Source of the DNA: Salipaludibacillus daqingensis
GTDB taxonomy: Bacteria; Bacillota; Bacilli; Bacillales; Salisediminibacteriaceae
Direction of reading: 5' to 3'
NCBI RefSeq assembly: GCF_029891575.1
Contig: NZ_JARZHF010000009.1
Span: 186,001-250,000, forward strand
Length of the DNA stretch: 64,000 nt
Shown here: in pieces, positions 1 to 64,000 of the stretch
How positions within the stretch are numbered: the stretch's first letter is position 1
How the letters are laid out: each line of letters starts with the position of its first letter
Translations under genes and position numbers: made by a program
Notes under the pieces: model-generated
Seen by the model: the letters and a program-made list of their open reading frames with translations, nothing else
The model's database searches: none
What the model was told of the DNA's origin: nothing

Positions 1-28
1 AGTGTTTTCTCGCCTTAGAGAGAGCACT
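1..28 (+). terminator. Terminator of a gene left of the window
   Basis: An 11-bp stem (arms 1-11 and 18-28, with some G-U pairs) is followed by a T-rich stretch. It would end a + strand transcript entering from outside the window. Confidence 0.6.
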
Positions 29-84
29 TTATTTCATTATTTTTCTTTCAATACAATATATTTTTTTAATAAGGAGAGGTTAAC

Positions 85-315
85 ATGATGTCAGGAAACT
101 GGATAAACAGTGGATTTTTCGGATATGGTTTCTTTAGTATTTTCATTATTATAGCAATATTTTTTATTATCCTTTGGTTAGTTAAACCAAATCAATCTTC
201 ATCAGTTTCTTATTCCAGTAATGGAGCACTCGATACGTTGAAAATGCGCCTTGCAAAAGGAGAAATGACAGAAGAAGAATACGACCGATTAAGACGAAAA
301 ATAGAGCAATCATAG
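85..315 (+). CDS. SHOCT-domain small membrane protein
   Basis: A 76-residue protein with one hydrophobic membrane segment (about residues 12-34), a short polar linker, and a C-terminal SHOCT motif (LKMRLAKGEMTEEEYDRLRR, about residues 52-71). SHOCT is a short C-terminal module found on many small membrane proteins and thought to mediate oligomerisation; no enzymatic role is implied. The start is set by a good ribosome binding site, AAGGAGAGG, about 5 bases before the first of two adjacent ATGs. It stands alone on the + strand, with a terminator before it and a convergent gene after it. Small SHOCT proteins are common in copper and metal gene clusters of Firmicutes, which fits the nearby CopA, but its function is unknown. 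Confidence 0.75.
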   Translation: MMSGNWINSGFFGYGFFSIFIIIAIFFIILWLVKPNQSSSVSYSSNGALDTLKMRLAKGEMTEEEYDRLRRKIEQS

Positions 316-369
316 TAATAAAAATAACTTCTAAATTTACTGTCTCGATTACTCTTCATTTTAAGTAAG

Positions 370-406
370 AAACTCCCTCACCTTTTAAAGATCGTCGGGG
401 GAGTTT
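370..406 (-). terminator. Terminator overlapping the end of the AbrB-like gene
   Basis: Arms 370-377 and 399-406 form an 8-bp perfect stem. On the - strand the hairpin is followed by a moderately T-rich stretch. It overlaps the last codons and stop of the gene ending at 385. Confidence 0.45.
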
Positions 407-765
407 CCCACTTCTTCTCTCCTTTCATAAGCTAAATGATTTTTCTTTAATATTACCCCATTAAATTCATTATCCACAAAAATAGATAAGCGGTCGCCTT
501 CTTTTAATTTCACAAGATTTTTTATTTCTGATGGAATTCGAACCGCGCCATTTTGAGTAATAAGCATCCGATTTTCGACCGTTTGAGTATCTGATCGATA
601 AATCGTAATGTCATTTGACTTCTCATCAAATCTAACAAACACTTCATCTCTAGGAAAAAAAGATACTAGTTTCCTTATCCCGGCTGGTACTAATATCGTT
701 TGATCCTTTTTAAACTTACAGACGCGCTTTGTATCATATATTGACCTTTTTATAACTCCATTCAC
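385..765 (-). CDS. Tandem SpoVT/AbrB-fold protein, putative transcriptional regulator
   Basis: A 126-residue protein that looks like two AbrB/MazE swapped-hairpin units in a row. The second (about residues 66-112) is clear: LITQNGAVRIPSEIKN then LKEGDRLSIFVD then GVILKK matches the AbrB pattern of I-x-x-x-G-x-V-x-IP-x-E-I then L-x-x-GD then I-x-L. The first (about 15-60, with ILVPAGIRKLV and DEVFVRF) is a weaker version. AbrB-type proteins bind DNA as dimers, and a tandem copy could act as a pseudo-dimer. Translation starts at GTG 765, because GAGGTG lies 7 bases upstream and the nearby ATG is followed directly by a stop. Its promoter carries the shared TTCAN-N6-TTCAN box. The target genes are unknown. 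Confidence 0.65.
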   Translation of the reverse strand: MNGVIKRSIYDTKRVCKFKKDQTILVPAGIRKLVSFFPRDEVFVRFDEKSNDITIYRSDTQTVENRMLITQNGAVRIPSEIKNLVKLKEGDRLSIFVDNEFNGVILKKNHLAYERREEVGNSPDDL

Positions 766-798
766 ATTTTCTCACCTCTATGTTTTCACTATCGCTTC

Positions 799-830
799 AT
801 TGTAATCTTATTATTTGAAGAAAGTTTGAA
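799..830 (-). promoter_or_regulatory. Candidate response-regulator box and promoter (copy 1)
   Basis: On the - strand: TTCAA (830-826), six bases, TTCAA (819-815), ten bases, then -10 TACAAT (804-799). It drives the tandem AbrB-like gene. The two half-sites lie 11 bp apart, one helical turn, as for OmpR-family activators, and they cover the -35 position. Six other promoters in the window share this exact spacing. Confidence 0.6.
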
Positions 831-856
831 GTTTGTATGTGAAATTTCCCTAAATC

Positions 857-900
857 AATAAGTAAATGAACACCAAAATTTTGGTGTTCATTTACTTATT
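857..900. repeat. 44-bp perfect palindrome
   Basis: Two 22-bp arms (857-878 and 879-900) are exact reverse complements with no loop bases between them. It lies between the promoter of the AbrB-like gene and the next + strand gene. It could be a large regulator-binding site, a bidirectional terminator without the usual loop, or the scar of a small inverted duplication. No T-run typical of a terminator follows directly. Confidence 0.9.
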
Positions 901-1064
901 ATCTTTCTGTACCTTTCATATTTATAAAAAATGGGACATACCTTTAATCAATAGAGTTAAAAAGGGAGGGCAAGATGCTGGAACACTTCTCTACTTAATT
1001 TTGAAGGTAAATCAAATCACTTTTTATTTCAGTTATGGTTTAAAATCGATCAGGAGGTATAATC

Positions 1065-1628
1065 ATGCTTAGTATTATCATTTTTTTCAGCTTAACAATA
1101 ATCATTCTATATCGTTTACTGACAATGATCAAAAACAAAACGGATGCCATGGAAGGCATGGTTCTCACCATGTCACTCAGCATGGCTCTCGGTTTAATCG
1201 TTGGCATCATTGTCGCCCTTCCACTAGAAGGTCACTTACTCTTATCTACTCTTGTAAGTGTTGCAATTGCCTCATTAATTGGCCTCCTGATCGGTCTTCT
1301 TTTCAGCTACCATGCTAGTTTCGAAGGTGTGTTTAGTGGATTAATGTCCGCAATGATGGCTGTCATGATTGTTGAGATGATACCTATGGAGCATCGGTAT
1401 ATTTTCCTTTTTGCTAGTAGTATGTTTTTCATTTTGACTACCGTCTTTTGTTTCATGTTTCTCCTTTTTAGGAAAAATCAAAAAAACAACATGTCGATTG
1501 TATATTTTGGCGCGATCATATGGGTTATTTTCGCTTTTTTTATCCTTCTAACGAACACTCCTACATCATTTGAACAGATTGAGGATGAACATGAGTACCA
1601 TACCTTTTCGATCGAGCGTTTTCGTTAA
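1065..1628 (+). CDS. Met-rich polytopic membrane protein of unknown function
   Basis: A 187-residue protein with about five hydrophobic segments (near residues 3-20, 33-55, 58-82, 85-108 and 112-165) and an acidic C-terminal tail. The middle is rich in Met and Gly (for example MEGMVLTMSLSMALG and LMSAMMAVMIVEMIPM). Met-rich membrane segments can bind Cu(I), and CopA lies next to it on the opposite strand, so a link with copper is possible, but this is inference. AGGAGG lies 7 bases before the ATG. I do not recognise a characterised family. Confidence 0.7.
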   Translation: MLSIIIFFSLTIIILYRLLTMIKNKTDAMEGMVLTMSLSMALGLIVGIIVALPLEGHLLLSTLVSVAIASLIGLLIGLLFSYHASFEGVFSGLMSAMMAVMIVEMIPMEHRYIFLFASSMFFILTTVFCFMFLLFRKNQKNNMSIVYFGAIIWVIFAFFILLTNTPTSFEQIEDEHEYHTFSIERFR

Positions 1629-1652
1629 TTGGATCTACTCTGAAGAAAAAAA

Positions 1653-1688
1653 GAAAGAGAAGGGATAAACTTCCCACTCTCTTCTTTC
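1653..1688 (-). terminator. copA: Terminator between the membrane-protein gene and copA
   Basis: An imperfect GA-rich/TC-rich hairpin with a short loop around 1666-1671. On the - strand the stem is followed by a long T-rich run, as expected for the end of copA. It may also stop the convergent + strand transcript. Confidence 0.6.
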
Positions 1689-1705
1689 CGAAACAATTTC
1701 ATTGA

Positions 1706-4174
1706 TTAACTTTGCGGAATAGATTTAAACTTTTTTAACCTAAGTGTATTTAGTACAACCGAAACGGAACTAAACGCCATAGCGGCACCCGCTAACGCTG
1801 GATTAAGAAATATACCGATGAAAGGATATAAAACACCCGCTGCCACTGGGATGAGTACGATATTATATCCGAAAGCCCAACCAAGGTTTTGCCAGATCAT
1901 CCGCATGGTTGCTTTTGATAACCTTAAAGCTGTGACGACACTCATGACATCACCTCTCATCAATGTGACGTTTGCTGTTTCTACCGCCACATCTGTTCCT
2001 GTTCCAATGGCAATACCTACATCTGCTTGCGCCAAAGCTGGTGCATCGTTAATCCCGTCTCCTACCATGGCAACGATCTTTCCATTTTGTTGCAGAGATT
2101 TCACTTCTGCTGCCTTATTTTCTGGGAGAACTTCGGCAATATAATCATCTATGCCCGCTTCCTTTGCAATTGCTCTCGCTGTTCTCTCATGATCACCTGT
2201 AATCATCACAACTTCCATGTTCATCTTTTTCAATGCTTGAATAGCTCGCACTGTATCTTTTTTCAACGTATCAGCGACTGCAATAACACCAGCAAACTCC
2301 CCATTAACGGCAACATACATTGGTGTTTTCCCTTGATCAGCTAATTCCGTTGCTTGACCTTCTATTTTCTTATCGAGTGAAATATTATTTTCTTGCATCA
2401 AGAGGAGATTCCCAATAAATACATCGAAATGATCTAGCTTGGCCGTTAACCCTCTTCCTGTAATAGAGTTGAAATTATCCACATCCCTGATGTCTACATT
2501 TCTATCTTTCGCATGGTGAACAATCGCTTCACCTAAAGGATGTTCGGATGCTTTTTCAACGGAGGCGACGATCGATAGAAACTCTTCTTCGGTAAATGTT
2601 GATTCTGTTAGGATGTCTGTTACTTCCGGTTTCCCTTCTGTGATCGTCCCTGTTTTATCTAGAACGACCGTCGTTACTTTATTTGCTCTTTCTAAACTCG
2701 TTGCATCCTTAATTAAAATTCCATTTTCCGCGCCTTTTTCCGTCCCAACCATAATAGCTGTAGGTGTAGCTAACCCTAACGCACAAGGGCACGCAATGAT
2801 TAACACTGCGATGAAGGATGTTAGTCCGACAATAAATGCTGGTTCAGGTCCAATCATCCACCACAGTCCAAAACTGAATGTTGCTAATACAACCACTGCT
2901 GGCACAAAGTAAGCAGCAACGACATCAACGACTCGTTGGATCGGTGCTTTCGATCCTTGTGCTTCATTCACCATTCGAATGATTTGCGCCAAGGCAGTGT
3001 CCTTGCCTATTTTGGTTGCTTTGATAACAAAACTACCAGTTTTATTAATCGTCGCACCAATTACTTCATCTCCTTTTTCCTTTTCAACCGGTATAGACTC
3101 TCCCGTTAACATCGATTCATCGACCGAAGAATTTCCTTTTATAACGATTCCATCGACTGCGATTTTTTCCCCTGGTCTTACGAGAATTTCATCATCTATG
3201 ATAACTTCTTCAATGGGAATTTCCGTTTCTTCTCCTTCTCTAATAACAATAGCTGTTTTCGCTTGCAAGCCCATTAACTTTTTGATAGCCATGGACGTTT
3301 GTCCTTTCGCCTTCGCCTCTAAATAACGTCCGAGAATGATCAACGTCGTAATAACTGTTGTCACGTCATAATAAAGTTGGTAAGGAAACCCCATCCCTGT
3401 TAATGTTTCTGGAAACAGTGTCATCGCTCCACTATAAAGCCAGGCAGAGGTCGTTCCCATCGCTACAAGAACGTTCATATCTGCGGATTTATTTCTCAAC
3501 ACTTTATAACTGCTTGTGTAAAATCTCATCCCTGGACCTAATTGGACAAAACTTGTTAATATTAGTAGCACATATGGGCTCGACATAAATTCTGGAACCC
3601 AAGCACCCCACTCTGGCATCATATGAGGAATACTTCCGATAAGCACAAACGTTGTAAGTAATGCACCTAACGTGAAATCCCTCTTTAGTTTTGAAATTTC
3701 TTTCTTTTGATGGTCTTCTTGATCTTCTGAATTCTCTTGTTCTAACACACTGGCATCATACCCAATTTTCTTTACTGCTGCTGTGATAAGAGAAGGATCA
3801 AAATTTTTATTATTCACCTTCACTTGTGCCTGATGAGAAGCTAAATTAACACTTACCTCTTCCACACCATCGATTTTACCAATCTTTTTTTCTACACGAT
3901 TAACACAAGATGCACATGTCATCCCTTGCACGGAAAACAACCAACTTTGTTCGTCATTCTCATTTATTCGATTCGCTTCATAACCAGTTTTCTCAATCGC
4001 ATTAATAACTTGCTCATCGGAAAGGCGTTCAGGGTCTAATGTGACTTGTGATTCATTAGTAGCTAGGTTCACACTAACATCTTCTACACCATCGATTTTT
4101 AACAGAGATTTCTCTACTCGGTTGACACAAGACGCACATGTCATCCCTTTCACTAAGAAACGTTTTGTTACCAT
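1706..4174 (-). CDS. copA: Copper-exporting P1B-type ATPase CopA
   Basis: An 822-residue P-type ATPase that pumps Cu(I) out of the cytoplasm across the membrane. Two N-terminal HMA metal-binding domains each carry GMTCASC (near residues 10-16 and 84-90). The ion-binding CPC motif in ACPCALG, the phosphorylation motif DKTGT, the actuator motif LTGES, the P1B signature SEHPLG and the hinge motif GDGINDAP are all present, so the enzyme looks complete. Length and two-HMA layout match Bacillus CopA. AGGAGG sits 6-7 bases before ATG 4174. A CsoR-type operator lies about 50 bases upstream. No copZ chaperone gene is adjacent, unlike the usual copZA operon, and the CsoR-family gene in this window (22869-23129) looks like CstR instead, so CopZ and CsoR are presumably encoded elsewhere. 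Confidence 0.97.
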
Positions 4175-4222
4175 TAGTCATCCTCCTCTTTCTAAACTTC
4201 CCTACTTCTATATTTTCTATAT

Positions 4223-4244
4223 TACCATACCTAGGTAGGGTATA
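4223..4244 (-). promoter_or_regulatory. CsoR-type operator upstream of copA
   Basis: On the - strand it reads TACCCTACCTAGGTATGG, close to the B. subtilis CsoR operator pattern TACCCTAC-N-GGGTATGG as I remember it. It sits between the copA start and the upstream terminator, where a copper-responsive repressor would act. Confidence 0.65.
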
Positions 4245-4260
4245 CAACAATTAGAAATAA

Positions 4261-4289
4261 AAAGTTCTTGTTTCAAACACAAGAACTTT
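4261..4289 (-). terminator. Terminator of the small secreted-protein gene
   Basis: An 11-bp perfect stem (4261-4271 with 4279-4289) just after the stop at 4298. On the - strand it is followed by TTATTTCTAATT. It separates this gene from copA. Confidence 0.8.
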
Positions 4290-4297
4290 GTCATTTC

Positions 4298-4480
4298 TTA
4301 GTCATTCCCGTGGCAAGTGTTATACATTGCTTTCAAATCATCTTCAGACGAGTCAGGGTGCATTTGTTGCATGAAAGGAAGCATTTCTTGAAAATCACCA
4401 TTGTAATTGCTTGCCCAAACTGATGATCCTATTCCAAAAACCAACCCTAAAGAAAGTATTCCAGCCAGTAATTTTTTCAT
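4298..4480 (-). CDS. Small exported protein with a C-terminal CHG motif
   Basis: A 60-residue protein: signal peptide MKKLLAGILSLGLVFGIGSS with likely cleavage after VWA (about residue 24), then a mature part of about 35 residues ending in MYNTCHGND. A longer frame upstream exists, but ATG 4480 has the better start, with a GGGG-containing site about 10 bases upstream and a signal peptide beginning at the ATG. The single Cys-His pair could bind metal or heme-like ligands, but no family function is established. Similar small proteins sit beside copper pumps in other Bacillaceae. Its promoter has the shared response-regulator box, and the adjacent TCS1 genes lie immediately upstream on the same strand. 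Confidence 0.6.
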   Translation of the reverse strand: MKKLLAGILSLGLVFGIGSSVWASNYNGDFQEMLPFMQQMHPDSSEDDLKAMYNTCHGND

Positions 4481-4521
4481 TTTCAATTCATCCCCTTTCG
4501 TATGTTTCAGCCTCACCTTAA

Positions 4522-4553
4522 ACAATACGAAATAAAAATGAAGAAACAATGAA
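4522..4553 (-). promoter_or_regulatory. Candidate response-regulator box and promoter (copy 2)
   Basis: On the - strand: TTCAT (4553-4549), six bases, TTCAT (4542-4538), ten bases, -10 TATTGT (4527-4522). It drives the small CHG protein gene starting at 4480 and lies just downstream of the TCS1 histidine kinase gene. Confidence 0.55.
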
Positions 4554-4598
4554 GTTAGATGCTTTCTTTCCATGCAATTGTAACCGTTCATAAAATCG

Positions 4599-6044
4599 TC
4601 ACTTCATAAGCGGGATGTAAAGATAAAATGTCGTCCCTACTCCTTTTTCACTCTCTACTTTCACATGCCCCTTATGGGCTAATATAATTTCCTTAACAAT
4701 TGCCAATCCCAATCCTGTCCCACTTTCGTCACGGGAACGAGACGGATCTGTTTTATAAAAACGCTCCCATATGAAATCAATTTTGTCTGCCTCCATTCCT
4801 TCGCCCGTATCAGAAATTTCAAAAACGAGCATTTTCTCTTTTTTATAACAAGATAGATTTATTTGTCCTTGAACTCCTGTATATCGAATCGCATTTTCCA
4901 ACAAATTTATCAGTGCTTGTTCCATTCGGAAGGAGTCAAGCAAAATAGTATCATTTTTAATCGATGGATCAATCGTTAACGATGCTGTAATCTCCTTTTG
5001 ATCAAACATGATTGCTCTACTCTGAAAAAGAGGATGGAGCCATTCCGTCAAATCAACGGTATCATAATGAAGGTGAATTTTTCCTTCTTCTAGTTTTGTT
5101 AAAAGAAATAAATCACTCACCAGATTTTCCATTCTTCTTGCTTCATCATAAATAACTTGTAAATTCCGCTTCCATCCCTCATGATCAACCTTTTCGGAGT
5201 CTTTCATCAACGCTGAGTAACCCTTAATATACGTGATGGGGGTACGCAAATCATGAGAAATGTGAGATATAAACTGTCTTCTCGTATCCCGGTATTCTTT
5301 TAATTGTCTTGTCATTTGTTGAATATTCAAACCTAACTGTCCGACCTCATCTTTGCCTTTCGTATCGATGTCGATATCGAAATCACCTTTAGCAATATCT
5401 TCCGTCCGTTTACTCATTTCATTTAATGGATTAGATACTCTCTTCGTCAAATACAAAATGAACGCATATCCGATAATAAACGTCAGTGCACCCATCACTA
5501 AAAGAAGTAACAAAAGATTCATTCTCGCACTATTTAAGTCCCCAGTATCTTGGTCAATGAACACATACCCTATCGTTTCCCCTGTCTCACTTTCAATTTC
5601 TGTTGTGCCCCAAACATGAGGGATGTGAAATGCCATCGATGTATCCACTTGTTCCGTAAAAGATATTCGGTGATGAGTAGCTACTTCATCCCGATTTTCC
5701 TCTATAAATACACGATATTCACCAACTAATTCTGATTCTACATTTTCTGACTCAAAAATGAGATCCAAGTTTTCATCAGTAATGATTAAGTAACTATCTT
5801 TCCCAGTCTCTAACATATTCAAGTAATTTAATACTTCTTCATTTTGCTCCGACTTTAATAAACTTGCATGAGCAGACAGACGTTCTTCCACCTCTGATAT
5901 TAAATGATCCTGATAAAAATTCGTCGTAATCCAATGGGCGCCACTTATAATAAAAATAATTAATAAAAGTAATGATACCATCACCCACGTCGTAATTCTC
6001 ATCGCTAAACTTTGTTGTAAACTAGTGATTATTCGACGAATCAT
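4599..6044 (-). CDS. Sensor histidine kinase of TCS1
   Basis: A membrane histidine kinase of about 481 residues. Order: short cytoplasmic N-terminus, TM1 (about 18-42), an extracytoplasmic sensor region of about 130 residues, TM2 (about 176-200), HAMP, DHp with HISHDLRTPI, then the ATPase domain with N-box ENAIRYT, G1 DTGEGM and G2 GTGLGLAIV. All catalytic motifs are intact. I place the start at ATG 6044, because AAGGTGG lies 6 bases upstream; it overlaps the end of the response regulator gene by 23 bases, so the pair is translationally coupled. The signal is unknown. Neighbouring CopA, a His-rich lipoprotein and wall-related genes suggest metal or envelope stress, which is inference. Confidence 0.9.
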   Translation of the reverse strand: MIRRIITSLQQSLAMRITTWVMVSLLLLIIFIISGAHWITTNFYQDHLISEVEERLSAHASLLKSEQNEEVLNYLNMLETGKDSYLIITDENLDLIFESENVESELVGEYRVFIEENRDEVATHHRISFTEQVDTSMAFHIPHVWGTTEIESETGETIGYVFIDQDTGDLNSARMNLLLLLLVMGALTFIIGYAFILYLTKRVSNPLNEMSKRTEDIAKGDFDIDIDTKGKDEVGQLGLNIQQMTRQLKEYRDTRRQFISHISHDLRTPITYIKGYSALMKDSEKVDHEGWKRNLQVIYDEARRMENLVSDLFLLTKLEEGKIHLHYDTVDLTEWLHPLFQSRAIMFDQKEITASLTIDPSIKNDTILLDSFRMEQALINLLENAIRYTGVQGQINLSCYKKEKMLVFEISDTGEGMEADKIDFIWERFYKTDPSRSRDESGTGLGLAIVKEIILAHKGHVKVESEKGVGTTFYLYIPLMK

Positions 6045-6732
6045 ACGTATCCACCTTATATCCAATGCCCCAAACGGTTTCGATAACCGTTCCTTCGTAT
6101 CCCTCTATTTTCAACTTTTCTCGAATGTTTTTAATATGAGTATCTACGGTTCTTAAATCTCCGTCATATGGCATTTGCCACTCTAAGTTCAATAGTTGTT
6201 CTCGGCTATAGACTCTACCTGGATTCGTTGCTAATCGATGAAAAATAGAATATTCTTTTTTCGTCAATGGTAGAGGAACTCCCCCATAAATAATTTGATA
6301 TTTATTTGGATAAAAATCCAATCCTTTCAGATGAAAAGATTGATCGGCTGTTTTTTGTAACTGAGATCTCCTTAATACAGATTCAATCCTAGCCGTAAGT
6401 TCTCTCGGTTCAAATGGTTTCACGATATAATCGTCTGCCCCTAACTGCAATCCTTGGACGACCCGTTCCGTATCTCCTAATGCAGACAGTAGAATGACTG
6501 GTGTTTTCCGATCTAATTCTTGACGTAACATTTTCAATAATTCAAAGCCGTCAATTTCAGGCATCATAATATCCAATATCACAATCGAAATGTTATGATT
6601 GTTAATTGCTTCTATTGCTTCTATTCCATTTGTCGCTTCAGAAACGTGATAATTCTTCTCTGATAAACAAAGCTTTAATAACGTCCTCATCTCTTGCTCA
6701 TCATCAACAATGAGAATTCGTTTTTCCTTCAT
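6022..6732 (-). CDS. OmpR-family response regulator of TCS1
   Basis: A two-domain response regulator of about 236 residues. The receiver domain has the acidic pair DDE near residue 10, the phospho-acceptor in VILDIMMPEIDGF (about residue 53) and the Lys of IVKPFEP. The C-terminal winged helix (about 130-230) has the OmpR-type ending with RTVDTHIKNIREKL and GIGYKV. Two ATGs are possible, 6738 and 6732; the second is better spaced from GAGAGGG. It is the best candidate for the factor binding the TTCAN-N6-TTCAN boxes that flank this locus on both sides, although TCS2 is also possible. No copy of that box precedes the gene itself. Confidence 0.9.
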   Translation of the reverse strand: MKEKRILIVDDEQEMRTLLKLCLSEKNYHVSEATNGIEAIEAINNHNISIVILDIMMPEIDGFELLKMLRQELDRKTPVILLSALGDTERVVQGLQLGADDYIVKPFEPRELTARIESVLRRSQLQKTADQSFHLKGLDFYPNKYQIIYGGVPLPLTKKEYSIFHRLATNPGRVYSREQLLNLEWQMPYDGDLRTVDTHIKNIREKLKIEGYEGTVIETVWGIGYKVDTYDSSNNH

Positions 6733-6795
6733 CGTCATTCACCCTCTCGTTCATTCTATTGTATCTTATTTTGGAATTTCATATCATATAAACAA

Positions 6796-6826
6796 GGAGG
6801 GACTCAACATATGTTTGAGCCCCTCC
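6796..6826 (-). terminator. Terminator of the His-rich lipoprotein gene
   Basis: Arms 6796-6809 and 6811-6826 pair almost completely (GGAGG with CCTCC, CTCAACA with TGTTTGAG) and are followed on the - strand by TTGTTTAT. It separates the lipoprotein gene from TCS1. Confidence 0.75.
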
Positions 6827-6836
6827 GTTAGATCTT

Positions 6837-8156
6837 TTAATGATCACCGTGTTCGCCAGCAATTTCTAATTTCTCATCAAGAATACCTTGAATTGAAAAT
6901 GGAACATGGTCCACTCCTGCCAACAAATATGAATGATTGTATGGTCCTCCCATAGGGTTGTCATCAAAAGTAGGGCGAATGTCCGCTAAATATTCATACA
7001 AACTTTCTGTTACTTCCCCATCTTCTAACCAAACAAGCGGGGCATGTTTCCCTAAGTGACCTAATGCCGATCCTGTTATTGCCATATCTGGTGTTTCAGT
7101 TGAGATGAAACTCAGACCGTGTCCTGGCTCATCTTGTCCCCATCCTACTGTGGTATCAGGATCTTGATATTTAGCAAATTCAATAGACATTTCCGTTGGT
7201 GTTTCTCCACTTATTCGTTCCACTTCTCCATACTCACTCAAAGAATCGATCGTATCAGATTCGATCATCTCTTCAGAACCTAATACATAAATTTTTGCAT
7301 TGCCTTCTCTTTTCTCCAGAGCTTCGACCGTTGATTCCGGCACTCCTGAGTTATCTACATATAGAAGTGACTCATTCATATGAGCGATCCAGTTACTAGC
7401 GATCAACGAATAATGTTTCGCCTCTTCTTCCGATGATGCAACGATAACAGACTCTGGAACATCACCAATCATATCAGAAAAATAGTCATCGATATCAGCA
7501 GCAAATCCAGCTGCGTCATTGCCATCAAACTCTTCCAAATTAAAATCGTTCAGGTGAGATAACGTCTCCTCACTTGCATCTCCAATAACCATTAATTCTA
7601 CGCCATCTTCATTTCCAATTGGATTCAATCTCTCTATTTCTGTCAACACCTCATCTGATATCTCTCCATCCTCCATAAATAAGACTGGTCCATCGTTTGG
7701 ATGATGAATGAGCGTTGTACTAACAAGAGATTTTTGCCAATCTTCAAGAGGTGCCAATATGATCGTACCTGGCTGATTTTCCTCATGTGTTGCTGGCCAC
7801 ACTAATTGCGAAGTATAGATAGACATATCCACCGCTGAGTTTGCATCCAACCTTGTGACGTTTTTTGTTTGGTTATGCATCAGTGACTCTTCTGCATTAG
7901 GATTCATATTCTCTGGTTCAGAAGCAAATTCATCGTGTTGTCCGTCACTATGACCATGATCAGCCATATGATCATTCCCATCGTTTTCATTCTCATTTTC
8001 ATGGTTATTCATGTTCCCATCGTCTGAATGAACTTCATTATTGTTCTCTTGATTATTCATGTTGTTATTTGCCAAATTGTTCTCCTCATCATCTGCACAA
8101 GCTGAAATGATGAAGGCCGTTGATAAAATTGTTAATGAACTTATTAATTTTCTCAT
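6837..8156 (-). CDS. His/Asn-rich lipoprotein with cell-wall-binding (CWB2-like) repeats
   Basis: A 439-residue lipoprotein. The signal peptide ends at lipobox ISAC (Cys 20). Then comes a low-complexity Asn/Asp/His/Glu-rich linker (about 22-80) with many His, including HMADHGHSDGQHDE, suited to loose metal binding. The rest (about 95-439) has repeated alpha/beta units with motifs such as GTIILAPLEDW, PVLFMEDGEIS, IYVLGSEEMI and APLVWLEDGEV, resembling the putative cell-wall-binding repeat 2 family. The C-terminus again is GEHGDH. AGGAGG is well placed before ATG 8156. Its promoter carries box copy 3, and TCS1 follows it. A role in binding extracytoplasmic metal or sensing the wall is inference. 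Confidence 0.7.
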   Translation of the reverse strand: MRKLISSLTILSTAFIISACADDEENNLANNNMNNQENNNEVHSDDGNMNNHENENENDGNDHMADHGHSDGQHDEFASEPENMNPNAEESLMHNQTKNVTRLDANSAVDMSIYTSQLVWPATHEENQPGTIILAPLEDWQKSLVSTTLIHHPNDGPVLFMEDGEISDEVLTEIERLNPIGNEDGVELMVIGDASEETLSHLNDFNLEEFDGNDAAGFAADIDDYFSDMIGDVPESVIVASSEEEAKHYSLIASNWIAHMNESLLYVDNSGVPESTVEALEKREGNAKIYVLGSEEMIESDTIDSLSEYGEVERISGETPTEMSIEFAKYQDPDTTVGWGQDEPGHGLSFISTETPDMAITGSALGHLGKHAPLVWLEDGEVTESLYEYLADIRPTFDDNPMGGPYNHSYLLAGVDHVPFSIQGILDEKLEIAGEHGDH

Positions 8157-8250
8157 GTTGTGTCTTCCTCCTAATGTAAATTTGTAATTCTTTCTCGAAA
8201 CTTTTGTATCTTTGTTCCATTAAATCTTTCATTTCTATGGACTACTTTTA

Positions 8251-8282
8251 AATATACGTTGCTTTTTTGAAGAAAGTTTGAA
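8251..8282 (-). promoter_or_regulatory. Candidate response-regulator box and promoter (copy 3)
   Basis: On the - strand: TTCAA (8282-8278), six bases, TTCAA (8271-8267), ten bases, -10 TATATT (8256-8251). It drives the His-rich lipoprotein gene. The core is identical over 17 bases to copy 1. Confidence 0.65.
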
Positions 8283-8287
8283 GTTTT

Positions 8288-9121
8288 CTATCCTTGAACA
8301 TTGAAATATAAAAGAAGTGAAAGAATTAAAAGTATTGCAACCGTCACAGCTACTTTCCATTTTTCCCTGTTGCTACTAATAGGAACAGGAAATTCTCCTT
8401 TATGTTGACCTTTCTTTTTTACAATGAAATAAACAGCAATCGCCATTCCTATAAGGCTCATCACATGGCTTACACTCAAACCTCCTATCACTTGAGGATT
8501 TACTCTGGAGAATTCTACAATCCCTCTTATGAGCATAAAGCCAAACAGGTAATGTAAAAATACCTCTCCTGTGTAGCGAGGTGCTTGTAACTTTAACCAT
8601 AAATACCCAAATAAGATGTAATTTAATGTGAATTCATAGGCTTGAGCTGGATGGACCATTTCTCCATTGTTTTCAATTTTTATTGGCCACCAATCAGGTG
8701 CAGCAAAACCAAACACATCACACCCAATCCTACTAATTCCTTGAGCAAGTATTAAAGATGGCGCAACCAAATCTAATGTATTCCATACGGATAACTTCTT
8801 TTTCTTTAAATAGATATATCCTGTTAGTAACCCTCCTATAATACCTCCGTGTATGGAAAGACCACCTTGGTTAATGAATAGTATTTCTAATGGACGTTCC
8901 AAATAGTAACCAGGATTGTAAACAAATACAAAAATAACCCTCGCTCCTAAAATTCCTCCTAGTAAAGAATAAAAAACGCCATCTAATAGAAGATCTTTTT
9001 CGACATTTGCTTTTTTTGCTTCGTGTACTAATAATCCGACGCCTATCAACGCCCCGACGGCAATCATTACTCCAAAAAAATGAATAGATATGGGACCTAA
9101 ATGAAATAGTGGTTCGATCAT
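8288..9121 (-). CDS. lgt: Prolipoprotein diacylglyceryl transferase Lgt
   Basis: A membrane enzyme that moves diacylglyceryl from phosphatidylglycerol to the lipobox Cys of prolipoproteins. Starting at ATG 9121 it is about 277 residues, the usual length, and begins IEPLFHLGPISIHFFG, the typical Lgt start. Family motifs are present: GGLSIHGGIIGG (catalytic His region), RIGCDVFG (usually RIGNF) and HPAQAYE. About seven membrane segments. GGAAGGGA lies 11 bases upstream. It is probably an extra copy, since the usual Bacillus lgt neighbours (hprK) are absent. It sits between lipoprotein and wall genes and has its own shared-box promoter (copy 4), suggesting induced lipoprotein processing. Confidence 0.92.
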   Translation of the reverse strand: MIEPLFHLGPISIHFFGVMIAVGALIGVGLLVHEAKKANVEKDLLLDGVFYSLLGGILGARVIFVFVYNPGYYLERPLEILFINQGGLSIHGGIIGGLLTGYIYLKKKKLSVWNTLDLVAPSLILAQGISRIGCDVFGFAAPDWWPIKIENNGEMVHPAQAYEFTLNYILFGYLWLKLQAPRYTGEVFLHYLFGFMLIRGIVEFSRVNPQVIGGLSVSHVMSLIGMAIAVYFIVKKKGQHKGEFPVPISSNREKWKVAVTVAILLILSLLLYFNVQG

Positions 9122-9164
9122 CAGGTAAACAATCCCTTCCTTCTTATATTTTCTTAATGAGATA

Positions 9165-9196
9165 AAGATAAACTGCTGAATTGAAGAAAGTTTGAA
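9165..9196 (-). promoter_or_regulatory. Candidate response-regulator box and promoter (copy 4)
   Basis: On the - strand: TTCAA (9196-9192), six bases, TTCAA (9185-9181), ten bases, -10 TATCTT (9170-9165). It drives lgt and lies about 90 bases from the divergent copy 5. Confidence 0.65.
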
Positions 9197-9283
9197 TTTG
9201 TTCAAAAAATAAAAATACTATATTACATTAGAAATCTGTTTGTAATCAAATTGATATCAACTTAATCGAAAGGTAACCTCATT

Positions 9284-9315
9284 TTCACAGAACCTTCATA
9301 AACAATCAGTACATT
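9284..9315 (+). promoter_or_regulatory. Candidate response-regulator box and promoter (copy 5)
   Basis: On the + strand: TTCAC (9284-9288), six bases, TTCAT (9295-9299), ten bases, -10 TACATT (9310-9315). It drives the NlpC/P60-like gene. Confidence 0.55.
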
Positions 9316-9348
9316 AAGAGAGAACTATTAAATAGAGGAGTGGGAGAA

Positions 9349-10308
9349 ATGAAGAAATTAGTCATTAGTGCAACGTTGGCAGGTGCTGTATTTATAAGTC
9401 CTATGGTGGGGGAAGCAGCATTAGGAGATCAACTACTAAAAAAAGGGATGAAGCATGAAGATGTCAGGGAACTTCAATTGGAATTGAGAGAGACTGTCAG
9501 TATGGAATCACAAATAGACGGTATTTTTGGCCCTTTAACCAAACAATCAGTCAAGGAATTTCAAAGCAAAAAGGGAATCACTGTAGATGGCATTGTTGGA
9601 CCTGAGACTTTCTCTGCTTTTAATATACATAACAGTGACAGTTCTACTACTGTTGCTTCAAGTAGCAATGATTTAAACGCGTCTTCCGTTTTAAGAGAAG
9701 GATCGCGAGGAGCAGATGTAAAATCTCTCCAATCTGCTTTAAAAGATCTTGGAATGTATACATCAACCCTTGATGGTATTTACGGTCCTTTGACCGCTAG
9801 AGCTGTGAGAAACTTCCAGCAAGATGCAAATATACAAGTGGATGGCATTGCAGGGCCACAAACATTTAACTCGTTAAATGGAGAGGAAACATCGGGTGCT
9901 ACAACAGCTTCTTCTAATAACAGTAGTACAAGCCAATCAGCATCAGCAAATGTTGATCAATTAGTCCAAGATGCGAAAGACTTATTAGGTTCGTCCTATG
10001 TATGGGGTGGAACAACTCCTGCCGGCTTCGATAGCAGTGGTTTCATCGTGTATGTGTTTAATCAAAACGGGATTAACCTATCAAGAACTCATCGGGAATA
10101 TTATTATGAGGGAGAATCCGTCTCGAACCTTCAAAGAGGAGATGTTGTCTTCTTCCAAACCTATTTAGACGCACCTTCACATGCTGGAATCTACCTAGGT
10201 AATAATGAATTTATCCATAATAGCTCATCTCAAGGAGTCATCATTACAAGCATGGATAACTCTTATTGGAGTCCAAAATACATTGGTGCAAAACGTTACA
10301 CAAAGTAA
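9349..10308 (+). CDS. Secreted NlpC/P60-like wall protein with two PG-binding domains; catalytic Cys replaced by Ser
   Basis: A 319-residue exported protein. A signal peptide (about 1-22, ending GEA) is followed by two peptidoglycan-binding-1 domains (about 25-90 and 118-180, each with DGI-x-GP-LT and VDGI-x-GP-x-TF), a Ser/Asn/Thr linker, and a C-terminal NlpC/P60 domain (about 205-319). In active enzymes this domain has DCSG; here it reads GFDSSGF, codons GAT AGC AGT, so the nucleophile Cys is Ser. The catalytic His region SHAGIYLG and the later NEFIHNSS remain. It may be a non-catalytic wall-binding protein or have changed chemistry. ATG 9349 is preferred over GTG 9340 because of GAGGAGTGGGAG just upstream. 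Box copy 5 lies upstream, and a strong terminator follows. Confidence 0.85.
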   Translation: MKKLVISATLAGAVFISPMVGEAALGDQLLKKGMKHEDVRELQLELRETVSMESQIDGIFGPLTKQSVKEFQSKKGITVDGIVGPETFSAFNIHNSDSSTTVASSSNDLNASSVLREGSRGADVKSLQSALKDLGMYTSTLDGIYGPLTARAVRNFQQDANIQVDGIAGPQTFNSLNGEETSGATTASSNNSSTSQSASANVDQLVQDAKDLLGSSYVWGGTTPAGFDSSGFIVYVFNQNGINLSRTHREYYYEGESVSNLQRGDVVFFQTYLDAPSHAGIYLGNNEFIHNSSSQGVIITSMDNSYWSPKYIGAKRYTK

Positions 10309-10355
10309 CCTAATTAAGTATAAGAGGCAATTTCGAAAGTCATTTGACATTCAGA

Positions 10356-10392
10356 AAAACGAGTCAGGATATATCATCCTGACTCGTTTTTC
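10356..10392 (+). terminator. Strong terminator after the NlpC/P60-like gene
   Basis: A 14-15-bp perfect stem (arms near 10357-10370 and 10376-10390) whose flanks give A-rich and T-rich ends. Closely related hairpins with the core AACGAG-x-CAGGAT occur at 22797, 55938 and 61618. Confidence 0.85.
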
Positions 10393-10428
10393 TATGCAGT
10401 GGTTGTGTCGATCTTCTAAAGAGATGTG

Positions 10429-10668
10429 AATCAAATAGGTATAGACAGGAATATAGTCTAAAGTATCGTTTTAATGGGCGGCAGGGTATTATTTATACGT
10501 TTTGCTTCCTTTCACCGTCGACACTCTCTCGTTTCGGGCGCTATACGCTTCCTTTACTTTCCTTCGACAACAGACTCCTCTTCCTTCAGGGACTATCTCA
10601 TGATTATGCATCCCCCACCGGGAGGAACCATGAACCTAAATTATGTAACATAAAAATATCACACATCT
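10429..10668. repeat. Dispersed intergenic repeat, copy A
   Basis: A non-coding stretch that recurs in similar form at 61691-61886. Shared blocks include TCTAAAGTATCGTTTTA, a purine-poor TTCC-rich middle, CTTGATTATGCA-like sequence, CACCGGGAGGAACCAT, and TTATGTAACATAAAAA. Both copies follow a member of the same terminator hairpin family. No open frame is shared. It may be a degenerate small mobile element or a structured RNA. The end is set by where similarity fades. Confidence 0.7.
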
Positions 10669-10716
10669 AAGAAGTGTGATAGAGCCAAATTTTATACTTT
10701 CTTATCTTTTAAAATA

Positions 10717-10750
10717 AGCGAATCTTAAAATTATACTTTTAAGATTCGCT
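10717..10750 (-). terminator. Terminator of the BNR lipoprotein gene
   Basis: A 14-bp perfect stem (10717-10730 with 10737-10750) placed 20 bases after the stop. It is followed on the - strand by TATTTTAAAAG. Confidence 0.8.
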
Positions 10751-10770
10751 CTTATCATAGCTAAATGGTA

Positions 10771-11676
10771 TCAATTATCAACAGGGTCTCCGTTTTCAAC
10801 GAGAGGGCTCCAAGAAGTGCCTTGATCTTCTGACAAGTAAATCGAATCAGAAGCTGTTCCCACAGCAATCATATTTTCATCGGTTGGACTGACAGCTATA
10901 GAAAGAACTGGATCCTCAGAAGGGAGCACTCCGAATGATTCCCACGTTTCGCCCATATCTTCACTTATCATTAATCCTTCTACCTCTCCGACACCGTGAG
11001 CGATTAAGTGACCATCAGCATTATCGTCCACACTCGTCATTGTTAAATTTGAATTAATCTGAGTAAAACTTTCGCCTCCGTCTTCTGATCGATAAACACC
11101 ATCTCGCATGCCTGTAACAACAACGTCGCCATCAGAAGGGTCTGAAATAATCGAATATAACTCGAATTCGTTGAGATTAATTCCCTCTAAAGTTGCAGTT
11201 TCCCAGCTCTCACCACCATTTTGTGACCTTTTGACTTGCTGCCCGTAAGCATCAAAACCGTATATCACATTAGGATTTGCCTCATTCACCTCAATCAAAT
11301 GAAAATCAACTTCTCCATATAACATCCCTGTGTGCCAAGATTCCCCTCTATCTTCACTGATCATTAAACCAAGAGGATCTTCTAAATCGGACTCTGGATC
11401 AGGGTGACCGCTGCTCACAAACGTATTATCGGATGTAATAGTAAATCCCATAAAATCATGCCGCTCCTGTTGCTCACCTTGCCATGACATCCCATTATCT
11501 GTATCAATTTCAATAAGCCCATGATGGGTCCCCACAAATAAATAATCTGATTGTTCCCGATCAAAAGCTAGATCATGAATGTGAACAATCGACTCCACTT
11601 TTTCCGCTTCATCCGAACTTGTCGTGCATCCAGTAATCAATATAAACAAACTCATGCCTATTATCAACGTCTTCAA
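10771..11676 (-). CDS. BNR/Asp-box repeat lipoprotein (F510_1955-like)
   Basis: A 301-residue lipoprotein with lipobox ITGC (Cys 17), followed by a beta-propeller built of sialidase-type BNR repeats, each with an Asp-box such as SEDRGESW, SQNGGESW, SEDGGESF, SEDMGETW and SEDQGTSW. Such propellers bind ligands or proteins; no glycosidase catalytic residues can be claimed. The start is TTG 11676, with GAGGAG 8 bases upstream. It follows the TlpA-like thioredoxin gene by 26 bases and is likely its operon partner under promoter copy 6. Bacillaceae often carry this family near copper genes; its function is unknown. Confidence 0.75.
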   Translation of the reverse strand: MKTLIIGMSLFILITGCTTSSDEAEKVESIVHIHDLAFDREQSDYLFVGTHHGLIEIDTDNGMSWQGEQQERHDFMGFTITSDNTFVSSGHPDPESDLEDPLGLMISEDRGESWHTGMLYGEVDFHLIEVNEANPNVIYGFDAYGQQVKRSQNGGESWETATLEGINLNEFELYSIISDPSDGDVVVTGMRDGVYRSEDGGESFTQINSNLTMTSVDDNADGHLIAHGVGEVEGLMISEDMGETWESFGVLPSEDPVLSIAVSPTDENMIAVGTASDSIYLSEDQGTSWSPLVENGDPVDN

Positions 11677-11702
11677 TCTTCTCTCTCCTCTAATAGAACC
11701 TG

Positions 11703-12233
11703 TTAATCTCCATTGGGTACGATCGATTCTAAGGCTTCTAATACTTGAGATTTCGTTTTGCCTCCAATTTGGCGCTCTAAGACCATGCCTTCATCATCAA
11801 TGAGTAACGTATGTGGGATGGCACTTACTCCGTAAGCATTTCCTACAGCCATTCCTCGATCAATTGGATTTGGATAAGGTACTTGATGACGCTCAAGAAA
11901 TCTTTGCACTTGAATCGATGATTCATCAACATTAACCGCTATAATTTCAACATCTTTATCCTTATACTCGTCATAATGGTCCTTTAAATATTCCATCTTA
12001 TCTATACAATACGTACAATAAGTTGCCCAAAATGTTAAGTAGACACCTTTCCCTTTATAATCCTCTAAGTGAATTTCCTCCCCATCCACATCTTTAAGAA
12101 TAAAGTCTACCGCCTGATCTCCTGCATCCACCAATCCTCTTTCCTCTGAAAAATGTGTGTAAAATGTATAACCAATTGCCGCTACCATCGATAATAAAAT
12201 GATGGAACGAATCAGTAATCTATTTTTTTTCAT
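11703..12233 (-). CDS. Membrane-anchored TlpA/ResA-like thiol-disulfide oxidoreductase
   Basis: A 176-residue protein with an N-terminal signal anchor (about residues 7-25) and an AhpC/TSA-thioredoxin fold outside the membrane. The active site is FWATYCTYC (CTYC instead of the common CEPC or CPPC), and the cis-Pro loop is SAIPHTLLID. The altered CxxC residues should shift its redox potential. AGGAG lies about 8 bases before ATG 12233. It probably works with CcdA, encoded 7 kb away, which supplies electrons to such proteins in Bacillus. It is first in a two-gene operon with the BNR lipoprotein. Confidence 0.88.
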   Translation of the reverse strand: MKKNRLLIRSIILLSMVAAIGYTFYTHFSEERGLVDAGDQAVDFILKDVDGEEIHLEDYKGKGVYLTFWATYCTYCIDKMEYLKDHYDEYKDKDVEIIAVNVDESSIQVQRFLERHQVPYPNPIDRGMAVGNAYGVSAIPHTLLIDDEGMVLERQIGGKTKSQVLEALESIVPNGD

Positions 12234-12318
12234 CTAAATCTCCTCCAATAAAAGCAATCATTTCAAATTCTATCATAGATTATAATTATATCCTTTTACA
12301 ACATAATGAGCTTGTTTA

Positions 12319-12350
12319 ATAATACCGAGAAAATATGAAAATTGTGTGAA
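12319..12350 (-). promoter_or_regulatory. Candidate response-regulator box and promoter (copy 6)
   Basis: On the - strand: TTCAC (12350-12346), six bases, TTCAT (12339-12335), ten bases, -10 TATTAT (12324-12319). It drives the TlpA-like/BNR operon, with a 5' leader of about 80 bases. Confidence 0.55.
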
Positions 12351-12470
12351 GACGTATCGTTATTAATGGAATATTTGGAATCGATACTAATATACCCTAC
12401 TCTATCCCAATCCTTATTGATTTAATGTTACACAACCTTATGATACATTTTTAAGGAAAGGAATGAGGTA

Positions 12471-13013
12471 ATGGAGTATGTTATTCCTATAATAGATTTA
12501 GAGAAAATCGACTCAATGAAAAAAATATTAAAAAAGAAGTCTACTCGAGATTTTTTATTATTTGTTTTTGGGATTAATACCGGAATTCGTATCAGTGAAA
12601 TTCTTCCTTTAAAATTTCATGATATTTTTAGATGAACACCATCAACTTTACTCACATATTACCATTAATCATAACGACATATTCTTGAATAACCAAATTA
12701 AACAAGCGTTTAATGAACATACTCTATCAACCATCTACACAATGAACGACTATGTATTCAAATCTAATAAATCAATAGAACCGATCACGCGTCAACAAGC
12801 CTATCGGATTATTCATGACACGGCTAGAAAAGTCGGTTTGTCCGAAAATATTGGCACTCATACATTCGCAAAACATTCGGTTATCATGCGTATACGAAAG
12901 GCATTTCTGTTTCACTTATACAACAACGACTCCACCACTCTAGTCCATCAGAAACATTGAAGTATATAGGCATCGATCGTCATCACCTACTAAAATTAGA
13001 TGTAAATTTATAA
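12471..13013 (+). pseudogene. Frameshifted tyrosine recombinase (XerC/D-like small integrase)
   Basis: Three reading frames join into one integrase-like protein of about 180 residues. Segment 1 (12471 on) gives FLLFVFGINTGIRISEILPL, the catalytic Arg region of tyrosine recombinases. Segment 2 (about 12619-12868) gives ITRQQAYRIIHDTARKVGL and then GTHTF. Segment 3, back in the first frame to the stop at 13011-13013, gives FGYHAYTKGISVSLIQQRL and LHHSSPSETLKYIGI, the HxxR-box and final helix region, with the catalytic Tyr in LKYIGI. Frame changes lie near 12605-12620 and 12862-12872 and cancel each other. Small integrases of this kind are scattered in Bacillus and may be domesticated. It suggests past mobility of this region. 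Confidence 0.8.
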
Positions 13014-13031
13014 CGTTCAAGGGGGAAATTC

Positions 13032-14519
13032 ATGTTTTTAGACTCGATTGAAACAAATGCATTGGTGTTTCTCGGTGCATTCATTCTTATTGCAGGTGTA
13101 TTAGCTGCGAAATTCTCTACTCGATTAGGTGTCCCATCCCTTGTAATGTTTATTCTTGTAGGAATGATCATCGGCAGTGACGGGTTTGGCTTTGTACATT
13201 TCAACAACCCACAGCTAGCCCAAACCATTGGTATTTTCGCACTTATCATTATTCTATTTGAAGGGGGACTGCAAACAAAGTGGTCAACCGTTCGTTCGGT
13301 AGCTTTACCTTCATTATCCCTAGCAACTTTAGGTGTTTTCCTTACATCAGCCATTGTTGGCGGAGCAGCATATTATATTTTTGATGTCACGGTTACAGAA
13401 GCCCTTTTATTTGGAGCGATCGTCGGGTCCACTGACGCAGCAGCCGTTTTCGCAACATTAAAGGAACGGAATATTAAAGCAAGAATGGGAGCGATTTTAG
13501 AAGCCGAATCGGGAGCGAACGATCCGATGGCTGTCTTTTTGACCCTCTCATTCATAGAACTTATCCTATTACCAGAAACAAACCTTTGGTCCCTTATCCC
13601 TGCATTTTTCTGGCAAATGGCTGTAGGATTGCTGATTGGATTACTTTTCGGAAAATTGGCGTCGGAATCTATCAATCGTATCCATTTAGATTCCAGTGGT
13701 CTTTATCCACTTTTTTCTGTGGCGTTTGCATTATTAACCTTTAGTGTCGCTACCTTTTTGGAAGCAAGCGGATTTCTTGCAGTTTATGTAGCCGCCCTTG
13801 TTGTAGGTAATTCCGAGCTTACGTTTCGATATTCAATTTTTCAATTTAATGAAGGATTTGCTTGGATGTCACAAATTCTCATGTTTATTATCTTAGGTTT
13901 GCTTGTTTTCCCTTCACAAGTATTCACATTAGACGTTATGTTAAAAGGATTATTACTATCCTTCATTTTAATTCTCGTTGCCCGTCCTGCTGCCGTTTTT
14001 CTCTCAACGCTCGGTATGAAATACACTGTAAAGGAGAAAGCCTTTCTATCTTGGGCAGGATTACGAGGAGCCGTTCCTATCGTCCTCGCTACGTTTCCGA
14101 TTGTCGCAGGATTAGATAATGCTCAACTATTCTTTAACGTCGTTTTCTTTATTGTTTTAACATCAACGCTGATTCAAGGGTCAACCATTTCTTTTATCGC
14201 AAAAAAATTGAACTTAACGGGTCCAATTAAAGATACGCCTCATCACTCAATGGAGCTTATTTCCATGGGAAAAGCAAACGCAGAAATGGTTCAATTTAAA
14301 ACAAATGAACAATCTGCTATTGTCGGAAAGAAATTGCATGAAATTTCCTTCCCTCAAAAAGCGAATATTAGCGCCATCGTTAGAAATGAAAACCTCATCA
14401 CTCCTTACGGAGAAACAGAGATTAAAGAAGGTGACTTCCTATATATTCTTGTTGCCACTAGATTCAAGGAAGATTTGAAAAAAGTGCTAGAAGCTAAAAA
14501 ACAAAACGAAAAATCCTAA
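13032..14519 (+). CDS. CPA1-type K+(Na+)/H+ antiporter with C-terminal TrkA_C domain
   Basis: A 495-residue membrane antiporter. About 12-13 hydrophobic segments span residues 8-400, including GAIVGSTDAAAVFATL and AESGANDPMAVFLTL, typical of the NhaP2/CvrA branch that exchanges K+ for H+. The end (about 415-490) is a TrkA_C (RCK_C) ligand-binding domain with AIVGKKLHEI and GDFLYILVA, known in relatives to bind small ligands such as c-di-AMP. c-di-AMP genes are present at 55 kb, so regulation by that nucleotide is plausible but not shown. GGGGGA lies before ATG 13032. Monocistronic, closed by a strong terminator. The exact subfamily name is uncertain. Confidence 0.9.
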   Translation: MFLDSIETNALVFLGAFILIAGVLAAKFSTRLGVPSLVMFILVGMIIGSDGFGFVHFNNPQLAQTIGIFALIIILFEGGLQTKWSTVRSVALPSLSLATLGVFLTSAIVGGAAYYIFDVTVTEALLFGAIVGSTDAAAVFATLKERNIKARMGAILEAESGANDPMAVFLTLSFIELILLPETNLWSLIPAFFWQMAVGLLIGLLFGKLASESINRIHLDSSGLYPLFSVAFALLTFSVATFLEASGFLAVYVAALVVGNSELTFRYSIFQFNEGFAWMSQILMFIILGLLVFPSQVFTLDVMLKGLLLSFILILVARPAAVFLSTLGMKYTVKEKAFLSWAGLRGAVPIVLATFPIVAGLDNAQLFFNVVFFIVLTSTLIQGSTISFIAKKLNLTGPIKDTPHHSMELISMGKANAEMVQFKTNEQSAIVGKKLHEISFPQKANISAIVRNENLITPYGETEIKEGDFLYILVATRFKEDLKKVLEAKKQNEKS

Positions 14520-14522
14520 TAA

Positions 14523-14557
14523 AACCTCCGTTCACATAATTAATGTAAACGGAGGTT
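14523..14557. terminator. Bidirectional terminator
   Basis: A 10-bp-plus stem (14523-14532 with 14548-14557) followed by CTCTTTTT on the + strand and an A/T-rich flank on the other. It lies between convergent genes for the antiporter and the MFS protein. Confidence 0.85.
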
Positions 14558-14566
14558 CTCTTTTTA

Positions 14567-15796
14567 TTAATCTAATTTGCGGAAGTATGAGCTAAATATA
14601 ACGAGTAAACAGCTGAAAAGAAGCCCCGCACTTCCCCATATCGTCAAGATCGTCTGGATCGGCAAAGCTGCTGCAACGAGAAATGAAATGAGCCCAAAGG
14701 CAATTGGTTCAAATCCACTTGCCGCAAGTGTGATAATACTCATCACTCGCCCTAGTTTATCTTTATCTGTTCTTTCCTGGACAATGGTTACCGTTGGTAA
14801 ATAAACAAACATCGCCATAAATCCTGAAAGTCCCGCTAACAAAACGAGAAACAGAAGTGATTCTACTTGGCTGAACACAATAAAAAAAACAAAACTGAGT
14901 AAAAGCGACCCAAAGATGAGTCTTCCTCTTCGTTTTTTCATATTCCATACAACAATGATGACACTTGCTAGAAATGTCCCCATCGACAATCCAGCTTCTA
15001 GTAAACTTAGCTCAAACGGTGCTCCCCCTAATGCTTCTACAAGAATCGGAAAACTAATTATTAAAGGACCAATCATAAATAAGTTTATGATGACGATCGA
15101 GAGAGTCCCCGTGCGATGAACAGGAGATTGTTTTACGTAATTAAGCCCTTCTTTTAAATCGTCATATGCCGATGGACTTCCTTCCCGTTTTGCTGGCTTT
15201 GGATCACGGATAAACGGCGGGTATACAAGGATCGTCGATATAAATATCAACACCGCAGCAGCCGAAAACGTTAGTGTGAAGTCTCCAATCGTTAATAAAA
15301 ATCCTGCCACAAGAGGTCCGATGATAAACATCATTTCTGTTGACCCTTGAAATAGAGAGTTTGCCCGCTGCAACTGTTCATCTCTTACGATAATTGGAAT
15401 CATGGACGAAACAGCTGGAAAGAAGAAAGCATCTAGAAACCCAAACACGAGAGCAATAATAATGAGTGATGTCACTTGAAGCCAATCATTCAAAAATAAG
15501 ATGATCATTGCGACCATCACTAACCCTTGCAAAAAGTTTGTCACAAACATAATGAACGATTTGCGTATTTTGTCTGCCAATATCCCTCCATAGATCATCA
15601 TGATCACCCGCGGAATGGACACGGACATTAGAACTGCTCCCAAAACAGCAGGACGATTCAATACGTCAACGATATACCAAGAAACGGACAAAAAGAACAT
15701 AGAGAAACCAAGCATGATCGTTAAGCCTGACATCCACACAAGCATGAACGATCTATTTTTATATAATGACTTTGATGGAATAATTTCTTCGCTCAT
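14567..15796 (-). CDS. MFS transporter (DHA3-like drug efflux type)
   Basis: A 409-residue major facilitator with about 12 membrane segments and the loop motif GGILADKIRKS between TM2 and TM3. The overall look, with a central cytoplasmic loop FIRDPKPAKREGSPSAYDDLKEGLNYVKQSP, resembles MFS_3 proteins related to macrolide efflux pumps. The substrate cannot be read from sequence. GAGGAGAGGGA lies 4-8 bases before ATG 15796. No operon partner. Confidence 0.85.
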   Translation of the reverse strand: MSEEIIPSKSLYKNRSFMLVWMSGLTIMLGFSMFFLSVSWYIVDVLNRPAVLGAVLMSVSIPRVIMMIYGGILADKIRKSFIMFVTNFLQGLVMVAMIILFLNDWLQVTSLIIIALVFGFLDAFFFPAVSSMIPIIVRDEQLQRANSLFQGSTEMMFIIGPLVAGFLLTIGDFTLTFSAAAVLIFISTILVYPPFIRDPKPAKREGSPSAYDDLKEGLNYVKQSPVHRTGTLSIVIINLFMIGPLIISFPILVEALGGAPFELSLLEAGLSMGTFLASVIIVVWNMKKRRGRLIFGSLLLSFVFFIVFSQVESLLFLVLLAGLSGFMAMFVYLPTVTIVQERTDKDKLGRVMSIITLAASGFEPIAFGLISFLVAAALPIQTILTIWGSAGLLFSCLLVIFSSYFRKLD

Positions 15797-15960
15797 ACTT
15801 CCCTCTCCTCTTCAGACAAAAAAGGCCAGACTGCCCAAATATGAAGGAGTCTGACTTTCATAGATGATATTTATTTTAGCACAGATGAAAGCTTACCTTC
15901 ATACTGGAGAACTTTGTTGAATCTCCTCTTTATCAATTAAGCGGGCAGTTATCCAACTTA

Positions 15961-16620
15961 TCATTCGTCCTTAATGTTTAATCCTAAAATCTTCGATAGC
16001 CCTATCGCTTGTTCTGATGTCACCGTGCAGCCAGTCAGCTTATCCAAAGAAACAATTAGACTATCAAACGAAGAACTGCTCAAATCAATTCCATCCAAAC
16101 TTGTTTCTGCAAAGTTACATCCATCCATACGACAAGACTTAAATGCGACGTTTTTGAACGTTGATTCGTAAAAGTCTGTTTCAATGAGCGATGTTTCTTT
16201 AAAAGCTACTTGCTTACTGTCTGAAAATCCAAACGTACTATAGTTAGCGACACAGTTATGGAAGCTTACATTTCGCAACGTAGCCCCCGAAAGATTTCCG
16301 CCAGTCAATTTTGACTGGTTCACTTCCACACGATGAATGATCGCATCACTGAAATCAACATTCGATAAGTTACATTTTTCAAAAATCACGTCAGTAAATT
16401 CTACATTACGGAATTGTACATTTTCAAATGATACGTGTCGAAAAACCATTTGATCAAAGCGAATTTTATCCGCTGAGTGAGGTCGAAAGTGAAGATCATT
16501 CACTTCCCCCGATGAATACTCCTCTTCATCATTGATTATTTCTTGTAGATCCATACTTAGTAAGCCATCATTTATGCGAGGCTTTTCTATTTTTGATTTT
16601 GATTTTGATTTTTTCGTCAT
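15961..16620 (-). CDS. Pentapeptide-repeat protein
   Basis: A protein of about 219 residues. After a basic N-terminus (KSKSKSKIEKPR), residues about 55-200 form pentapeptide repeats A(D/N)LXX with frequent F/L at the central position (VSFENVQFRNVEFTDVIFE, CNLSNVDFSDA, TDFYESTFKNVAFKS). These fold as a right-handed beta-helix. Length is similar to Qnr gyrase-protecting proteins, but the repeat count and loops are not sufficient to call it Qnr. The end TSEQAIGLSKILGLNIK is common in Firmicutes relatives. ATG 16626 and ATG 16620 are both possible; 16620 has the better spacing to GGGAG. Confidence 0.8.
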   Translation of the reverse strand: MTKKSKSKSKIEKPRINDGLLSMDLQEIINDEEEYSSGEVNDLHFRPHSADKIRFDQMVFRHVSFENVQFRNVEFTDVIFEKCNLSNVDFSDAIIHRVEVNQSKLTGGNLSGATLRNVSFHNCVANYSTFGFSDSKQVAFKETSLIETDFYESTFKNVAFKSCRMDGCNFAETSLDGIDLSSSSFDSLIVSLDKLTGCTVTSEQAIGLSKILGLNIKDE

Positions 16621-16809
16621 TATCATAACTCCCTACTTTAAATAAATAAGTCAGTCTAAACTGTGAAAATACAGCGCCGATTTTCATTATGAATGTACAG
16701 TTGATTCCAGCACAGACCTTTATTCCAAAAGGTACTATTAAGCATAATACTTTACTTTTCGCTAATCCTAATAAAATATGTCTACTATGTTAGGAGGATT
16801 TAATTATCT

Positions 16810-18138
16810 ATGTTATCATCCACTTTACGATCAAAGATTCGTTCAAGTTTCTGGACCATCCCTTCTATATACGCCTTGATTGCCGTCGTATTGTCATTCG
16901 TGAGTGTAGCAATAGATCCATATATTTTAAGCCATCAAAAGATTTATAATATGATCCCTTCTATTCTATTTATAGATATAGAATTAGCTCGCACCATTTT
17001 AAGTTCTATTTCGGCTTCATTACTGACGATGACAACGATTACTTTTTCTACGATTCTTGTTGTGTTAACAACGTTTCTATCTGAGTTTTCACCAAGGACG
17101 TTGCAAAATTTCATTACAAACCCAAGTACACAAAGGGTTTTAGGGATTTTTGTAGGTGGATTTATCTATTCCATCCTTTTGTTATTATTATTAAAACCAA
17201 CAGAACAATTATCTTTATTCTTTGTTCCATCTTTAGCTGTTTTTTTAGCGATCATTTGTTTAATGGTTTTCGTTTTCTTTATCCATCATACGTCAAACTG
17301 GATTCAAGTAAGCAACCTAATTCACAATATTAGTATAAGTGCGACGCAAAAAATTGATGAACAACTTAGTAATGAAGACGAAGTGCATGAGGATGCACCA
17401 TGGGAAGATTGGGAATCAGAAGAAATTAAAAACAAACCTGTCCATAAAATCTTTTCTCATAAAACCGGTTATATTAGAAAAATAAACATTCAAGGTCTTA
17501 TTAAACAAGCAGCTAAAGATGACGTTATCATAAGGGTTGAAAGACAAATGGGTGAATATGTTAATTTTGAAACTACGCTTTTATCTATCTGGAAACTAAA
17601 CCACCAACACTCTAAGATTCATTACGAAAAATACATATCTATTGGCAAAAAAAAGGCTCCCATCGATGATATTGAGTTTGACTTAACGAAACTAGTTGAA
17701 ATCGCTCTTCGTTCCTTATCTCCTGGAATAAACGATCCGTATACAGCAATTAATTGTATTGACAATTTAGGACGAATCTTAGATAAATTAGGAAAAAAAT
17801 ACTTACCGAAAGCCTATCATCATGACAAAAATCGTAATTTAAGAGTGCTTTGGGATAGACCCGATTTTCGTTATTACCTATATAAATGTTTTTATCAAAT
17901 TACTTACCACGGTTTTAAAGACATTTCTGTTTTATTAGCCATCACCAAATCGTTAACAATCATTGCTCATAATAATTCAACAAGAAGAAAAGAAGTCATT
18001 TGGGAATTAACTGAGTACATCATTGAAGGAATTAACCGTGAAACCCTTCTTTCTCTCGATAGAAAATATCTTAATGAACAATTAGTTTCTCTTGCAACAG
18101 CTACTGGCCATAACAAACGTTTCAAACCGTTCAGTTAA
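16810..18138 (+). CDS. DUF2254 membrane protein
   Basis: A 442-residue protein with four N-terminal membrane segments (about 15-40, 55-90, 115-140, 145-165) and a large cytoplasmic part. The segment TFSTILVVLTTFLSEFSPRTLQNF is characteristic of DUF2254, as is SPGINDPYTAINCIDNLGRIL. Some relatives have been discussed as possible mechanosensitive or transport proteins, but no function is established. The ribosome site AGGAGG lies 12-13 bases before the ATG, rather far. Its tail overlaps the convergent HhH pseudogene by 4 bases. Confidence 0.8.
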   Translation: MLSSTLRSKIRSSFWTIPSIYALIAVVLSFVSVAIDPYILSHQKIYNMIPSILFIDIELARTILSSISASLLTMTTITFSTILVVLTTFLSEFSPRTLQNFITNPSTQRVLGIFVGGFIYSILLLLLLKPTEQLSLFFVPSLAVFLAIICLMVFVFFIHHTSNWIQVSNLIHNISISATQKIDEQLSNEDEVHEDAPWEDWESEEIKNKPVHKIFSHKTGYIRKINIQGLIKQAAKDDVIIRVERQMGEYVNFETTLLSIWKLNHQHSKIHYEKYISIGKKKAPIDDIEFDLTKLVEIALRSLSPGINDPYTAINCIDNLGRILDKLGKKYLPKAYHHDKNRNLRVLWDRPDFRYYLYKCFYQITYHGFKDISVLLAITKSLTIIAHNNSTRRKEVIWELTEYIIEGINRETLLSLDRKYLNEQLVSLATATGHNKRFKPFS

Positions 18139-18602
18139 TTGTCATACCACGCTTTCTTCGGTCTAGACGCTGGATACCCATATTTTGTTCGATACAATTT
18201 CCGCTCCTCTGTAAAGTCATACCAATATTTATCACTTTCAGGATTTATAGCATAGTGGACGATACATCGAATTTGGTCTTCCGCGCAAGGGTCTATCCAG
18301 AACCCGAGCTCCCTTTCTAATGCATTCAACAATTCTGCACCGTTTTTGTTTTTTAATTCTTCTAATGAATATATCCCAAGTTTGTCGACCATATTCGTAG
18401 CCATCTTAGCACCGATGGAAGGAATTCTCTGAAAAGTAGCGAGTGCATGGAGCATCCTTGCTCGTTAATAAGGAACTGATAACATTTCTGCTAGTTCCAT
18501 TACTTCTAGTTGATGTATATCACGCATCTTCTTTTTTGCCTTTCGTAAAGATGCTTTCTCATTACTCGTTAAAGGCAGCGTCGGACTTTTTGCTAGCCCC
18601 AT
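18135..18602 (-). pseudogene. Cdd1-type helix-hairpin-helix gene with an in-frame stop
   Basis: Reading from ATG 18602, which has a strong GGAGGAG site, gives about 45 codons (SPTLPLTSNEKASLRKAKKK and on to EMLSVPY), then TAA at 18465-18467, then the same frame continues RARMLHALATFQRIPSIG and on to the stop at 18135. The continuous sequence fits the small Cdd1 (pathogenicity locus) HhH family, about 155 residues, with PSIG as the hairpin and CAEDQIRCIVHYA downstream. A single nonsense change therefore splits it. Restart at ATG 18455 could still make the last 106 residues. It is either a recent pseudogene or a sequencing error. Confidence 0.7.
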
Positions 18603-18633
18603 CTTTATCTCCTCCGTTCTTTTATTTCAACCT

Positions 18634-18665
18634 TTCATCAAATTTTCATAAACCTTTGCTAGGCT
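18634..18665 (+). promoter_or_regulatory. Candidate response-regulator box and promoter (copy 7)
   Basis: On the + strand: TTCAT (18634-18638), six bases, TTCAT (18645-18649), ten bases, -10-like TAGGCT (18660-18665). It would drive the five-gene operon Lgt-like/ccdA/tlpA/TCS2 with a very short leader. The -10 is weaker than in the other copies. Confidence 0.45.
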
Positions 18666-18687
18666 ATCAAGTGAAAGGATGATTACT

Positions 18688-19395
18688 ATGAATGACGTTT
18701 GGATGGTTGGACCTGCGATGATTCCGGTTAATACCGTCATAATCTTTTTATCTTTTATCGTCGGATTTATGTATTTACGGTTTATTTCTTCTTATAAAAA
18801 TAAGACAGATGCTTCTCTAAGAGATATCACTTCAAATGCGATGATCCTCTCAGCCGTTGTTTTCTATTTAGGTTCTATACCATTGAATATCTCCACGTTT
18901 ATACGGGACCCAATACCAATGATCAGTTATCCAAGCGGCCATCGAGAGTTAATTCTTGGTTTGACAATTGGTTTCATTTATTTGGTCGTTCAACACATTA
19001 AGAAGGGAATTAAATTACAAGACTCATTATTAGCTAGTTTTATCGTTATCATCGTTACTGATTTTTTCTATGCCTTTTCTGTCAATCAGTCGGGAATATC
19101 TATCACGTCAGATTTTCCTCTATCCGCCCATCCTATTTCCCTTTATACGATGGGACTGAGTCTATTCGCCCTTTTTATACTTAGAAAATCAAGTGGCATG
19201 ATGGACGAACCGAGCTTCATCTTTTCTGCATGGTTTTTAGGTAAGTGGATCATAAGTCTATTCCAACCGTCTAGCGCTTTCTTATCGATCTACTTACCTG
19301 AACATATTTATCTATTTATGACAGTCAGTTTAGCGCTCGTCTTTATTATACATCTTACTATTCAAAAGAAGCAGGTGATCTCATGGAAGAGATAA
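18688..19395 (+). CDS. Divergent Lgt-like polytopic membrane protein
   Basis: A protein of about 235 residues with seven hydrophobic segments and no close family name. Its layout resembles Lgt: an early segment like IPVNTVIIFLSFIVGFMYL, a middle motif SGHRELILGLTIGFIYL at the position of the Lgt HGG motif, a basic loop, DSLLASFIVIIVTDFFYAF, and SAHPISLYTMGLSLF at the place of Lgt HPxQxYE. The catalytic-type glycines and RIG motif are not conserved, so transferase activity is doubtful. ATG 18688 has GAAAGG about 7 bases upstream; ATG 18679 is also possible. It overlaps ccdA by 13 bases and is first in a five-gene operon. Confidence 0.6.
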   Translation: MNDVWMVGPAMIPVNTVIIFLSFIVGFMYLRFISSYKNKTDASLRDITSNAMILSAVVFYLGSIPLNISTFIRDPIPMISYPSGHRELILGLTIGFIYLVVQHIKKGIKLQDSLLASFIVIIVTDFFYAFSVNQSGISITSDFPLSAHPISLYTMGLSLFALFILRKSSGMMDEPSFIFSAWFLGKWIISLFQPSSAFLSIYLPEHIYLFMTVSLALVFIIHLTIQKKQVISWKR

Positions 19396-20126
19396 GTCAA
19401 ATTACAATATGGGCAGCATTAGCAGCGGGGTTTATATCTTTTATATCCCCTTGCACACTCCCTTTATTCCCTGCCTATTTATCATACATTACAGGGATGA
19501 GCGTGAAAGATTTAGAATCGAATAAAGATCAAAAAGTAAGGCGCCCACTGATGATTCATACGTTTTTCTTTTTATTGGGAGTCTCATCTATTTTCCTTGC
19601 TCTCGGCGTCGGAGCTACCTATATGGGAGGATTTTTGCAGGATTTATTGATCGGATCTTCAGGTGACCTTGTTCAACGATTAGCCGGAATTTTTATCGTA
19701 TTTATGGGGTTATTCGTCGCCGGTGTGATCCAATTGAATGGGTTAATGAAAACAAAACGCTTCACGTTAACCAAGAAACCAGCTGGATATGCAGGGACAA
19801 CTTTTGTCGGAATGGGATTTGCTGCAGGTTGGACACCATGTATTGGGCCAATCTTTGCATCCATTTTAGTGTTGGCCGCGAGTAATCCGTCTCAAGGTTT
19901 GTTTTATACGTTGTTATATATTATTGGTTTCTCCTTGCCGTTTTTCATCTTAACGTTTTTTATCGGTTCCACGAAGTGGATCGTTAAATACAGTGAAAGG
20001 ATTATGAAAATCGGTGGGGCTGTGATGATTTTGATGGGGATCTTATTGTTTACCGGTCAACTTAATGACATTTCTATTTATATCCTTCGATTAATTGAAG
20101 GGACTTGGTTTGAAAACCTTGGATAA
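19383..20126 (+). CDS. ccdA: CcdA-type membrane thiol-disulfide electron carrier
   Basis: A 247-residue protein with six membrane segments and the two conserved Cys in FISPCTLPLFPAYLSYITG (about residue 24) and GWTPCIGPIFAS (about residue 156). CcdA carries reducing equivalents from cytoplasmic thioredoxin across the membrane to ResA-, StoA- or TlpA-type proteins. The ATG lies within the end of the previous gene, and the next gene is a TlpA/ResA-like partner 23 bases downstream, so partner and carrier are co-expressed. Confidence 0.92.
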   Translation: MEEISQITIWAALAAGFISFISPCTLPLFPAYLSYITGMSVKDLESNKDQKVRRPLMIHTFFFLLGVSSIFLALGVGATYMGGFLQDLLIGSSGDLVQRLAGIFIVFMGLFVAGVIQLNGLMKTKRFTLTKKPAGYAGTTFVGMGFAAGWTPCIGPIFASILVLAASNPSQGLFYTLLYIIGFSLPFFILTFFIGSTKWIVKYSERIMKIGGAVMILMGILLFTGQLNDISIYILRLIEGTWFENLG

Positions 20127-20149
20127 TTTATGATGAAAGGGTGATTGTA

Positions 20150-20740
20150 ATGAAAAAGTGGATTGTTATCGTAGTTTTTGTTGGTATGATTGGGTGGACT
20201 CTCTATGATACATTAGATTGGAGTACGACCCAAGATACAGCTACAACAGATGAGGATGGAAATCAGTTAGAAGATGAGAATTCAGAACTTCCGCCTATCC
20301 CCGAAGATGAAATTGGTTTAGGCGAGGGAGACTACGCACCTGATTTCACATTGGAAAATCTAGAAGGGGAAGAAGTTTCTCTTTCTGATTTTCGGGGCGA
20401 AAAAAAAGTAATGGTTAACTTCTGGGCTACTTGGTGCCCACCATGTCGTGCAGAAATGCCCGATATGCAGGAAATGTATGAAGAACATGATGATATTGAA
20501 ATATTAGCAATTAATTTAACAGAAACAGAGCCAAGTGTTGGTCAAGTAGACGATTTTGCTGACGATTTCGGTCTCACTTTCCCTATCTTGCTTGATCATG
20601 ATGTAGAAATTGCTGATGTTTATGATATCCAACCTGTACCAACTTCCTATATGATTGACTCGCAAGGACGAGTACAGAGTATTGCTTTAGGTGCGCTCAA
20701 TAAAGAAATGATGGTACAACGATTCGAAAATATGGATTAA
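20150..20740 (+). CDS. Membrane-anchored ResA/TlpA-like thioredoxin
   Basis: A 196-residue protein with an N-terminal anchor (about 3-20), an acidic linker (about 25-60, many Asp and Glu) and an extracytoplasmic thioredoxin fold. Active site NFWATWCPPCRAEMP; cis-Pro loop IQPVPTSYMID. CPPC is the usual TlpA/YneN-type pair, unlike the CTYC of the paralogue at 11703-12233. ATG 20150 is preferred over GTG 20141 because GAAAGGG is 8-9 bases upstream of it. Its likely electron donor is CcdA, encoded just upstream. Confidence 0.9.
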   Translation: MKKWIVIVVFVGMIGWTLYDTLDWSTTQDTATTDEDGNQLEDENSELPPIPEDEIGLGEGDYAPDFTLENLEGEEVSLSDFRGEKKVMVNFWATWCPPCRAEMPDMQEMYEEHDDIEILAINLTETEPSVGQVDDFADDFGLTFPILLDHDVEIADVYDIQPVPTSYMIDSQGRVQSIALGALNKEMMVQRFENMD

Positions 20741-20775
20741 AATAAAAAGAACATATTTTCAAAAGGATGATAATA

Positions 20776-21456
20776 ATGAAACAACTTGTTCTCGTAGTAG
20801 AAGACGATAAAATGATCAGAGATTTAATTAAGATATACCTTGAAAAAAATAACTATGACGTGATTATCGCTACTGACGGGGAAGAAGCGAAGCGACAGTT
20901 TATGATGCATTCTCCATGTCTTGTCATCCTCGATTTAATGTTACCGAAAATAAGTGGAGAAGAGATATGCCAATGGATTCGACAACATGAAAAACATGAA
21001 GTATCGATTATTATGCTTACTGCAAAAATAAGTAGTACCCAAAAGATTGAAGGGTTGAAGATAGGTGCGGATGATTATGTTACGAAACCGTTTAGCCCTA
21101 ATGAACTGATGGCCCGAGTGGAAGCGGTAATGAGAAGAGGCGGACAATATTGTCAAAAGATTAACCATGATGGTTTATTGATTAAACCACGCCAAGGTGA
21201 GGTACTTTTGCACGATAAAAAAATTCCTTTAACAAAATATGAGTTTGATCTGCTCTTTTATTTCATGGAGAATCCAAATGTCGTTTTTTCACGGGAACAA
21301 TTAGTGGAAAAAATTCACCCATTTAATGAATCGAACATTCTTGATCGTACGATTGATGCTCACATCAAAAAAATACGGGAGAAAATTGAGGATGTTCCTT
21401 CTAAACCGAAACGGATCATCACCGTCAGAGGAATGGGGTATCAGTTTGTTCCATAA
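20776..21456 (+). CDS. OmpR-family response regulator of TCS2
   Basis: About 226 residues. Receiver: acidic pair EDD near residue 9, phospho-acceptor in LVILDLMLPKISG (about residue 52), Lys in VTKPFSP. Winged helix with LTKYEFDLLFYFMENP and the ending TIDAHIKKIREKI and GMGYQFVP. ATG 20776 has AAAAGGATG 7-9 bases upstream. It lies 35 bases after the TlpA-like gene, so it is in the ccdA operon and may control its own promoter (copy 7). It is an alternative candidate to TCS1 for binding the shared boxes. Confidence 0.9.
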   Translation: MKQLVLVVEDDKMIRDLIKIYLEKNNYDVIIATDGEEAKRQFMMHSPCLVILDLMLPKISGEEICQWIRQHEKHEVSIIMLTAKISSTQKIEGLKIGADDYVTKPFSPNELMARVEAVMRRGGQYCQKINHDGLLIKPRQGEVLLHDKKIPLTKYEFDLLFYFMENPNVVFSREQLVEKIHPFNESNILDRTIDAHIKKIREKIEDVPSKPKRIITVRGMGYQFVP

Positions 21457-22525
21457 TTTGCGCAAATCGATGCTTTTTCAATTAACCGCAGTCCATTTAG
21501 GAATCGTCTCTTTACTGATTATTATAAGTAGTTACTTAATCTATTCCACCGCTTGCTTTCTCGTTGATCAAATGCCTGCTGTCCAGGCAGAAAATCAGTC
21601 GCTATTTGAAGAACAACTTGCTGTTTTCTTATGGTGGATTACGCCTATTTTTATTGCGGCAGCAGCAATATTCCATTATTTTTTCACGAAAAAAATGATC
21701 AAACCTCTTCACCAATTAGTTCATTCTGCTAATGAATTAAAAGCCGGACACTATCCACCTAAAATGACAACGAATTCTTTTCGTGAAATTGATCAATTGA
21801 CGCTACATGTGAATGAACTCAATGATCGGCTCAAGCAAAATGAAGAGGCGAGAAACAAGATGTTAACCGACATGGCCCATGAATTACGAACACCTTTATC
21901 AAATATTAATGGCTATCTAGAAGCAATGAGAGACGGGATGATTCAAGGAGATCATCAATTGTTTCACTCCTTGCACAACGAGTCCGAGAGACTTATTGAC
22001 ATGATTAATCAATTACAAGAAATGGCGACGTGGAATGAACAATCTTCTCCTTTGCTTGCAAAGAATTCGATAGATATTAAATCTGTCCTAGATGAAGTGA
22101 CAACAATGTTTCATTTAAAGATGGAAAACGAAGGAATTCCATTTCAAAGTGATATCTTACCGATGAATGTTTACTTCAATAAAGAAGGCATACAGCAAGC
22201 AGTTACAAACCTTCTAGATAATGCCATTAGGTATTATGATGGATCGTCTCCAGTTAAATTAGTCGGTTATAAAGAGAATGATGATTACGTTATTCTCGTC
22301 ACAAGTCCTGGTCCTCCTATTCCAGAAGAGGAAAGACGATGGTTATTCGAGCGCTTCTACCGTGTAGATTCATCTAGAAGTCGACAAACAGGTGGGACAG
22401 GGTTAGGTTTAGCCATTGTAAAAGATATCGTGGTCACTCATCATCAAGGGAAAGTGGACTTGATTTCAACAAATAATATTCATACGTTTAAATTAAACAT
22501 CCCCCTCAACGATAGTAGAGGATAA
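21446..22525 (+). CDS. Sensor histidine kinase of TCS2
   Basis: About 360 residues: TM1 (about 12-36), a very short extracytoplasmic loop of about 30 residues, TM2 (about 62-84), HAMP, DHp with MAHELRTPLSNINGY, N-box DNAIRYYDG, a changed G1 region (VTSPGPPIPEEE in place of DxGxG, so the conserved Asp is missing) and G2 GGTGLGLAIVKDI. The F-box LFERFYR is intact. BaeS-like kinases tolerate some G1 change, but loss of Asp may weaken ATP binding. I suggest TTG 21446 as start, with GAGG and GGGG sites upstream and overlap with the regulator stop; ATG 21470 is the alternative. The small sensor loop suggests sensing in or near the membrane. Confidence 0.82.
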   Translation: MFHNLRKSMLFQLTAVHLGIVSLLIIISSYLIYSTACFLVDQMPAVQAENQSLFEEQLAVFLWWITPIFIAAAAIFHYFFTKKMIKPLHQLVHSANELKAGHYPPKMTTNSFREIDQLTLHVNELNDRLKQNEEARNKMLTDMAHELRTPLSNINGYLEAMRDGMIQGDHQLFHSLHNESERLIDMINQLQEMATWNEQSSPLLAKNSIDIKSVLDEVTTMFHLKMENEGIPFQSDILPMNVYFNKEGIQQAVTNLLDNAIRYYDGSSPVKLVGYKENDDYVILVTSPGPPIPEEERRWLFERFYRVDSSRSRQTGGTGLGLAIVKDIVVTHHQGKVDLISTNNIHTFKLNIPLNDSRG

Positions 22526-22868
22526 TATAAACGTTTTTTTGAAAACAAGGGACAGTCTAGTCTGCTAGTAGTGGCTGCTTTTATCAAAGGTATCAGTGCA
22601 ACATCAGGTTAAGGTAGCATAATTTCGTTATAGCGCCTTTCGCTAACCTTGTCTCCTCTCGTCGGGCAGCTTAGCATCCGTATAGTGCCCTTCGTTACTC
22701 GAATCACCTACCGAAAGGAAGCTTACCTTTCTTTGCCTTTGTTATAATACAAGTACTTTTCTAGAACAGAACAACAACATCTCGAATGCACACGAAAAAC
22801 GAGCCAGGATAAAATACCACCTATCCTGACTCGTTTTAAGCTTTTCAGCTAGCCATCTTTTTTATGAA
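22526..22868. other. Non-coding gap
   Basis: No credible gene. The TTCC/CGCT-rich middle (about 22630-22740) vaguely recalls the dispersed repeat at 10429, but I cannot align it convincingly. The end holds the shared terminator hairpin. Confidence 0.5.
22797..22836. terminator. Bidirectional terminator between TCS2 and cstR
   Basis: A 14-bp near-perfect stem (22797-22810 with 22823-22836, one mismatch) of the AACGAG-x-CAGGAT family, with A-run and T-run flanks, between convergent genes. Confidence 0.8.
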
Positions 22869-23129
22869 TTACCGACTTCTTACAAGCATTTTTACAGCTT
22901 CTTCAATCGTTTCTTCTCGTTCTTCATCTGTTCCTTCTTGCTTTCGAAGACAGACCTCCAAATTTTTTGCTACAACATAGCCTGTTGCACGATCAACAGC
23001 AGATCGAATAGCGGACATTTGAGTAATAATAGACTGACAGTCTTTCTCTTCTTCCATCATTTTAAGAACACCGCGAACTTGCCCTTCTATCCTTTTCATT
23101 CTGTTCCTCATGCTTGGAGAGTATTCCAT
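22869..23129 (-). CDS. cstR: CstR-type persulfide-sensing repressor (CsoR family)
   Basis: An 86-residue all-helical repressor of the CsoR/RcnR (DUF156) family. Its metal-site pattern is Cys in EKDCQSIITQ (about residue 30) and Cys in NLEVCLRK (about residue 59), with Asn where copper-sensing CsoR has His. That C-N-C pattern and RIEGQVRGVLKMMEE match CstR, which senses sulfane sulfur by forming di- and polysulfide bridges between the two Cys. It follows a rhodanese gene by 55 bases, and the promoter ahead holds two CsoR/CstR-type inverted repeats. Therefore it is probably not the copA regulator. Confidence 0.85.
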   Translation of the reverse strand: MEYSPSMRNRMKRIEGQVRGVLKMMEEEKDCQSIITQMSAIRSAVDRATGYVVAKNLEVCLRKQEGTDEEREETIEEAVKMLVRSR

Positions 23130-23184
23130 GCTTCACACCTCCTTGTTCATCTTATTCCATACCTTCGTGAATACGCCACACCAG

Positions 23185-23571
23185 TTACTTCGCACCAGTT
23201 TTCACTGGGCCATCCCATTGATTCATTCCACCTCTGACATTTGTTACGCGATCAAATCCAGCTTTTTTCAACTTATTAGCAGCCATGACGCTACGACTAC
23301 CACTGCGACACATAAGCACCATTTCTTTCTCTTGAGACAATTTCTCTATTTGAGAAGACAGTTGGCTCATTGGGACATTTTTCATTCCTTTTACATGTCC
23401 TGATGTGAATTCATTTGGTTCCCTTACATCTAAGTAATGGGCGTTCTTATCTTGTATCATTTTGTCTTTCAATTCAGTTGTGCTTATTTGTTCAACACCT
23501 GATACTGGCCTCATTTTTTTCACTAAAATAACTACGGCAATGATTGCAAACGCTAATAAAACCCAACTCAT
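23185..23571 (-). CDS. Membrane-anchored rhodanese-like sulfurtransferase
   Basis: A 128-residue protein: N-terminal membrane anchor (about 2-19), then one rhodanese domain with LDVREPNEF and the catalytic loop MCRSGSRS (Cys about residue 88). It transfers sulfane sulfur between small thiols. It is first in an operon with cstR, the usual arrangement for sulfide and persulfide detoxification, although the other cst genes (sqr, cstA, cstB) are absent here. Confidence 0.88.
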   Translation of the reverse strand: MSWVLLAFAIIAVVILVKKMRPVSGVEQISTTELKDKMIQDKNAHYLDVREPNEFTSGHVKGMKNVPMSQLSSQIEKLSQEKEMVLMCRSGSRSVMAANKLKKAGFDRVTNVRGGMNQWDGPVKTGAK

Positions 23572-23610
23572 ATCTATTCACCTCTAAAGTATTATCATTT
23601 CTGACACCCT

Positions 23611-23671
23611 TTATACCCAACGAGGTATAAAGGAATACTTTTATATTATACCCCTTTAGGTATAATGTCAA
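23611..23671 (-). promoter_or_regulatory. rhodanese-cstR promoter with two CstR-type operators
   Basis: On the - strand: -35 TTGACA (23671-23666), then an inverted repeat TATACC-N-GGGGTATA (about 23666-23646) filling the spacer and the TATAAT-like -10 next to it. A second related inverted repeat lies at 23630-23611. The repressor would block RNA polymerase directly. Confidence 0.75.
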
Positions 23672-23681
23672 TAGAAGTTGT

Positions 23682-24818
23682 CTAGATATTTTTTTCTTTT
23701 ATTAACAACGTTTCAGATAATAATACAACCGTTTCGTCAATTTCCGCTTTCGTTGTGTTTCTACCTAAGCTGAATCGGACCGCACCTTTTCCTTCCGATT
23801 CCTTTACATTCATTGCTTTTAAAACGGGAGATAGTTTCACTTCTCCTGAATGGCAAGCGGAACCTGTTGACGCTGCAATTTGTGGGAGTTTATCTAATAT
23901 ATCTTGGCCAATATGGTGTAAGAAGTTTACATTCAGTGTATTAGGTAACCGGTCTTCAAGGTGTCCATTTAACGTTACATCGTCCTTAAAAACATCCTGT
24001 AGCTGTGTCCACAAATCGTCTCGTAACGTCTTCATTTCAGAAACCCCTTGTAAACCTTGCGCTAATTCACATGCTTTTCCTAAACCAACTAGTAAGAGGA
24101 CGTTTTCTGTACCTGCACGCCTTCCATTCTCATGTCCTGCTCCATGAATCAATGGTTCGATATCGATGCCTTCTCTTATAAACAATGCCCCTACACCTTT
24201 AGGCGCATAAGCTTTATGACCTGCAATTGTTAAAAAATCGACGTGAAGTTCATTCACATTTAAAGGAACTTTCCCTGTCGATTGAGAAGCATCTGTATGA
24301 AAATAAACACCGTGTTTCTGTGCTATAAGGCCAATCTCTGGAATTGGTTGGATCGTACCTACTTCATTATTTGAATGCATCACAGAGATGAGAATCGTAT
24401 TATCTTTTATCGCTTTTTCAACGTCTGTTACGTCCACTTTCCCTTGAGAGTCCACGTCTAAATAGGTCACTTCTGCTCCAAGTCCTTCTAAGTATTTACA
24501 TGGCGATAATATTGCAGGGTGTTCTACTTTTGTCGTAATAATATGATTTCCTTTGTGTCGAAACCGTTGGAATACTCCTTTTATGACATGATTGTTAGAC
24601 TCACTTCCCCCGCTAGTAAAAATGATTTCTCCTGTAGTGGCATGAAGAAGAGAAGCTACTTGTTCTCTCGCTTTTTCTACTGCTTTCTTTTCAATTCTTC
24701 CTGCAAAGTGAAGGGCAGAAGGGTTCCCATAATGTTCTTGTAAGTAAGGTAACATGGCCTCTTGCACTTCTTTGGCAATTGGGGTACTGGCGTTATAATC
24801 CAAATAAATTTGTTGCAT
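23682..24818 (-). CDS. Cysteine desulfurase (NifS/IscS type)
   Basis: A 378-residue PLP enzyme that takes sulfur from cysteine, forming alanine and an enzyme persulfide. Seen: LDYNASTP at the start, FTSGGSESNN, TDASQSTGK, the PLP-lysine in GHKAYAPKGVG (about residue 200), and the catalytic Cys loop STGSACHSGE (about residue 320). ATG 24818 is set by AAAGGGTG; an upstream GTG is less likely. It ends just before the cstR-rhodanese promoter and reads in the same direction, so the three genes form a sulfur-handling block. No iscU or thiI gene is adjacent. Confidence 0.93.
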   Translation of the reverse strand: MQQIYLDYNASTPIAKEVQEAMLPYLQEHYGNPSALHFAGRIEKKAVEKAREQVASLLHATTGEIIFTSGGSESNNHVIKGVFQRFRHKGNHIITTKVEHPAILSPCKYLEGLGAEVTYLDVDSQGKVDVTDVEKAIKDNTILISVMHSNNEVGTIQPIPEIGLIAQKHGVYFHTDASQSTGKVPLNVNELHVDFLTIAGHKAYAPKGVGALFIREGIDIEPLIHGAGHENGRRAGTENVLLLVGLGKACELAQGLQGVSEMKTLRDDLWTQLQDVFKDDVTLNGHLEDRLPNTLNVNFLHHIGQDILDKLPQIAASTGSACHSGEVKLSPVLKAMNVKESEGKGAVRFSLGRNTTKAEIDETVVLLSETLLIKEKNI

Positions 24819-25060
24819 GACAATCACCCTTTCTCCCTTATCCGACTCTTATTCTCGATACTTTCATGATATACGAAATGATCCCTAGACTAAAGAATGA
24901 TGCCATTATTTATTTGAAAAAAATCCCTTCAAATTTTTCGAGGCAAAAGGAATCGATTCATTAAAGTTAACTTATTGTAAATATTATATAAAATCGATTG
25001 TTATAATCGCTAGCATCTGCTACTGTCACATTTATAAGATAAAAAAGTAGGTGCGCAGTT

Positions 25061-26257
25061 ATGGTTGATCATACAAAATCTAGAATTGCAATATGGTTGG
25101 AAATATTTTTGATTTCAACAAGACTTGGCTTGACGTCATTTGGTGGGCCGATTGCTCATCTCGGATATTTTCATGAGGAATATGTTCGTAGGAGGAAGTG
25201 GCTAGATGAACAAAGCTATGCCGATCTAGTTGCGTTATGTCAATTCCTCCCTGGTCCAGCAAGCAGTCAAGTTGGGATTGGCATTGGGGTGATGCGAGGC
25301 GGAATTATCGGTGGCATTATTTCTTTTATAGGTTTTACTTTTCCATCAATCATTGCTTTAATTGTGTTTGCAATGCTTCTCACGAACGTCGATGTCGGTG
25401 ATACTGGTTGGATTAATGGGCTAAAAATCGTTGCTGTAGCAGTGGTTGCCCACGCTATTGCAGGAATGGCCAAGAAATTAACTCCCGATGTTCAACGTAA
25501 AACTATTGCATTGATTGCAGTTATATTTACGTTAATATGGCAAACGCCATTTACACAAGTCGGCGTTATTCTTGTCGCTGCACTTATCGGCTTTTTCCTG
25601 TTCAAAAAGACAACTAAAGAAGAAGAAGAAGTAACGATACAAGCTTTTCCATTATCAAAACAAATGGCCGTTGTTTCGCTATCGTTATTTTTCGGATTAC
25701 TCATTCTTTTGCCTCTCCTTCGCGAAATAACGACAGTGAATTGGATTGCTATGTTTGACAGTTTCTACCGTTCTGGTTCTCTTGTTTTTGGTGGTGGTCA
25801 CGTCGTTCTTCCGTTATTGGAGAGGGAGTTTGTCCCAACAGGATGGATTAGCGAAGAGGAATTCCTTGCTGGATATGGTGCAGCACAGGCAGTTCCTGGT
25901 CCTTTGTTTACGTTCGGTACGTACATAGGGACAGTTATCAATGGATGGCAAGGTGGATTATTAGCTACAGTCGCCATTTTCCTCCCAGCATTTCTTCTTG
26001 TGTTAGGGACACTTCCTTTTTGGAATGTTTTAAGAAGCAACACGACTACTAGAGCAGCACTTATGGGAGTAAATGCTGCTGTTGTTGGTATACTCATTGC
26101 TGCGCTCTATCATCCAATCTGGACGAGTTCCATTCAAACAACCTTTGATTTTGTTTTGGCAGCAACGTTATTTACGATGTTAGCTTTTTGGAAATTACCT
26201 CCTTGGATGGTCGTTTTAACTGGAGCTGTTGCTGGCTTTATTCTGAGCTATTTATAA
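25061..26257 (+). CDS. chrA: Chromate transporter ChrA (two-domain)
   Basis: A 398-residue protein of the long CHR family, with two CHR halves (about 10-185 and 205-395) and about 10-12 membrane segments. The first half has GLTSFGGPIAHLGYF and FLPGPASSQVGIGIG; the second has SGSLVFGGGHVVLPLL and AVPGPLFTFGTYIG, the typical matching motifs. The family exports chromate by an ion-coupled mechanism, often with sulfate specificity questions unresolved. AGGTG lies before ATG 25061. Divergent from the cysteine desulfurase gene. Confidence 0.93.
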   Translation: MVDHTKSRIAIWLEIFLISTRLGLTSFGGPIAHLGYFHEEYVRRRKWLDEQSYADLVALCQFLPGPASSQVGIGIGVMRGGIIGGIISFIGFTFPSIIALIVFAMLLTNVDVGDTGWINGLKIVAVAVVAHAIAGMAKKLTPDVQRKTIALIAVIFTLIWQTPFTQVGVILVAALIGFFLFKKTTKEEEEVTIQAFPLSKQMAVVSLSLFFGLLILLPLLREITTVNWIAMFDSFYRSGSLVFGGGHVVLPLLEREFVPTGWISEEEFLAGYGAAQAVPGPLFTFGTYIGTVINGWQGGLLATVAIFLPAFLLVLGTLPFWNVLRSNTTTRAALMGVNAAVVGILIAALYHPIWTSSIQTTFDFVLAATLFTMLAFWKLPPWMVVLTGAVAGFILSYL

Positions 26258-26403
26258 AAAGAATTTAGCCATGCTGTTTTATCAATAGACTAATTATTGT
26301 CAGTCGTTTCTCCGTATATTATATTGTGAAGATCAACATAATAAGCTTTGCGGCTTCGCTATTTACTAAAGTGTAGCTGCAGCTTATATGGGGGTGCATC
26401 AGC

Positions 26404-27003
26404 ATGTTTGCCACGCCACTCTTTAGCTTTTTGTTGTTAGTCGCGATCGTTTGGATTGCCATCAGGTTTACGAGTGCGGTTGATCGAAGTCCCACACCCG
26501 CAACCGTTCGACTTGACAACAATAACGAGCACCCAGTTGATCATTTCAAGGAGGAATTTGCCATGGACAGAGAAGAAGAATTGATTGAAGATGTTGTTGA
26601 CGCTGAAATAGCTCAAGAATTAACTCCTTTAAAAAGCCAGTTACAGGAGATTCAAGCGACAATGAAAGAACTTCAATCCGCTCAACAACAAAGTGGAGGG
26701 AACAATAATGGGCAAGCGCAGCAACACGTGAACACACTTGCTCAACAGCTTCAACAATTTAGTAATCAAGCCCAACAAGAGGAACAACAGACTATTCAGC
26801 AATTACAACAATCCATTCAACAAGCTTCTCAACAGTTGCAGAGTGTTGAGCAATCTTTACAATCCTTTAGTGTGTTGAATCAAATTACTGATCAAATGAA
26901 CCAATCTCAAGATCAGCTTAATCAACAAGTTGCTCAGTCTCAAGGACAGCAACAATCTCAAGGGCAATCAAATCAGAATCAACAGTCTCAACAACAGCAA
27001 TAA
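26404..27003 (+). CDS. Gln-rich membrane-anchored coiled-coil protein
   Basis: A 199-residue protein: one N-terminal membrane segment (about 4-22), a charged linker (DREEELIEDVVDAE), then a long helical coiled-coil region (about 65-199) in which Gln makes up a large share and runs of QQ recur (QQLQQF, QQEEQQ, QSQGQQQSQGQSNQNQQ). No enzymatic motif. GGGGGTG is well placed before ATG 26404. A terminator follows. I do not recognise a family; it resembles uncharacterised Gln-rich Bacillus proteins that may coat spores or bind surfaces, but there is no direct evidence. Confidence 0.75.
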   Translation: MFATPLFSFLLLVAIVWIAIRFTSAVDRSPTPATVRLDNNNEHPVDHFKEEFAMDREEELIEDVVDAEIAQELTPLKSQLQEIQATMKELQSAQQQSGGNNNGQAQQHVNTLAQQLQQFSNQAQQEEQQTIQQLQQSIQQASQQLQSVEQSLQSFSVLNQITDQMNQSQDQLNQQVAQSQGQQQSQGQSNQNQQSQQQQ

Positions 27004-27035
27004 CATTCACGTCCACATGGTGAAAAGCATCAGAA

Positions 27036-27061
27036 GGAGACCGTTTATTATAGCGGTTTCC
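27036..27061 (+). terminator. Terminator of the Gln-rich gene
   Basis: GGAGACCG pairs with CGGTTTCC (27036-27043 with 27054-27061), followed by CTTTTTTTC. Confidence 0.85.
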
Positions 27062-27136
27062 TTTTTTTCAGGAATTTGTCATTCATAAAAGTGGCGAACG
27101 ACCTCCATACTAATTAAAAATGAAGGGGGTATTATA

Positions 27137-27439
27137 ATGAGCAAAGAAGATGATCAAAACTATACAGATTTCTCAACTGTCGAAACGGAACGAAATTTTT
27201 TAACACATGAAGAATTTCCAGACGGTACGTATGGGTCTCCAAGACGAACAAGGGAACCGGTTGAAAATAAAAGCTCCCCTTGGGAAGCTGGCCAAAAATA
27301 TTATAGTAATTTCACTTATGAAAACCGTAATTTACATCAAGATATACCTAGACAACACCCAGGTGCACATCCCACACATGACGATAAAAGTAAAACGACG
27401 GAAGATCCTTATAAAAATGCACCGAATAGACCTTCCTAA
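27137..27439 (+). CDS. Small soluble hypothetical protein (DUF3905-like)
   Basis: A 100-residue hydrophilic protein rich in Asp, Glu, His, Pro and aromatic residues, with LTHEEFPDGTYGSP and SSPWEAGQKYYSNFTYENRN. It looks like the small DUF3905 family of Bacilli, but I am not certain. GAAGGGGG lies before ATG 27137. No membrane segment or catalytic motif. Confidence 0.6.
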   Translation: MSKEDDQNYTDFSTVETERNFLTHEEFPDGTYGSPRRTREPVENKSSPWEAGQKYYSNFTYENRNLHQDIPRQHPGAHPTHDDKSKTTEDPYKNAPNRPS

Positions 27440-27498
27440 CACTTTTTTAACATCATTATAAATTTTTTTATCCAGATGGACCGATCAGCCTCCACCCC

Positions 27499-28794
27499 TT
27501 ATTTAATCGTTTTGGATTCCACCTCATCAATCGTCTCGCCATCTACAAGATCATGCAATTTGCTTTTCGGTTCATATATTTTTTGGGAAGGCCACAGGCC
27601 ATGGTGACCAGAACAGATATAGCTAATAAAACATGCGACAAAAAAGAACTCCACCCCTTTCCCATCAAACATTTCAATTCCAAGCAAAAAAGCCGCAATT
27701 GGAGTATTTGCTCCTCCACAAAAAGTAGCAACCAAACCTAAAGCTGCAAGAAAAGACATTGGTAAATCCATTAATGAAGATGATAATGAATTTCCTAACG
27801 TCGCTCCCATGAAAAATAATGGAATTGCCTCTCCACCAACAAACCCTGAGCCTAACGTCACTGCAGTAAATATAAGTTTTGCAAAAAAGGCAAAGGGAGG
27901 GACACTTTCTTGAAAGGATTGTTCTAACATGTCTAAACTCCGTCCATTATACTCTTCAGTACCGATAATTAACGTAAATAGAACAATGACTGTCCCGCCA
28001 ATAAATGCTCTTAACATATGATTTTTGTTAAAGTATTTCTCAGATAAATTCTGAATACCGTGTCTTAATTGACAATATAGAACACTTAATAGGCTAAAAA
28101 TAACCGAAGCAATCATGACTTTCGCAAACGACATCACTGTTATATCTGGAACAGATTTAATAATAAATGTTTCATGTTCAATATTCCATACCGCTATCGC
28201 TATATAATGACCTATAAAACTAGCAGTAATACAAGCAACAAATGCTTCGTATTTCAACTTGCCGACCGAAACCATCTCCATTCCAAAAACTGCTCCCGTA
28301 ATAGGGGTTCCGAAAGCTGCCCCAAAACCTGCACTTATTCCACTCATTAGAAAGATTCTCTTGTCCATGATGTTCATCTTCAAGTATTTATTCACTGCTT
28401 CTGCGATACTTCCTCCCATTTGTATGGCGGCACCTTCTCTTCCTGTCGAACCACCGAACAAAACAGTAATAAACGTACCTAAATATACAATGGGTCCCAT
28501 TCTTATTAGAACATTCGCCTTGTGATGAATCGCATCGATAATGAGATTATTACCTTTCGCTGCATCATTTCCAATTGTGTCTTTACCCAATTTCATATAC
28601 ATATACCCTACGACCACTCCACCTATCGGAAGAAAATAAATGATCCATGAATGGTTATCCCGGATACCATCACCTAGAAAGTCATTCATATTTAACAGAA
28701 AAGATGTGAACGAACCAACAGCAGCTCCAATAACCGTTGCTAAAATAATCCACCTTAGTAATACGGACAGAAAATTTTTATACTTTTTGTTCAT
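27499..28794 (-). CDS. ClC-family chloride channel/antiporter-like protein
   Basis: About 431 residues with 10 or more membrane helices. Selectivity-filter-type motifs are present in GGSTGREGAAIQMGGS, GFGAAFGTPITGAVFGMEM, and GSGFVGGEAIPLFFMGATLG. The GREGP motif is GREGA, and the central GSGIP-type sequence is not clearly seen, so ion selectivity cannot be stated. The start may be ATG 28809 (ATGA overlap with the upstream gene) or ATG 28794, which has GAGGGA 8-9 bases upstream. It forms an operon with the DUF421 gene. Confidence 0.85.
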   Translation of the reverse strand: MNKKYKNFLSVLLRWIILATVIGAAVGSFTSFLLNMNDFLGDGIRDNHSWIIYFLPIGGVVVGYMYMKLGKDTIGNDAAKGNNLIIDAIHHKANVLIRMGPIVYLGTFITVLFGGSTGREGAAIQMGGSIAEAVNKYLKMNIMDKRIFLMSGISAGFGAAFGTPITGAVFGMEMVSVGKLKYEAFVACITASFIGHYIAIAVWNIEHETFIIKSVPDITVMSFAKVMIASVIFSLLSVLYCQLRHGIQNLSEKYFNKNHMLRAFIGGTVIVLFTLIIGTEEYNGRSLDMLEQSFQESVPPFAFFAKLIFTAVTLGSGFVGGEAIPLFFMGATLGNSLSSSLMDLPMSFLAALGLVATFCGGANTPIAAFLLGIEMFDGKGVEFFFVACFISYICSGHHGLWPSQKIYEPKSKLHDLVDGETIDEVESKTIK

Positions 28795-28805
28795 ATTAAA
28801 TTCCC

Positions 28806-29414
28806 TCATCTCAACTTTTCTGGCGGGGGATCGTCATGTTGATTATTTTTCACTTCTGTAAACAAGTTATTCGATCCTGATTCCGTATCTGTTCGTAGTG
28901 ATGTTGAACGAGGGAAATTCTCATGAATGAGTTCTTTTAGTAACTGAATATCTTCTTTCGTTGCCTTTTGTTTTTCAGGTTTTAACATATAACCTAATTT
29001 GCCATTGGATTCAATTGTTGCCCATTGAATATCACTGATGTTTTCTATACTCTCCTGTCTCAATCTCAACTCCAACATATCGACGGTTAACCGTAACTTT
29101 TTTAAATTTTTTTCTAGTAATTTCCCGTTTTCAACGACTATAATGGATTGTCCATAAAAAAAGCGCTCCAAACTGTCAAACTTTAATACGATGTATTCAA
29201 TGGCTACGAGAGATAATACAAGTAATAACGTAATCAACATCGTAATCCATATATTCCTATCTCCAACCGGTTGAATGATTAATGAACCTACCGCAATCAT
29301 CATGACTGTTTGGGCAACAGTTAATTGAGAAATTGACTTCCTTCCTGCGAGCCTTAAGATGAGAACGCCACCAAAAACAATGACAACGGCTTTCCAAATG
29401 AAGTTTAAATCCAA
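28806..29414 (-). CDS. DUF421 membrane protein (YetF/YrbG family)
   Basis: About 202 residues: three N-terminal membrane segments (about 5-25, 32-52, 58-75) and a soluble C-terminal half. Typical YetF-type signatures are LAGRKSISQLTVAQTVMMIAVGS and PVGDRNIWITMLIT. YetF-type proteins are linked with germination-stage spore envelope regulation in Bacillus; that function is not assigned here. TTG 29414 is favoured because GGAG lies 8 bases upstream; an upstream GTG is possible. First gene of the two-gene operon with the ClC protein. Confidence 0.8.
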   Translation of the reverse strand: MDLNFIWKAVVIVFGGVLILRLAGRKSISQLTVAQTVMMIAVGSLIIQPVGDRNIWITMLITLLLVLSLVAIEYIVLKFDSLERFFYGQSIIVVENGKLLEKNLKKLRLTVDMLELRLRQESIENISDIQWATIESNGKLGYMLKPEKQKATKEDIQLLKELIHENFPRSTSLRTDTESGSNNLFTEVKNNQHDDPPPEKLR

Positions 29415-29582
29415 GGTTATCACTCCTTTTTTATAGGTCTCTCCTATTGTTGATTTTTTCCATATAATTATTCATCTTTACTACATCAAGAGATTAATCT
29501 CTCGATAAAATCAACCTTGCAGATGAAAATAGTGAGATAATGCAAAAGAATTTGATAAATGAGGGCATTCACATACTAAGGA

Positions 29583-30142
29583 ATGGAAGGTGTAAAAATG
29601 AAAGAAGTTGACGATCCAATCATAAAGAAAAACGACAATATATTAGTGAGAATAACAAGCACATTTATATGTGCATCTGACTTTCACCTCGTACATGGCA
29701 TGATGCCTAATTTTCCAAAAGATTATATTATTGGTCATGAACAATGGGAAATGTCGAGGAGATTGGTCCTGATTAACGAGGGTTTAAAAAGGAGATAGCA
29801 GTTGAAATCGTTGAAACTGAATTAAAATTACTAGGAGGTTCGATGGGTGCTTTGCAAATGGCTAGTCATCAGTGTTGTCTGTAATGGTGGGGTCGTTAGC
29901 ATTACTGGAGTTTATGGGACGAGGTATAACATGTTTCCTCTCGGAGACTTTTTCTCTAGAAATATTACGATAAAATCGGGCAAGCTCCTGTTATACATTT
30001 CATTTCGGACTTTTATCCCAAAAATTAAAATGAAGAATTCGCCCTAAAAGATATGATTACACACAAACTTCCTTTAACAGAAGCACCTTACGGATTTGAA
30101 GTATTTGATAAGAAACACTACGACTGTATAAAAGTCATTTAA
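29583..30142 (+). pseudogene. Decayed zinc-dependent alcohol dehydrogenase
   Basis: Pieces of one MDR alcohol dehydrogenase lie in several frames. The first part reads VDDPIIKKNDNILVRITST, then FICASDFHLVHGMMP and DYIIGHE, the catalytic-zinc region (GSDxH and GHE). A gap removes most of the nucleotide-binding domain; later pieces read CNGGVVSITGVYGT and MFPLGDFFSRNITIKSG, and the last frame ends EAPYGFEVFDKKH and DCIKVI. Several frameshifts and a deletion of more than half the gene make function impossible. Confidence 0.85.
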
Positions 30143-30169
30143 AATCTTAATTACTTACTAAATGAATAA

Positions 30170-30207
30170 AGAGGCTGGTTACCAGATATGCCAATAGCAT
30201 AGCCTCT
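30170..30207 (-). terminator. Terminator of the GGDEF-EAL gene
   Basis: AGAGGCT (30170-30176) pairs with AGCCTCT (30201-30207), flanked by T-rich sequence on the - strand. Confidence 0.55.
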
Positions 30208-30251
30208 GGTTTTCCACCTCTTCTTCATCGTATTCTATTGATCGCATTGTT

Positions 30252-32618
30252 TCAGGAGCCAGTTCCAGCTTCTTTTATTAACATGCTTTTTATCACTTCT
30301 GCATGGACTGGTCGACTAAAATAAAACCCTTGAACGAGATCACAACCTTCATGTTGAAGCCATGTTAATTGATATCCATCTTCTACTCCTTCAACGAGGA
30401 CACGCATACCTAGATTGTGCCCAAGGTGAATCATCGAACGAACAATCGCTTCTCTTGATGAATTCCCAAGCATATCTTTCAAAAATGAACGATCTATTTT
30501 TAACGTTTCTACGGGGAGTTCTCTCAATTGACTGAAAGAAGAATAACCTGTTCCAAAGTCATCAATGGACAGTTTCACTCCACTTTCTTGAAGTTTCGAA
30601 AAGCTATCTGTAGCTAATTCCTCATATACTAACGAAGAAGATTCTGTCATCTCTAATTCAAGAAACCTCGGATCCATTCCAGACTCCACTATATGTGCAT
30701 GGATTTGTTCAACAAAGTTCTCTTTAGTGAACTGAAGTGGAGAAATATTAACAGCCATTGTAATCGGGGTGAGTCCTTGACGATGCCACCGAAACCATTG
30801 ATTGCATGCCTCTTCCACAACCCAATTCCCTATTTTATGAATGAACCCCATTTCTTCTATAATAGGAACGAATTCTGCAGGCGACAAATTACCTAACTTT
30901 GGATGCTCCCACCTTAACAAAGCTTCCACACCTTCAATCTCTAAGGAATGAAGAGATATCTTCGGTTGATAAAGGAGGTAAAATTGTTTTTCTTCCACCG
31001 CTTGAAGAAGGTTTTCCTCAATCAAAACCCTTCGCTGAATATTCCTTTCCATTTCAGTATTAAATTCCATGATTTCATTTTTACCTTGTTTTTTCGATTC
31101 ATACATAGCCAAATCAGCAATACGAATCAGCTCACTTGGCGTTGATGCAAGTCCTGGATATTGCGCAATTCCTAAACTGATTTTCATTCTAATGTTTATG
31201 CCTTCTATAAGAAACGGCTCACGCATTTGCTTAATCATTTCTTTTGCAACATCAACAGCTTGTTTGGACCGCTCACCTACTAATAAACCAACAAATTCAT
31301 CACCGCCGTGACGAACGAGGAGACCTTCTCCAACAAACAATTTTTTCATTCTTCTCGATATTTCTTTAAGACACAAATCTCCTGCTTCATGCCCCAGAGT
31401 GTCATTCATAATTTTCAGACGGTCCACATCAAAAAACAAACAAGCTATCGGTTGCTTCTCCGCCATTCTTTTTTCTAATGTACTGTCTAAATAATACCGA
31501 TTTGGCAGTTTTGTCAAAGGGTCATGATAAGCCATAAATTCAACCATTTGCTGTGAATGCTTTTGTTCTGTAATATCTCGAAAAAACCACAGTGATAACC
31601 ACAATTGTTCTCCTTGAAGTGGATGTTTAGTGATTTCAATTATCATGTGACGACCGTCGATTTCCATCTCTCGAGTATGCCTTACATGGGGTGTCATATC
31701 TTCTGTCAATAATGTTTCGATAGAGGAAGGAATGATAGTAGAGTCTACTTCCTTCATCGTTATCATTTCGCGGAAAGCTTTATTTCTGCGAATGATTTTC
31801 CCGTTTTTAGACGTCATTATCATTCCATCTTCCGCTGAATCAAACATAACTCCCTGCATAATGGCATGTCTTCGCATCGTTCGATCAATTAAGATAAATA
31901 AAAACGTCATCGTAAACATAATCATTGTTCCAGTTAAAACAATCCATTTCATCGATGAAATATCCCATTGTGCTAATAGATTAAGGTTGTCCGATTCTGA
32001 CAATGGATAAAAAGTTGTTGCTTCCATACCAATGTAATGCATGCCTGTAATAGCTAAAGCCATAACGAATGAAAAAAGCCCTTTCTTCTTCCAATACACT
32101 TTTCTTTCCGATATCTTATCAGAAAACCCAATCCATAAAGCTAGAGCAGAAGCCAACACAGCTAAAACAACTGAAATTAGCACGTAAAAATAGTTGTAAG
32201 ACGTATTGATCGGTTCCATTGCTTCCATACCAATGTAGTGCATACTAGCTATACCACCACCCATGAACAAACTTCCAATGAAAATTCTCCATTCGAGATG
32301 ACGTTGATAGTACATGATAGAGAACCCTGAAATACATCCTATGACAGAAGCTACTAATGAGAGGAAAACGATCGTTGGATCGAAAAAGACCGTTTCTTCG
32401 AATGAATGAGCCATCATGCCAATAAAGTGCATCGACCAAATGCCAGATCCTAAAACGGCTCCACCAGAAATGAGCCAAATTCCTTTTGTCACTCCCTGAG
32501 CTACTTTCACCCTACCTGCTAGTTCAATTGCTAATAATGCAGCGCATACTGCGATGATATATGATAATAATACAAGGGACAGATTATAATGCCCCAGTAA
32601 ATGGTCGTAACCTGTCAC
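30252..32618 (-). CDS. MHYT-PAS-GGDEF-EAL cyclic-di-GMP protein
   Basis: About 788 residues. The N-terminal seven-helix MHYT sensor (about 1-230) has three repeats, SMHFIGM, SMHYIGM and GMHYIGM, proposed in the literature to bind copper or gas ligands. Then a PAS-like part (about 250-370), GGDEF (about 375-530, active-site RHGGDEF intact) and EAL (about 545-785, with EALLRW, DDFGTGYSS and KIDRSF). Both catalytic motifs look intact, so either synthesis or hydrolysis is possible. The start is GTG 32618, because GGAGG sits 6-8 bases upstream; the longer frame has no site. It resembles B. subtilis YkoW. Copper is a possible ligand given the MHYT type and nearby metal genes, but that is inference. 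Confidence 0.9.
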   Translation of the reverse strand: MTGYDHLLGHYNLSLVLLSYIIAVCAALLAIELAGRVKVAQGVTKGIWLISGGAVLGSGIWSMHFIGMMAHSFEETVFFDPTIVFLSLVASVIGCISGFSIMYYQRHLEWRIFIGSLFMGGGIASMHYIGMEAMEPINTSYNYFYVLISVVLAVLASALALWIGFSDKISERKVYWKKKGLFSFVMALAITGMHYIGMEATTFYPLSESDNLNLLAQWDISSMKWIVLTGTMIMFTMTFLFILIDRTMRRHAIMQGVMFDSAEDGMIMTSKNGKIIRRNKAFREMITMKEVDSTIIPSSIETLLTEDMTPHVRHTREMEIDGRHMIIEITKHPLQGEQLWLSLWFFRDITEQKHSQQMVEFMAYHDPLTKLPNRYYLDSTLEKRMAEKQPIACLFFDVDRLKIMNDTLGHEAGDLCLKEISRRMKKLFVGEGLLVRHGGDEFVGLLVGERSKQAVDVAKEMIKQMREPFLIEGINIRMKISLGIAQYPGLASTPSELIRIADLAMYESKKQGKNEIMEFNTEMERNIQRRVLIEENLLQAVEEKQFYLLYQPKISLHSLEIEGVEALLRWEHPKLGNLSPAEFVPIIEEMGFIHKIGNWVVEEACNQWFRWHRQGLTPITMAVNISPLQFTKENFVEQIHAHIVESGMDPRFLELEMTESSSLVYEELATDSFSKLQESGVKLSIDDFGTGYSSFSQLRELPVETLKIDRSFLKDMLGNSSREAIVRSMIHLGHNLGMRVLVEGVEDGYQLTWLQHEGCDLVQGFYFSRPVHAEVIKSMLIKEAGTGS

Positions 32619-32855
32619 CTTGCCACCTCCACAATTATGCAATATTTTAACAATCACTTGCTACTTTTCAATTAACACTATACACACAGTTGAAACAATT
32701 GTACGACAAATACCCAAATATTACTACAAAAAATAGTATTTTTCGACAATTTTTTCTAGTGAAATTCTTGTTTAAAAGCTGTTTTCTAAAAGATGTACGA
32801 TATAAAGGAAAGAAAAAAATTATCACATATAAATCACTTTATTTTGAAAACAAAA

Positions 32856-32895
32856 AGCAACCCCCATCGCATTTCATCTCCGGATTTGGGTTGCT
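32856..32895 (-). terminator. Terminator of the chemoreceptor gene
   Basis: AGCAACCC (32856-32863) pairs with GGGTTGCT (32888-32895), followed by TTTTTGTTTT on the - strand. Confidence 0.8.
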
Positions 32896-32906
32896 CTTTT
32901 CCTTTA

Positions 32907-34649
32907 TTATTTTAGTTTAAAAGTAGAGACAATATCATTTAATTCTTCTGCGATTTTTGCTAATGATGACGAAGCGAAAGATACTTCTTGCATCGAAGCG
33001 GTTTGTTCTTCTGAACTGGCTGCGACTGTCCCCACTTCTTCCGATGACGATTCGACAGCTTGTACCGTATTCATCACTGCTTCAATCATTTGACCGGTTG
33101 TTTCATTTGCTTTCTGAATGTTCACAGATACTTTTCCAGACAGGCTGACTATTTGCTCTTTCGATGACGCAATATCATCAAAAGCCTTCCCTGTTGCTTC
33201 AATGGATTGCTTACCTTCGTTGACTCTCGTTTCATTTTCTTTCATTACTGTCATGGCTTGATTAATATCATTCTGAATATCTTCTACCAGTTGACTAATA
33301 TTTGAAGCTGATCGGTTTGACTCTTCGGCTAATTTCCTTACCTCATCAGCAACAACAGCAAAACCTTTACCATGCTCGCCAGCTCTAGCCGCTTCAATTG
33401 CAGCATTTAAAGCAAGTAAATTTGTTTGTTCTGATATATCCGTAATTAAGCTTAAAATACTTTCTATCTCTGCCGACTTCTCTCCCAGTTGATTAATGGA
33501 AGCAGAAACGGATGACGTTTGATTTTGGATTAGAGTCATCTTTTGTGACGAATCCGTCACCTGACTTTTTCCACCTTCCACTTTCTCCGCAGTATCATCA
33601 ACCGCATCATTTACCTTCTTCATATTGCTCTGAATGAAGGCAATAGCTTCAGACACGTCCATGACATAATCTTGCGTTGATTGTCCCATATCCCGCTGGG
33701 TAGCTGCATTATCTGAAATGAGCTGGATCGATTCTGTCACCTGCTCCGTTGCTCTTGTCGTTTCTTCAGAACTTGCTGTCAACTGCTCAGAAGAGGAGGC
33801 AAGGGAACCGGAGAAATCAACAATTCGTTTCACAATCTGATGCAGGCTCTGTTTCATTTGATTCATACTTCTCGCAAGATCACCAAATTCATCTCGTCGA
33901 TTTTCCGGAAGGTCTTCAAGGTTAAGGTTGTTTTCACTCATTTCTTTTAGCTGAACCTTAACCTGCTCGATTGGGGCAGAAATGTGCTTAGCAAAAAAGA
34001 AAATCATGATAGCTCCTGCAACTAATGATGCGGAAACGGTCCAAATGACCGTCCATAAAATTCCATTGGATGCTTCATTATAATCAACCATGTATGACCC
34101 TGCTGTTACTACCCATCCCCAGTTTGGCTCCATTTCGTTATACATGATTTTATCCCCTGTACGCCCGGGGTCATTTGGAAATTCCCATGAGTAATATGTA
34201 AATCCACCACCTGCTTGGGCTGCAGCAATTTGATCTTGGACAAGGTAGTTCCCTTGCTCATCTTGAACATCCCAAACATTTTCTCCTTCGAGAGTCGGGT
34301 GTGCGACTTCATTTCCTTCTTCATCATAAATAACGAAGTAACCATTCTCCCCTAGGTCAATGTTTTCATTGATGGGACGAGTCCCATCATCTTGCATCTC
34401 TCCGAGTAGATAAGTCTTCACTTGCTCTTGGGCATCTGCTAATTCTAAATTTCCCGCTTCCACTTGTTGATTCATTGCATCAATCAATTGAATGGCCATC
34501 GTCACTGAGTTCTCAATCGTTGTTTTTCCTGAGTCGTTCAGACTCTGATTTGCTGAAAAATAGGAAACACTTCCAACAACTAACGTAGGTACTAACAACA
34601 ATATTGCCGAAATGATTAACAGTTTCTTTCTTATTCCAAAAGATTTCAT
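32907..34649 (-). CDS. Methyl-accepting chemotaxis protein with single-Cache sensor
   Basis: About 580 residues: TM1 (about 7-29), an extracellular single-Cache-like domain (about 30-195, with [21 protein letters not shown] and [11 protein letters not shown]), TM2 (about 198-218), HAMP, and a long signalling coiled coil. The hairpin tip [20 protein letters not shown] is the conserved CheA/CheW contact. Paired Glu/Gln methylation sites occur in the helices. ATG 34649 is favoured (GGGGGAAATGGG upstream) over the longer frame. The ligand is unknown. No other chemotaxis gene nearby. Confidence 0.93.
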
Positions 34650-34989
34650 CCCATTTCCCCCACATTTTCTTTTATAAATTTCATAAGTCTTTTTTACCAC
34701 CAATAACTTCTTCCTATTATAATTTTTTTCCTCTCCCTCGTCTACATAGTTTTTTATACCTATACATAAGGCCTATTTATTATAGTATCTAATCAGAAAG
34801 TAATGTGTGGTAAATGTCTACAGAAGAAATGAAAGATCATGACTTCACACCCTAAATAAAAAAGACTAGAATGACGATTAACATCCTTCTAGTCGATTAT
34901 TACGTATATGTCTTTTTGTACGGATAAAGAGAAAGGACTAACACGTCTGCTTTGCACAATGATTTATATATCCTTCTTTTAAAGCTCCT
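34650..34989. other. Intergenic gap
   Basis: No gene seen. It holds the terminator of the LLM gene and an AT-rich stretch that probably contains the chemoreceptor promoter. Confidence 0.5.
34864..34894 (-). terminator. Terminator of the LLM oxidoreductase gene
   Basis: GACTAGAA (34864-34871) pairs with TTCTAGTC (34887-34894), followed by TTTTTTATTT on the - strand. Confidence 0.8.
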
Positions 34990-35973
34990 TTACTTGAAAA
35001 ATTCTTTCGCAATAAGTCGATAAGATTCTCTCCGATCATTAGCAGAAAGTATAGAAGTGAAGATCATCATTTCATTCGCTTGATATTTTGATTGCAACAT
35101 TTCTAACTTTCTTTTCACAGTATTGGGATCACCGAAGACAACCTTTTGTTTCATTGCCTCAAGTTTCTCCAATTCAACCTCGTTCAATTTATATTCGTTC
35201 ACTTGTTCTTCTAAAGGTTTAGCACTAACATCCGTTAATCTATTTTCATTTATCAACGACCATATAAATGATCGATATGCCATCTTTTCCGCTAACTCAT
35301 CCGTTTTAGCACAAATAGCCGAAACGGTAACGATTACTTGAGGTGAACTTTCGCCGTATCTTGATTGATAGGTTTTTAAGTACTCATGAATCATTTCCTC
35401 TCCATCATGATCACTCATAAACTCTCCAAATACATATCCAACCCCGTTCTTTGCTGCTAGGTCTGCACTTTTTTTACTCGTTCCTAAAATCCATGGTGTT
35501 GGTGCAATAGTAGGAACAGGCGATGCTAATAAATCAGAATGTTTTTGATCGATAAAGAGAAGAAGTTCTTTTACCTTTTCTGGTATCTTCCACACTTGCT
35601 TTAAATATTGATCGGATAACGCATTCGTTGCCTGCGCTGATCCTCCTGGTGCTCGTCCAATTCCTAAGTCTATTCGCCCCGGAAACAACGATGCTAACGT
35701 ATGATGCACTTCTGCAACTTTATACGGCTTATAGAATGGCAATAGTACGGCTCCCGTGCCAAGTCGAATCGTTTTCGTATGAGCGCCAACATAACTTAAG
35801 ATTACTTCTGGTGCTGATGATGCAAGACCTGATAAATCATGATGTTCCGTCATCCAAAAGCGAGTATACCCTAATTCTTCGGCTAATTGCGCTAATTTGA
35901 CTGAATCGAGCAATGCCTCTTGTGGCGTTTGATTTTCTAAAATTGGTGATGGATCCAATACACTTAGCTTCAT
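34990..35973 (-). CDS. LLM-class flavin-dependent oxidoreductase
   Basis: About 327 residues of the luciferase-like monooxygenase fold. Seen: LSVLDPSPI at the start, YTRFWMTEHHD, IRLGTGAVLLPFYKPY and GRIDLGIGRAPGG, typical of the YwcH/YvbT-like group that uses FMNH2 with alkanals or related substrates. The true substrate is unknown. ATG 35973 has AAGGTG 7 bases upstream; a TTG two codons earlier is less likely. Monocistronic. Confidence 0.9.
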   Translation of the reverse strand: MKLSVLDPSPILENQTPQEALLDSVKLAQLAEELGYTRFWMTEHHDLSGLASSAPEVILSYVGAHTKTIRLGTGAVLLPFYKPYKVAEVHHTLASLFPGRIDLGIGRAPGGSAQATNALSDQYLKQVWKIPEKVKELLLFIDQKHSDLLASPVPTIAPTPWILGTSKKSADLAAKNGVGYVFGEFMSDHDGEEMIHEYLKTYQSRYGESSPQVIVTVSAICAKTDELAEKMAYRSFIWSLINENRLTDVSAKPLEEQVNEYKLNEVELEKLEAMKQKVVFGDPNTVKRKLEMLQSKYQANEMMIFTSILSANDRRESYRLIAKEFFK

Positions 35974-36224
35974 CTTCAAACACCTTCTCTCCTAACGCTA
36001 TGTAACAACTTTGGTTATTAATTAAACGTTTGTTTTACTTTCTTTTATACATACAATTCCCTTTTATTTTATAAATGAACCTCTCAACTTAACCGAATAT
36101 ATAGTATGAAGATAATCTCCATGAGCTCTAATTAAGTCTATTCCTCCTTCCTGTTTATCCAATAATGATCAATTAGAAATTATTTTGATTTTATATGTTT
36201 CACCCGAAAGACTGCTTTCATTAT

Positions 36225-36881
36225 TCAATATTGAAATTGTACTTCTACTCTTGCTTTAATTTCGATTTGTCCAGGTTGAATCGGGGTTGATAAACTATCT
36301 TCTGTTGCTGCAAAAAGCCTAAATGGACGTATTTCATCTCGTTTTTCCTCGACAATTTTTATTGGGATCGGATCAAATGAAATTGTTAATGATTCTGCGA
36401 TCATTTGAGCCTTCACTTGCGCATTACGCAAAGCATCATTCAGTGCAAGTTGATCATGCTCCTCTCGATTTTTAAGCATAAATTGAATGTTGGACACCCG
36501 ATTCGCTCCGCTTTCAATCGCAACATCAATGACAGCTCCTACGAGGTCAATATCATGAATAGTAATTTCTAAAGAATTTCTAACTTCGAACGTTCTAAAT
36601 ACTTGTGTTCCCTCCACATAGTCATATAACGGTTGTATCGCATAAGCTGTTGTTTGCAAATTTTCGTTGGAAATCCCCATTTGTAAAAGAGCTTGGATCA
36701 CATTGTTCATTTGATTAGCATTTTCCTTTTGTGCCATGCTAATCTGTTGATTTTGTGTAACGACTTCCACCATTACGCTAGCTGTGTCCGGCTCAATAGA
36801 TACTTCTCCCATTCCATGAACTGTCATCACACGGGAATAACCTTTTTTAAAGTAAAACGGATAAGAATAGTACACCGTCAT
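36225..36881 (-). CDS. SIMPL-domain (DUF541) protein
   Basis: A 218-residue protein. SIMPL signatures: VHGMGEVSIEPDTASVMVEV at the start of the domain, MGISNENLQTTAYAIQPLYDY in the middle, and DALRNAQVKAQMIAESL before the final strand. The family is named from a mammalian IRAK-binding protein; in bacteria it forms oligomeric, often periplasmic assemblies. No signal peptide is obvious here. The first ATG is almost inside GGAGGA, so GTG 36875 may be the real start. Confidence 0.82.
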   Translation of the reverse strand: MTVYYSYPFYFKKGYSRVMTVHGMGEVSIEPDTASVMVEVVTQNQQISMAQKENANQMNNVIQALLQMGISNENLQTTAYAIQPLYDYVEGTQVFRTFEVRNSLEITIHDIDLVGAVIDVAIESGANRVSNIQFMLKNREEHDQLALNDALRNAQVKAQMIAESLTISFDPIPIKIVEEKRDEIRPFRLFAATEDSLSTPIQPGQIEIKARVEVQFQY

Positions 36882-37052
36882 TCCTCCTCTAAAGTCATAT
36901 TATTTTATACGTATGCTAGATGCTTCTAAAAAAATTCATCGTTAGGAGTTCTTTTTGTATACAAAAAAATCATCATGAATAGTCTGTTAATCGACGTATC
37001 CATGATGAACAAGAGCTTATGGGATAAAAATAGTAGGTCAGTTAAACATGCT

Positions 37053-37394
37053 TTACTGAAGAGTTAAAATTGAAAAAATAAAAAATGAGAGCATTAATGG
37101 AACACCTATACACGCAAAACGAATGCCCCACTTCATTAGCTTTTTATTTTGCTTTTTTCCTTCATTCACTTTTATTGTCGTGTACTTATTAGGTGCTGAA
37201 GTTCCATATAACGTTGGTTTTGGAGCACTTTCATTTGATAATGCTGCCACAACTAGTGGGATAAATGCCAAAACACCTAACACAACCGAAGACAGAAGAA
37301 ATATTCGCCAACTTGCTATCGATACAGTTAAAGCACCTAAAATTAATGTAAAAATACAGCCTATCACAACATATTTTATGATTATTTTTTTCAT
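37053..37394 (-). CDS. Small membrane protein of unknown function (DUF5316-like)
   Basis: About 113 residues with three membrane segments (about 4-26, 28-49, 88-110) and a basic loop KVNEGKKQNKKLMKWG. ATG 37394 has GGAGG about 7 bases upstream; a longer frame upstream has no such site. It may belong to the small DUF5316 membrane family, but I am not certain. Confidence 0.6.
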   Translation of the reverse strand: MKKIIIKYVVIGCIFTLILGALTVSIASWRIFLLSSVVLGVLAFIPLVVAALSNESAPKPTLYGTSAPNKYTTIKVNEGKKQNKKLMKWGIRFACIGVPLMLSFFIFSILTLQ

Positions 37395-37499
37395 CAAAAA
37401 ACCTCCAAAAATGATCTCTCTTTCGTCTAACAAGATTTTTTCTAACTATAAATTGGGAGTAATAATGCGATACAATCATATCAAGATCCCTGGTCAAAA

Positions 37500-38336
37500 C
37501 TATCTGTCTTCATGGATCGACTTTAAAAAATCACGTATAGATGTCCAAAAGTGAGGATCTATATGAATATCATTGTGACCCCTTCCATTCATTAATTCAT
37601 ATTGAACGGATCCCGTCTTTTTCTCAAGCAACGCTCTCGTTCGTTTTTCAGGGATTATTCGATCCTCGTCACCCGCCATTACCATAACGGGAGCAGAAAT
37701 ATCATTTATTCTTTCAGCAGAGTTAAACGAATAACGTAACAGCGTTGATATCGGTAAAAAAGGGTAATGATGCCTCGCTACTTCTGTTAAAGAGTCGAAA
37801 GGCGATATGAGAATTAATCCATTTACATCACGTTCAGCCGCCACTTTTGTTGCGATGCCGGTTCCAATGCTTCTCCCCATTAACACCAAAGAATCTAGTC
37901 CGCCATCAAACCGACCTTGAATTTGATCAAAAATTAAAAGTGCATCATCATATAATGACTCTTCCCTAGGGCTTCCTTCGCTTTTTCCGTATCCTCTGTA
38001 ATTTACTAATAGCACTGACCAATCCTGTAAATGATCTGTCATAAGAGGTATTTGTCCAGACAGTTCTTCTGCATTGCCACCATAGTAAATAAGTAACCGA
38101 TGTGTTTCGTTCCCATGTTGTTCAGCGTTCACTAACCATCCATGTAGTTCTTTACCATCCTCTCCATGGAACGAGAGTTCTTCAGAGAGTTCATAGTCTC
38201 TAGCAATTCTATCCACTTCCGTCTGGCTGATTGATTGTGGGTAAAAGATTAACCTGTCTTGAAAGGCATACAACAGACTTAACATAATACCAATAAACAG
38301 TAAGATGATAGCCGGCCACAGTATCCAATTAGACAT
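37500..38336 (-). CDS. Membrane-anchored alpha/beta hydrolase
   Basis: About 278 residues: an N-terminal anchor (about 5-25), then an alpha/beta-hydrolase fold. Nucleophile elbow GRSIG (about residue 137), catalytic Asp in AGDEDRIIP, catalytic His in GRGHNDIH. Closest in type to YqkD/BEM46-like hydrolases. Substrate unknown. ATG 38336 is preferred because GGGAGGGAG lies 6-8 bases upstream. Monocistronic. Confidence 0.85.
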   Translation of the reverse strand: MSNWILWPAIILLFIGIMLSLLYAFQDRLIFYPQSISQTEVDRIARDYELSEELSFHGEDGKELHGWLVNAEQHGNETHRLLIYYGGNAEELSGQIPLMTDHLQDWSVLLVNYRGYGKSEGSPREESLYDDALLIFDQIQGRFDGGLDSLVLMGRSIGTGIATKVAAERDVNGLILISPFDSLTEVARHHYPFLPISTLLRYSFNSAERINDISAPVMVMAGDEDRIIPEKRTRALLEKKTGSVQYELMNGRGHNDIHIDPHFWTSIRDFLKSIHEDR

Positions 38337-38454
38337 GAGCAACTCCCTCCCAAAATGATAGTCATAACCAAAAATATTCTCAATATTATTGTGAATCTGA
38401 TCTTTTGAGTAAATGAGAGCAACACTAGCAGAAATGTTAAATTCTATAGAAAAA

Positions 38455-38494
38455 AAGCTTGAGGCCACATATCTTTTCTCTGCGCCTCAAGCTT
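38455..38494 (-). terminator. Terminator of the YflT-like gene
   Basis: A 10-bp perfect stem (38455-38464 with 38485-38494), then TTTTTTCTAT on the - strand. Confidence 0.85.
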
Positions 38495-38532
38495 ATCAAC
38501 CATTATATACATATTACAATATTTGATTTACG

Positions 38533-38874
38533 TTAAAACTCCACTTTTTCTTGATTTGTAACAATGAGCAATGTTTTTCCTTTATCTAGCTCTTCTTCTA
38601 GATCTTCTGCTTTCTCTGCATCAAATCCCATTTCTTTCATTTTAGTACGAAGCTTGTCTCCTTTAGAACGAAAGACATTTTTTAATGTTGTTCCTACTCC
38701 TAATTCACTAACTCCGACCTTGTTTGCATCAGTGCTTTTTCTGTTTCTTTGTTCATGGTCGTTGTCATGGGAAAGAACATAAATATCTTCATCCCGAACA
38801 CCATCTTTTCTAATTTTTCCAATCGATTCACTTAATTTTTCATCGTCGTGAAATATTTTGAATAAAGGTTTCAT
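38533..38874 (-). CDS. General stress protein 17M-like (YflT domain)
   Basis: A 113-residue soluble protein. It starts PLFKIFHDDEKLSESIGKIR and has DIYVLSHDNDH, matching the YflT domain of B. subtilis general stress proteins. ATG 38874 is chosen because AGGAGG is 8 bases upstream; the earlier ATG is too close. I looked for a SigB promoter (GTTT with GGGTAT) and found only a poor match. Function unknown. Confidence 0.8.
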   Translation of the reverse strand: MKPLFKIFHDDEKLSESIGKIRKDGVRDEDIYVLSHDNDHEQRNRKSTDANKVGVSELGVGTTLKNVFRSKGDKLRTKMKEMGFDAEKAEDLEEELDKGKTLLIVTNQEKVEF

Positions 38875-38880
38875 TTGCAT

Positions 38881-39306
38881 TTCCTCCTCATATATTATGC
38901 CTATCGTTTTTCGTAATAGATAAACAAACTAGATGTAAATCTTAAAAAGATGAAATCTACATATCTATCTCATTAGTATCTTTTCTATCATAGTGGAACT
39001 ACTCTCTTGTGTTCCCGATAAGATCATTTTAAAACACACATCCACTATAGCGGTCGTCACTCAATTATTACTATTTAAATTAAGAAATAAATAAAACGCC
39101 TTTTAAAAATAATAAAAAGCGTATAAAATGACGAGATATTTTATCGGGCTTGGGAAAGAGCATAATATTTGTAATTCCCTGTACTTTTTGTAGAAAATAT
39201 CTTAATACTTGTTTAACCCCTTGGATCAAACTAGTACAAGTATTGTTTTAAATTCTACATCTATCTAGGTGAAGTTTTGATTTTTTCTCTAGCGCAAAGA
39301 ATCCAC
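38881..39306. other. Intergenic gap
   Basis: No gene seen. It contains an A/T-rich short hairpin (ACGCCTTTT with AAAAAGCGT, about 39091-39122) and nothing else I can identify. Confidence 0.5.
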
Positions 39307-39912
39307 TTAGAATGCTTTTTTCTGATAAATGATAGTCGTCACTATCCAAGAAATCGCATAGAGAGTCATGACAATAACTGCCGCTCCCGTATATAAAGCT
39401 GGAACAGAAAAACTTGCAATAAAATTAGTAATCACAGTTAGGTGTTCAGCTAAAAAAATGACAACTTGTGGCCCTACCGCTGCTAAAAGAAGAAAGCTTA
39501 TGAGTACAACCGAAAAAATATGGCCTGGTTTAATAATATAGAATAGCGGAAAGGTAAACGCTGCAAATAGTAAGAATAGGCTATTCCCAATCGCAATATC
39601 CATCATCGAAAACGGTTGACTAAAAGCATATAATGATAGACTAGCCAAACCTATGGCTACAACCATATAAACAATGGCACCAATATATCGTGATGCGATT
39701 ATTTCCACACGTGTATATGGTAAGGAATTTAATAAAATATTTGTTTCTGCTTTCTCATCGTAAGCAAAAGCATTAAAGGGAATAAAAATACTGGCAATGA
39801 GAAACGTCATAGCTGGGTGGGAGTCCATCATGACAAAAAACAGAATAAAGGGAAGATAGGTTAACAGCATTTTTTTCTGAAGGATGACGTCACGTCTGAT
39901 TAAATTAAACAT
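39307..39912 (-). CDS. ABC transporter permease (YtrC/ABC-2-like)
   Basis: A 201-residue integral membrane protein with about six helices (ABC2_membrane_5 type). It overlaps the ATPase gene by 8 bases and follows a GntR regulator, the layout of ytrA-ytrB-type operons in Bacillus, which react to cell-wall antibiotics. No substrate can be read from the sequence. Confidence 0.85.
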   Translation of the reverse strand: MFNLIRRDVILQKKMLLTYLPFILFFVMMDSHPAMTFLIASIFIPFNAFAYDEKAETNILLNSLPYTRVEIIASRYIGAIVYMVVAIGLASLSLYAFSQPFSMMDIAIGNSLFLLFAAFTFPLFYIIKPGHIFSVVLISFLLLAAVGPQVVIFLAEHLTVITNFIASFSVPALYTGAAVIVMTLYAISWIVTTIIYQKKAF

Positions 39913-40771
39913 AGCTTTTCCTTCCTTTCGAGTAGTACATAATATTTTCTAGAGATGCCTGTTCAATGACCACCGATTCCCCGAAGATATTCTTTACTTC
40001 TTTAATATTATCCGTCAAAGCTTCAAACCCTGTTGGGGCCCGATGAACATGAACGAACGCCTTTTCTGTGTCTCTATCCAAAAGATCCATTCCACCTTTA
40101 ACGAGGGCATAGTTTTCAGCGACATCGTGAATCGACTGATTGAATATGAGTTCCCCATTCTGAATAAAAGCAATATAATCTGAAATACGGTCTAAATCTG
40201 TTGTTATATGCGTGGAGAAAAAAATAGTACGATTGCCGTCAATCATTAATTCCTGCAACAGATCAAGCAGCTCCCGTCTGAAAATGGGGTCTAATCCTGC
40301 TGTTGGTTCATCCATTATAATCAGCTCTGCATGATGTGACAGGGCTATCGCCAAAGACGCTTTCATTTGCATCCCTTTAGAGAACGTTTTTATTGCTTTA
40401 TTAAGGGGTAATTCGAACTGTTCTATATATTGATAAAACAATGTATCATCCCAACGTTTATAAGCTGGTCCAACAATGCGCTTTATATCTTTTAAATTTA
40501 ACCCTTCGTAAAATACATTGCCATCGTATACAAATCCAATATGCTCCTTGATCACCTTTTCATGCGTTTGGTAATCCAGTCCAAAAAGCTTAACCTCCCC
40601 AGAATCCGGTTGCAATAGTTTCATCATCATTTTTATAGCTGTCGACTTCCCAGCACCATTTGCACCAATGAATCCCGTTACAAAACCTTGTTTTACTTGT
40701 AAATCCATATTTTTAATGGAAAAACCTTTGAAGTTTTTGGTTACATTATTTAATTCAACCACATTTTCCAT
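39905..40771 (-). CDS. ABC transporter ATP-binding protein (YtrB-like)
   Basis: About 288 residues. Walker A GANGAGKST (about 34-42), signature FSKGMQMK in place of LSGGQ, Walker B LIIMDEPTAGLD, switch His in FFSTHITTDLD. Starts at ATG 40771 with GAGGAG 8 bases upstream; a GTG overlapping the regulator stop is also possible. It pairs with the permease downstream. Confidence 0.92.
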   Translation of the reverse strand: MENVVELNNVTKNFKGFSIKNMDLQVKQGFVTGFIGANGAGKSTAIKMMMKLLQPDSGEVKLFGLDYQTHEKVIKEHIGFVYDGNVFYEGLNLKDIKRIVGPAYKRWDDTLFYQYIEQFELPLNKAIKTFSKGMQMKASLAIALSHHAELIIMDEPTAGLDPIFRRELLDLLQELMIDGNRTIFFSTHITTDLDRISDYIAFIQNGELIFNQSIHDVAENYALVKGGMDLLDRDTEKAFVHVHRAPTGFEALTDNIKEVKNIFGESVVIEQASLENIMYYSKGRKSYV

Positions 40772-40776
40772 TTCAT

Positions 40777-41148
40777 TCACTCCTCGTATAAAATCTTCAT
40801 TAATTGCTGCAGTTCATCAAGTGAGAGTCCAATTTCTTTACTATTTGTTATCACTGCATTCAACTGCTCCTCAATCACCTTCAGCTTCTTTTCTCTCATA
40901 ACCTCTAAATTTTGCTCTGCCACAAAAGAGCCTTTACCGACAATGGAATAAATAAATCCTGATTTCTCCAATTCCTCGTAGGCTCGTTTCGTCGTAATCA
41001 CGCTAATTTGTAAATCCTTTGCTAGTTTACGCATAGAAGGGATCGCTGTTCCTTCCTGTAAATCTCCTGATAAAATAGACGATTTAATTTGGTTAGTAAT
41101 TTGTTCATAAATCGGCTCCTTTGAACTATTGGAAATAATGATTTGCAT
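40777..41148 (-). CDS. GntR-family regulator, YtrA subfamily
   Basis: A 123-residue regulator with an N-terminal winged helix (IYEQITNQIKSSILSGDLQ, PSMRKLAKDLQISVITTKRAYEELEK split over about residues 13-65) and a short C-terminal dimerisation region, the size of the YtrA/YhcF group that represses its own ABC operon. GAGGG precedes ATG 41148. It leads the three-gene operon. Confidence 0.92.
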   Translation of the reverse strand: MQIIISNSSKEPIYEQITNQIKSSILSGDLQEGTAIPSMRKLAKDLQISVITTKRAYEELEKSGFIYSIVGKGSFVAEQNLEVMREKKLKVIEEQLNAVITNSKEIGLSLDELQQLMKILYEE

Positions 41149-41294
41149 GCCAATCCCTCATTTTATTTATTTGAAATTTCGTTAATCCACACTGTGCAGT
41201 AGTCCTTGTATATAGAGAATTTTTGCCGTGCCCCCATGTAAAATCCTATCCTCAATAGGAAATTATAAACTCAAAAGGATTTTTATATTATTAT

Positions 41295-41323
41295 ATAATG
41301 TATATATACTTTATACACATTAT
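41295..41323. promoter_or_regulatory. Imperfect palindrome upstream of the GntR operon
   Basis: ATAATGTATATA (41295-41306), five bases, TATACACATTAT (41312-41323): 11 of 12 positions pair. It lies about 150 bases upstream of the GntR start and is a candidate operator, or simply AT-rich sequence. The rest of 41149-41592 holds no gene. Confidence 0.4.
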
Positions 41324-41526
41324 ATACACACCAAAGTCCTTGTGCAACCATTTATTTTTAGAAGTTAGACAGTTGTCGCTACATCTTCCATTTCTATTAA
41401 TTGATTTTATAGTAAAGGAGGGGTATTGTAATTTCATTTATACTAAATGAATTCCCCTGCCACTTCCGCACCGTTCATTAATCTAGTTATCAATTTTATA
41501 AATTTTCTTTTTTCCACTCACAAAAA

Positions 41527-41556
41527 CACCCTTTAGACAGTTATGTCAAAAGGGTG
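41527..41556 (-). terminator. Terminator of the DUF2200 gene
   Basis: CACCCTTTAGACA pairs with TGTCAAAAGGGTG (41527-41556, one mismatch), followed by TTTTTGTG on the - strand. Confidence 0.85.
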
Positions 41557-41592
41557 GATGAGTCATCTATAATGTGAATTAGCTTTTATTTG

Positions 41593-41943
41593 TTATTTCC
41601 GCAAAATCTTCTCCATCGCTTTTCCCTTAGCTAATTCATCAATCATCTTATCCAAATAGCGAATTTCCTGCATAGTAGGTTCTTCGATGTCTTCCACTCG
41701 AACACCGCAGATCACACCTTTGATCAAAGTCCGTGAAGGATTCAATTGGGATGCTTCAGCAAAGAAGGTCTCAAAGTCTGTCTTTTTCTCCAAATGTTCT
41801 TCTAATTCTTCCTGGCTATATCCGGTCAACCAACGAATGATCTCATCGACTTCGGCTTTCGTGCGTCCTTTTTTCTCAGCTTTATTAATATAATGGGGAT
41901 AGACACTTGCAAAACTCATTGTATAAATCTTATGTCTAGCCAT
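41593..41943 (-). CDS. DUF2200 protein
   Basis: A 116-residue basic protein of the DUF2200 family, recognised by [19 protein letters not shown] at the start, [19 protein letters not shown], and [20 protein letters not shown]. It is widespread as a single small gene; function unknown. ATG 41943 has GGGGG 8 bases upstream; the earlier ATG is less likely. Confidence 0.85.
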
Positions 41944-42063
41944 AACACAGACCCCCATTCAAATTTTTCTTAATTATATCACGTAAAACATGCAAGCTAG
42001 TGTATGCTTAGCAGATTGTCTGCTAACTTCTTACGGAAATCTTATTCCAAGAGGTTATTTAAA

Positions 42064-42924
42064 TCAATTTTCATAAGTATTAAACCACTTTAATACTTCA
42101 CGGTTATAGTCCTCAAAGTAATCATGAAGTCCGTGGTCACCTTCTTCATACGTGACTAGTTTCACCTCATGGCCCCTCTCATGAAGCTCTTCATATAAGT
42201 CTGTAGACTGGTTATATGGCACTTGTTCATCTTTTTCCCCATGAAGGAGTAATAGAGGAACGGAGATGTCTTCCGGCCATGCCATGGCTGAGCGTTTCTC
42301 ATATTCTTCAGGTTCCTCCGCCGGATGCCCTACTAAATCTACAAGAACTCTTTTCATATTAATACCACGAGCTTCATAGGTCTCCATCAAGTCTGAAACA
42401 CCACCAAGTGTCGCAGCCGCTCTGATTTCCATCCCTTCTTGAATAGCACGATAGGTCATCACCCCGCCACGGGACAGGCCGAACATATAAATTTCGTCTT
42501 CATCAGCAAACTCAATTTCTTGCGCAACATATTCAAGCTGTAGCACATCATTTACATCATTACCACCAAACTCGTCTACTCCTTCACTGTTACCACCTTC
42601 CCGGTACTGACTGGAAATGACAGTATACCCTTGATCTGCCCAATAAGCATGCATATGTGCAAGCCACTCTTCATCTATTTCTCCGAAGTTGCGATTTCCT
42701 CCACGGTTAATGACGAGCGTCGGATAACGCTCACTTTGATCAATCGGACTTACAACATATCCGTCGATTAAATAGTCATCACTTTCATAAACAACTTCCC
42801 ATGCTGAAACATCATACTCACTTGTAAAATTACTTAGTTCGTTTTTTTCAACCAGCACGGGTTCTTCACTTGAACACCCAGTAAAAAGTAAAACAATCAG
42901 TAACGCAACAAAACGTCTAATCAT
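42064..42924 (-). CDS. Alpha/beta-hydrolase (prolyl-oligopeptidase-like) lipoprotein
   Basis: About 286 residues: signal peptide with lipobox FTGC (Cys about residue 17), acidic mature protein, and a peptidase S9-like alpha/beta hydrolase fold with GLSRGGVMTY (Ser), LLHGEKDEQVP (Asp) and EEGDHGLHD (His). Substrate unknown. ATG 42924 is supported by GGAAGGG 7-8 bases upstream. Strongly acidic, as usual for extracellular proteins of some halophilic or alkaliphilic Bacillaceae, but one protein does not prove that lifestyle. Confidence 0.85.
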   Translation of the reverse strand: MIRRFVALLIVLLFTGCSSEEPVLVEKNELSNFTSEYDVSAWEVVYESDDYLIDGYVVSPIDQSERYPTLVINRGGNRNFGEIDEEWLAHMHAYWADQGYTVISSQYREGGNSEGVDEFGGNDVNDVLQLEYVAQEIEFADEDEIYMFGLSRGGVMTYRAIQEGMEIRAAATLGGVSDLMETYEARGINMKRVLVDLVGHPAEEPEEYEKRSAMAWPEDISVPLLLLHGEKDEQVPYNQSTDLYEELHERGHEVKLVTYEEGDHGLHDYFEDYNREVLKWFNTYEN

Positions 42925-42945
42925 ATAAACACCCTTCCTTATCAT

Positions 42946-43298
42946 AATACGGATAAAAATGGAAGAGGTTTCAAGTCATATGGTCGTCTCTCAGGCTTGA
43001 GAAAAATGAGTGGGAAAGAGCGTGTGACGGCGATTGAATTTTTTCCATTTAAACCGCGTCTTTAACAAACAAATTCCCCATTACAAATCATCCAGATGAA
43101 AATTTCGATTTGTACGAAGAAGGAAGAGTATTGATGTTATTCGAAATAACGGGTTTTGAAATTAGTGCGATATGAAGAGCAATCGGATTATTTAAAATGT
43201 CGAAAAATGGAGAAATATAAAACGGGGAAATGTTTTATTCTCTGATAATATTGAGAAGAAAGAAGGAATAGTTAGGAAAAAATAAGGGGGAAATGTAA
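42946..43298. other. Intergenic gap with degenerate sequence
   Basis: No gene recognised. A short stretch at 43096-43129 resembles 44249-44282 just after the next gene (MKISICTKKE versus MKFLVCVKKE when translated), so the Ltp gene may be flanked by a duplicated segment. Confidence 0.4.
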
Positions 43299-44207
43299 AT
43301 GGCAGATGTAAATAACAATGTAGAAAAAACAGAAATTTTCAAGAAGAAATGGTTTGCTTGGGTGTCGTTATTGGTGGGGGGTATTTTATTAGGCGTAACC
43401 GCAGGAATCGGATGGATGATGATACCTGTATTTTTCTTTCTTATTTGGAATTACAAACACCATGGGAAAAAAATGCGAATTGTTATAACTGTGTTCTTTT
43501 CATTCGTATTATTGGGATCGCTTGCTACGTATGGTGAGGATAAAGAAGTAGTAGGCGAAGAAGAAGCAATAGAAGAAGTAGAAGAAGTAGAAGAAGTAGA
43601 GCAAGAAACAGAAGAAGAAACAGCTGACAAAGAAGCCGAAGAGAGAGCTGAGAAAGAAGCGGAAGAAAAGGCAAAGGCGGAAGCAGAAAAAGAAGCAGAG
43701 GAAAAGAAAAAAGCAGAAGAGAAGGAAGCTGAAGAAAAGGCTAAAGCAGAAGCAGAGAAAGAAGCTCAAAATAGTTTGACTGTTTCACAGGAGAACGCAA
43801 TACGACAAGCTGAACAGTACATTAATTATACCGCCTTCTCAAAGTCTGGCTTGGTTGAACAGTTAGAATTTGAAGGATTTAGTAAGGAAGATGCGTCATT
43901 TGGAGTTGAAAACATCGAAGTTGATTGGAGAGAACAAGCGGTATTACAAGCTGAACAGTATATTGATTATACCGCCTTCTCAAAGTCTGGCTTGGTTGAA
44001 CAGTTGGAATTTGAAGGATTTAGTAAGGAAGATGCGACTTTCGGGGTTGAAAACATTGAAGTTGATTGGAGAGAACAGGCAGTCTTAAAAGCTGAACAGT
44101 ATCTTGATTACACAGCATTTTCAAGAAGTGGACTGATTGAACAGTTAGAATTTGAAGGTTTCAGCAAGGAAGATGCAACGTATGCTGTTGACCAAGTTGG
44201 GTTGTAA
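43299..44207 (+). CDS. Membrane protein with three Ltp repeats
   Basis: A 302-residue protein. Two N-terminal membrane segments (about 19-35 and 37-55, and a third near 60-75), then a long Glu/Lys/Ala charged coiled coil (about 82-160) with repeats of KAEAEKEAEE, then three copies of a 47-residue Ltp unit (about 167-302): AEQYI-x-YTAFSKSGLVEQL, EFEGFSKEDA, then VENIEVDWREQ. Ltp (PF07553-like) repeats occur in phage superinfection-exclusion lipoprotein Ltp and in host surface proteins. Here it is anchored by membrane segments rather than a lipobox. Possible phage-related role, but not shown. GGGGGA precedes ATG 43299. Confidence 0.8.
   Translation: MADVNNNVEKTEIFKKKWFAWVSLLVGGILLGVTAGIGWMMIPVFFFLIWNYKHHGKKMRIVITVFFSFVLLGSLATYGEDKEVVGEEEAIEEVEEVEEVEQETEEETADKEAEERAEKEAEEKAKAEAEKEAEEKKKAEEKEAEEKAKAEAEKEAQNSLTVSQENAIRQAEQYINYTAFSKSGLVEQLEFEGFSKEDASFGVENIEVDWREQAVLQAEQYIDYTAFSKSGLVEQLEFEGFSKEDATFGVENIEVDWREQAVLKAEQYLDYTAFSRSGLIEQLEFEGFSKEDATYAVDQVGL
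43797..44204 (+). repeat. 141-bp tandem repeats coding for Ltp units
   Basis: Units 43797-43937 and 43938-44078 are nearly identical in DNA; unit 3, 44079-44204, is shorter and more diverged. The 141-bp spacing is exact (a 15-base anchor recurs at 43806, 43947 and 44088). Confidence 0.9.
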
Positions 44208-44419
44208 AACAGATTAAGGGGGGGATAATACTTCCCTCTTTCCATAAAAATGAAATTTTTGGTTTGTGTGAAGAAGGAAGTGTCTCTTTGTAAAAATCTT
44301 TTGCACTCACCCACCAACCCGCATTTTCTTCCCCCTTTCACCATCCATAATATAGGATGGAAACATATGAAAATGCAAAAAAAAGAAACATACATAATTA
44401 TGTATGCTCCTCTCCTAAC

Positions 44420-46222
44420 CTATTCTACTGTTACGCTTTTTGCTAGATTTCTAGGCTTATCTACGTCACAACCTCTGTGAAGGGCTGCATAGTAGGCGAT
44501 AAGTTGCATTGGGATGACGCTCACTAACGGCGTGAGGTAGTCATGAACTTTAGGAATGACGATTTTGTCGTCGTCTTCTTGGAAGCCTTCCATGCTAATC
44601 ATACAAGGATAAGCTCCTCTAGCAACCACTTCTTTCATGTTCCCACGCAGGTTTAAATGAACATTTTCTTGCGTAGCAAGACCAATAACAGGTGTACCTT
44701 CTTCGATCAAAGCGATCGTACCGTGCTTTAGTTCTCCACCAGCAAAACCTTCTGCTTGAATATATGAAATTTCTTTTAATTTCAATGAACCTTCCATACA
44801 AACGTGATAATCCATCGAACGTCCGATAAAGAAGCAGCTTCGCGCTACACTGAGGTAATCACGAGCAATTTCTTCAAGAACATCCTTTTGTTCCGTGAAT
44901 ATTTCCATCGCATTTGCAACGATACCTAACTCTTGTAATGGATCAAAATCGATCGCAACGTCCTTTGCTCTTGCTGCATCAACAGCTAAGATAGCCAAAA
45001 CGGCCATTTGTGCCGTATATGCTTTCGTAGAAGCTACCGCAATTTCTGGACCAGCAAATGTGTGTAACGTATATTCCGCTTCACGAGACAACGTTGATCC
45101 TGGAACATTTGTGATCGTTAATGTTTTGTGACCTAGCTTTTTCACATTCACGAGAACTCCACGAGAATCCGCCGTTTCCCCGCTCTGTGAAATGAAAATA
45201 AAGAGTGGTTTTTTACTTAATAACGGCATGTTATAAAGAAATTCACTGGCAATGTGCGTCTCGACTGGGATGTTAGCGATTTTTTCAATCATTTCTCTCC
45301 CGACTAGACCCGCATTATAGCTCGTTCCTGCCGCAATAATATAAATTCGATCCGCTTCAAGTACAGCTTGACGAATGTTTTCATCAAGCTTAATACTATC
45401 ATCCTCATCTTTGTACTTCGTAATAATGTTACGAATAACAAATGGCTGCTCGTCAATTTCTTTGAGCATATAGTGAGGGTATGTGCCTTTTTCGATATCA
45501 CTGCTATCAATTTCAGCCACATACGAGTCACGTGTTACTTCTTCACCAGTCATGGTTTTGATTGTGACGTTATCTTTTTTAACGATGACTATTTCTTCGT
45601 CCATGATTTCAACGAATTCATTTGTAACTTGAAGCATCGCCATCGCGTCACTAGCAACAACATTCACACCATCACTAAGTCCAATGAGGAGCGGACTTTT
45701 ATTTTTTCCTACATAAATTGTTTCTGGATCGTCAAGGTCTAACAGAGCTGTTGCATAAGATCCTTTCAATAAGCTTAGCGCTTGACGAAATGCTTCTTCC
45801 GTTGTTGAACCTTCTGAAGCAAACTTATCGACAAGCTGTACGATGATCTCTGTATCCGTGTCACTGACCATCTCCACGTTAGGAAGGAACTCCCTGCGAA
45901 CATATTCGTAATTCTCGATTACTCCGTTATGAACAATGGTATATCGTGCTGAATGGCTTTGATGAGGGTGGGCATTCAATTGACTAGGCGCACCGTGTGT
46001 CGCCCAGCGAGTATGTCCAATTCCAACCATTCCTGGCTCTGTTTCATCAACTGATTCCCGAAGAGTAGCAATCCTGCCTTTTTCCTTATATACATGGATT
46101 CCTCTCTCATTTGCTACCGCAATTCCGGCAGAGTCATAGCCGCGATATTCCAACTTTTCTAAACCTCGTAGTAAGATTTCCTTTGCGTCTTCTGTTCCTA
46201 CATATCCTACAATTCCACACAT
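44420..46222 (-). CDS. glmS: Glutamine--fructose-6-phosphate aminotransferase GlmS
   Basis: A 600-residue enzyme making glucosamine-6-phosphate from fructose-6-phosphate and glutamine, the first committed step to UDP-GlcNAc. ATG 46222 gives MCGIVGYVG, so Cys2 becomes the N-terminal nucleophile after Met removal. An N-terminal class II glutamine amidotransferase domain (to about residue 225) contains GHTRWATHG; two SIS domains follow with [12 protein letters not shown]; the end is KSVTVE. The glmS ribozyme lies just upstream. Unlike B. subtilis, glmM is not adjacent. Confidence 0.98.
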
Positions 46223-46339
46223 AATATCATTTCCTCCCTGAAGTGGGACAAGAAATGCTTTGGGGCATTTTTTGCCCCACTCTTTATCTTTTATTAGTAT
46301 AGTTATTTGATATTCATAAGTTTTCACCAATGCTATAGG

Positions 46340-46481
46340 CTTTGTTCGAAGAGTCGCCTCTTCGTTTTACACTATTGCTTGCGGTTGTGGTGAATCAACC
46401 GAGAGGCATCCGCCGAATCTTTCGATGAACCTCTTCCTCGTCAACTGCGATGCTTTTACGATCGCTCACAGTCCTGGCGCT
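46340..46481 (-). ncRNA. glmS ribozyme/riboswitch
   Basis: On the - strand the 5' end reads AAGCGCCAGGACTG with the cleavage site at the start, followed by GTTGACGAGGA, ATCGAAAGATTCGGCGGATG and CCTCTCGGTTGA, CACAACCGCAAG, then the P4 hairpin CGAAGAGGCGACTCTTCG (46348-46365). These blocks match the Bacillus glmS ribozyme in order. It self-cleaves with glucosamine-6-phosphate and lowers glmS expression. Confidence 0.93.
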
Positions 46482-46583
46482 TTTTATTGATGGAAAAATC
46501 TGTTGTCCGATCCTCCTTTCATCTCTTGAATAGCCTAATCATACTACATTCGTAAAAATTTGGTCAATTGTTTTTTTACTTCA

Positions 46584-46612
46584 TCTGTATTATTCGACAA
46601 CATTTGTGTCAA
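46584..46612 (-). promoter_or_regulatory. Candidate glmS promoter
   Basis: On the - strand, TTGACA (46612-46607), a 17-base spacer, and TACAGA (46589-46584). The -35 is perfect, the -10 is weak. It lies about 100 bases upstream of the ribozyme. Confidence 0.4.
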
Positions 46613-46829
46613 ACTTTATCAAAGCATGTTTTATATTATGACCAAAAGGAGAATGTATCTCCTACTTTCACTTTATGAAAATTCGTTCTAATGTGTTCTT
46701 TTATAAGGGCAAATCAATAAATTCCTTACATTAATTCATTTTTTAAATATCAAATGTGTCGATGTCAATCAAATAAGTTAAAAATGTCAACATTGCTTTT
46801 GACGAATTTAGCTTAACAATGCTTTGTAT

Positions 46830-46846
46830 AAGCGTTGGTAGCGCTT
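46830..46846 (+). promoter_or_regulatory. Candidate cre-like site upstream of mtlA
   Basis: AAGCG-N7-CGCTT is an inverted repeat with partial resemblance to CcpA sites (several mismatches to the consensus). Repeated TGTCAA words at 46763-46798 may be MtlR boxes. Neither is certain. Confidence 0.3.
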
Positions 46847-46902
46847 TATTATAGAGTTAAGAACAAATTACTATTTATTCATCAAAAAAGGAGGAAACAA
46901 CA

Positions 46903-48327
46903 ATGGCGCAAGAAAAAAGTACACTTCGTACGAGAATTCAAAGGTTCGGTAACTTTTTAAGTAGTATGATCATGCCGAACATCGGCGCTTTCATTGCATG
47001 GGGACTTATTACCGCACTTTTTATTCCTGATGGCTGGCTCCCAAATGAAAGTTTCTCTGAACTAGTTGGACCGATGATCACATATTTACTACCACTATTA
47101 ATTGGTTTTACAGGTGGTAAGCTCATCTACGGAACACGTGGTGGTGTCGTCGGGGCAGTCGCTACAATGGGTGTCATCGTCGGGGCAGAAGTTCCAATGT
47201 TTATCGGAGCAATGATCATGGGACCTGTAGGTGGTTTCGTCATCAAGAAATTCGATGGACTATTTGAAGGAAAAATCAAACCTGGTTTTGAAATGCTTAT
47301 CAACAACTTCTCTGCCGGTATCTTAGGTGGCGGACTTGCACTTATTGGTTTAGCTGGTATCGGACCACTTGTATCTGCTTTTAGTCAAGCTATGGGTGTC
47401 GGTGTAGAAGCAATTGTAGACGCTGGTTTACTACCATTAACAAGTATTTTGATTGAACCTGCCAAAATTTTATTCCTAAATAACGCAATTAACCATGGTG
47501 TACTAACACCACTAGGGTTAGAACAAGCTTCTGAAGTGGGAAGATCGATTCTCTTCCTATTAGAAACAAACCCTGGACCTGGTCTTGGTGTTCTACTTGC
47601 TTTCACTGTTTTTGGTAAAGGCATGGCAAAACGCTCTGCTCCTGGTGCAATTATCATTCATTTCTTCGGAGGAATTCATGAAATTTACTTCCCTTACGTA
47701 TTAATGAAGCCTTCATTAGTGCTTGCCGTTATTGCTGGTGGTATGAGTGGTATTTTCACATTTAACTTATTAGGTGCAGGATTACCTGCTAGTCCATCAC
47801 CAGGTAGTATTATCGCTTATACACTATTGATTCAACCAGGTTATTACATTCCTGTTTATACGGGTGTTCTCGTTGCAACAGTTGTTTCATTCCTCGTTGC
47901 TTCATTCATTTTGAAAACAAGCAAAATGCAAGGTGATGAAGAGGGTCTTGCAGACGCTACATCAAAAATGGAAACGATGAAAGGCAAAGAAAGTTCCGTT
48001 TCATCTTCACTTAAAGGGGATTCTGCTTCCGCTCAAGGAGAGTTCAACTTCGCTAACGTTCAGAAGATCATCTTCGCTTGTGACGCCGGAATGGGATCGA
48101 GTGCCATGGGTGCTTCCATTCTTCGCGATAAAGTTAAGAAAGCTGGACTTGATATTGATGTGAAAAACACATCAATCAGTAACCTTCCTGAAGGAACAGA
48201 TGTTGTTATTACTCATAAAGATTTAACACCACGCGCAAAAGAAAAATTACCAACAGCTCACCATATTTCTGTGGACAATTTCTTAAGTAGCCCTGAATAT
48301 GATAAGCTTGTTGAAAACTTAAAGTGA
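46903..48327 (+). CDS. mtlA: Mannitol PTS transporter EIICB
   Basis: A 474-residue permease and phosphotransfer protein that takes up mannitol and phosphorylates it to mannitol-1-phosphate. The IIC domain (about 1-345) has GGIHEIYFPYVLMKP; the IIB domain (about 380-474) has the phospho-Cys in IFACDAGMGSSAMGAS (about residue 391). A separate IIA protein, MtlF, is encoded downstream. AAGGAGG lies before ATG 46903. Confidence 0.97.
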   Translation: MAQEKSTLRTRIQRFGNFLSSMIMPNIGAFIAWGLITALFIPDGWLPNESFSELVGPMITYLLPLLIGFTGGKLIYGTRGGVVGAVATMGVIVGAEVPMFIGAMIMGPVGGFVIKKFDGLFEGKIKPGFEMLINNFSAGILGGGLALIGLAGIGPLVSAFSQAMGVGVEAIVDAGLLPLTSILIEPAKILFLNNAINHGVLTPLGLEQASEVGRSILFLLETNPGPGLGVLLAFTVFGKGMAKRSAPGAIIIHFFGGIHEIYFPYVLMKPSLVLAVIAGGMSGIFTFNLLGAGLPASPSPGSIIAYTLLIQPGYYIPVYTGVLVATVVSFLVASFILKTSKMQGDEEGLADATSKMETMKGKESSVSSSLKGDSASAQGEFNFANVQKIIFACDAGMGSSAMGASILRDKVKKAGLDIDVKNTSISNLPEGTDVVITHKDLTPRAKEKLPTAHHISVDNFLSSPEYDKLVENLK

Positions 48328-48361
48328 TACAGCTTCTATAGCTGTAACGGGGTGATTTAAT

Positions 48362-50494
48362 ATGTATGTTTCTGCAAGAGACAGATTCATTTTAGACCTT
48401 CTCATCCAACAACCTGAGGGAGTGACGATCCGAGAGATCGCTCACTCCCTGCAAGTTAGTGAGCGCACGATTCATCGTGACTTGACTAGTTTCGATTCAC
48501 TGCTTCATCCTTATGAAATCACGCTTGAGAAAATCACTGGAAAAGGGATTTTCTTAAAAGGTTCCAAAGAGCAAATCGATCAATTCACCCAAGACTTACA
48601 AGAAGCGAAGCATTTCGATTTCTTACCAGAACAAAGATATGTGATTATCATTTGTAAACTTCTAGAATCTTTCGAGCCTATGAAACTGCAGTCATTAGCG
48701 ACAGATTTAAACGTCACGGTTGCCACGATCAGTAATGATTTAGATAAAGTAGCAGAGTGGTTGTTGAAGTATGAATTAACGTTGGAAAAACGACGTGGAT
48801 TTGGTATTCAGTTAGTCGGTAATGAATCATCTAAACGAAAAGCGATAAGTGGCCTTTTAGCAGAAAACTTTGATGAAACGGACATCTTACAGTATATTCG
48901 AAGGCAATTACCGAGCCAAGAGACAGACCTCAGTGAATCAATTGCTGGACAATTACTAGGCTTCATAAACGTAGAAAAACTTAAGAAGGTAGAAGTTGCC
49001 GTTGAGAAGATTTGTCGCTCTCTCGACTATCAGATTGCTGACTCCGCATACATTGCCCTCGTTGTGCATTTAACTTTGGCTATTGAAAGGATTGTTAAAG
49101 GGGAAAACATTAGCATTCATGCTAAATTGGCTAACCATTTAAAAGACAAAAAAGAATATGCCCTTGCTACAAAGTTAGCGGAAGAATTGGAACACACTTT
49201 TTCCCTGCCTATTCCTGAAGCTGAAATTGGGTATATTACGATGCATTTACGTGGTGCAAAGTTGCGTCAAGACAACCAAGTTTTATTTACCGAAGACAAC
49301 CTTGATACTGCAATGATTGCAAGAAGATTAATTCGCGAAGTTAGTGAACAGGTTCAAACAGACCTAGACGAAGACGCATCATTATATCAGGGGCTTATGG
49401 CTCACCTTGACCCTGCTTTATACCGTCTAAAACAAGGAATGCACATTCATAATCCACTTCAAGAAAAAATACAACAAAATTATCCAGACTTATTTTTAAC
49501 CGTCAAAAAAGCGTTACAATCCGTTCTTACAGATGTTGAAATTCCTGATGAAGAAATTGGTTTTCTCGTGTTACACTTTGGTTCATCTATAGAACGAGAA
49601 GGTAATAGACGGACACATAGTGCTGTTGTTATTTGTTCTAGTGGCATCGGTTCATCAAAAATGATTTCAAGCCGTTTACAAAATGAATTTCCAAACATTA
49701 CGAACGTTCAAAATAGATCTTTGTTTGATTTAGATGATATTGCGAATAATGAACTAGATTTAGTTATTTCGACTATTCCTTTGGTCGATTACTCCGTGGA
49801 CTACGTCCAAGTCAACCCGTTTTTAACGGAAGAAGATGTTCGAAAAATTCAAGACTATATTGATCGAAGAGAACATTACGACGCCGTTTCAAAAGTACCA
49901 CTTTTAAAAACAAAAATAGAGAATCATCAACCGTTGAAAAGAACACATAGTCAAGTCATCAAAAAATTGAATGAATTGCAACAAAGTTTAACATCCACTA
50001 TCCAGTTGTTAAAACATTTCCGTATTTACGAAAGCGAAGCTCATCTCGACCTATGGGAAGACATTTCCAACGTCGTGGCACATTTGAAAACACAGAAGCT
50101 AGTTTCCAATGTGAACGAAGTAATAGCTAGTTTGAAGAAAAGAGTAAAGTTGTCTGGTCTAGGCATACCTCAAACCGAGTTAGCCTTATTTCATGCGAGA
50201 AGTGAATATGTCATCGCCCCCATTTTTGTCGTTCATGACTTGAAACAATCTTTTCAGTTAAAAGCAATGGATGGGAATATGATCAATATGACTAGAGTAC
50301 TCATCATGTTAGGTCCAACTGAAATGACAGAAGAGGAATCTAGAATATTGAGTGCTATCAGTGGGATAATCATTGAAAGCGAAGAGAGCACGGCTCTTTT
50401 TCAAACGGCTGACAGCGATGCCTTAGCCAATTTCATTAGTGAAAAATTATTCAATTATTACGAAGAATACTTTAATAATAAAGGAGAATATTAA
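48362..50494 (+). CDS. mtlR: Mannitol operon activator MtlR
   Basis: A 710-residue PRD-type activator: DeoR-like helix-turn-helix (about 5-60), second wHTH, PRD1 and PRD2 (about 195-400), EIIB-Gat-like domain with the Cys in VVICSSGIGSSKMI (about residue 423), and EIIA-like domain (about 565-710). Activity is set by PTS phosphorylation of PRD His and by Cys and His in the IIB/IIA parts. Placing it second in the operon, between mtlA and mtlF, is common in Firmicutes outside B. subtilis. Confidence 0.95.
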   Translation: MYVSARDRFILDLLIQQPEGVTIREIAHSLQVSERTIHRDLTSFDSLLHPYEITLEKITGKGIFLKGSKEQIDQFTQDLQEAKHFDFLPEQRYVIIICKLLESFEPMKLQSLATDLNVTVATISNDLDKVAEWLLKYELTLEKRRGFGIQLVGNESSKRKAISGLLAENFDETDILQYIRRQLPSQETDLSESIAGQLLGFINVEKLKKVEVAVEKICRSLDYQIADSAYIALVVHLTLAIERIVKGENISIHAKLANHLKDKKEYALATKLAEELEHTFSLPIPEAEIGYITMHLRGAKLRQDNQVLFTEDNLDTAMIARRLIREVSEQVQTDLDEDASLYQGLMAHLDPALYRLKQGMHIHNPLQEKIQQNYPDLFLTVKKALQSVLTDVEIPDEEIGFLVLHFGSSIEREGNRRTHSAVVICSSGIGSSKMISSRLQNEFPNITNVQNRSLFDLDDIANNELDLVISTIPLVDYSVDYVQVNPFLTEEDVRKIQDYIDRREHYDAVSKVPLLKTKIENHQPLKRTHSQVIKKLNELQQSLTSTIQLLKHFRIYESEAHLDLWEDISNVVAHLKTQKLVSNVNEVIASLKKRVKLSGLGIPQTELALFHARSEYVIAPIFVVHDLKQSFQLKAMDGNMINMTRVLIMLGPTEMTEEESRILSAISGIIIESEESTALFQTADSDALANFISEKLFNYYEEYFNNKGEY

Positions 50495-50496
50495 TC

Positions 50497-50934
50497 ATGA
50501 GTAAACCAGTAATCTCTGAAGAGAATGTAAGATTAAATGCAAAGATAGATTCAAAAGAAGAGGCGATTCGTCTTGCAGGAAGAATCCTCGTTGACGGCGG
50601 TTATGTTAATGAGGAATACATCACTAAAATGTTCGAACGCGAAGAAATGACATCTACCTTTATGGGGAACTCCATAGCTATCCCCCACGGTACAGAAGAT
50701 GCAAAAGGAAGCGTCAATGCTTCCGGTATTTCTATTCTTCAATTAGCAGAACCAATTGACTATGGAAGTGGAAATCAAGTGCAAATGGTTTTTGGGATTG
50801 CCGGTCAAAACAATGAACACTTAGACATCCTATCTAAAATTGCTATCGTATGTTCTGATGAAGATAATATTGAAAAAATGGTTCAAGCTAAATCCGCAGA
50901 AGAACTTCTATCATTATTTAGCGAGGTGGAATAA
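50497..50934 (+). CDS. mtlF: Mannitol PTS EIIA component
   Basis: A 145-residue IIA protein with the phospho-His in NSIAIPHGTEDAKGS (about residue 65). It passes phosphate from HPr to the IIB domain of MtlA. It begins 2 bases after mtlR with AAGGAG upstream, and ends 1 base before mtlD. Confidence 0.96.
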   Translation: MSKPVISEENVRLNAKIDSKEEAIRLAGRILVDGGYVNEEYITKMFEREEMTSTFMGNSIAIPHGTEDAKGSVNASGISILQLAEPIDYGSGNQVQMVFGIAGQNNEHLDILSKIAIVCSDEDNIEKMVQAKSAEELLSLFSEVE

Positions 50935-50935
50935 C

Positions 50936-52078
50936 ATGATCGCTGTCCATTTCGGCGCCGGAAATATAGGACGAGGTTTTATCGGGAAAATTCTAGCTGA
51001 TGCCGGTTATGAAACGACTTTTGTTGACGTGAATGAAGAATTAATTGATGCCATTAATGAGAAGAAAGAATATACCGTTTTTTATGCTGAAGAAGAAAAA
51101 AGGGAATTTATAGTCTCAAACATCCGTGGCCTTCACTCTGTTAAAAATGAAGGTGAAGTCATTGATGCCATATCTAAAGCAGATATCTTAACGACGGCCG
51201 TTGGGGCACACATTCTCCCTCATATTGCTTCCCTCGTCGCGAAAGGATTGTCTGCTAGAGTGTTACATTCCGATCTCCCTTTAAATGTGATTGCTTGTGA
51301 GAACGCTCTTGGCGGAACAGACATCCTTAAAAAAGCTGTATATGAGCACTTAGATCAAAATGTAACAAAAGATGTTGATCTGCAGATCGGTTTTCCAAAT
51401 GCTGCAGTTGATCGAATTGTTCCTAATCAAAACCAAGAGAATATGCTTGATGTACTTGTCGAACCATTTTTCGAATGGGTAGTAGATAAGCCTACTTACA
51501 AAGGTGACATTCCTTCCATTGAGGAAATTCATTTTGTAGAGCATTTAGAAGCGTATATTGAAAGAAAATTATTTACGGTTAATACAGGTCATGCATTAGC
51601 TGCCTACACAGGTTACAAAGCAGGAAAAGAAACGGTTCAAGACGCATTAAAGGATCCTGCTGTAGAGCAACAAGTGAGACAAGGATTAGAAGAGACAGGT
51701 AAACTCGTCTGTGAAAAGCATGGATTCGATACGAGTGACCATAAACGTTACATCGAGAAAATCCTCGGTCGATTTACAAATCCTTTTATCATTGATGAAG
51801 TGACTAGAGTTGCTCGACAACCGATCAAAAAATTGGGCGCAAATGAACGCCTTATAAGTCCAGTAAGACAATTAATGGAACTTAACGTCGAGCCGAACGG
51901 CTTATTAAAAGGAATTGTTTCTGCTCTTCACTATGATTATGCTGAAGACAAAGAAGCAGTGGACCTACAAGAAAAAATTTCTTCTAAAGGGGTTAAAAAA
52001 GCCTTAAGTGAAGTATCTGGATTAGACGAGAATGATAAGATCATTGAAAAAGTGACAGACTTATATCATCAGGTATAA
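50936..52078 (+). CDS. mtlD: Mannitol-1-phosphate 5-dehydrogenase
   Basis: A 380-residue NAD+ enzyme that oxidises mannitol-1-phosphate to fructose-6-phosphate. N-terminal Rossmann motif HFGAGNIGRGFIG and C-terminal domain with NTGHALAAYTGYKAGKET. ATG 50936 follows GAGGTGGA directly; a longer frame overlapping mtlF is not used. Its product, fructose-6-phosphate, is also the GlmS substrate. Confidence 0.97.
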   Translation: MIAVHFGAGNIGRGFIGKILADAGYETTFVDVNEELIDAINEKKEYTVFYAEEEKREFIVSNIRGLHSVKNEGEVIDAISKADILTTAVGAHILPHIASLVAKGLSARVLHSDLPLNVIACENALGGTDILKKAVYEHLDQNVTKDVDLQIGFPNAAVDRIVPNQNQENMLDVLVEPFFEWVVDKPTYKGDIPSIEEIHFVEHLEAYIERKLFTVNTGHALAAYTGYKAGKETVQDALKDPAVEQQVRQGLEETGKLVCEKHGFDTSDHKRYIEKILGRFTNPFIIDEVTRVARQPIKKLGANERLISPVRQLMELNVEPNGLLKGIVSALHYDYAEDKEAVDLQEKISSKGVKKALSEVSGLDENDKIIEKVTDLYHQV

Positions 52079-52092
52079 CTATATACATGCAA

Positions 52093-52126
52093 AACAACGC
52101 ACCTACTAGTAAGCAGGTGCGTTGTT
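52093..52126. terminator. mtl operon terminator
   Basis: A 12-bp perfect stem (52093-52104 with 52115-52126), T-rich on the + side. It also separates the convergent glmM gene. Confidence 0.85.
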
Positions 52127-52148
52127 ATATATTTAAAATGATTTTCTT

Positions 52149-53507
52149 CTATAACGCCCCTAACTCGCGCTTGATCACTCCAACAATATCATCGACATAT
52201 TGTTCACATAGCTTTTCAGTCGGTGCTTCTGCCATTACACGAACAAGTGATTCTGTACCCGATGGACGAACGAGGATACGACCTTCGCCATTCATTTCAG
52301 CTTCAACAGCTCGAATTTCATCCGCAATCACTTCACTATTATGAAGCGCATGCTTATCTGCGACCCGAACATTCACAAGAGTTTGTGGATATTTTTTCAT
52401 TTCCGAAGCAAGTTCAGATAATGGTTTTCCAGTTGCTTTAACAATTTGAACTAACTGAAGAGCTGACAACAAACCATCACCCGTTGTGGAATGGTCTAAG
52501 AAAATAATGTGTCCCGACTGTTCCCCACCAAGGTTAAATCCACCTTTACGCATCTCTTCCATGACATAACGGTCACCTACTGCCGTTTGTTTTGTATTAA
52601 CACCATGGTTTTCTAAAGCTTTATAAAAACCGAGGTTACTCATGACTGTTGTAACGACTGTGCTATGTTTAAGTTGTCCAGTTTCTTTCATATACTTCGC
52701 GCATATGTACATAATCTGGTCTCCATCAACAATGTTTCCAAGTTCATCTACAGCAATGAGTCGATCGGCGTCTCCATCAAAAGATAGTCCAATATCTGCT
52801 CCTTTTTCTTTGACCAATTCAACCATTGTTTCAGGGTGAGTAGAGCCAACACCTGCGTTGATATTTACTCCGTTTGGAGATGATCCAATACAAGAAATTT
52901 GATCTGCATCAAGATCTGCAAACAAATGGTTCGCTAATGGAGATGCTGATCCATGAGCACAATCTAAAGCAATATGAAGCCCTGAAAAGTCCTCTGTAAT
53001 CGTCTGTTTTAAAAATTGAAGATATTTCTGACCACCTTCGAAATAGTCGTTTACTATACCAATAGCACCTCCAACTGGACGAGGTAAGTCATCTTCCATA
53101 TCGTCTTTATTCAATAGTAACTTTTCAATTTCTTCTTCTTGGCTATCCAACAGTTTAAATCCATCAGACCCGAAATATTTAATGCCATTATCTTCAACTG
53201 GATTATGGGAGGCAGAGATCATAACTCCTGCATCTGCACTTAACGCTTTTGTTAAATAAGCGACACCAGGTGTAGAAATGACTCCCAACCTCATCACTTC
53301 TGCACCGATCGATAGTAACCCTGCAACAAGGGCTCCTTCTAACATATGACCAGAAATCCTTGGATCTCTTCCTATTAGAATTTTCGGCTTTTCTGTTTCT
53401 TTCGTAAGAACATAGCCGCCAAAACGACCTAATTTAAATGCTAATTCAGGAGTCAACTCTTTATTTGCTATCCCTCTGACCCCATCTGTTCCAAAAAACT
53501 TTCCCAT
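52149..53507 (-). CDS. glmM: Phosphoglucosamine mutase GlmM
   Basis: A 452-residue phosphohexomutase converting glucosamine-6-phosphate to glucosamine-1-phosphate. [11 protein letters not shown] at the start, active phospho-Ser in [12 protein letters not shown] (about residue 102), Mg-binding DGDADR, sugar loop GGEQSGH, phosphate loop RPSGTE. AAGGAG precedes ATG 53507. Last gene of cdaA-cdaR-glmM, as in B. subtilis, where GlmM also binds and inhibits CdaA. Confidence 0.98.
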
Positions 53508-53574
53508 GTTATCTCTCCTTCTGGTTTTTCAAAATTATCTATGATTTATCGAATATACGCTATACGCTATTTTT

Positions 53575-54918
53575 TCAGGAAGTATCTTGATCACTGTCTT
53601 CTGTTTCATTCGTTTCCGTTTCACCATTCACTTCGTCTTCTTCATTTTCATTATTTTCTGTTGAACTTCCAGAACTATTAGTCTCTGAAAGAATGAAAGA
53701 CACCGTCATATCATTTTGTTGAAAACGAAGGTTTTGAGGTCCATTTATGGACAATGGTTCTTCATGATCTCCTTCAGATAATCCTTCAACATTTAGAGAT
53801 GCTTCCAACTCGTCACGTTCAAGACGTTGCAACGCATCTGGGCTTCCTTTCACAACTAAATCAAACTGACCTTGTTCAGGAGAAAGAAATTCAATAGACT
53901 GATTATCTTCAAGTCCATCTACCTCGATTTCGAAATCGGAGAATTCTCTCTCCGCTTCCTGCGTCGCTTCTACTTCAACTGTGATGACTTCCGGTTCCAC
54001 CCGTTCGATCCCGTCTGGTAGAGGAACTTCAAATTGAAAATCAGTATCTCCAGATATTTCGGTTAAGTCAATTGATGATAAATCTATAAACGAAATGTCA
54101 TTAATAATACCTACAGGACCAAATATGGTTATATTTTCTGGTTGTGTAGAAATGGAGTCAATGGCGACACCATCTGGCAATTCACCATCTTGCCCGATTC
54201 TAATTGGAACTTCCTTGTTCGGACTAGTAATAGGAACTTCTACTTCTACCGCAGGAGGATCCGCATTCAATTCCAATACATTTCCGCTTTGGTCATAAAA
54301 ACTCACTGGAAAAGAATCCGAGAAAGACTGAGACATTCCAGTTAAGTCAATATTCACTCTTGCAGAAGCAATTTGATCAATCATCCCTTGCGCTGCTGTT
54401 ACATCTACTGTTGATGGGCTAGTAGAAGGTGTTCCAACCACATACCCTTCTTCTAATTGCCCTTCATTCATTAGTTCAACGTCAACTGGAAAAGAGACCG
54501 TCTGTTTTTCTTGAATCGTCACTCTTACTGTCATTGGTGAAATGGTAATCGTTAACCCTGATGGAAACCCTCGGTGCTGCACTTGTTCATAGTGAACACC
54601 TGCTTCCTTACCTTCAAGGTCAATGTACAATTCTTGTTGTCCTTGCGTCACTTGCGCCACAGTTAAGACGTTTTGCGGTCCTCGAAGTGTTACTTGCACA
54701 GGTTCTGGTTGTTCCGTGAGAACATAAGTATCTTCATCATAGTAGACTTGCATTTCAACTTCCTCTAGAACCCTTGAACCATCTGTCACTCCTGGAAGTC
54801 CACCAGGTTGATTGACAGAGTTATCCATATTAACCATTAAAAATAACATAAAGGCTATAACGAGAGAACTTAATTTTATAAACCAGTTTTTATTAAAAAG
54901 ATTATCTAATCTATTCAT
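53575..54918 (-). CDS. cdaR: CdaA regulator CdaR (YbbR)
   Basis: About 447 residues: N-terminal membrane anchor (about 12-30), then four extracytoplasmic YbbR domains (about 50-400, repeats ending PVTVRG-like or VTVR/EVEV strands), and an acidic Ser/Asn/Glu tail. It controls the diadenylate cyclase CdaA, encoded just upstream with an 8-base overlap. ATG 54918 follows GGGAGG. Confidence 0.93.
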   Translation of the reverse strand: MNRLDNLFNKNWFIKLSSLVIAFMLFLMVNMDNSVNQPGGLPGVTDGSRVLEEVEMQVYYDEDTYVLTEQPEPVQVTLRGPQNVLTVAQVTQGQQELYIDLEGKEAGVHYEQVQHRGFPSGLTITISPMTVRVTIQEKQTVSFPVDVELMNEGQLEEGYVVGTPSTSPSTVDVTAAQGMIDQIASARVNIDLTGMSQSFSDSFPVSFYDQSGNVLELNADPPAVEVEVPITSPNKEVPIRIGQDGELPDGVAIDSISTQPENITIFGPVGIINDISFIDLSSIDLTEISGDTDFQFEVPLPDGIERVEPEVITVEVEATQEAEREFSDFEIEVDGLEDNQSIEFLSPEQGQFDLVVKGSPDALQRLERDELEASLNVEGLSEGDHEEPLSINGPQNLRFQQNDMTVSFILSETNSSGSSTENNENEEDEVNGETETNETEDSDQDTS

Positions 54919-55741
54919 TCTTTTTACCTCCCCACTGCCATCGGGAAGATGAACCATTTGTTTCTTGTTTTAATAAGGCATTTTCTAATATTTTCCGCAG
55001 AGTATCTTCGTCAATATTGCGATGAAGTTCTCCATTTTTCGTGACAGATATTCCTCCAGTTTCTTCAGAAACAGCTATCGTGATGGCATCCGTCACTTCA
55101 CTAACCCCTAAGGCTGCGCGGTGACGTGTTCCTAACTCTTTTGAGATAAACGGATTCTCTGAGAGAGGAAGGTAACAACCTGCTGCCATAATTTCATTGT
55201 TTTTCAAAATTACAGCCCCATCGTGCAAAGGAGTATTCGGAATAAATACGTTTATTAGTAATTCCGATGTTAATTTGGCATTCATTTGAATTCCCGTTTC
55301 AATATAATCATTCATCCCTGTTTCCCTCTCCAAGGAAATGAGTGCACCAATCCTGCGTTTGCCCATGTAGTTAGATGCTTTAATAATATGTTCCACTGTA
55401 TGTTTCACTTCTTCTTCATCAGCAATGTTGCTTGATTGGAATAAACGCCCTCTTCCTAATTGTTCCAACGCCCTTCTCAATTCAGGTTGAAAAATAATGA
55501 TAATCGCAAGTAAACCATAAGTAACAGCTTGTTGCATAATCCATTGGAGCGTATTCAAACCTAAGTACCCGCTCATAAACCAGACAGCCAAAATCACCGT
55601 GATCCCTTTGACAAGCTGCACGGCTCTCGTACCACGAATGACCATAATTAATTTATATATAACAAATGCGACCAATCCAATATCTAGGATTATCGCCAAT
55701 ATTCTCAATATTGAAATATCTTCAATCAATCGCTCAATCAT
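54911..55741 (-). CDS. cdaA: Diadenylate cyclase CdaA
   Basis: A 276-residue enzyme making c-di-AMP from two ATP. Three N-terminal membrane segments (about 10-75), then the DAC domain with LHDGAVILKNN and GTRHRAALGVSE, the catalytic and ATP-binding motifs. GGAGG lies before ATG 55741. c-di-AMP controls K+ and osmolyte transport; the K+/H+ antiporter at 13-14.5 kb is a possible target. Confidence 0.97.
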   Translation of the reverse strand: MIERLIEDISILRILAIILDIGLVAFVIYKLIMVIRGTRAVQLVKGITVILAVWFMSGYLGLNTLQWIMQQAVTYGLLAIIIIFQPELRRALEQLGRGRLFQSSNIADEEEVKHTVEHIIKASNYMGKRRIGALISLERETGMNDYIETGIQMNAKLTSELLINVFIPNTPLHDGAVILKNNEIMAAGCYLPLSENPFISKELGTRHRAALGVSEVTDAITIAVSEETGGISVTKNGELHRNIDEDTLRKILENALLKQETNGSSSRWQWGGKKNE

Positions 55742-56086
55742 ACGGTTTCCTCCAAAATCACATTTCTTCTTTAAATATGTACAGTCTGTTTTTATTATAA
55801 CACATTTTCTTCACACACTATTCGAAGGATGGTGGAAAATTATGTGGGAAAACATGTGATGATTATGTTTCTAAAAATGCTATTCGTCTCATTAATATTC
55901 CTAAATTAGGCTGGCACAAAAGCAGTTCTAAATGAAGAAAAAACGAGTTAGGATATATAATCCTGCCTCGTTTTTCTATAAATGTTTCGATATCATCGAT
56001 TCAAAGAGAGCAATAGGTAGCGATGTAAACCTAATTATTGAAAAAAAGGAGGTCTAAAATAATACTTTTGGGACAGTCCCTTTCAT
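55742..56086. other. Intergenic gap between cdaA and rsiW
   Basis: No gene. It holds the rsiW terminator at 55938-55975 and presumably the cdaA promoter. Confidence 0.5.
55938..55975 (-). terminator. sigW-rsiW terminator
   Basis: A hairpin of about 15 bp with two mismatches (AAAAACGAGTTAGGA with TCCTGCCTCGTTTTT), member of the family also at 10356, 22797 and 61618. Confidence 0.75.
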
Positions 56087-56740
56087 TTATCTGTTCTTTT
56101 CATCCTCGTCCGTATCACTATTATCAATGAACCCTACTACTTCAGAAAAGAACGATTTCGTTTCATACCATAACCAATGCATCGCTTGGTTAATTTCATT
56201 AATCTCACCTGAAACTTGATCGGCCGATGCCATGACATACTCTCCGTTTATGACTGTAATATTACCGGTAACTTCGCCGACAATTTCAATGTCTCCATTC
56301 CGAATAAGTAAATCACCTGTAATCCTTTCTCCTTCAGGAATAATAACAACTCCTCGAGCCTCATCCACGATGAATTGGCCATCCCCTTTAACAGTAATTT
56401 CTTTACTATCATCTCCAAATGTCGCAGAAAGACTAAGGATAAAGACAAGAAAGAAGGTGGCTGCAGTAATAATAAATGGATTCTTTCGAAACCAGTGTTT
56501 CCATTTTTGAGTTTTTGGTTGCTTGGGAAGTTGATTCATCACATTTTCTGTAAAGTTATCTGGAGCTTGAAAATGTGAAGTGCTTTGAATAATCGCAACT
56601 GTTTTTTTCAATTCCTTTAGATGATCTTCACAGTCCTTACATGACATAACATGGTTTTGTAACTGCTTTTTCTCTAAAAGGGTGATGTCATCATCTAAAT
56701 ATTTATGAATAAGAATTTTGTTTTCCTTTGAACAAGCCAT
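56087..56740 (-). CDS. rsiW: Anti-sigma-W factor RsiW
   Basis: A 217-residue single-pass protein. The cytoplasmic zinc anti-sigma domain has NHVMSCKDCEDHL (His-x3-Cys-x2-Cys); one membrane segment (about 88-107); an extracytoplasmic part with a bactofilin-like beta repeat (GDLLIRNGDIEIVGEVTGNITV). In Bacillus, regulated proteolysis by PrsW and RasP releases SigW. It lies 24 bases after sigW. Confidence 0.95.
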   Translation of the reverse strand: MACSKENKILIHKYLDDDITLLEKKQLQNHVMSCKDCEDHLKELKKTVAIIQSTSHFQAPDNFTENVMNQLPKQPKTQKWKHWFRKNPFIITAATFFLVFILSLSATFGDDSKEITVKGDGQFIVDEARGVVIIPEGERITGDLLIRNGDIEIVGEVTGNITVINGEYVMASADQVSGEINEINQAMHWLWYETKSFFSEVVGFIDNSDTDEDEKNR

Positions 56741-56764
56741 CTCTTCGTCTCCTTTCCACGACTA

Positions 56765-57325
56765 TCAGTCTTTCAATCGCTTTCGCAACGATTCTCTACC
56801 GCGATGTATCCGCGTTTTGACTGTTGCTACTGGAAGATTTAATATCTCACTAATTTCTTTCAACGAAAGGTCTTCCAAATACTTAAGGATAATGGCCGAA
56901 CGGTATTTTGGAGGAAGATGCAAGATTTCTTCTTGAATCCATTCCTGCATTTCCAACTGGACAACCTGATCTTCTGGCAGTTGTTCTTCCGTTGAGAATT
57001 GTGAATAATATGTTAAATCCTCAGTTCCTGCTACTTGATCTTCCAGATGAAAGTCTGGCTTTTTTTTACGAATCCGATCTATGGCTAAGTTAGTTGCAAT
57101 TCGAAAAAGCCACGTAGAAAATTTCCGATTTATATCGTAGGAGTCTATATTTGTATACGCTCTTAAAAAAGCCTCTTGAGCCACATCTTGAGACTCGTGG
57201 ACATTTCCGAGCATACGATAAACAATGTGATAGACTTTATCTTTGTACAAGTCCATCAACTCTGCAAACGCATCCTGATTCCCTTTTTTCACTTCTAAAA
57301 TAATTTTTTTTACGACGATATCCAT
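56765..57325 (-). CDS. sigW: ECF sigma factor SigW
   Basis: A 186-residue ECF sigma factor, same length as B. subtilis SigW. Region 2 (about 20-90) has AFAELMDLYKDKVYHIVYRM and region 4 (about 125-180) has LEDLSLKEISEILNLPVATVKTR. ATG 57325 follows GGAGG; a longer frame upstream is not needed. It directs genes for defence against wall-active compounds, including its own operon. Confidence 0.96.
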   Translation of the reverse strand: MDIVVKKIILEVKKGNQDAFAELMDLYKDKVYHIVYRMLGNVHESQDVAQEAFLRAYTNIDSYDINRKFSTWLFRIATNLAIDRIRKKKPDFHLEDQVAGTEDLTYYSQFSTEEQLPEDQVVQLEMQEWIQEEILHLPPKYRSAIILKYLEDLSLKEISEILNLPVATVKTRIHRGRESLRKRLKD

Positions 57326-57362
57326 CCCGAATAACCTCCGCTTCACTGCGGTTACCACCTTA

Positions 57363-57389
57363 TACGTTCCCCAACAATGATAGGTTTCA
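57363..57389 (-). promoter_or_regulatory. SigW-dependent autoregulatory promoter
   Basis: On the - strand TGAAAC (57389-57384), 17 bases, CGTA (57366-57363), the B. subtilis SigW consensus. It lies just upstream of sigW. Confidence 0.85.
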
Positions 57390-57568
57390 TTTTCTCATTA
57401 ATAATTCTATCACTTCATCTGTGGAAAAACATGTATTTCAATAAAATCCATGTTTACTAAATTTTAGAATTGGGAAATTAAAAGTAAACTTAGTATTAAG
57501 TTGTAATAACAGATGGATAAAAAGTACTATTTCAGCTACTCAACTAATGAATAAGGAGGTTGTCAACC

Positions 57569-57745
57569 ATGGCACTCCAGCCCAGCACAGCTACCGAGTT
57601 ACTAAGAGAAATTGAATCCGTTCGTAATAAAATGAACGAACTGTCTTCTCATAAGAATCGAACGTCAAAAGAAGTGATTGAATTAAGTATGTATTTAGAT
57701 AAACTTCTTAATGAATACGAAATGTTGTATAAGGAGAAGCAATAG
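57569..57745 (+). CDS. Spo0E-like Spo0A~P phosphatase
   Basis: A 58-residue two-helix protein with the signature IELSMYLDKLLNEYEMLY (Ser-x-x-Leu-Asp core). Spo0E-type phosphatases dephosphorylate Spo0A~P and delay sporulation. ATG 57569 follows AAGGAGG. Which of Spo0E, YisI or YnzD it corresponds to cannot be told. Confidence 0.85.
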   Translation: MALQPSTATELLREIESVRNKMNELSSHKNRTSKEVIELSMYLDKLLNEYEMLYKEKQ

Positions 57746-57761
57746 CGTTTGGTAGTAAAAT

Positions 57762-57785
57762 CGATCTTTCAAGATCGGTTTTTTT
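57762..57785 (+). terminator. Terminator of the Spo0E-like gene
   Basis: CGATCTT pairs with AAGATCG (57762-57768 with 57771-57777), followed by GTTTTTTT. Confidence 0.85.
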
Positions 57786-57861
57786 ATCGATCTCTCACCT
57801 CTTATATGGGTTTGTTCCAGTCAAGTATCACGTATATTAGTTACAAAATAGCAAAAAAAAT

Positions 57862-57881
57862 CTTTGGATCATCATCCAAAG
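57862..57881 (-). terminator. Terminator after tRNA-Ala
   Basis: CTTTGGAT pairs with ATCCAAAG, then ATTTTTTTT on the - strand. Confidence 0.85.
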
Positions 57882-57895
57882 AAAAATTGTTTATT

Positions 57896-57971
57896 TGGTG
57901 GAGCCTAGCGGGATCGAACCGCTGACCTCCTGCGTGCAAAGCAGGCGCTCTCCCAGCTGAGCTAAGGCCCC
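57896..57971 (-). tRNA. tRNA-Ala(TGC)
   Basis: A 76-base gene including encoded CCA. Acceptor GGGGCCT, anticodon TGC between CTGCT and AGCAG-type arms, T-arm GGTTCGATC. Confidence 0.95.
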
Positions 57972-58026
57972 TTGTTGTTATTTCAATGGTCTAGCTGAAA
58001 GTGTAAATAATTGGAATTTAATCCCT

Positions 58027-58128
<102 letters not shown>

Positions 58129-58270
58129 ATATCGTTGTCAAAAAATTTAATGTCATTCTCAATTTATTTTTCTACTTTATATCGTAATAAATAACTTACC
58201 CTTTTTTAATAAGAACTATGCATCAATAAACTACTCTCTTTAGCTGTATAGAGTAAATAGACATAGAAAA

Positions 58271-58291
58271 AAATTGCTTCGATAGCAATTT
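58271..58291 (-). terminator. Terminator after tRNA-Glu
   Basis: AAATTGC pairs with GCAATTT, followed by a T run on the - strand. It separates 5S-Asn-Thr-Glu from Gln-Ala. Confidence 0.8.
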
Positions 58292-58303
58292 GTCTGAAAA
58301 ATA

Positions 58304-58378
58304 TGGTGACCCGTACGGGATTCGAACCCGTGTTACCGCCGTGAAAGGGCGGTGTCTTAACCACTTGACCAACGGGCC
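58304..58378 (-). tRNA. tRNA-Glu(TTC)
   Basis: A 75-base gene with encoded CCA. Acceptor GGCCCGT, anticodon TTC in CTTTCAC, T-arm GGTTCGAAT. Confidence 0.95.
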
Positions 58379-58394
58379 TCTATAACGCTTCTTT

Positions 58395-58470
58395 TGGAGC
58401 TTCCTAGCGGGCTTGAACCGCTGACCTCATCCTTACCATGGATGCGCTCTACCAACTGAGCTAAGGAAGC
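58395..58470 (-). tRNA. tRNA-Thr(GGT)
   Basis: A 76-base gene with encoded CCA. Acceptor GCTTCCT, anticodon GGT in the loop ATGGTAA, T-arm GGTTCAAGC. Confidence 0.95.
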
Positions 58471-58471
58471 A

Positions 58472-58546
58472 TGGCTCCACAGGTAGGATTCGAACCTACG
58501 ACCGATCGGTTAACAGCCGATAGCTCTACCACTGAGCTACTGTGGA
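58472..58546 (-). tRNA. tRNA-Asn(GTT)
   Basis: A 75-base gene with encoded CCA. Acceptor TCCACAG, anticodon GTT in CTGTTAA, T-arm GGTTCGAAT. Confidence 0.95.
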
Positions 58547-58624
58547 ATAATGTTTTATATAAGCTGCGAATCTCTTCGCCACCTTCGTCCTGACTATGTG
58601 AAACACATCCCTTAAGAAAGGGTG

Positions 58625-58740
<116 letters not shown>

Positions 58741-58784
58741 AACTCTGTTCACAAAGATCTTATCTTGTTTGTGAGACATTTGAT

Positions 58785-58813
58785 ATCTTACTATCTTTCG
58801 GCGAAAAATTCAA
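58785..58813 (-). promoter_or_regulatory. Promoter for the solitary 5S-tRNA operon
   Basis: On the - strand, TTGAAT (58813-58808), 17 bases, TAAGAT (58790-58785). About 38 bases of leader precede the 5S. Confidence 0.6.
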
Positions 58814-58819
58814 GTGTAT

Positions 58820-59074
58820 TTAATAATTTTTTTTAGATTTATTTTTTATAGGCTTTTCATTGGGCTTTGGTCTTCTAATATATTTACACAACTCTGTTTT
58901 AGAGGCAAACCTTTTATAAATCTTAAAAATAATTTGATACCGTTCTTCCATTGAGCTTCGAATAAGTCCATCGATTCTTTCATCAGATAAATCAAGAAGA
59001 AGTTCTTCTAGCTCTCGTTTCAATAAATACTCTGTCTCTTCCGCTTCTTTATGATTCAACATTAATCCGAACAT
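58820..59074 (-). CDS. Conserved small Bacillus protein of unknown function
   Basis: An 84-residue highly charged helical protein (HKEAEETEYLLKRELEELLL, SSMEERYQIIFKIYKRF) with a Lys-rich tail. Similar proteins lie between pdaB and the rrn operon in other Bacilli. The start is ATG 59074, with AGAGGTGATG upstream. No function is known. Confidence 0.7.
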   Translation of the reverse strand: MFGLMLNHKEAEETEYLLKRELEELLLDLSDERIDGLIRSSMEERYQIIFKIYKRFASKTELCKYIRRPKPNEKPIKNKSKKNY

Positions 59075-59189
59075 ATCATCACCTCTTACCTTTCTGATAG
59101 AAATTATTTTCTATTTCCTCTCTTTTTATTCATAATTGCCTGTCCCTCGAATACATATTAGGTAAACAGGGACAAGGGGGCAACACAGT

Positions 59190-59957
59190 ATGAATTTTAT
59201 TTGGGTCTGGAATGCGAAAACGTTAAAAAGATATATGATTATTGGAATTGCGGCTTTTTTCACCGCTGGGATTTTATTCGTCGAATCACCATTACTACCG
59301 GTCTTCTCTCCTGGTGATGGAGAGGAACCTGTTGCTATTCATAGGGTGGAAGCGGAACACCCTGAACTAGCTTTAACATTTGACATTAGCTGGGGAGAAC
59401 AGCAGTTGGGGCCAATTTTAGATGTGCTCGAAGACAAAAACATTGACCACGCAACTTTTTTCGTATCAGCAGCTTGGGCTGAACGTCACCCTGACCTTCT
59501 TGAGTCTATTGTTGATGCTGGTTATGAAATTGGAAGCCACGGTTATCGTCACGAACATTATACTGGTTGGGAAGAAGAAGACATAAAAAAAGATATTCAG
59601 CAGGCACATCGAATATTATCGGAGTTGACTGACGAACCGCCACAATTATTAAGGCCACCAAACGGGAGTTTTGATAGACGAGTTCTGCAAGTTGCCGAAT
59701 CTATGAATTACGATGTGATTCACTGGAGCATCCATTCTCATGATTGGGAAAACCCAGGAGTTGATGCCATCGTAGAAAATGCAACAACAAATATTTCAAA
59801 TGGAGATATTCTCTTATTCCATGCATCAGACTCAGCAAAACAAACGCCTGAAGCACTGCCTATTGCCTTGGATAAATTAGAAAGTGATGGTTACTCTTTT
59901 GTTTCCATTTCACAATTAATGACCGGCGTAGAAATGGAAGCGGAAGAAATTGATTAA
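59190..59957 (+). CDS. pdaB: Sporulation polysaccharide deacetylase PdaB
   Basis: A 255-residue NodB-type deacetylase with an N-terminal membrane anchor (about 15-32). LTFDISWGEQ (motif 1; Asp-Ile in place of the typical Asp-Asp), GSHGYRHEHY (His/His metal site), LLRPPNGSFD, and the final strand FHASDSAKQT. PdaB is needed for spore cortex integrity in Bacillus. GGGGG lies before ATG 59190. Confidence 0.93.
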   Translation: MNFIWVWNAKTLKRYMIIGIAAFFTAGILFVESPLLPVFSPGDGEEPVAIHRVEAEHPELALTFDISWGEQQLGPILDVLEDKNIDHATFFVSAAWAERHPDLLESIVDAGYEIGSHGYRHEHYTGWEEEDIKKDIQQAHRILSELTDEPPQLLRPPNGSFDRRVLQVAESMNYDVIHWSIHSHDWENPGVDAIVENATTNISNGDILLFHASDSAKQTPEALPIALDKLESDGYSFVSISQLMTGVEMEAEEID

Positions 59958-60018
59958 AATAATGCTGTGCTGTTTTTAGCGGCTTAAATATAAATCTTAT
60001 GACCAGTAAGTCATAAAT

Positions 60019-60053
60019 AAAGCTCAGCCCGATTATTTTCGGGACTGAGCTTT
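60019..60053. terminator. Bidirectional pdaB/kbaA terminator
   Basis: Arms AAAGCTCAG and CTGAGCTTT, with CCCGA and TCGGG inside, flanked by T-rich runs on both sides. It overlaps the last kbaA codons. Confidence 0.85.
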
Positions 60054-60719
60054 ATTTTTTCCTTTTTTGTTTCTTGTCTTATTCGCCACTTTTTCTTTTT
60101 CCTTTACTTCACTCACACTTGGCTGTTTTCCATTTGGTTGCCTATGTAAATGATGAAGCACGAGAATTTGCCACGTATTTGCTACAAGCAAAGGAACGAT
60201 AGCTGTTAATAAAAACGTAAAATCATTTTCTCTTAACGCTGGAATCCACTCAATCAACGTAACAACTACAATAAAGAAAAGTGCAGGAATAAATGCTGAT
60301 CGATCCGTCTCTTTACTTTTTATTGTTGCAACAATGACTCCATACCCAAGAAGCATGAGTGGCATCCAAATATAGCCAAACAAGGATTCTCCTTCTGCAG
60401 CAAAGAAATAATGTCTAAAAAACATCAGATCAAACAAAGCAAATGCAATTAAAACAACTTGTACTTTGTTCCACAGTTTTACGGATTTAAAAATACCTAA
60501 CCCAAAACGATGAATTGTTAAGTAAGCAAAGAAACCCATTTGCGCAATGACTGTCCAAATTGCTGATGTAATGATGACCATCGTTACGCCACCAAAACGT
60601 AGATTACTTAAATCATTCATATGTGTTTGCCAGTCTAAAATCATTCCAACGATAAAACCGGCGGTCGTTCCGATTAAAAAGGTTGTATTAAATAAAAATA
60701 CCACTTTTCTAGAATTCAA
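60033..60719 (-). CDS. kbaA: KinB-signalling activator KbaA
   Basis: A 228-residue membrane protein with about six segments and a Lys/Arg-rich C-terminal tail. Its start MNSRKVVFLFNTTFLIGTTAG, context between pdaB and gerD, and length match KbaA, required for activation of the sporulation kinase KinB. The start codon is TTG, with GGGAGG 8 bases upstream. Confidence 0.9.
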   Translation of the reverse strand: MNSRKVVFLFNTTFLIGTTAGFIVGMILDWQTHMNDLSNLRFGGVTMVIITSAIWTVIAQMGFFAYLTIHRFGLGIFKSVKLWNKVQVVLIAFALFDLMFFRHYFFAAEGESLFGYIWMPLMLLGYGVIVATIKSKETDRSAFIPALFFIVVVTLIEWIPALRENDFTFLLTAIVPLLVANTWQILVLHHLHRQPNGKQPSVSEVKEKEKVANKTRNKKGKNKAQSRK

Positions 60720-60926
60720 TTGATTTTCCTCCCACTACTTTTCATCCATTCTCTATTGTATCAAAGTTTGAATTTAGCATGCCAGTTTTTATGTTCATTT
60801 CATGTACTTCCGACTACATAATGATTGATCGAACTTTTTTTTACAAATATACCTATATAGCTTTGTATAAAATTCCTTCTCTACTCTCATATTAAAGACA
60901 GAGATGATGAAAGGAGCACGGCCCTC

Positions 60927-61598
60927 ATGAAAAAAAAAGCCATATTCTTACTTATATTATTCTGTGCGACGACGATATTTGGATGCGCCGCGTTAGAAGA
61001 TACAAATACGACCCAACCAGATTATGAAGATACGAAGCGAATGGTCGTAGACATGCTCCAAACAGAAGAAGGGAAAAAAGCGATTCAGGAAGTGTTGAAG
61101 GAAGATGAAGTGAAAGAAGAACTGATAATGGAACAAGAATTTATAAAAGATACGATTGAACAGACATTGGCTTCTGAAGAGGGAAAAACGTACTGGCAAG
61201 AATTGATGAAGGACCCTGAATTCGCAAAAACATTTGCCGAGAGTCTTCAAGAAGAAAACGAACAATTGTTAAAAGGATTGATGAAAGATCCTGAATATCA
61301 ATCGATGATGATAGAGATATTATCAGATCCTGAAATGGAAGAACATTATGTGGAACTCACGAAATCAAAGGATTACAGAAAGGAGATTCAAGCCGTCGTT
61401 ACACAAGCGATGGAAAGCCCTCTTTTTGTCGCTAGAGTCAACGATCTGTTAAAAGAAATTGCAAAACAAGAATTAAAAAGTCCTGAACCTGCTGAAGAAG
61501 GTAGTGGAGAAGAAGAAGAAGGTGGCGGTGAAGGTGGAGGAGAAGAAGGCGGCGGTAGTAATGAAGGGGAAGACAATGAAGAAGGATTAGGTTTTTAA
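60927..61598 (+). CDS. gerD: Spore germination lipoprotein GerD
   Basis: A 223-residue lipoprotein with lipobox IFGC (Cys about residue 20), a helical body with repeats such as MLQTEEGKKAI and LMKDPEFAKTF and LMKDPEYQSMM, and a Gly/Glu-rich tail. GerD organises nutrient germinant receptors in the inner spore membrane. AAGGAG precedes ATG 60927. Confidence 0.93.
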   Translation: MKKKAIFLLILFCATTIFGCAALEDTNTTQPDYEDTKRMVVDMLQTEEGKKAIQEVLKEDEVKEELIMEQEFIKDTIEQTLASEEGKTYWQELMKDPEFAKTFAESLQEENEQLLKGLMKDPEYQSMMIEILSDPEMEEHYVELTKSKDYRKEIQAVVTQAMESPLFVARVNDLLKEIAKQELKSPEPAEEGSGEEEEGGGEGGGEEGGGSNEGEDNEEGLGF

Positions 61599-61617
61599 TT
61601 GATATAGGGACCTTAGA

Positions 61618-61655
61618 AAAACGATGTAGAATCGTATTTTCTGCCTCGTTTTTTT
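61618..61655 (+). terminator. gerD terminator
   Basis: AAAACGATGTAGA pairs with TCTGCCTCGTTTT with two mismatches, then TTTT. Related to the hairpins at 10356 and 55938. Confidence 0.65.
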
Positions 61656-61690
61656 ATATGATAGGATGGTCAATGTTCTCTAGACTTCTT

Positions 61691-61886
61691 AATCAAATCG
61701 GTATAGATAGAGGTAGGATCTAAAGTATCGTTTTACTTTACTAGGGATAGAGAATTATTTCTATGTCTTACTCCCCTTCGACAGTCGATTCTGCTTCCTT
61801 CGGGCTCTATCTCTTGATTATGCACCCCTCCACCGGGAGGAACCATCAATCTAAGTTATGTAACATAAAAAAGACCACATATTTAA
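61691..61886. repeat. Dispersed intergenic repeat, copy B
   Basis: Similar to 10429-10668; see that entry for the shared blocks. Together with the hairpin before it, it fills the gap between gerD and salA. Confidence 0.7.
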
Positions 61887-61911
61887 GAATTTTGGTAGTG
61901 CCAAATAAGAA

Positions 61912-61949
61912 AACCCCCTTTTATCAGAAAAAACCTGATAAAGGGGGTT
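61912..61949 (-). terminator. salA terminator
   Basis: A long stem (AACCCCCTTTTATCAG with CTGATAAAGGGGGTT) placed after the stop at 61960, T-rich on the - strand. Confidence 0.85.
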
Positions 61950-61959
61950 ATTTGTTTCG

Positions 61960-63012
61960 TTATCCTTCTATTTTTTGGATGACTTTCTTCGCCATCTCTG
62001 TGTAAATCTTACCAATTTGGTGATCTTTGTCGTATACAGATGGAGCAAAATTTTCTTCGTCAATTTCTGGTTGTCCTAGAGGAATGTTCGACAGGACTTC
62101 TGTTTGAAGTTCTTCAGCTAACTTATCTCCTCCGCCTTTACCAAAGACGTATTCTTTCTCACCTGTTAATTTACTTTCGAAGTATGCCATGTTTTCCACA
62201 ACACCGAGAATTTCATGATCTGTTTTCAATGCCATTGCCCCAGCTCGTGCAGCAACGAATGCAGCTGTTGCGTGCGGAGTTGTAACGACAATTTCCTTGG
62301 ACTGAGGAAGCATAGAGTGGATATCTAATGCCACATCCCCTGTACCTGGTGGTAAGTCAAGGATCAAATAGTCTAAATCATCCCACTCCACTTCGTTGAA
62401 GAAGTTATTTAACATTTTTCCAAGCATCGGTCCACGCCAAATAATTGGAGAATTATCTTCTACAAAGAATCCCATGGAAATAACTTGAACGTCAAAGCGA
62501 GTAACAGGATAAATGCGCTGCCCTAAAACTTTCGGGCGCTCTTCAATACCCATCATATCTGGAACACTGAAGCCGTAAATGTCTGCATCAATAATCCCGA
62601 CTTTTTTCCCTTCGCGAGCTAATGATGTTGCAAGGTTAACCGACACGGTTGATTTCCCTACGCCACCTTTACCACTTGTGACAGCAATAAACGTCGTACT
62701 CTTATTATCAAGAAGAGACTTCCCTTCTTCTTCTTCAGCACCAGCTCCACCATGCTTTTCAATTTCTTCATCTGACAATTTTTCGAAACGAAGACCTACG
62801 GAATCAGCACCTGCACTTTTCACTGCAGCAACGACTTCTTGTTGAAGCTGCATTTGTTCAGCCGTTCCAGGTTGCGCAATCGCCAATTTCAAACTAACAA
62901 GCTTTTCCTTGATTTTAACTTCCTTTACCGCATCTATTTCCAATAACGGTTTGTTTAAATGTGGGTCTTGGACAGATTCGAGAGCTTTTAATACTTGTTC
63001 TTCTGTTAACAT
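61960..63012 (-). CDS. salA: Mrp/NBP35-family ATPase SalA
   Basis: A 350-residue protein: N-terminal MIP18-like domain (about 1-75), then a deviant Walker A ATPase with VTSGKGGVGKSTVSVNLA (about 112-129), IIDADIYGFSVPDMMG and LPPGTGDVALD. The Cys-x-x-Cys of Fe-S Mrp proteins is replaced by NMAYFESKLTGEKEYVFG, as in B. subtilis SalA, which acts as a DNA-binding regulator rather than an Fe-S carrier. Position beside gerD and cwlD agrees. Confidence 0.93.
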   Translation of the reverse strand: MLTEEQVLKALESVQDPHLNKPLLEIDAVKEVKIKEKLVSLKLAIAQPGTAEQMQLQQEVVAAVKSAGADSVGLRFEKLSDEEIEKHGGAGAEEEEGKSLLDNKSTTFIAVTSGKGGVGKSTVSVNLATSLAREGKKVGIIDADIYGFSVPDMMGIEERPKVLGQRIYPVTRFDVQVISMGFFVEDNSPIIWRGPMLGKMLNNFFNEVEWDDLDYLILDLPPGTGDVALDIHSMLPQSKEIVVTTPHATAAFVAARAGAMALKTDHEILGVVENMAYFESKLTGEKEYVFGKGGGDKLAEELQTEVLSNIPLGQPEIDEENFAPSVYDKDHQIGKIYTEMAKKVIQKIEG

Positions 63013-63129
63013 CGTGACACCATCCTTTATATAATCGGTTATGTATTCGGTTCCACTACGTGGATAATTATAACATACATAAACCGTGGCTATGTTGATT
63101 TAGATCACACATTATATAGAAAAAAGAGC

Positions 63130-63852
63130 CTACCCTTGTTCGTCAGGCAAAGGCTCATTATTCGTATATCGTAAAATCCCGTTATAAATCGAAGCTGCAA
63201 CTTTTTGTTGATAGTCCGTCGTATCCAGTGCTTCTGCTTCCGCTGGATTGGAGAGGAATCCGACTTCGATTAAAGCACCTGGAATCGTCGCTTGTTGAAT
63301 GAGATAAACATTTTGAATCGGTTTAGCAAGCCTTGTTGTGTTTTCTAAATTCCTGACAAGCTCCCCTTGAACATGTTTTGCAAGCTGCTCATTTCCTTCT
63401 ATTGCCCGATTATAAAACGTTTGTGCGCCGCTCCATTTCGATTCACCAATGGCATTTAAATGGAGACTAACGAACATATCGGCATCTGAATGATTAATTA
63501 ATCTCACTCTTTCTTTCAGATCCTCAACCTTCCTTGATCGTACTTTTTTAGTGTCGGAAGCAGCTAAATCCTTGTCTTCTTCTCTTGTCATAATGACAAG
63601 TGCTCCAGCCTCTTGCAAATAGTCACGGAGATGTAAGCTTATTTCAAGACTAATATCTTTTTCTAACAACCCTGTTTTTGAACTGGCACCTCCATCTATG
63701 CCACCGTGTCCCGGGTCAAGAATGACCATTTTTCCTGAAAGAGGCAACCCGTAACCAGTAGAATCCTCCGTACTTTTGAACAAAGGAATAACTGCCATAC
63801 CTATTGCCACAACCAAGGCCACTGCTATCAATCCCCACCATTTTTTCATCAT
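63130..63852 (-). CDS. cwlD: N-acetylmuramoyl-L-alanine amidase CwlD
   Basis: About 240 residues: N-terminal anchor (about 5-24), then Amidase_3 with VILDPGHGGIDGGA (zinc His), LEKDISLEISLHL (zinc Glu), FVSLHLNAI (zinc His) and PGALIEVGFLSNP (catalytic Glu). With PdaA it makes muramic-delta-lactam in the spore cortex. ATG 63852 or the next ATG 63849 follows GGAGGGG. Confidence 0.95.
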   Translation of the reverse strand: MMKKWWGLIAVALVVAIGMAVIPLFKSTEDSTGYGLPLSGKMVILDPGHGGIDGGASSKTGLLEKDISLEISLHLRDYLQEAGALVIMTREEDKDLAASDTKKVRSRKVEDLKERVRLINHSDADMFVSLHLNAIGESKWSGAQTFYNRAIEGNEQLAKHVQGELVRNLENTTRLAKPIQNVYLIQQATIPGALIEVGFLSNPAEAEALDTTDYQQKVAASIYNGILRYTNNEPLPDEQG

Positions 63853-63926
63853 CTTCCCCTCCTTGCCTGTACTATATATATGGGACAAGGGGGAAATTAT
63901 GAGTAATTTTTACTGTCGCAAATCAA

Positions 63927-64000
63927 TTAATGGAGCCTCAACTGGTATCTTTTCTTCCCTTCATCAAAACCTCGACGCCACCATTCATAAATATATCCAG
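63927..64000 (-). CDS. 3' end of a YbaK-like (DUF2521) protein, cut by the window edge
   Basis: On the - strand the last 23 codons read YIYEWWRRGFDEGKKRYQLR and end LH then TAA at 63927. In B. subtilis ybaK lies just upstream of cwlD, and the WW-x-x-GF-x-x-x-x-x-RY pattern fits its C-terminus. The start is outside the window. Confidence 0.55.
   Translation of the reverse strand, partial: GYIYEWWRRGFDEGKKRYQLRLH

Follow-up and report, generated by a model that had tools for sequence, protein, structure and literature searches.

Two related promoter boxes accompany two OmpR-type two-component systems at one locus of Salipaludibacillus daqingensis, with copper as a likely signal of one of them

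The window analysed in this work, a stretch of 64,000 nucleotides of Salipaludibacillus daqingensis, contains seven copies of the promoter pattern TTCAN-N6-TTCAN-N10-TANNNT, all free of mismatches and at the coordinates and on the strands reported in an initial annotation. Four of them carry the sequence that we call box A. Site 1 (799-830, minus strand), an exact match, lies in the promoter of a gene for an AbrB-like regulator (385-765, minus, start 765; PF04014 at residues 69-108, and TIGR01439), site 2 (4522-4553, minus) in that of a small secreted CHG protein of a mostly Met-rich family (4298-4480, minus, start 4480), site 3 (8251-8282, minus) in that of a His-rich lipoprotein (6837-8156, minus, start 8156; PF04122) whose CWB2 fold matches Cwp6 and Cwp8, and site 4 (9165-9196, minus) in that of an accessory lgt (8288-9121, minus, start 9121). 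A second Lgt, scoring higher than the accessory one, is encoded at C3:137563. Site 5 (9284-9315, plus) is the divergent promoter of a gene for an NlpC/P60 protein with serine at the usual catalytic cysteine position (9349-10308, plus), and site 6 (12319-12350, minus) is the promoter of the operon for TlpA1 and a BNR lipoprotein (10771-12233, minus, start 12233). Site 7 (18634-18665, plus), which carries box B, precedes the ATG at 18688 of an operon that begins with lgt-like, ccdA and tlpA2 genes (18688-20740, plus) and continues with the response regulator RR2 (20767-21456, plus) and the sensor kinase HK2 (21326-22525, plus, for the ORF as listed, whose true start is probably later) of a two-component system, TCS2; a Pfam search with the lgt-like protein gave no match. 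The other system, TCS1, comprises the sensor kinase HK1 (4599-6065, minus), with HAMP, HisKA and HATPase domains, and the response regulator RR1 (6022-6738, minus), with PF00072 and PF00486. A gene for a copper-type P1B ATPase (1706-4174, minus), without a site of its own, has upstream of it a CsoR-type operator-like sequence (4223-4242), read from the sequence, which may resemble the copZA operator of B. subtilis.

The shared pattern stands far above chance. In 100 dinucleotide shuffles of the window a mean of 0.22 exact matches was expected and none reached seven, and this 64-kb stretch holds 7 of the 21 matches in the whole genome, against 0.20 predicted from the rate outside it (P(>=7) = 2e-9). 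When both gaps were varied over 81 combinations (3-11 by 7-15), the 7/11 pair gave the seven matches and the remaining 80 pairs at most two each. When the -10 element is left out, the core TTCA-N7-TTCA alone occurs 15 times in the window, where gaps of 0-20 give 6-22 occurrences, so that the significance rests on the core together with the -10. An equal frequency in random DNA, one outcome against which the initial annotation had set its proposal, was not observed: the genome holds 21 matches against 8 of the reversed pattern, a control that is too lenient because reversal alters both base frequency and codon phase; scanning over spacings is fairer. Neither was a lack of conservation, since 40 stretches of relatives together hold 41 sites, where other spacings yield 2.3 on average. 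With a weight matrix built from 44 sites outside the genus, the seven sites rank 1-6 and 8 among all positions of the window, a ranking that is partly circular because the training sites needed the strict core and at least four of eight consensus letters, and because the motif itself had guided the choice of some of the stretches that supplied them. The next gene is correctly oriented at all seven copies, as had been described, with a start codon 22-94 bp 3' of each -10 (33 bp for the NlpC/P60 gene at site 5, counted from ATG 9349; the starts at 4480 and 9121 are both internal to the longest ORF), and the core described for copies 1, 3 and 4, TTCAAACTTTCTTCAA, is common to them. The promoters also fit an OmpR-family activator that acts on a direct repeat of 11 bp across the -35 region: the half-sites are direct repeats close to -35, spaced by roughly one turn of the helix, and both TCS1 and TCS2 pair a receiver and winged-helix regulator with an adjacent sensor kinase.

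This pattern covers two related boxes, A and B, each of which follows its own two-component system. Box A, TTCAnnnTTTCTTCA, is that of sites 1-4, which do belong together, and box B, TTCATNAAAYTTTCAYA, is that of site 7. In 150 genomes, with RR1 counted as present at an identity of at least 52%, the box A pattern occurred in 18 of the 22 genomes with RR1 and in 37 of the 128 without it (p 4e-6); box B was present in 25 of the 43 that have RR2 and in 2 of the 107 that lack it (p 8e-15). The crossed associations were not significant, either for box A and RR2 (20/43 with and 35/107 without RR2; p 0.14) or for box B and RR1 (6/22 with and 21/128 without RR1; p 0.23). Among genomes with neither regulator the box A pattern still matches 24 of 94, so single matches may be due to chance; the matches of G121 and G021 lie elsewhere than at RR1. 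The box A pattern applied in counting co-occurrence cannot match box B, and five of 36 sites were left out of the box A matrix (L169, L173, two near-duplicates in L069 and one of two overlapping sites in L249). The TCS1 genes of the window have no scoring site of their own in the weight-matrix scan; elsewhere, box A precedes RR1 homologues at ten distinct sites (nine loci) and HK1 homologues at three. Nineteen RR1-like regulators from site-bearing stretches cluster together in a tree, apart from RR2. A third two-component system, located just left of the window, was placed on the same regulator tree.

Equivalents of the individual sites were found in relatives: of site 1 before AbrB homologues (L056-L058 and L093), of site 2 before CHG homologues (L228 and L239) and of site 4 at an Lgt homologue (L242), while the CWB2 lipoprotein family of site 3 follows 19 of 83 distinct sites, the one in the window included. 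In L246-L248 the sites were covered in full and the neighbouring genes in part. The targets had been described as acting mostly outside the membrane on thiols, lipoproteins or wall. Their products are secreted or membrane-bound; as a theme, copper describes the TCS1 targets better than do thiols or wall at large, as seen in cueP, the CHG proteins, a multicopper oxidase and CopA. Strict sites precede cueP in four genomes (G010, G016, G023 and G078), as counted with promoters covered for 51 of 57 CueP matches, and G023 has such a site yet no RR1 orthologue at 52%. Box A is also located before an additional lgt, before genes of TCS1 and before those for Met-rich secreted (CHG) proteins, and genes for multicopper oxidase, DUF326 proteins and CopA lie near RR1 homologues. 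At the window's own copA and cueP no site was found. From this gene content, and from the likeness of box A to the box of CopR, a copper-responsive regulator of Corynebacterium glutamicum, we infer that the signal of TCS1 is copper.

It is possible, though unlikely, that A and B are indeed the boxes of TCS1 and TCS2, while the signal of TCS1 is a general envelope or thiol stress that includes copper genes. Some targets have wall, thiol or lipoprotein functions, a gene for an M23/LysM protein follows one site in L239, and the predicted fold of the HK1 sensor domain is a general PAS-like one for which WalK is the closest match, above CusS and CzcS in the ranking; against this, the neighbourhood of the sites or of RR1 repeatedly contains CueP, CHG proteins, multicopper oxidase and CopA. 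A sequence search of the PDB with the sensor domain returned only chance-level RGS matches. Scores of RR1 and HK1 fall below the cut-offs of the NCBIfam heavy-metal models TIGR01387/TIGR01386 (165.0 of 279.2 and 174.1 of 292.55, respectively), and those of RR2 (134.3) and HK2 (156.2) are even further below. One histidine of HK1 is kept in 26 of 26 homologues; a second is present in all 20 aligned homologues but, among the six omitted from the alignment, in a single one (the omitted ones being L054, L072, L077, L087, L089 and L091), and two of the five homologues without it (L089 and L091) come from site-bearing stretches.

TCS2 is an OmpR-family pair by its NCBIfam matches and PF00486. Of the 18 relatives that were fetched, 17 have box B ahead of the orthologous TCS2 operon, so that site 7 most likely represents autoregulation of TCS2, and 24 of 28 box B matches sit 1.4-2.3 kb upstream of RR2. 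The initial annotation had assigned all seven promoters to one regulon, and this could not be upheld: the two boxes follow RR1 and RR2 separately over the 150 genomes, and site 7 carries a separate box, one that goes with TCS2 and lies ahead of the TCS2 operon in relatives that mostly lack RR1. That RR1 acts at all seven sites, box B being a mere variant, is accordingly improbable, even if a single strict pattern fits all seven and site 7 scores 13.7 on the box A matrix as well as 28.2 on that of box B: genomes with RR1 only have box A in 11 of 13 and box B in 0 of 13, whereas box B is present in 19 of 34 genomes with RR2 only, and 13 of the 17 relatives with box B before the TCS2 operon lack an RR1 orthologue. 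A version in which RR1 governs all seven promoters and TCS2 is a mere target in this genus was rejected after the upstream regions of TCS2 operons in other genomes had been read. Site 5 is ambiguous between the boxes (9.6 for A, 10.9 for B), and the assignment of site 6, with scores of 15.2 for A and 8.7 for B, is uncertain; equivalents of site 6 precede TlpA1 in L056 and L167. Cross-talk of RR1 and RR2 at shared sites may occur.

HssR/HitR-type boxes are GTTCATATT repeats and YclJ-type boxes are TTCATANTTT repeats, and the TTCA half-site recalls those of HssR and YclJ, so the half-site alone does not mean copper. These boxes and box A have the half-site and the 11-bp period in common. A reading of box A by such a heme or low-oxygen system is nevertheless very improbable: inspection by eye of the genes after the sites showed no heme exporter of the hrtAB type, and GTTCATATT-type sites are located elsewhere in the genome. 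The letters of the YclJ motif and of the HssR box were not found in the literature searched. In the parts of the published reports considered here, HssRS and HitRS of Bacillus anthracis are likewise two homologous OmpR systems with similar direct repeats that a few bases distinguish, although they respond to heme and envelope signals and their cross-regulation was shown (PMC3968170). YclJK of B. subtilis is an OmpR-type system with envelope targets, likened here by description and not by sequence, and its targets, yngABC and ykcBC, are different (PMC7961091).

A close likeness is that to CopRS of Corynebacterium glutamicum, which, according to the portion of the report used here, is also OmpR-type, with a CTTCA direct repeat of 11-bp period; its box, TGAAGATTTgaTGAAGATTT, gives CTTCA-N6-CTTCA when read from the opposite strand, which resembles box A. 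Its regulon includes copRS, copB and tlpA; along with its own two-component system it contains a P-type ATPase, a TlpA-like protein and secreted proteins (PMC3140484). In our set, C stands before the first TTCA in 36 of 48 sites and before the second in 34 of 48, three box B sites being included. The comparison covers box and gene content. C. glutamicum belongs to a different phylum and has one site in its genome, compared with four to six here, the loop of its kinase is described as far shorter than the loops found in CusS and CinS, and lgt is not named in that portion of the text (PMC3140484). A copper-induced second lgt, expressed alongside copper-resistance genes, is described in part of a report on Listeria and Enterococcus, where the operon (lit2-lgt2) also carries lit2 (PMC8275575).

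Taken together, we consider it likely that one locus holds two OmpR-type systems with similar direct-repeat boxes, in which copper acts through TCS1 on box A and TCS2 acts through box B on its own operon. What TCS1 (RR1/HK1) senses outside the membrane would most likely be copper, and perhaps silver as well; RR1, once phosphorylated, would then bind box A, at two CTTCATAnTT half-sites 11 bp apart that replace the -35 box, and would activate sites 1-4 and perhaps 5 and 6. The products of sites 1-4 would be the small protein of the Met-rich family, the CWB2 lipoprotein, the AbrB-like regulator and an extra Lgt that could acylate such lipoproteins. RR2/HK2, for its part, would bind box B and, by way of site 7, activate the operon that encodes it together with ccdA and tlpA2.

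As a separate observation, many Bacillales appear to have CueP in the form of a selenoprotein; the RNA fold around one CueP TGA is no better than that of shuffles (z 0.47), so support for a SECIS element is weak. No characterized copper-responsive two-component system of Bacillaceae was among the best-ranked literature matches, and one survey, in the part considered here, counted CusRS-like homologues in Bacillota by similarity (PMC10141476). For the family as a whole, we put forward, with about even confidence, that Bacillaceae possess a dedicated extracytoplasmic copper system whose regulon joins metal-binding surface proteins to a private lipoprotein acylation and to wall and thiol functions, with a selenocysteine CueP in some lineages, and beside it a self-regulating thiol-redox system with a sister box and maybe cross-talk. 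If this is true, spore formers would gain a surface copper sensor beside CsoR, the motif would allow the TCS1 regulon to be located in whatever genome is at hand, the puzzling presence of a second lgt in copper loci would become testable, and the two sister boxes would offer a natural case of paralogous regulators keeping their promoters apart.

Exactly seven matches to TTCA-N7-TTCA-N11-TA-N3-T (strict sites) were found in the window, all at the places and with the spacing proposed in the initial annotation: on the minus strand at 799-830 (site 1), 4522-4553 (site 2), 8251-8282 (site 3), 9165-9196 (site 4) and 12319-12350 (site 6), and on the plus strand at 9284-9315 (site 5) and 18634-18665 (site 7). 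The next gene is also oriented as proposed, with a start codon 22-94 bp downstream of each site; the starts of the small secreted protein (4480) and lgt (9121) are internal to the longest ORF. The promoters at sites 4 and 5 diverge. The pattern averaged 0.22 matches in 100 dinucleotide shuffles of the window, none of which reached seven, and the 80 other combinations of both gaps gave at most two matches each. Genome-wide (4.58 Mb) there were 21 matches, against eight for the reversed pattern, and seven of the 21 lie in the window, against 0.20 predicted from the match density elsewhere in the genome, so the pattern is not equally frequent in background DNA. The bare core without the -10 element showed no enrichment in the window: gap 7 gave 15 matches, within the 6-22 obtained across gaps 0-20.

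The pattern is also kept in promoters of relatives. Of 150 genomes, 38 (that of the window among them) have a homologue of the CWB2 lipoprotein, the target of site 3, and 40 stretches around such homologues (760 kb) held 41 strict sites, against a mean of 2.3 and a maximum of 6 for the other 80 gap combinations; 14 of the 40 had none. Eighty named loci from Salipaludibacillus, Evansella, Alkalicoccus and Halalkalibacter, among others, which partly overlap the genomes behind these stretches, held 48 (other combinations: mean 4.0, maximum 10), and the Anoxybacillus loci shown among them had no strict site. The evidence for the sites and their conservation is strong. The window and the CWB2 stretches together give 48 sites, whose consensus, c-TTCATAcTTTc-TTCATAttT and TAnaaT, is an 11-bp direct repeat in the expected position of the -35 box, as seen in many OmpR-family activated promoters, a layout that would suit such an activator, as previously suggested.

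The proposal of a single regulon stands only in part: all seven sites fit one pattern, but two boxes can be told apart under it. The region 5' of the lgt-like/ccdA/tlpA2/RR2 operon, fetched from 18 relatives, carries a strict site before the operon in 17 (the 18th contig stops within it). Their sequence is TTCATNAAAYTTTCAYA (box B), with one of the 17 deviating at AAA, whereas sites 1-4 read TTCAnnnTTTCTTCA (box A). Leave-one-out classification, with one matrix built from 31 box A sites and another from 17 box B sites, was correct for 30/31 and 17/17. Scores on the A and B matrices were 21.3 and -3.4 for site 1, 25.6 and -2.6 for site 2, 19.2 and -11.6 for site 3, 14.2 and -11.2 for site 4, 15.2 and 8.7 for site 6, and 13.7 and 28.2 for site 7; therefore sites 1-4 are assigned to box A and site 7 to box B, and site 6 leans to A. 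Site 5, with near-equal scores (9.6 vs 10.9), was assigned to neither. A related box with GTTCATATT half-sites, perhaps a third sister, precedes an alarmone-synthetase-like gene (label by eye) followed by another two-component system in the same genome (G000:C5:42634-44274, L054), and a similarly labelled gene in G028 (L062:15739).

As for the targets of box A, 191 loci, some picked for the motif and none of them a box B stretch from before the TCS2 operon, gave 83 distinct strict sites. The gene that follows is homologous to a window target, RR1, HK1 or CueP for 61 of these sites, a few of them loosely placed (in L241, L092 and L089 the projected starts fall far inside), and to none of these for 22. 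The downstream genes were the CWB2 lipoprotein (19), RR1 (10, nine loci), AbrB (6), BNR (4), CueP (4) and others less often. A weight-matrix scan of the window found no scoring site upstream of its own TCS1 genes; a hairpin, recognized by eye, separates the CWB2 lipoprotein and RR1 genes. Another strict site (G000:C10:56155-56186, L019) lies ~360 bp 5' of a membrane protein gene without Pfam match, and L253, which encodes a homologue of this membrane protein, has an almost identical box before a nearby AbrB-like gene; the membrane protein gene is possibly a further regulon member. The Cys-to-Ser exchange described earlier in the NlpC/P60 protein was confirmed: GFDSSG (window 10020-10070) has Ser at the usual catalytic Cys, as do L060, L061 and L252. 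L252 belongs to a different genus and adjoins an RR1 homologue. Cys is retained in seven further NlpC homologues of the scanned loci. An apparent, frame-broken tyrosine recombinase remnant (12472-12960, label by eye) adjoins the tlpA1 promoter.

The genome encodes 15 OmpR-type DNA-binding domains, and three systems are located within or next to this region: TCS1 (RR1 and HK1), TCS2 (RR2 and HK2) and a third at C9:184700-186000, left of the window (L052), which adjoins a gene for a Met-rich CHG-like secreted protein. Over 150 genomes, with RR1 orthologues taken at >=52% identity, box A occurred in 18/22 RR1 genomes vs 37/128 without (p 4e-6) and was not associated with RR2 (20/43 vs 35/107, p 0.14); box B occurred in 25/43 RR2 genomes vs 2/107 without (p 8e-15) and was not associated with RR1 (6/22 vs 21/128, p 0.23). 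Genomes with RR1 only had box A in 11/13 and box B in 0/13, those with RR2 only had box B in 19/34 and box A in 13/34, and those with neither had box A in 24/94. The four RR1 genomes without a box A match (G019, G026, G039, G084) have strict sites in their fetched stretches; in G121 and G021 box A matches lie away from RR1. In a midpoint-rooted tree, 19 RR1-like regulators with a strict site in their stretch share the RR1 branch, together with two without one, and RR2 and the third regulator fall outside it. The recognition helices of RR1 and RR2 are alike (RTVDTHIKNIREK and RTIDAHIKKIREK), which would fit sister boxes. From these sequence comparisons we consider it very likely that TCS1 acts at sites 1-4, and place still higher confidence in TCS2 as the candidate regulator of site 7. 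Of 28 box B matches (27 genomes), 24 are found 1.4-2.3 kb 5' of RR2, which suggests that TCS2 regulates mainly its own operon.

As to the signal, CueP belongs to a periplasmic copper-binding family (Pfam), and strict sites precede cueP in G010, G016, G078 and G023, the last without an RR1 orthologue at 52%. For 51 of 57 CueP matches, a core site lay upstream in 7/19 from RR1 genomes vs 3/32 from others (p 0.028), four of these ten matching the consensus poorly; the window genome's own cueP has no core site upstream. Most members of the small secreted protein family are Met-rich, the N-terminus of some CWB2 lipoproteins is His-rich or carries MPMDEE, and a multicopper oxidase fragment, a DUF326 protein and copper-type ATPases occur near RR1 homologues. 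In the window a copper-type ATPase adjoins TCS1 and has its own putative CsoR-like operator. Contig 12 encodes a CsoR with the Cys-His-Cys pattern; in the CsoR-family protein of the window (22869-23571), beside a rhodanese gene, Asn replaces the copper-ligand His, and we take it to resemble CstR-type persulfide sensors. Near the TCS2 operon, rhodanese homologues occur in 8/18 relatives and a CstR homologue in 1/18. All 26 HK1 homologues have a His following the first membrane helix (by eye). A second His, in HIPH, is present in 20/20 aligned homologues and in one of the six outside the alignment; of the five that lack it, two (L089, L091) belong to stretches with a site. For the sensor domain, the predicted structure (mean pLDDT 80) matches PAS-like sensors, with WalK ranked first, followed by several others, among them Ag-bound CusS and CzcS with weak scores. 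These kinase features are compatible with metal sensing.

CueP itself (G000:C2:11422-11838, L277, and loci of relatives) shows TGA in frame at a position occupied by Cys in others (THP-TGA/Cys-xxH-x-LTGC): of 51 loci read, 29 have TGA, 17 Cys, and five were called neither. By best hit, TGA occurs in 33/54 CueP-bearing genomes; full-length SelB is present in 32 of these 33 (the remaining genome is 76% complete), and SelB is absent from 12/21 CueP genomes without TGA. With TGA read as selenocysteine, one copy gave a full NCBIfam match. The exchange and its co-occurrence with SelB suggest a selenocysteine form of CueP; a literature search combining CueP, selenoprotein and selenocysteine found nothing related.

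Known systems offer parallels. Two homologous regulators of B. anthracis act on similar repeats (PMC3968170). A second, copper-induced lgt is described for Listeria and Enterococcus (PMC8275575), and the site-controlled lgt here is likewise one of two in the genome. The CopR box of Corynebacterium glutamicum, TGAAGATTTgaTGAAGATTT, reads CTTCA-N6-CTTCA on the opposite strand and shares half-site and period with box A, and the CopR regulon takes in copRS, copB, secreted proteins and tlpA (PMC3140484). RR1 and HK1 were left outside the heavy-metal families because they score under the NCBIfam cut-offs for these systems. TCS1 may be likened in its working to a CopR-type regulon, without placement in a named family, and copper is its probable signal.
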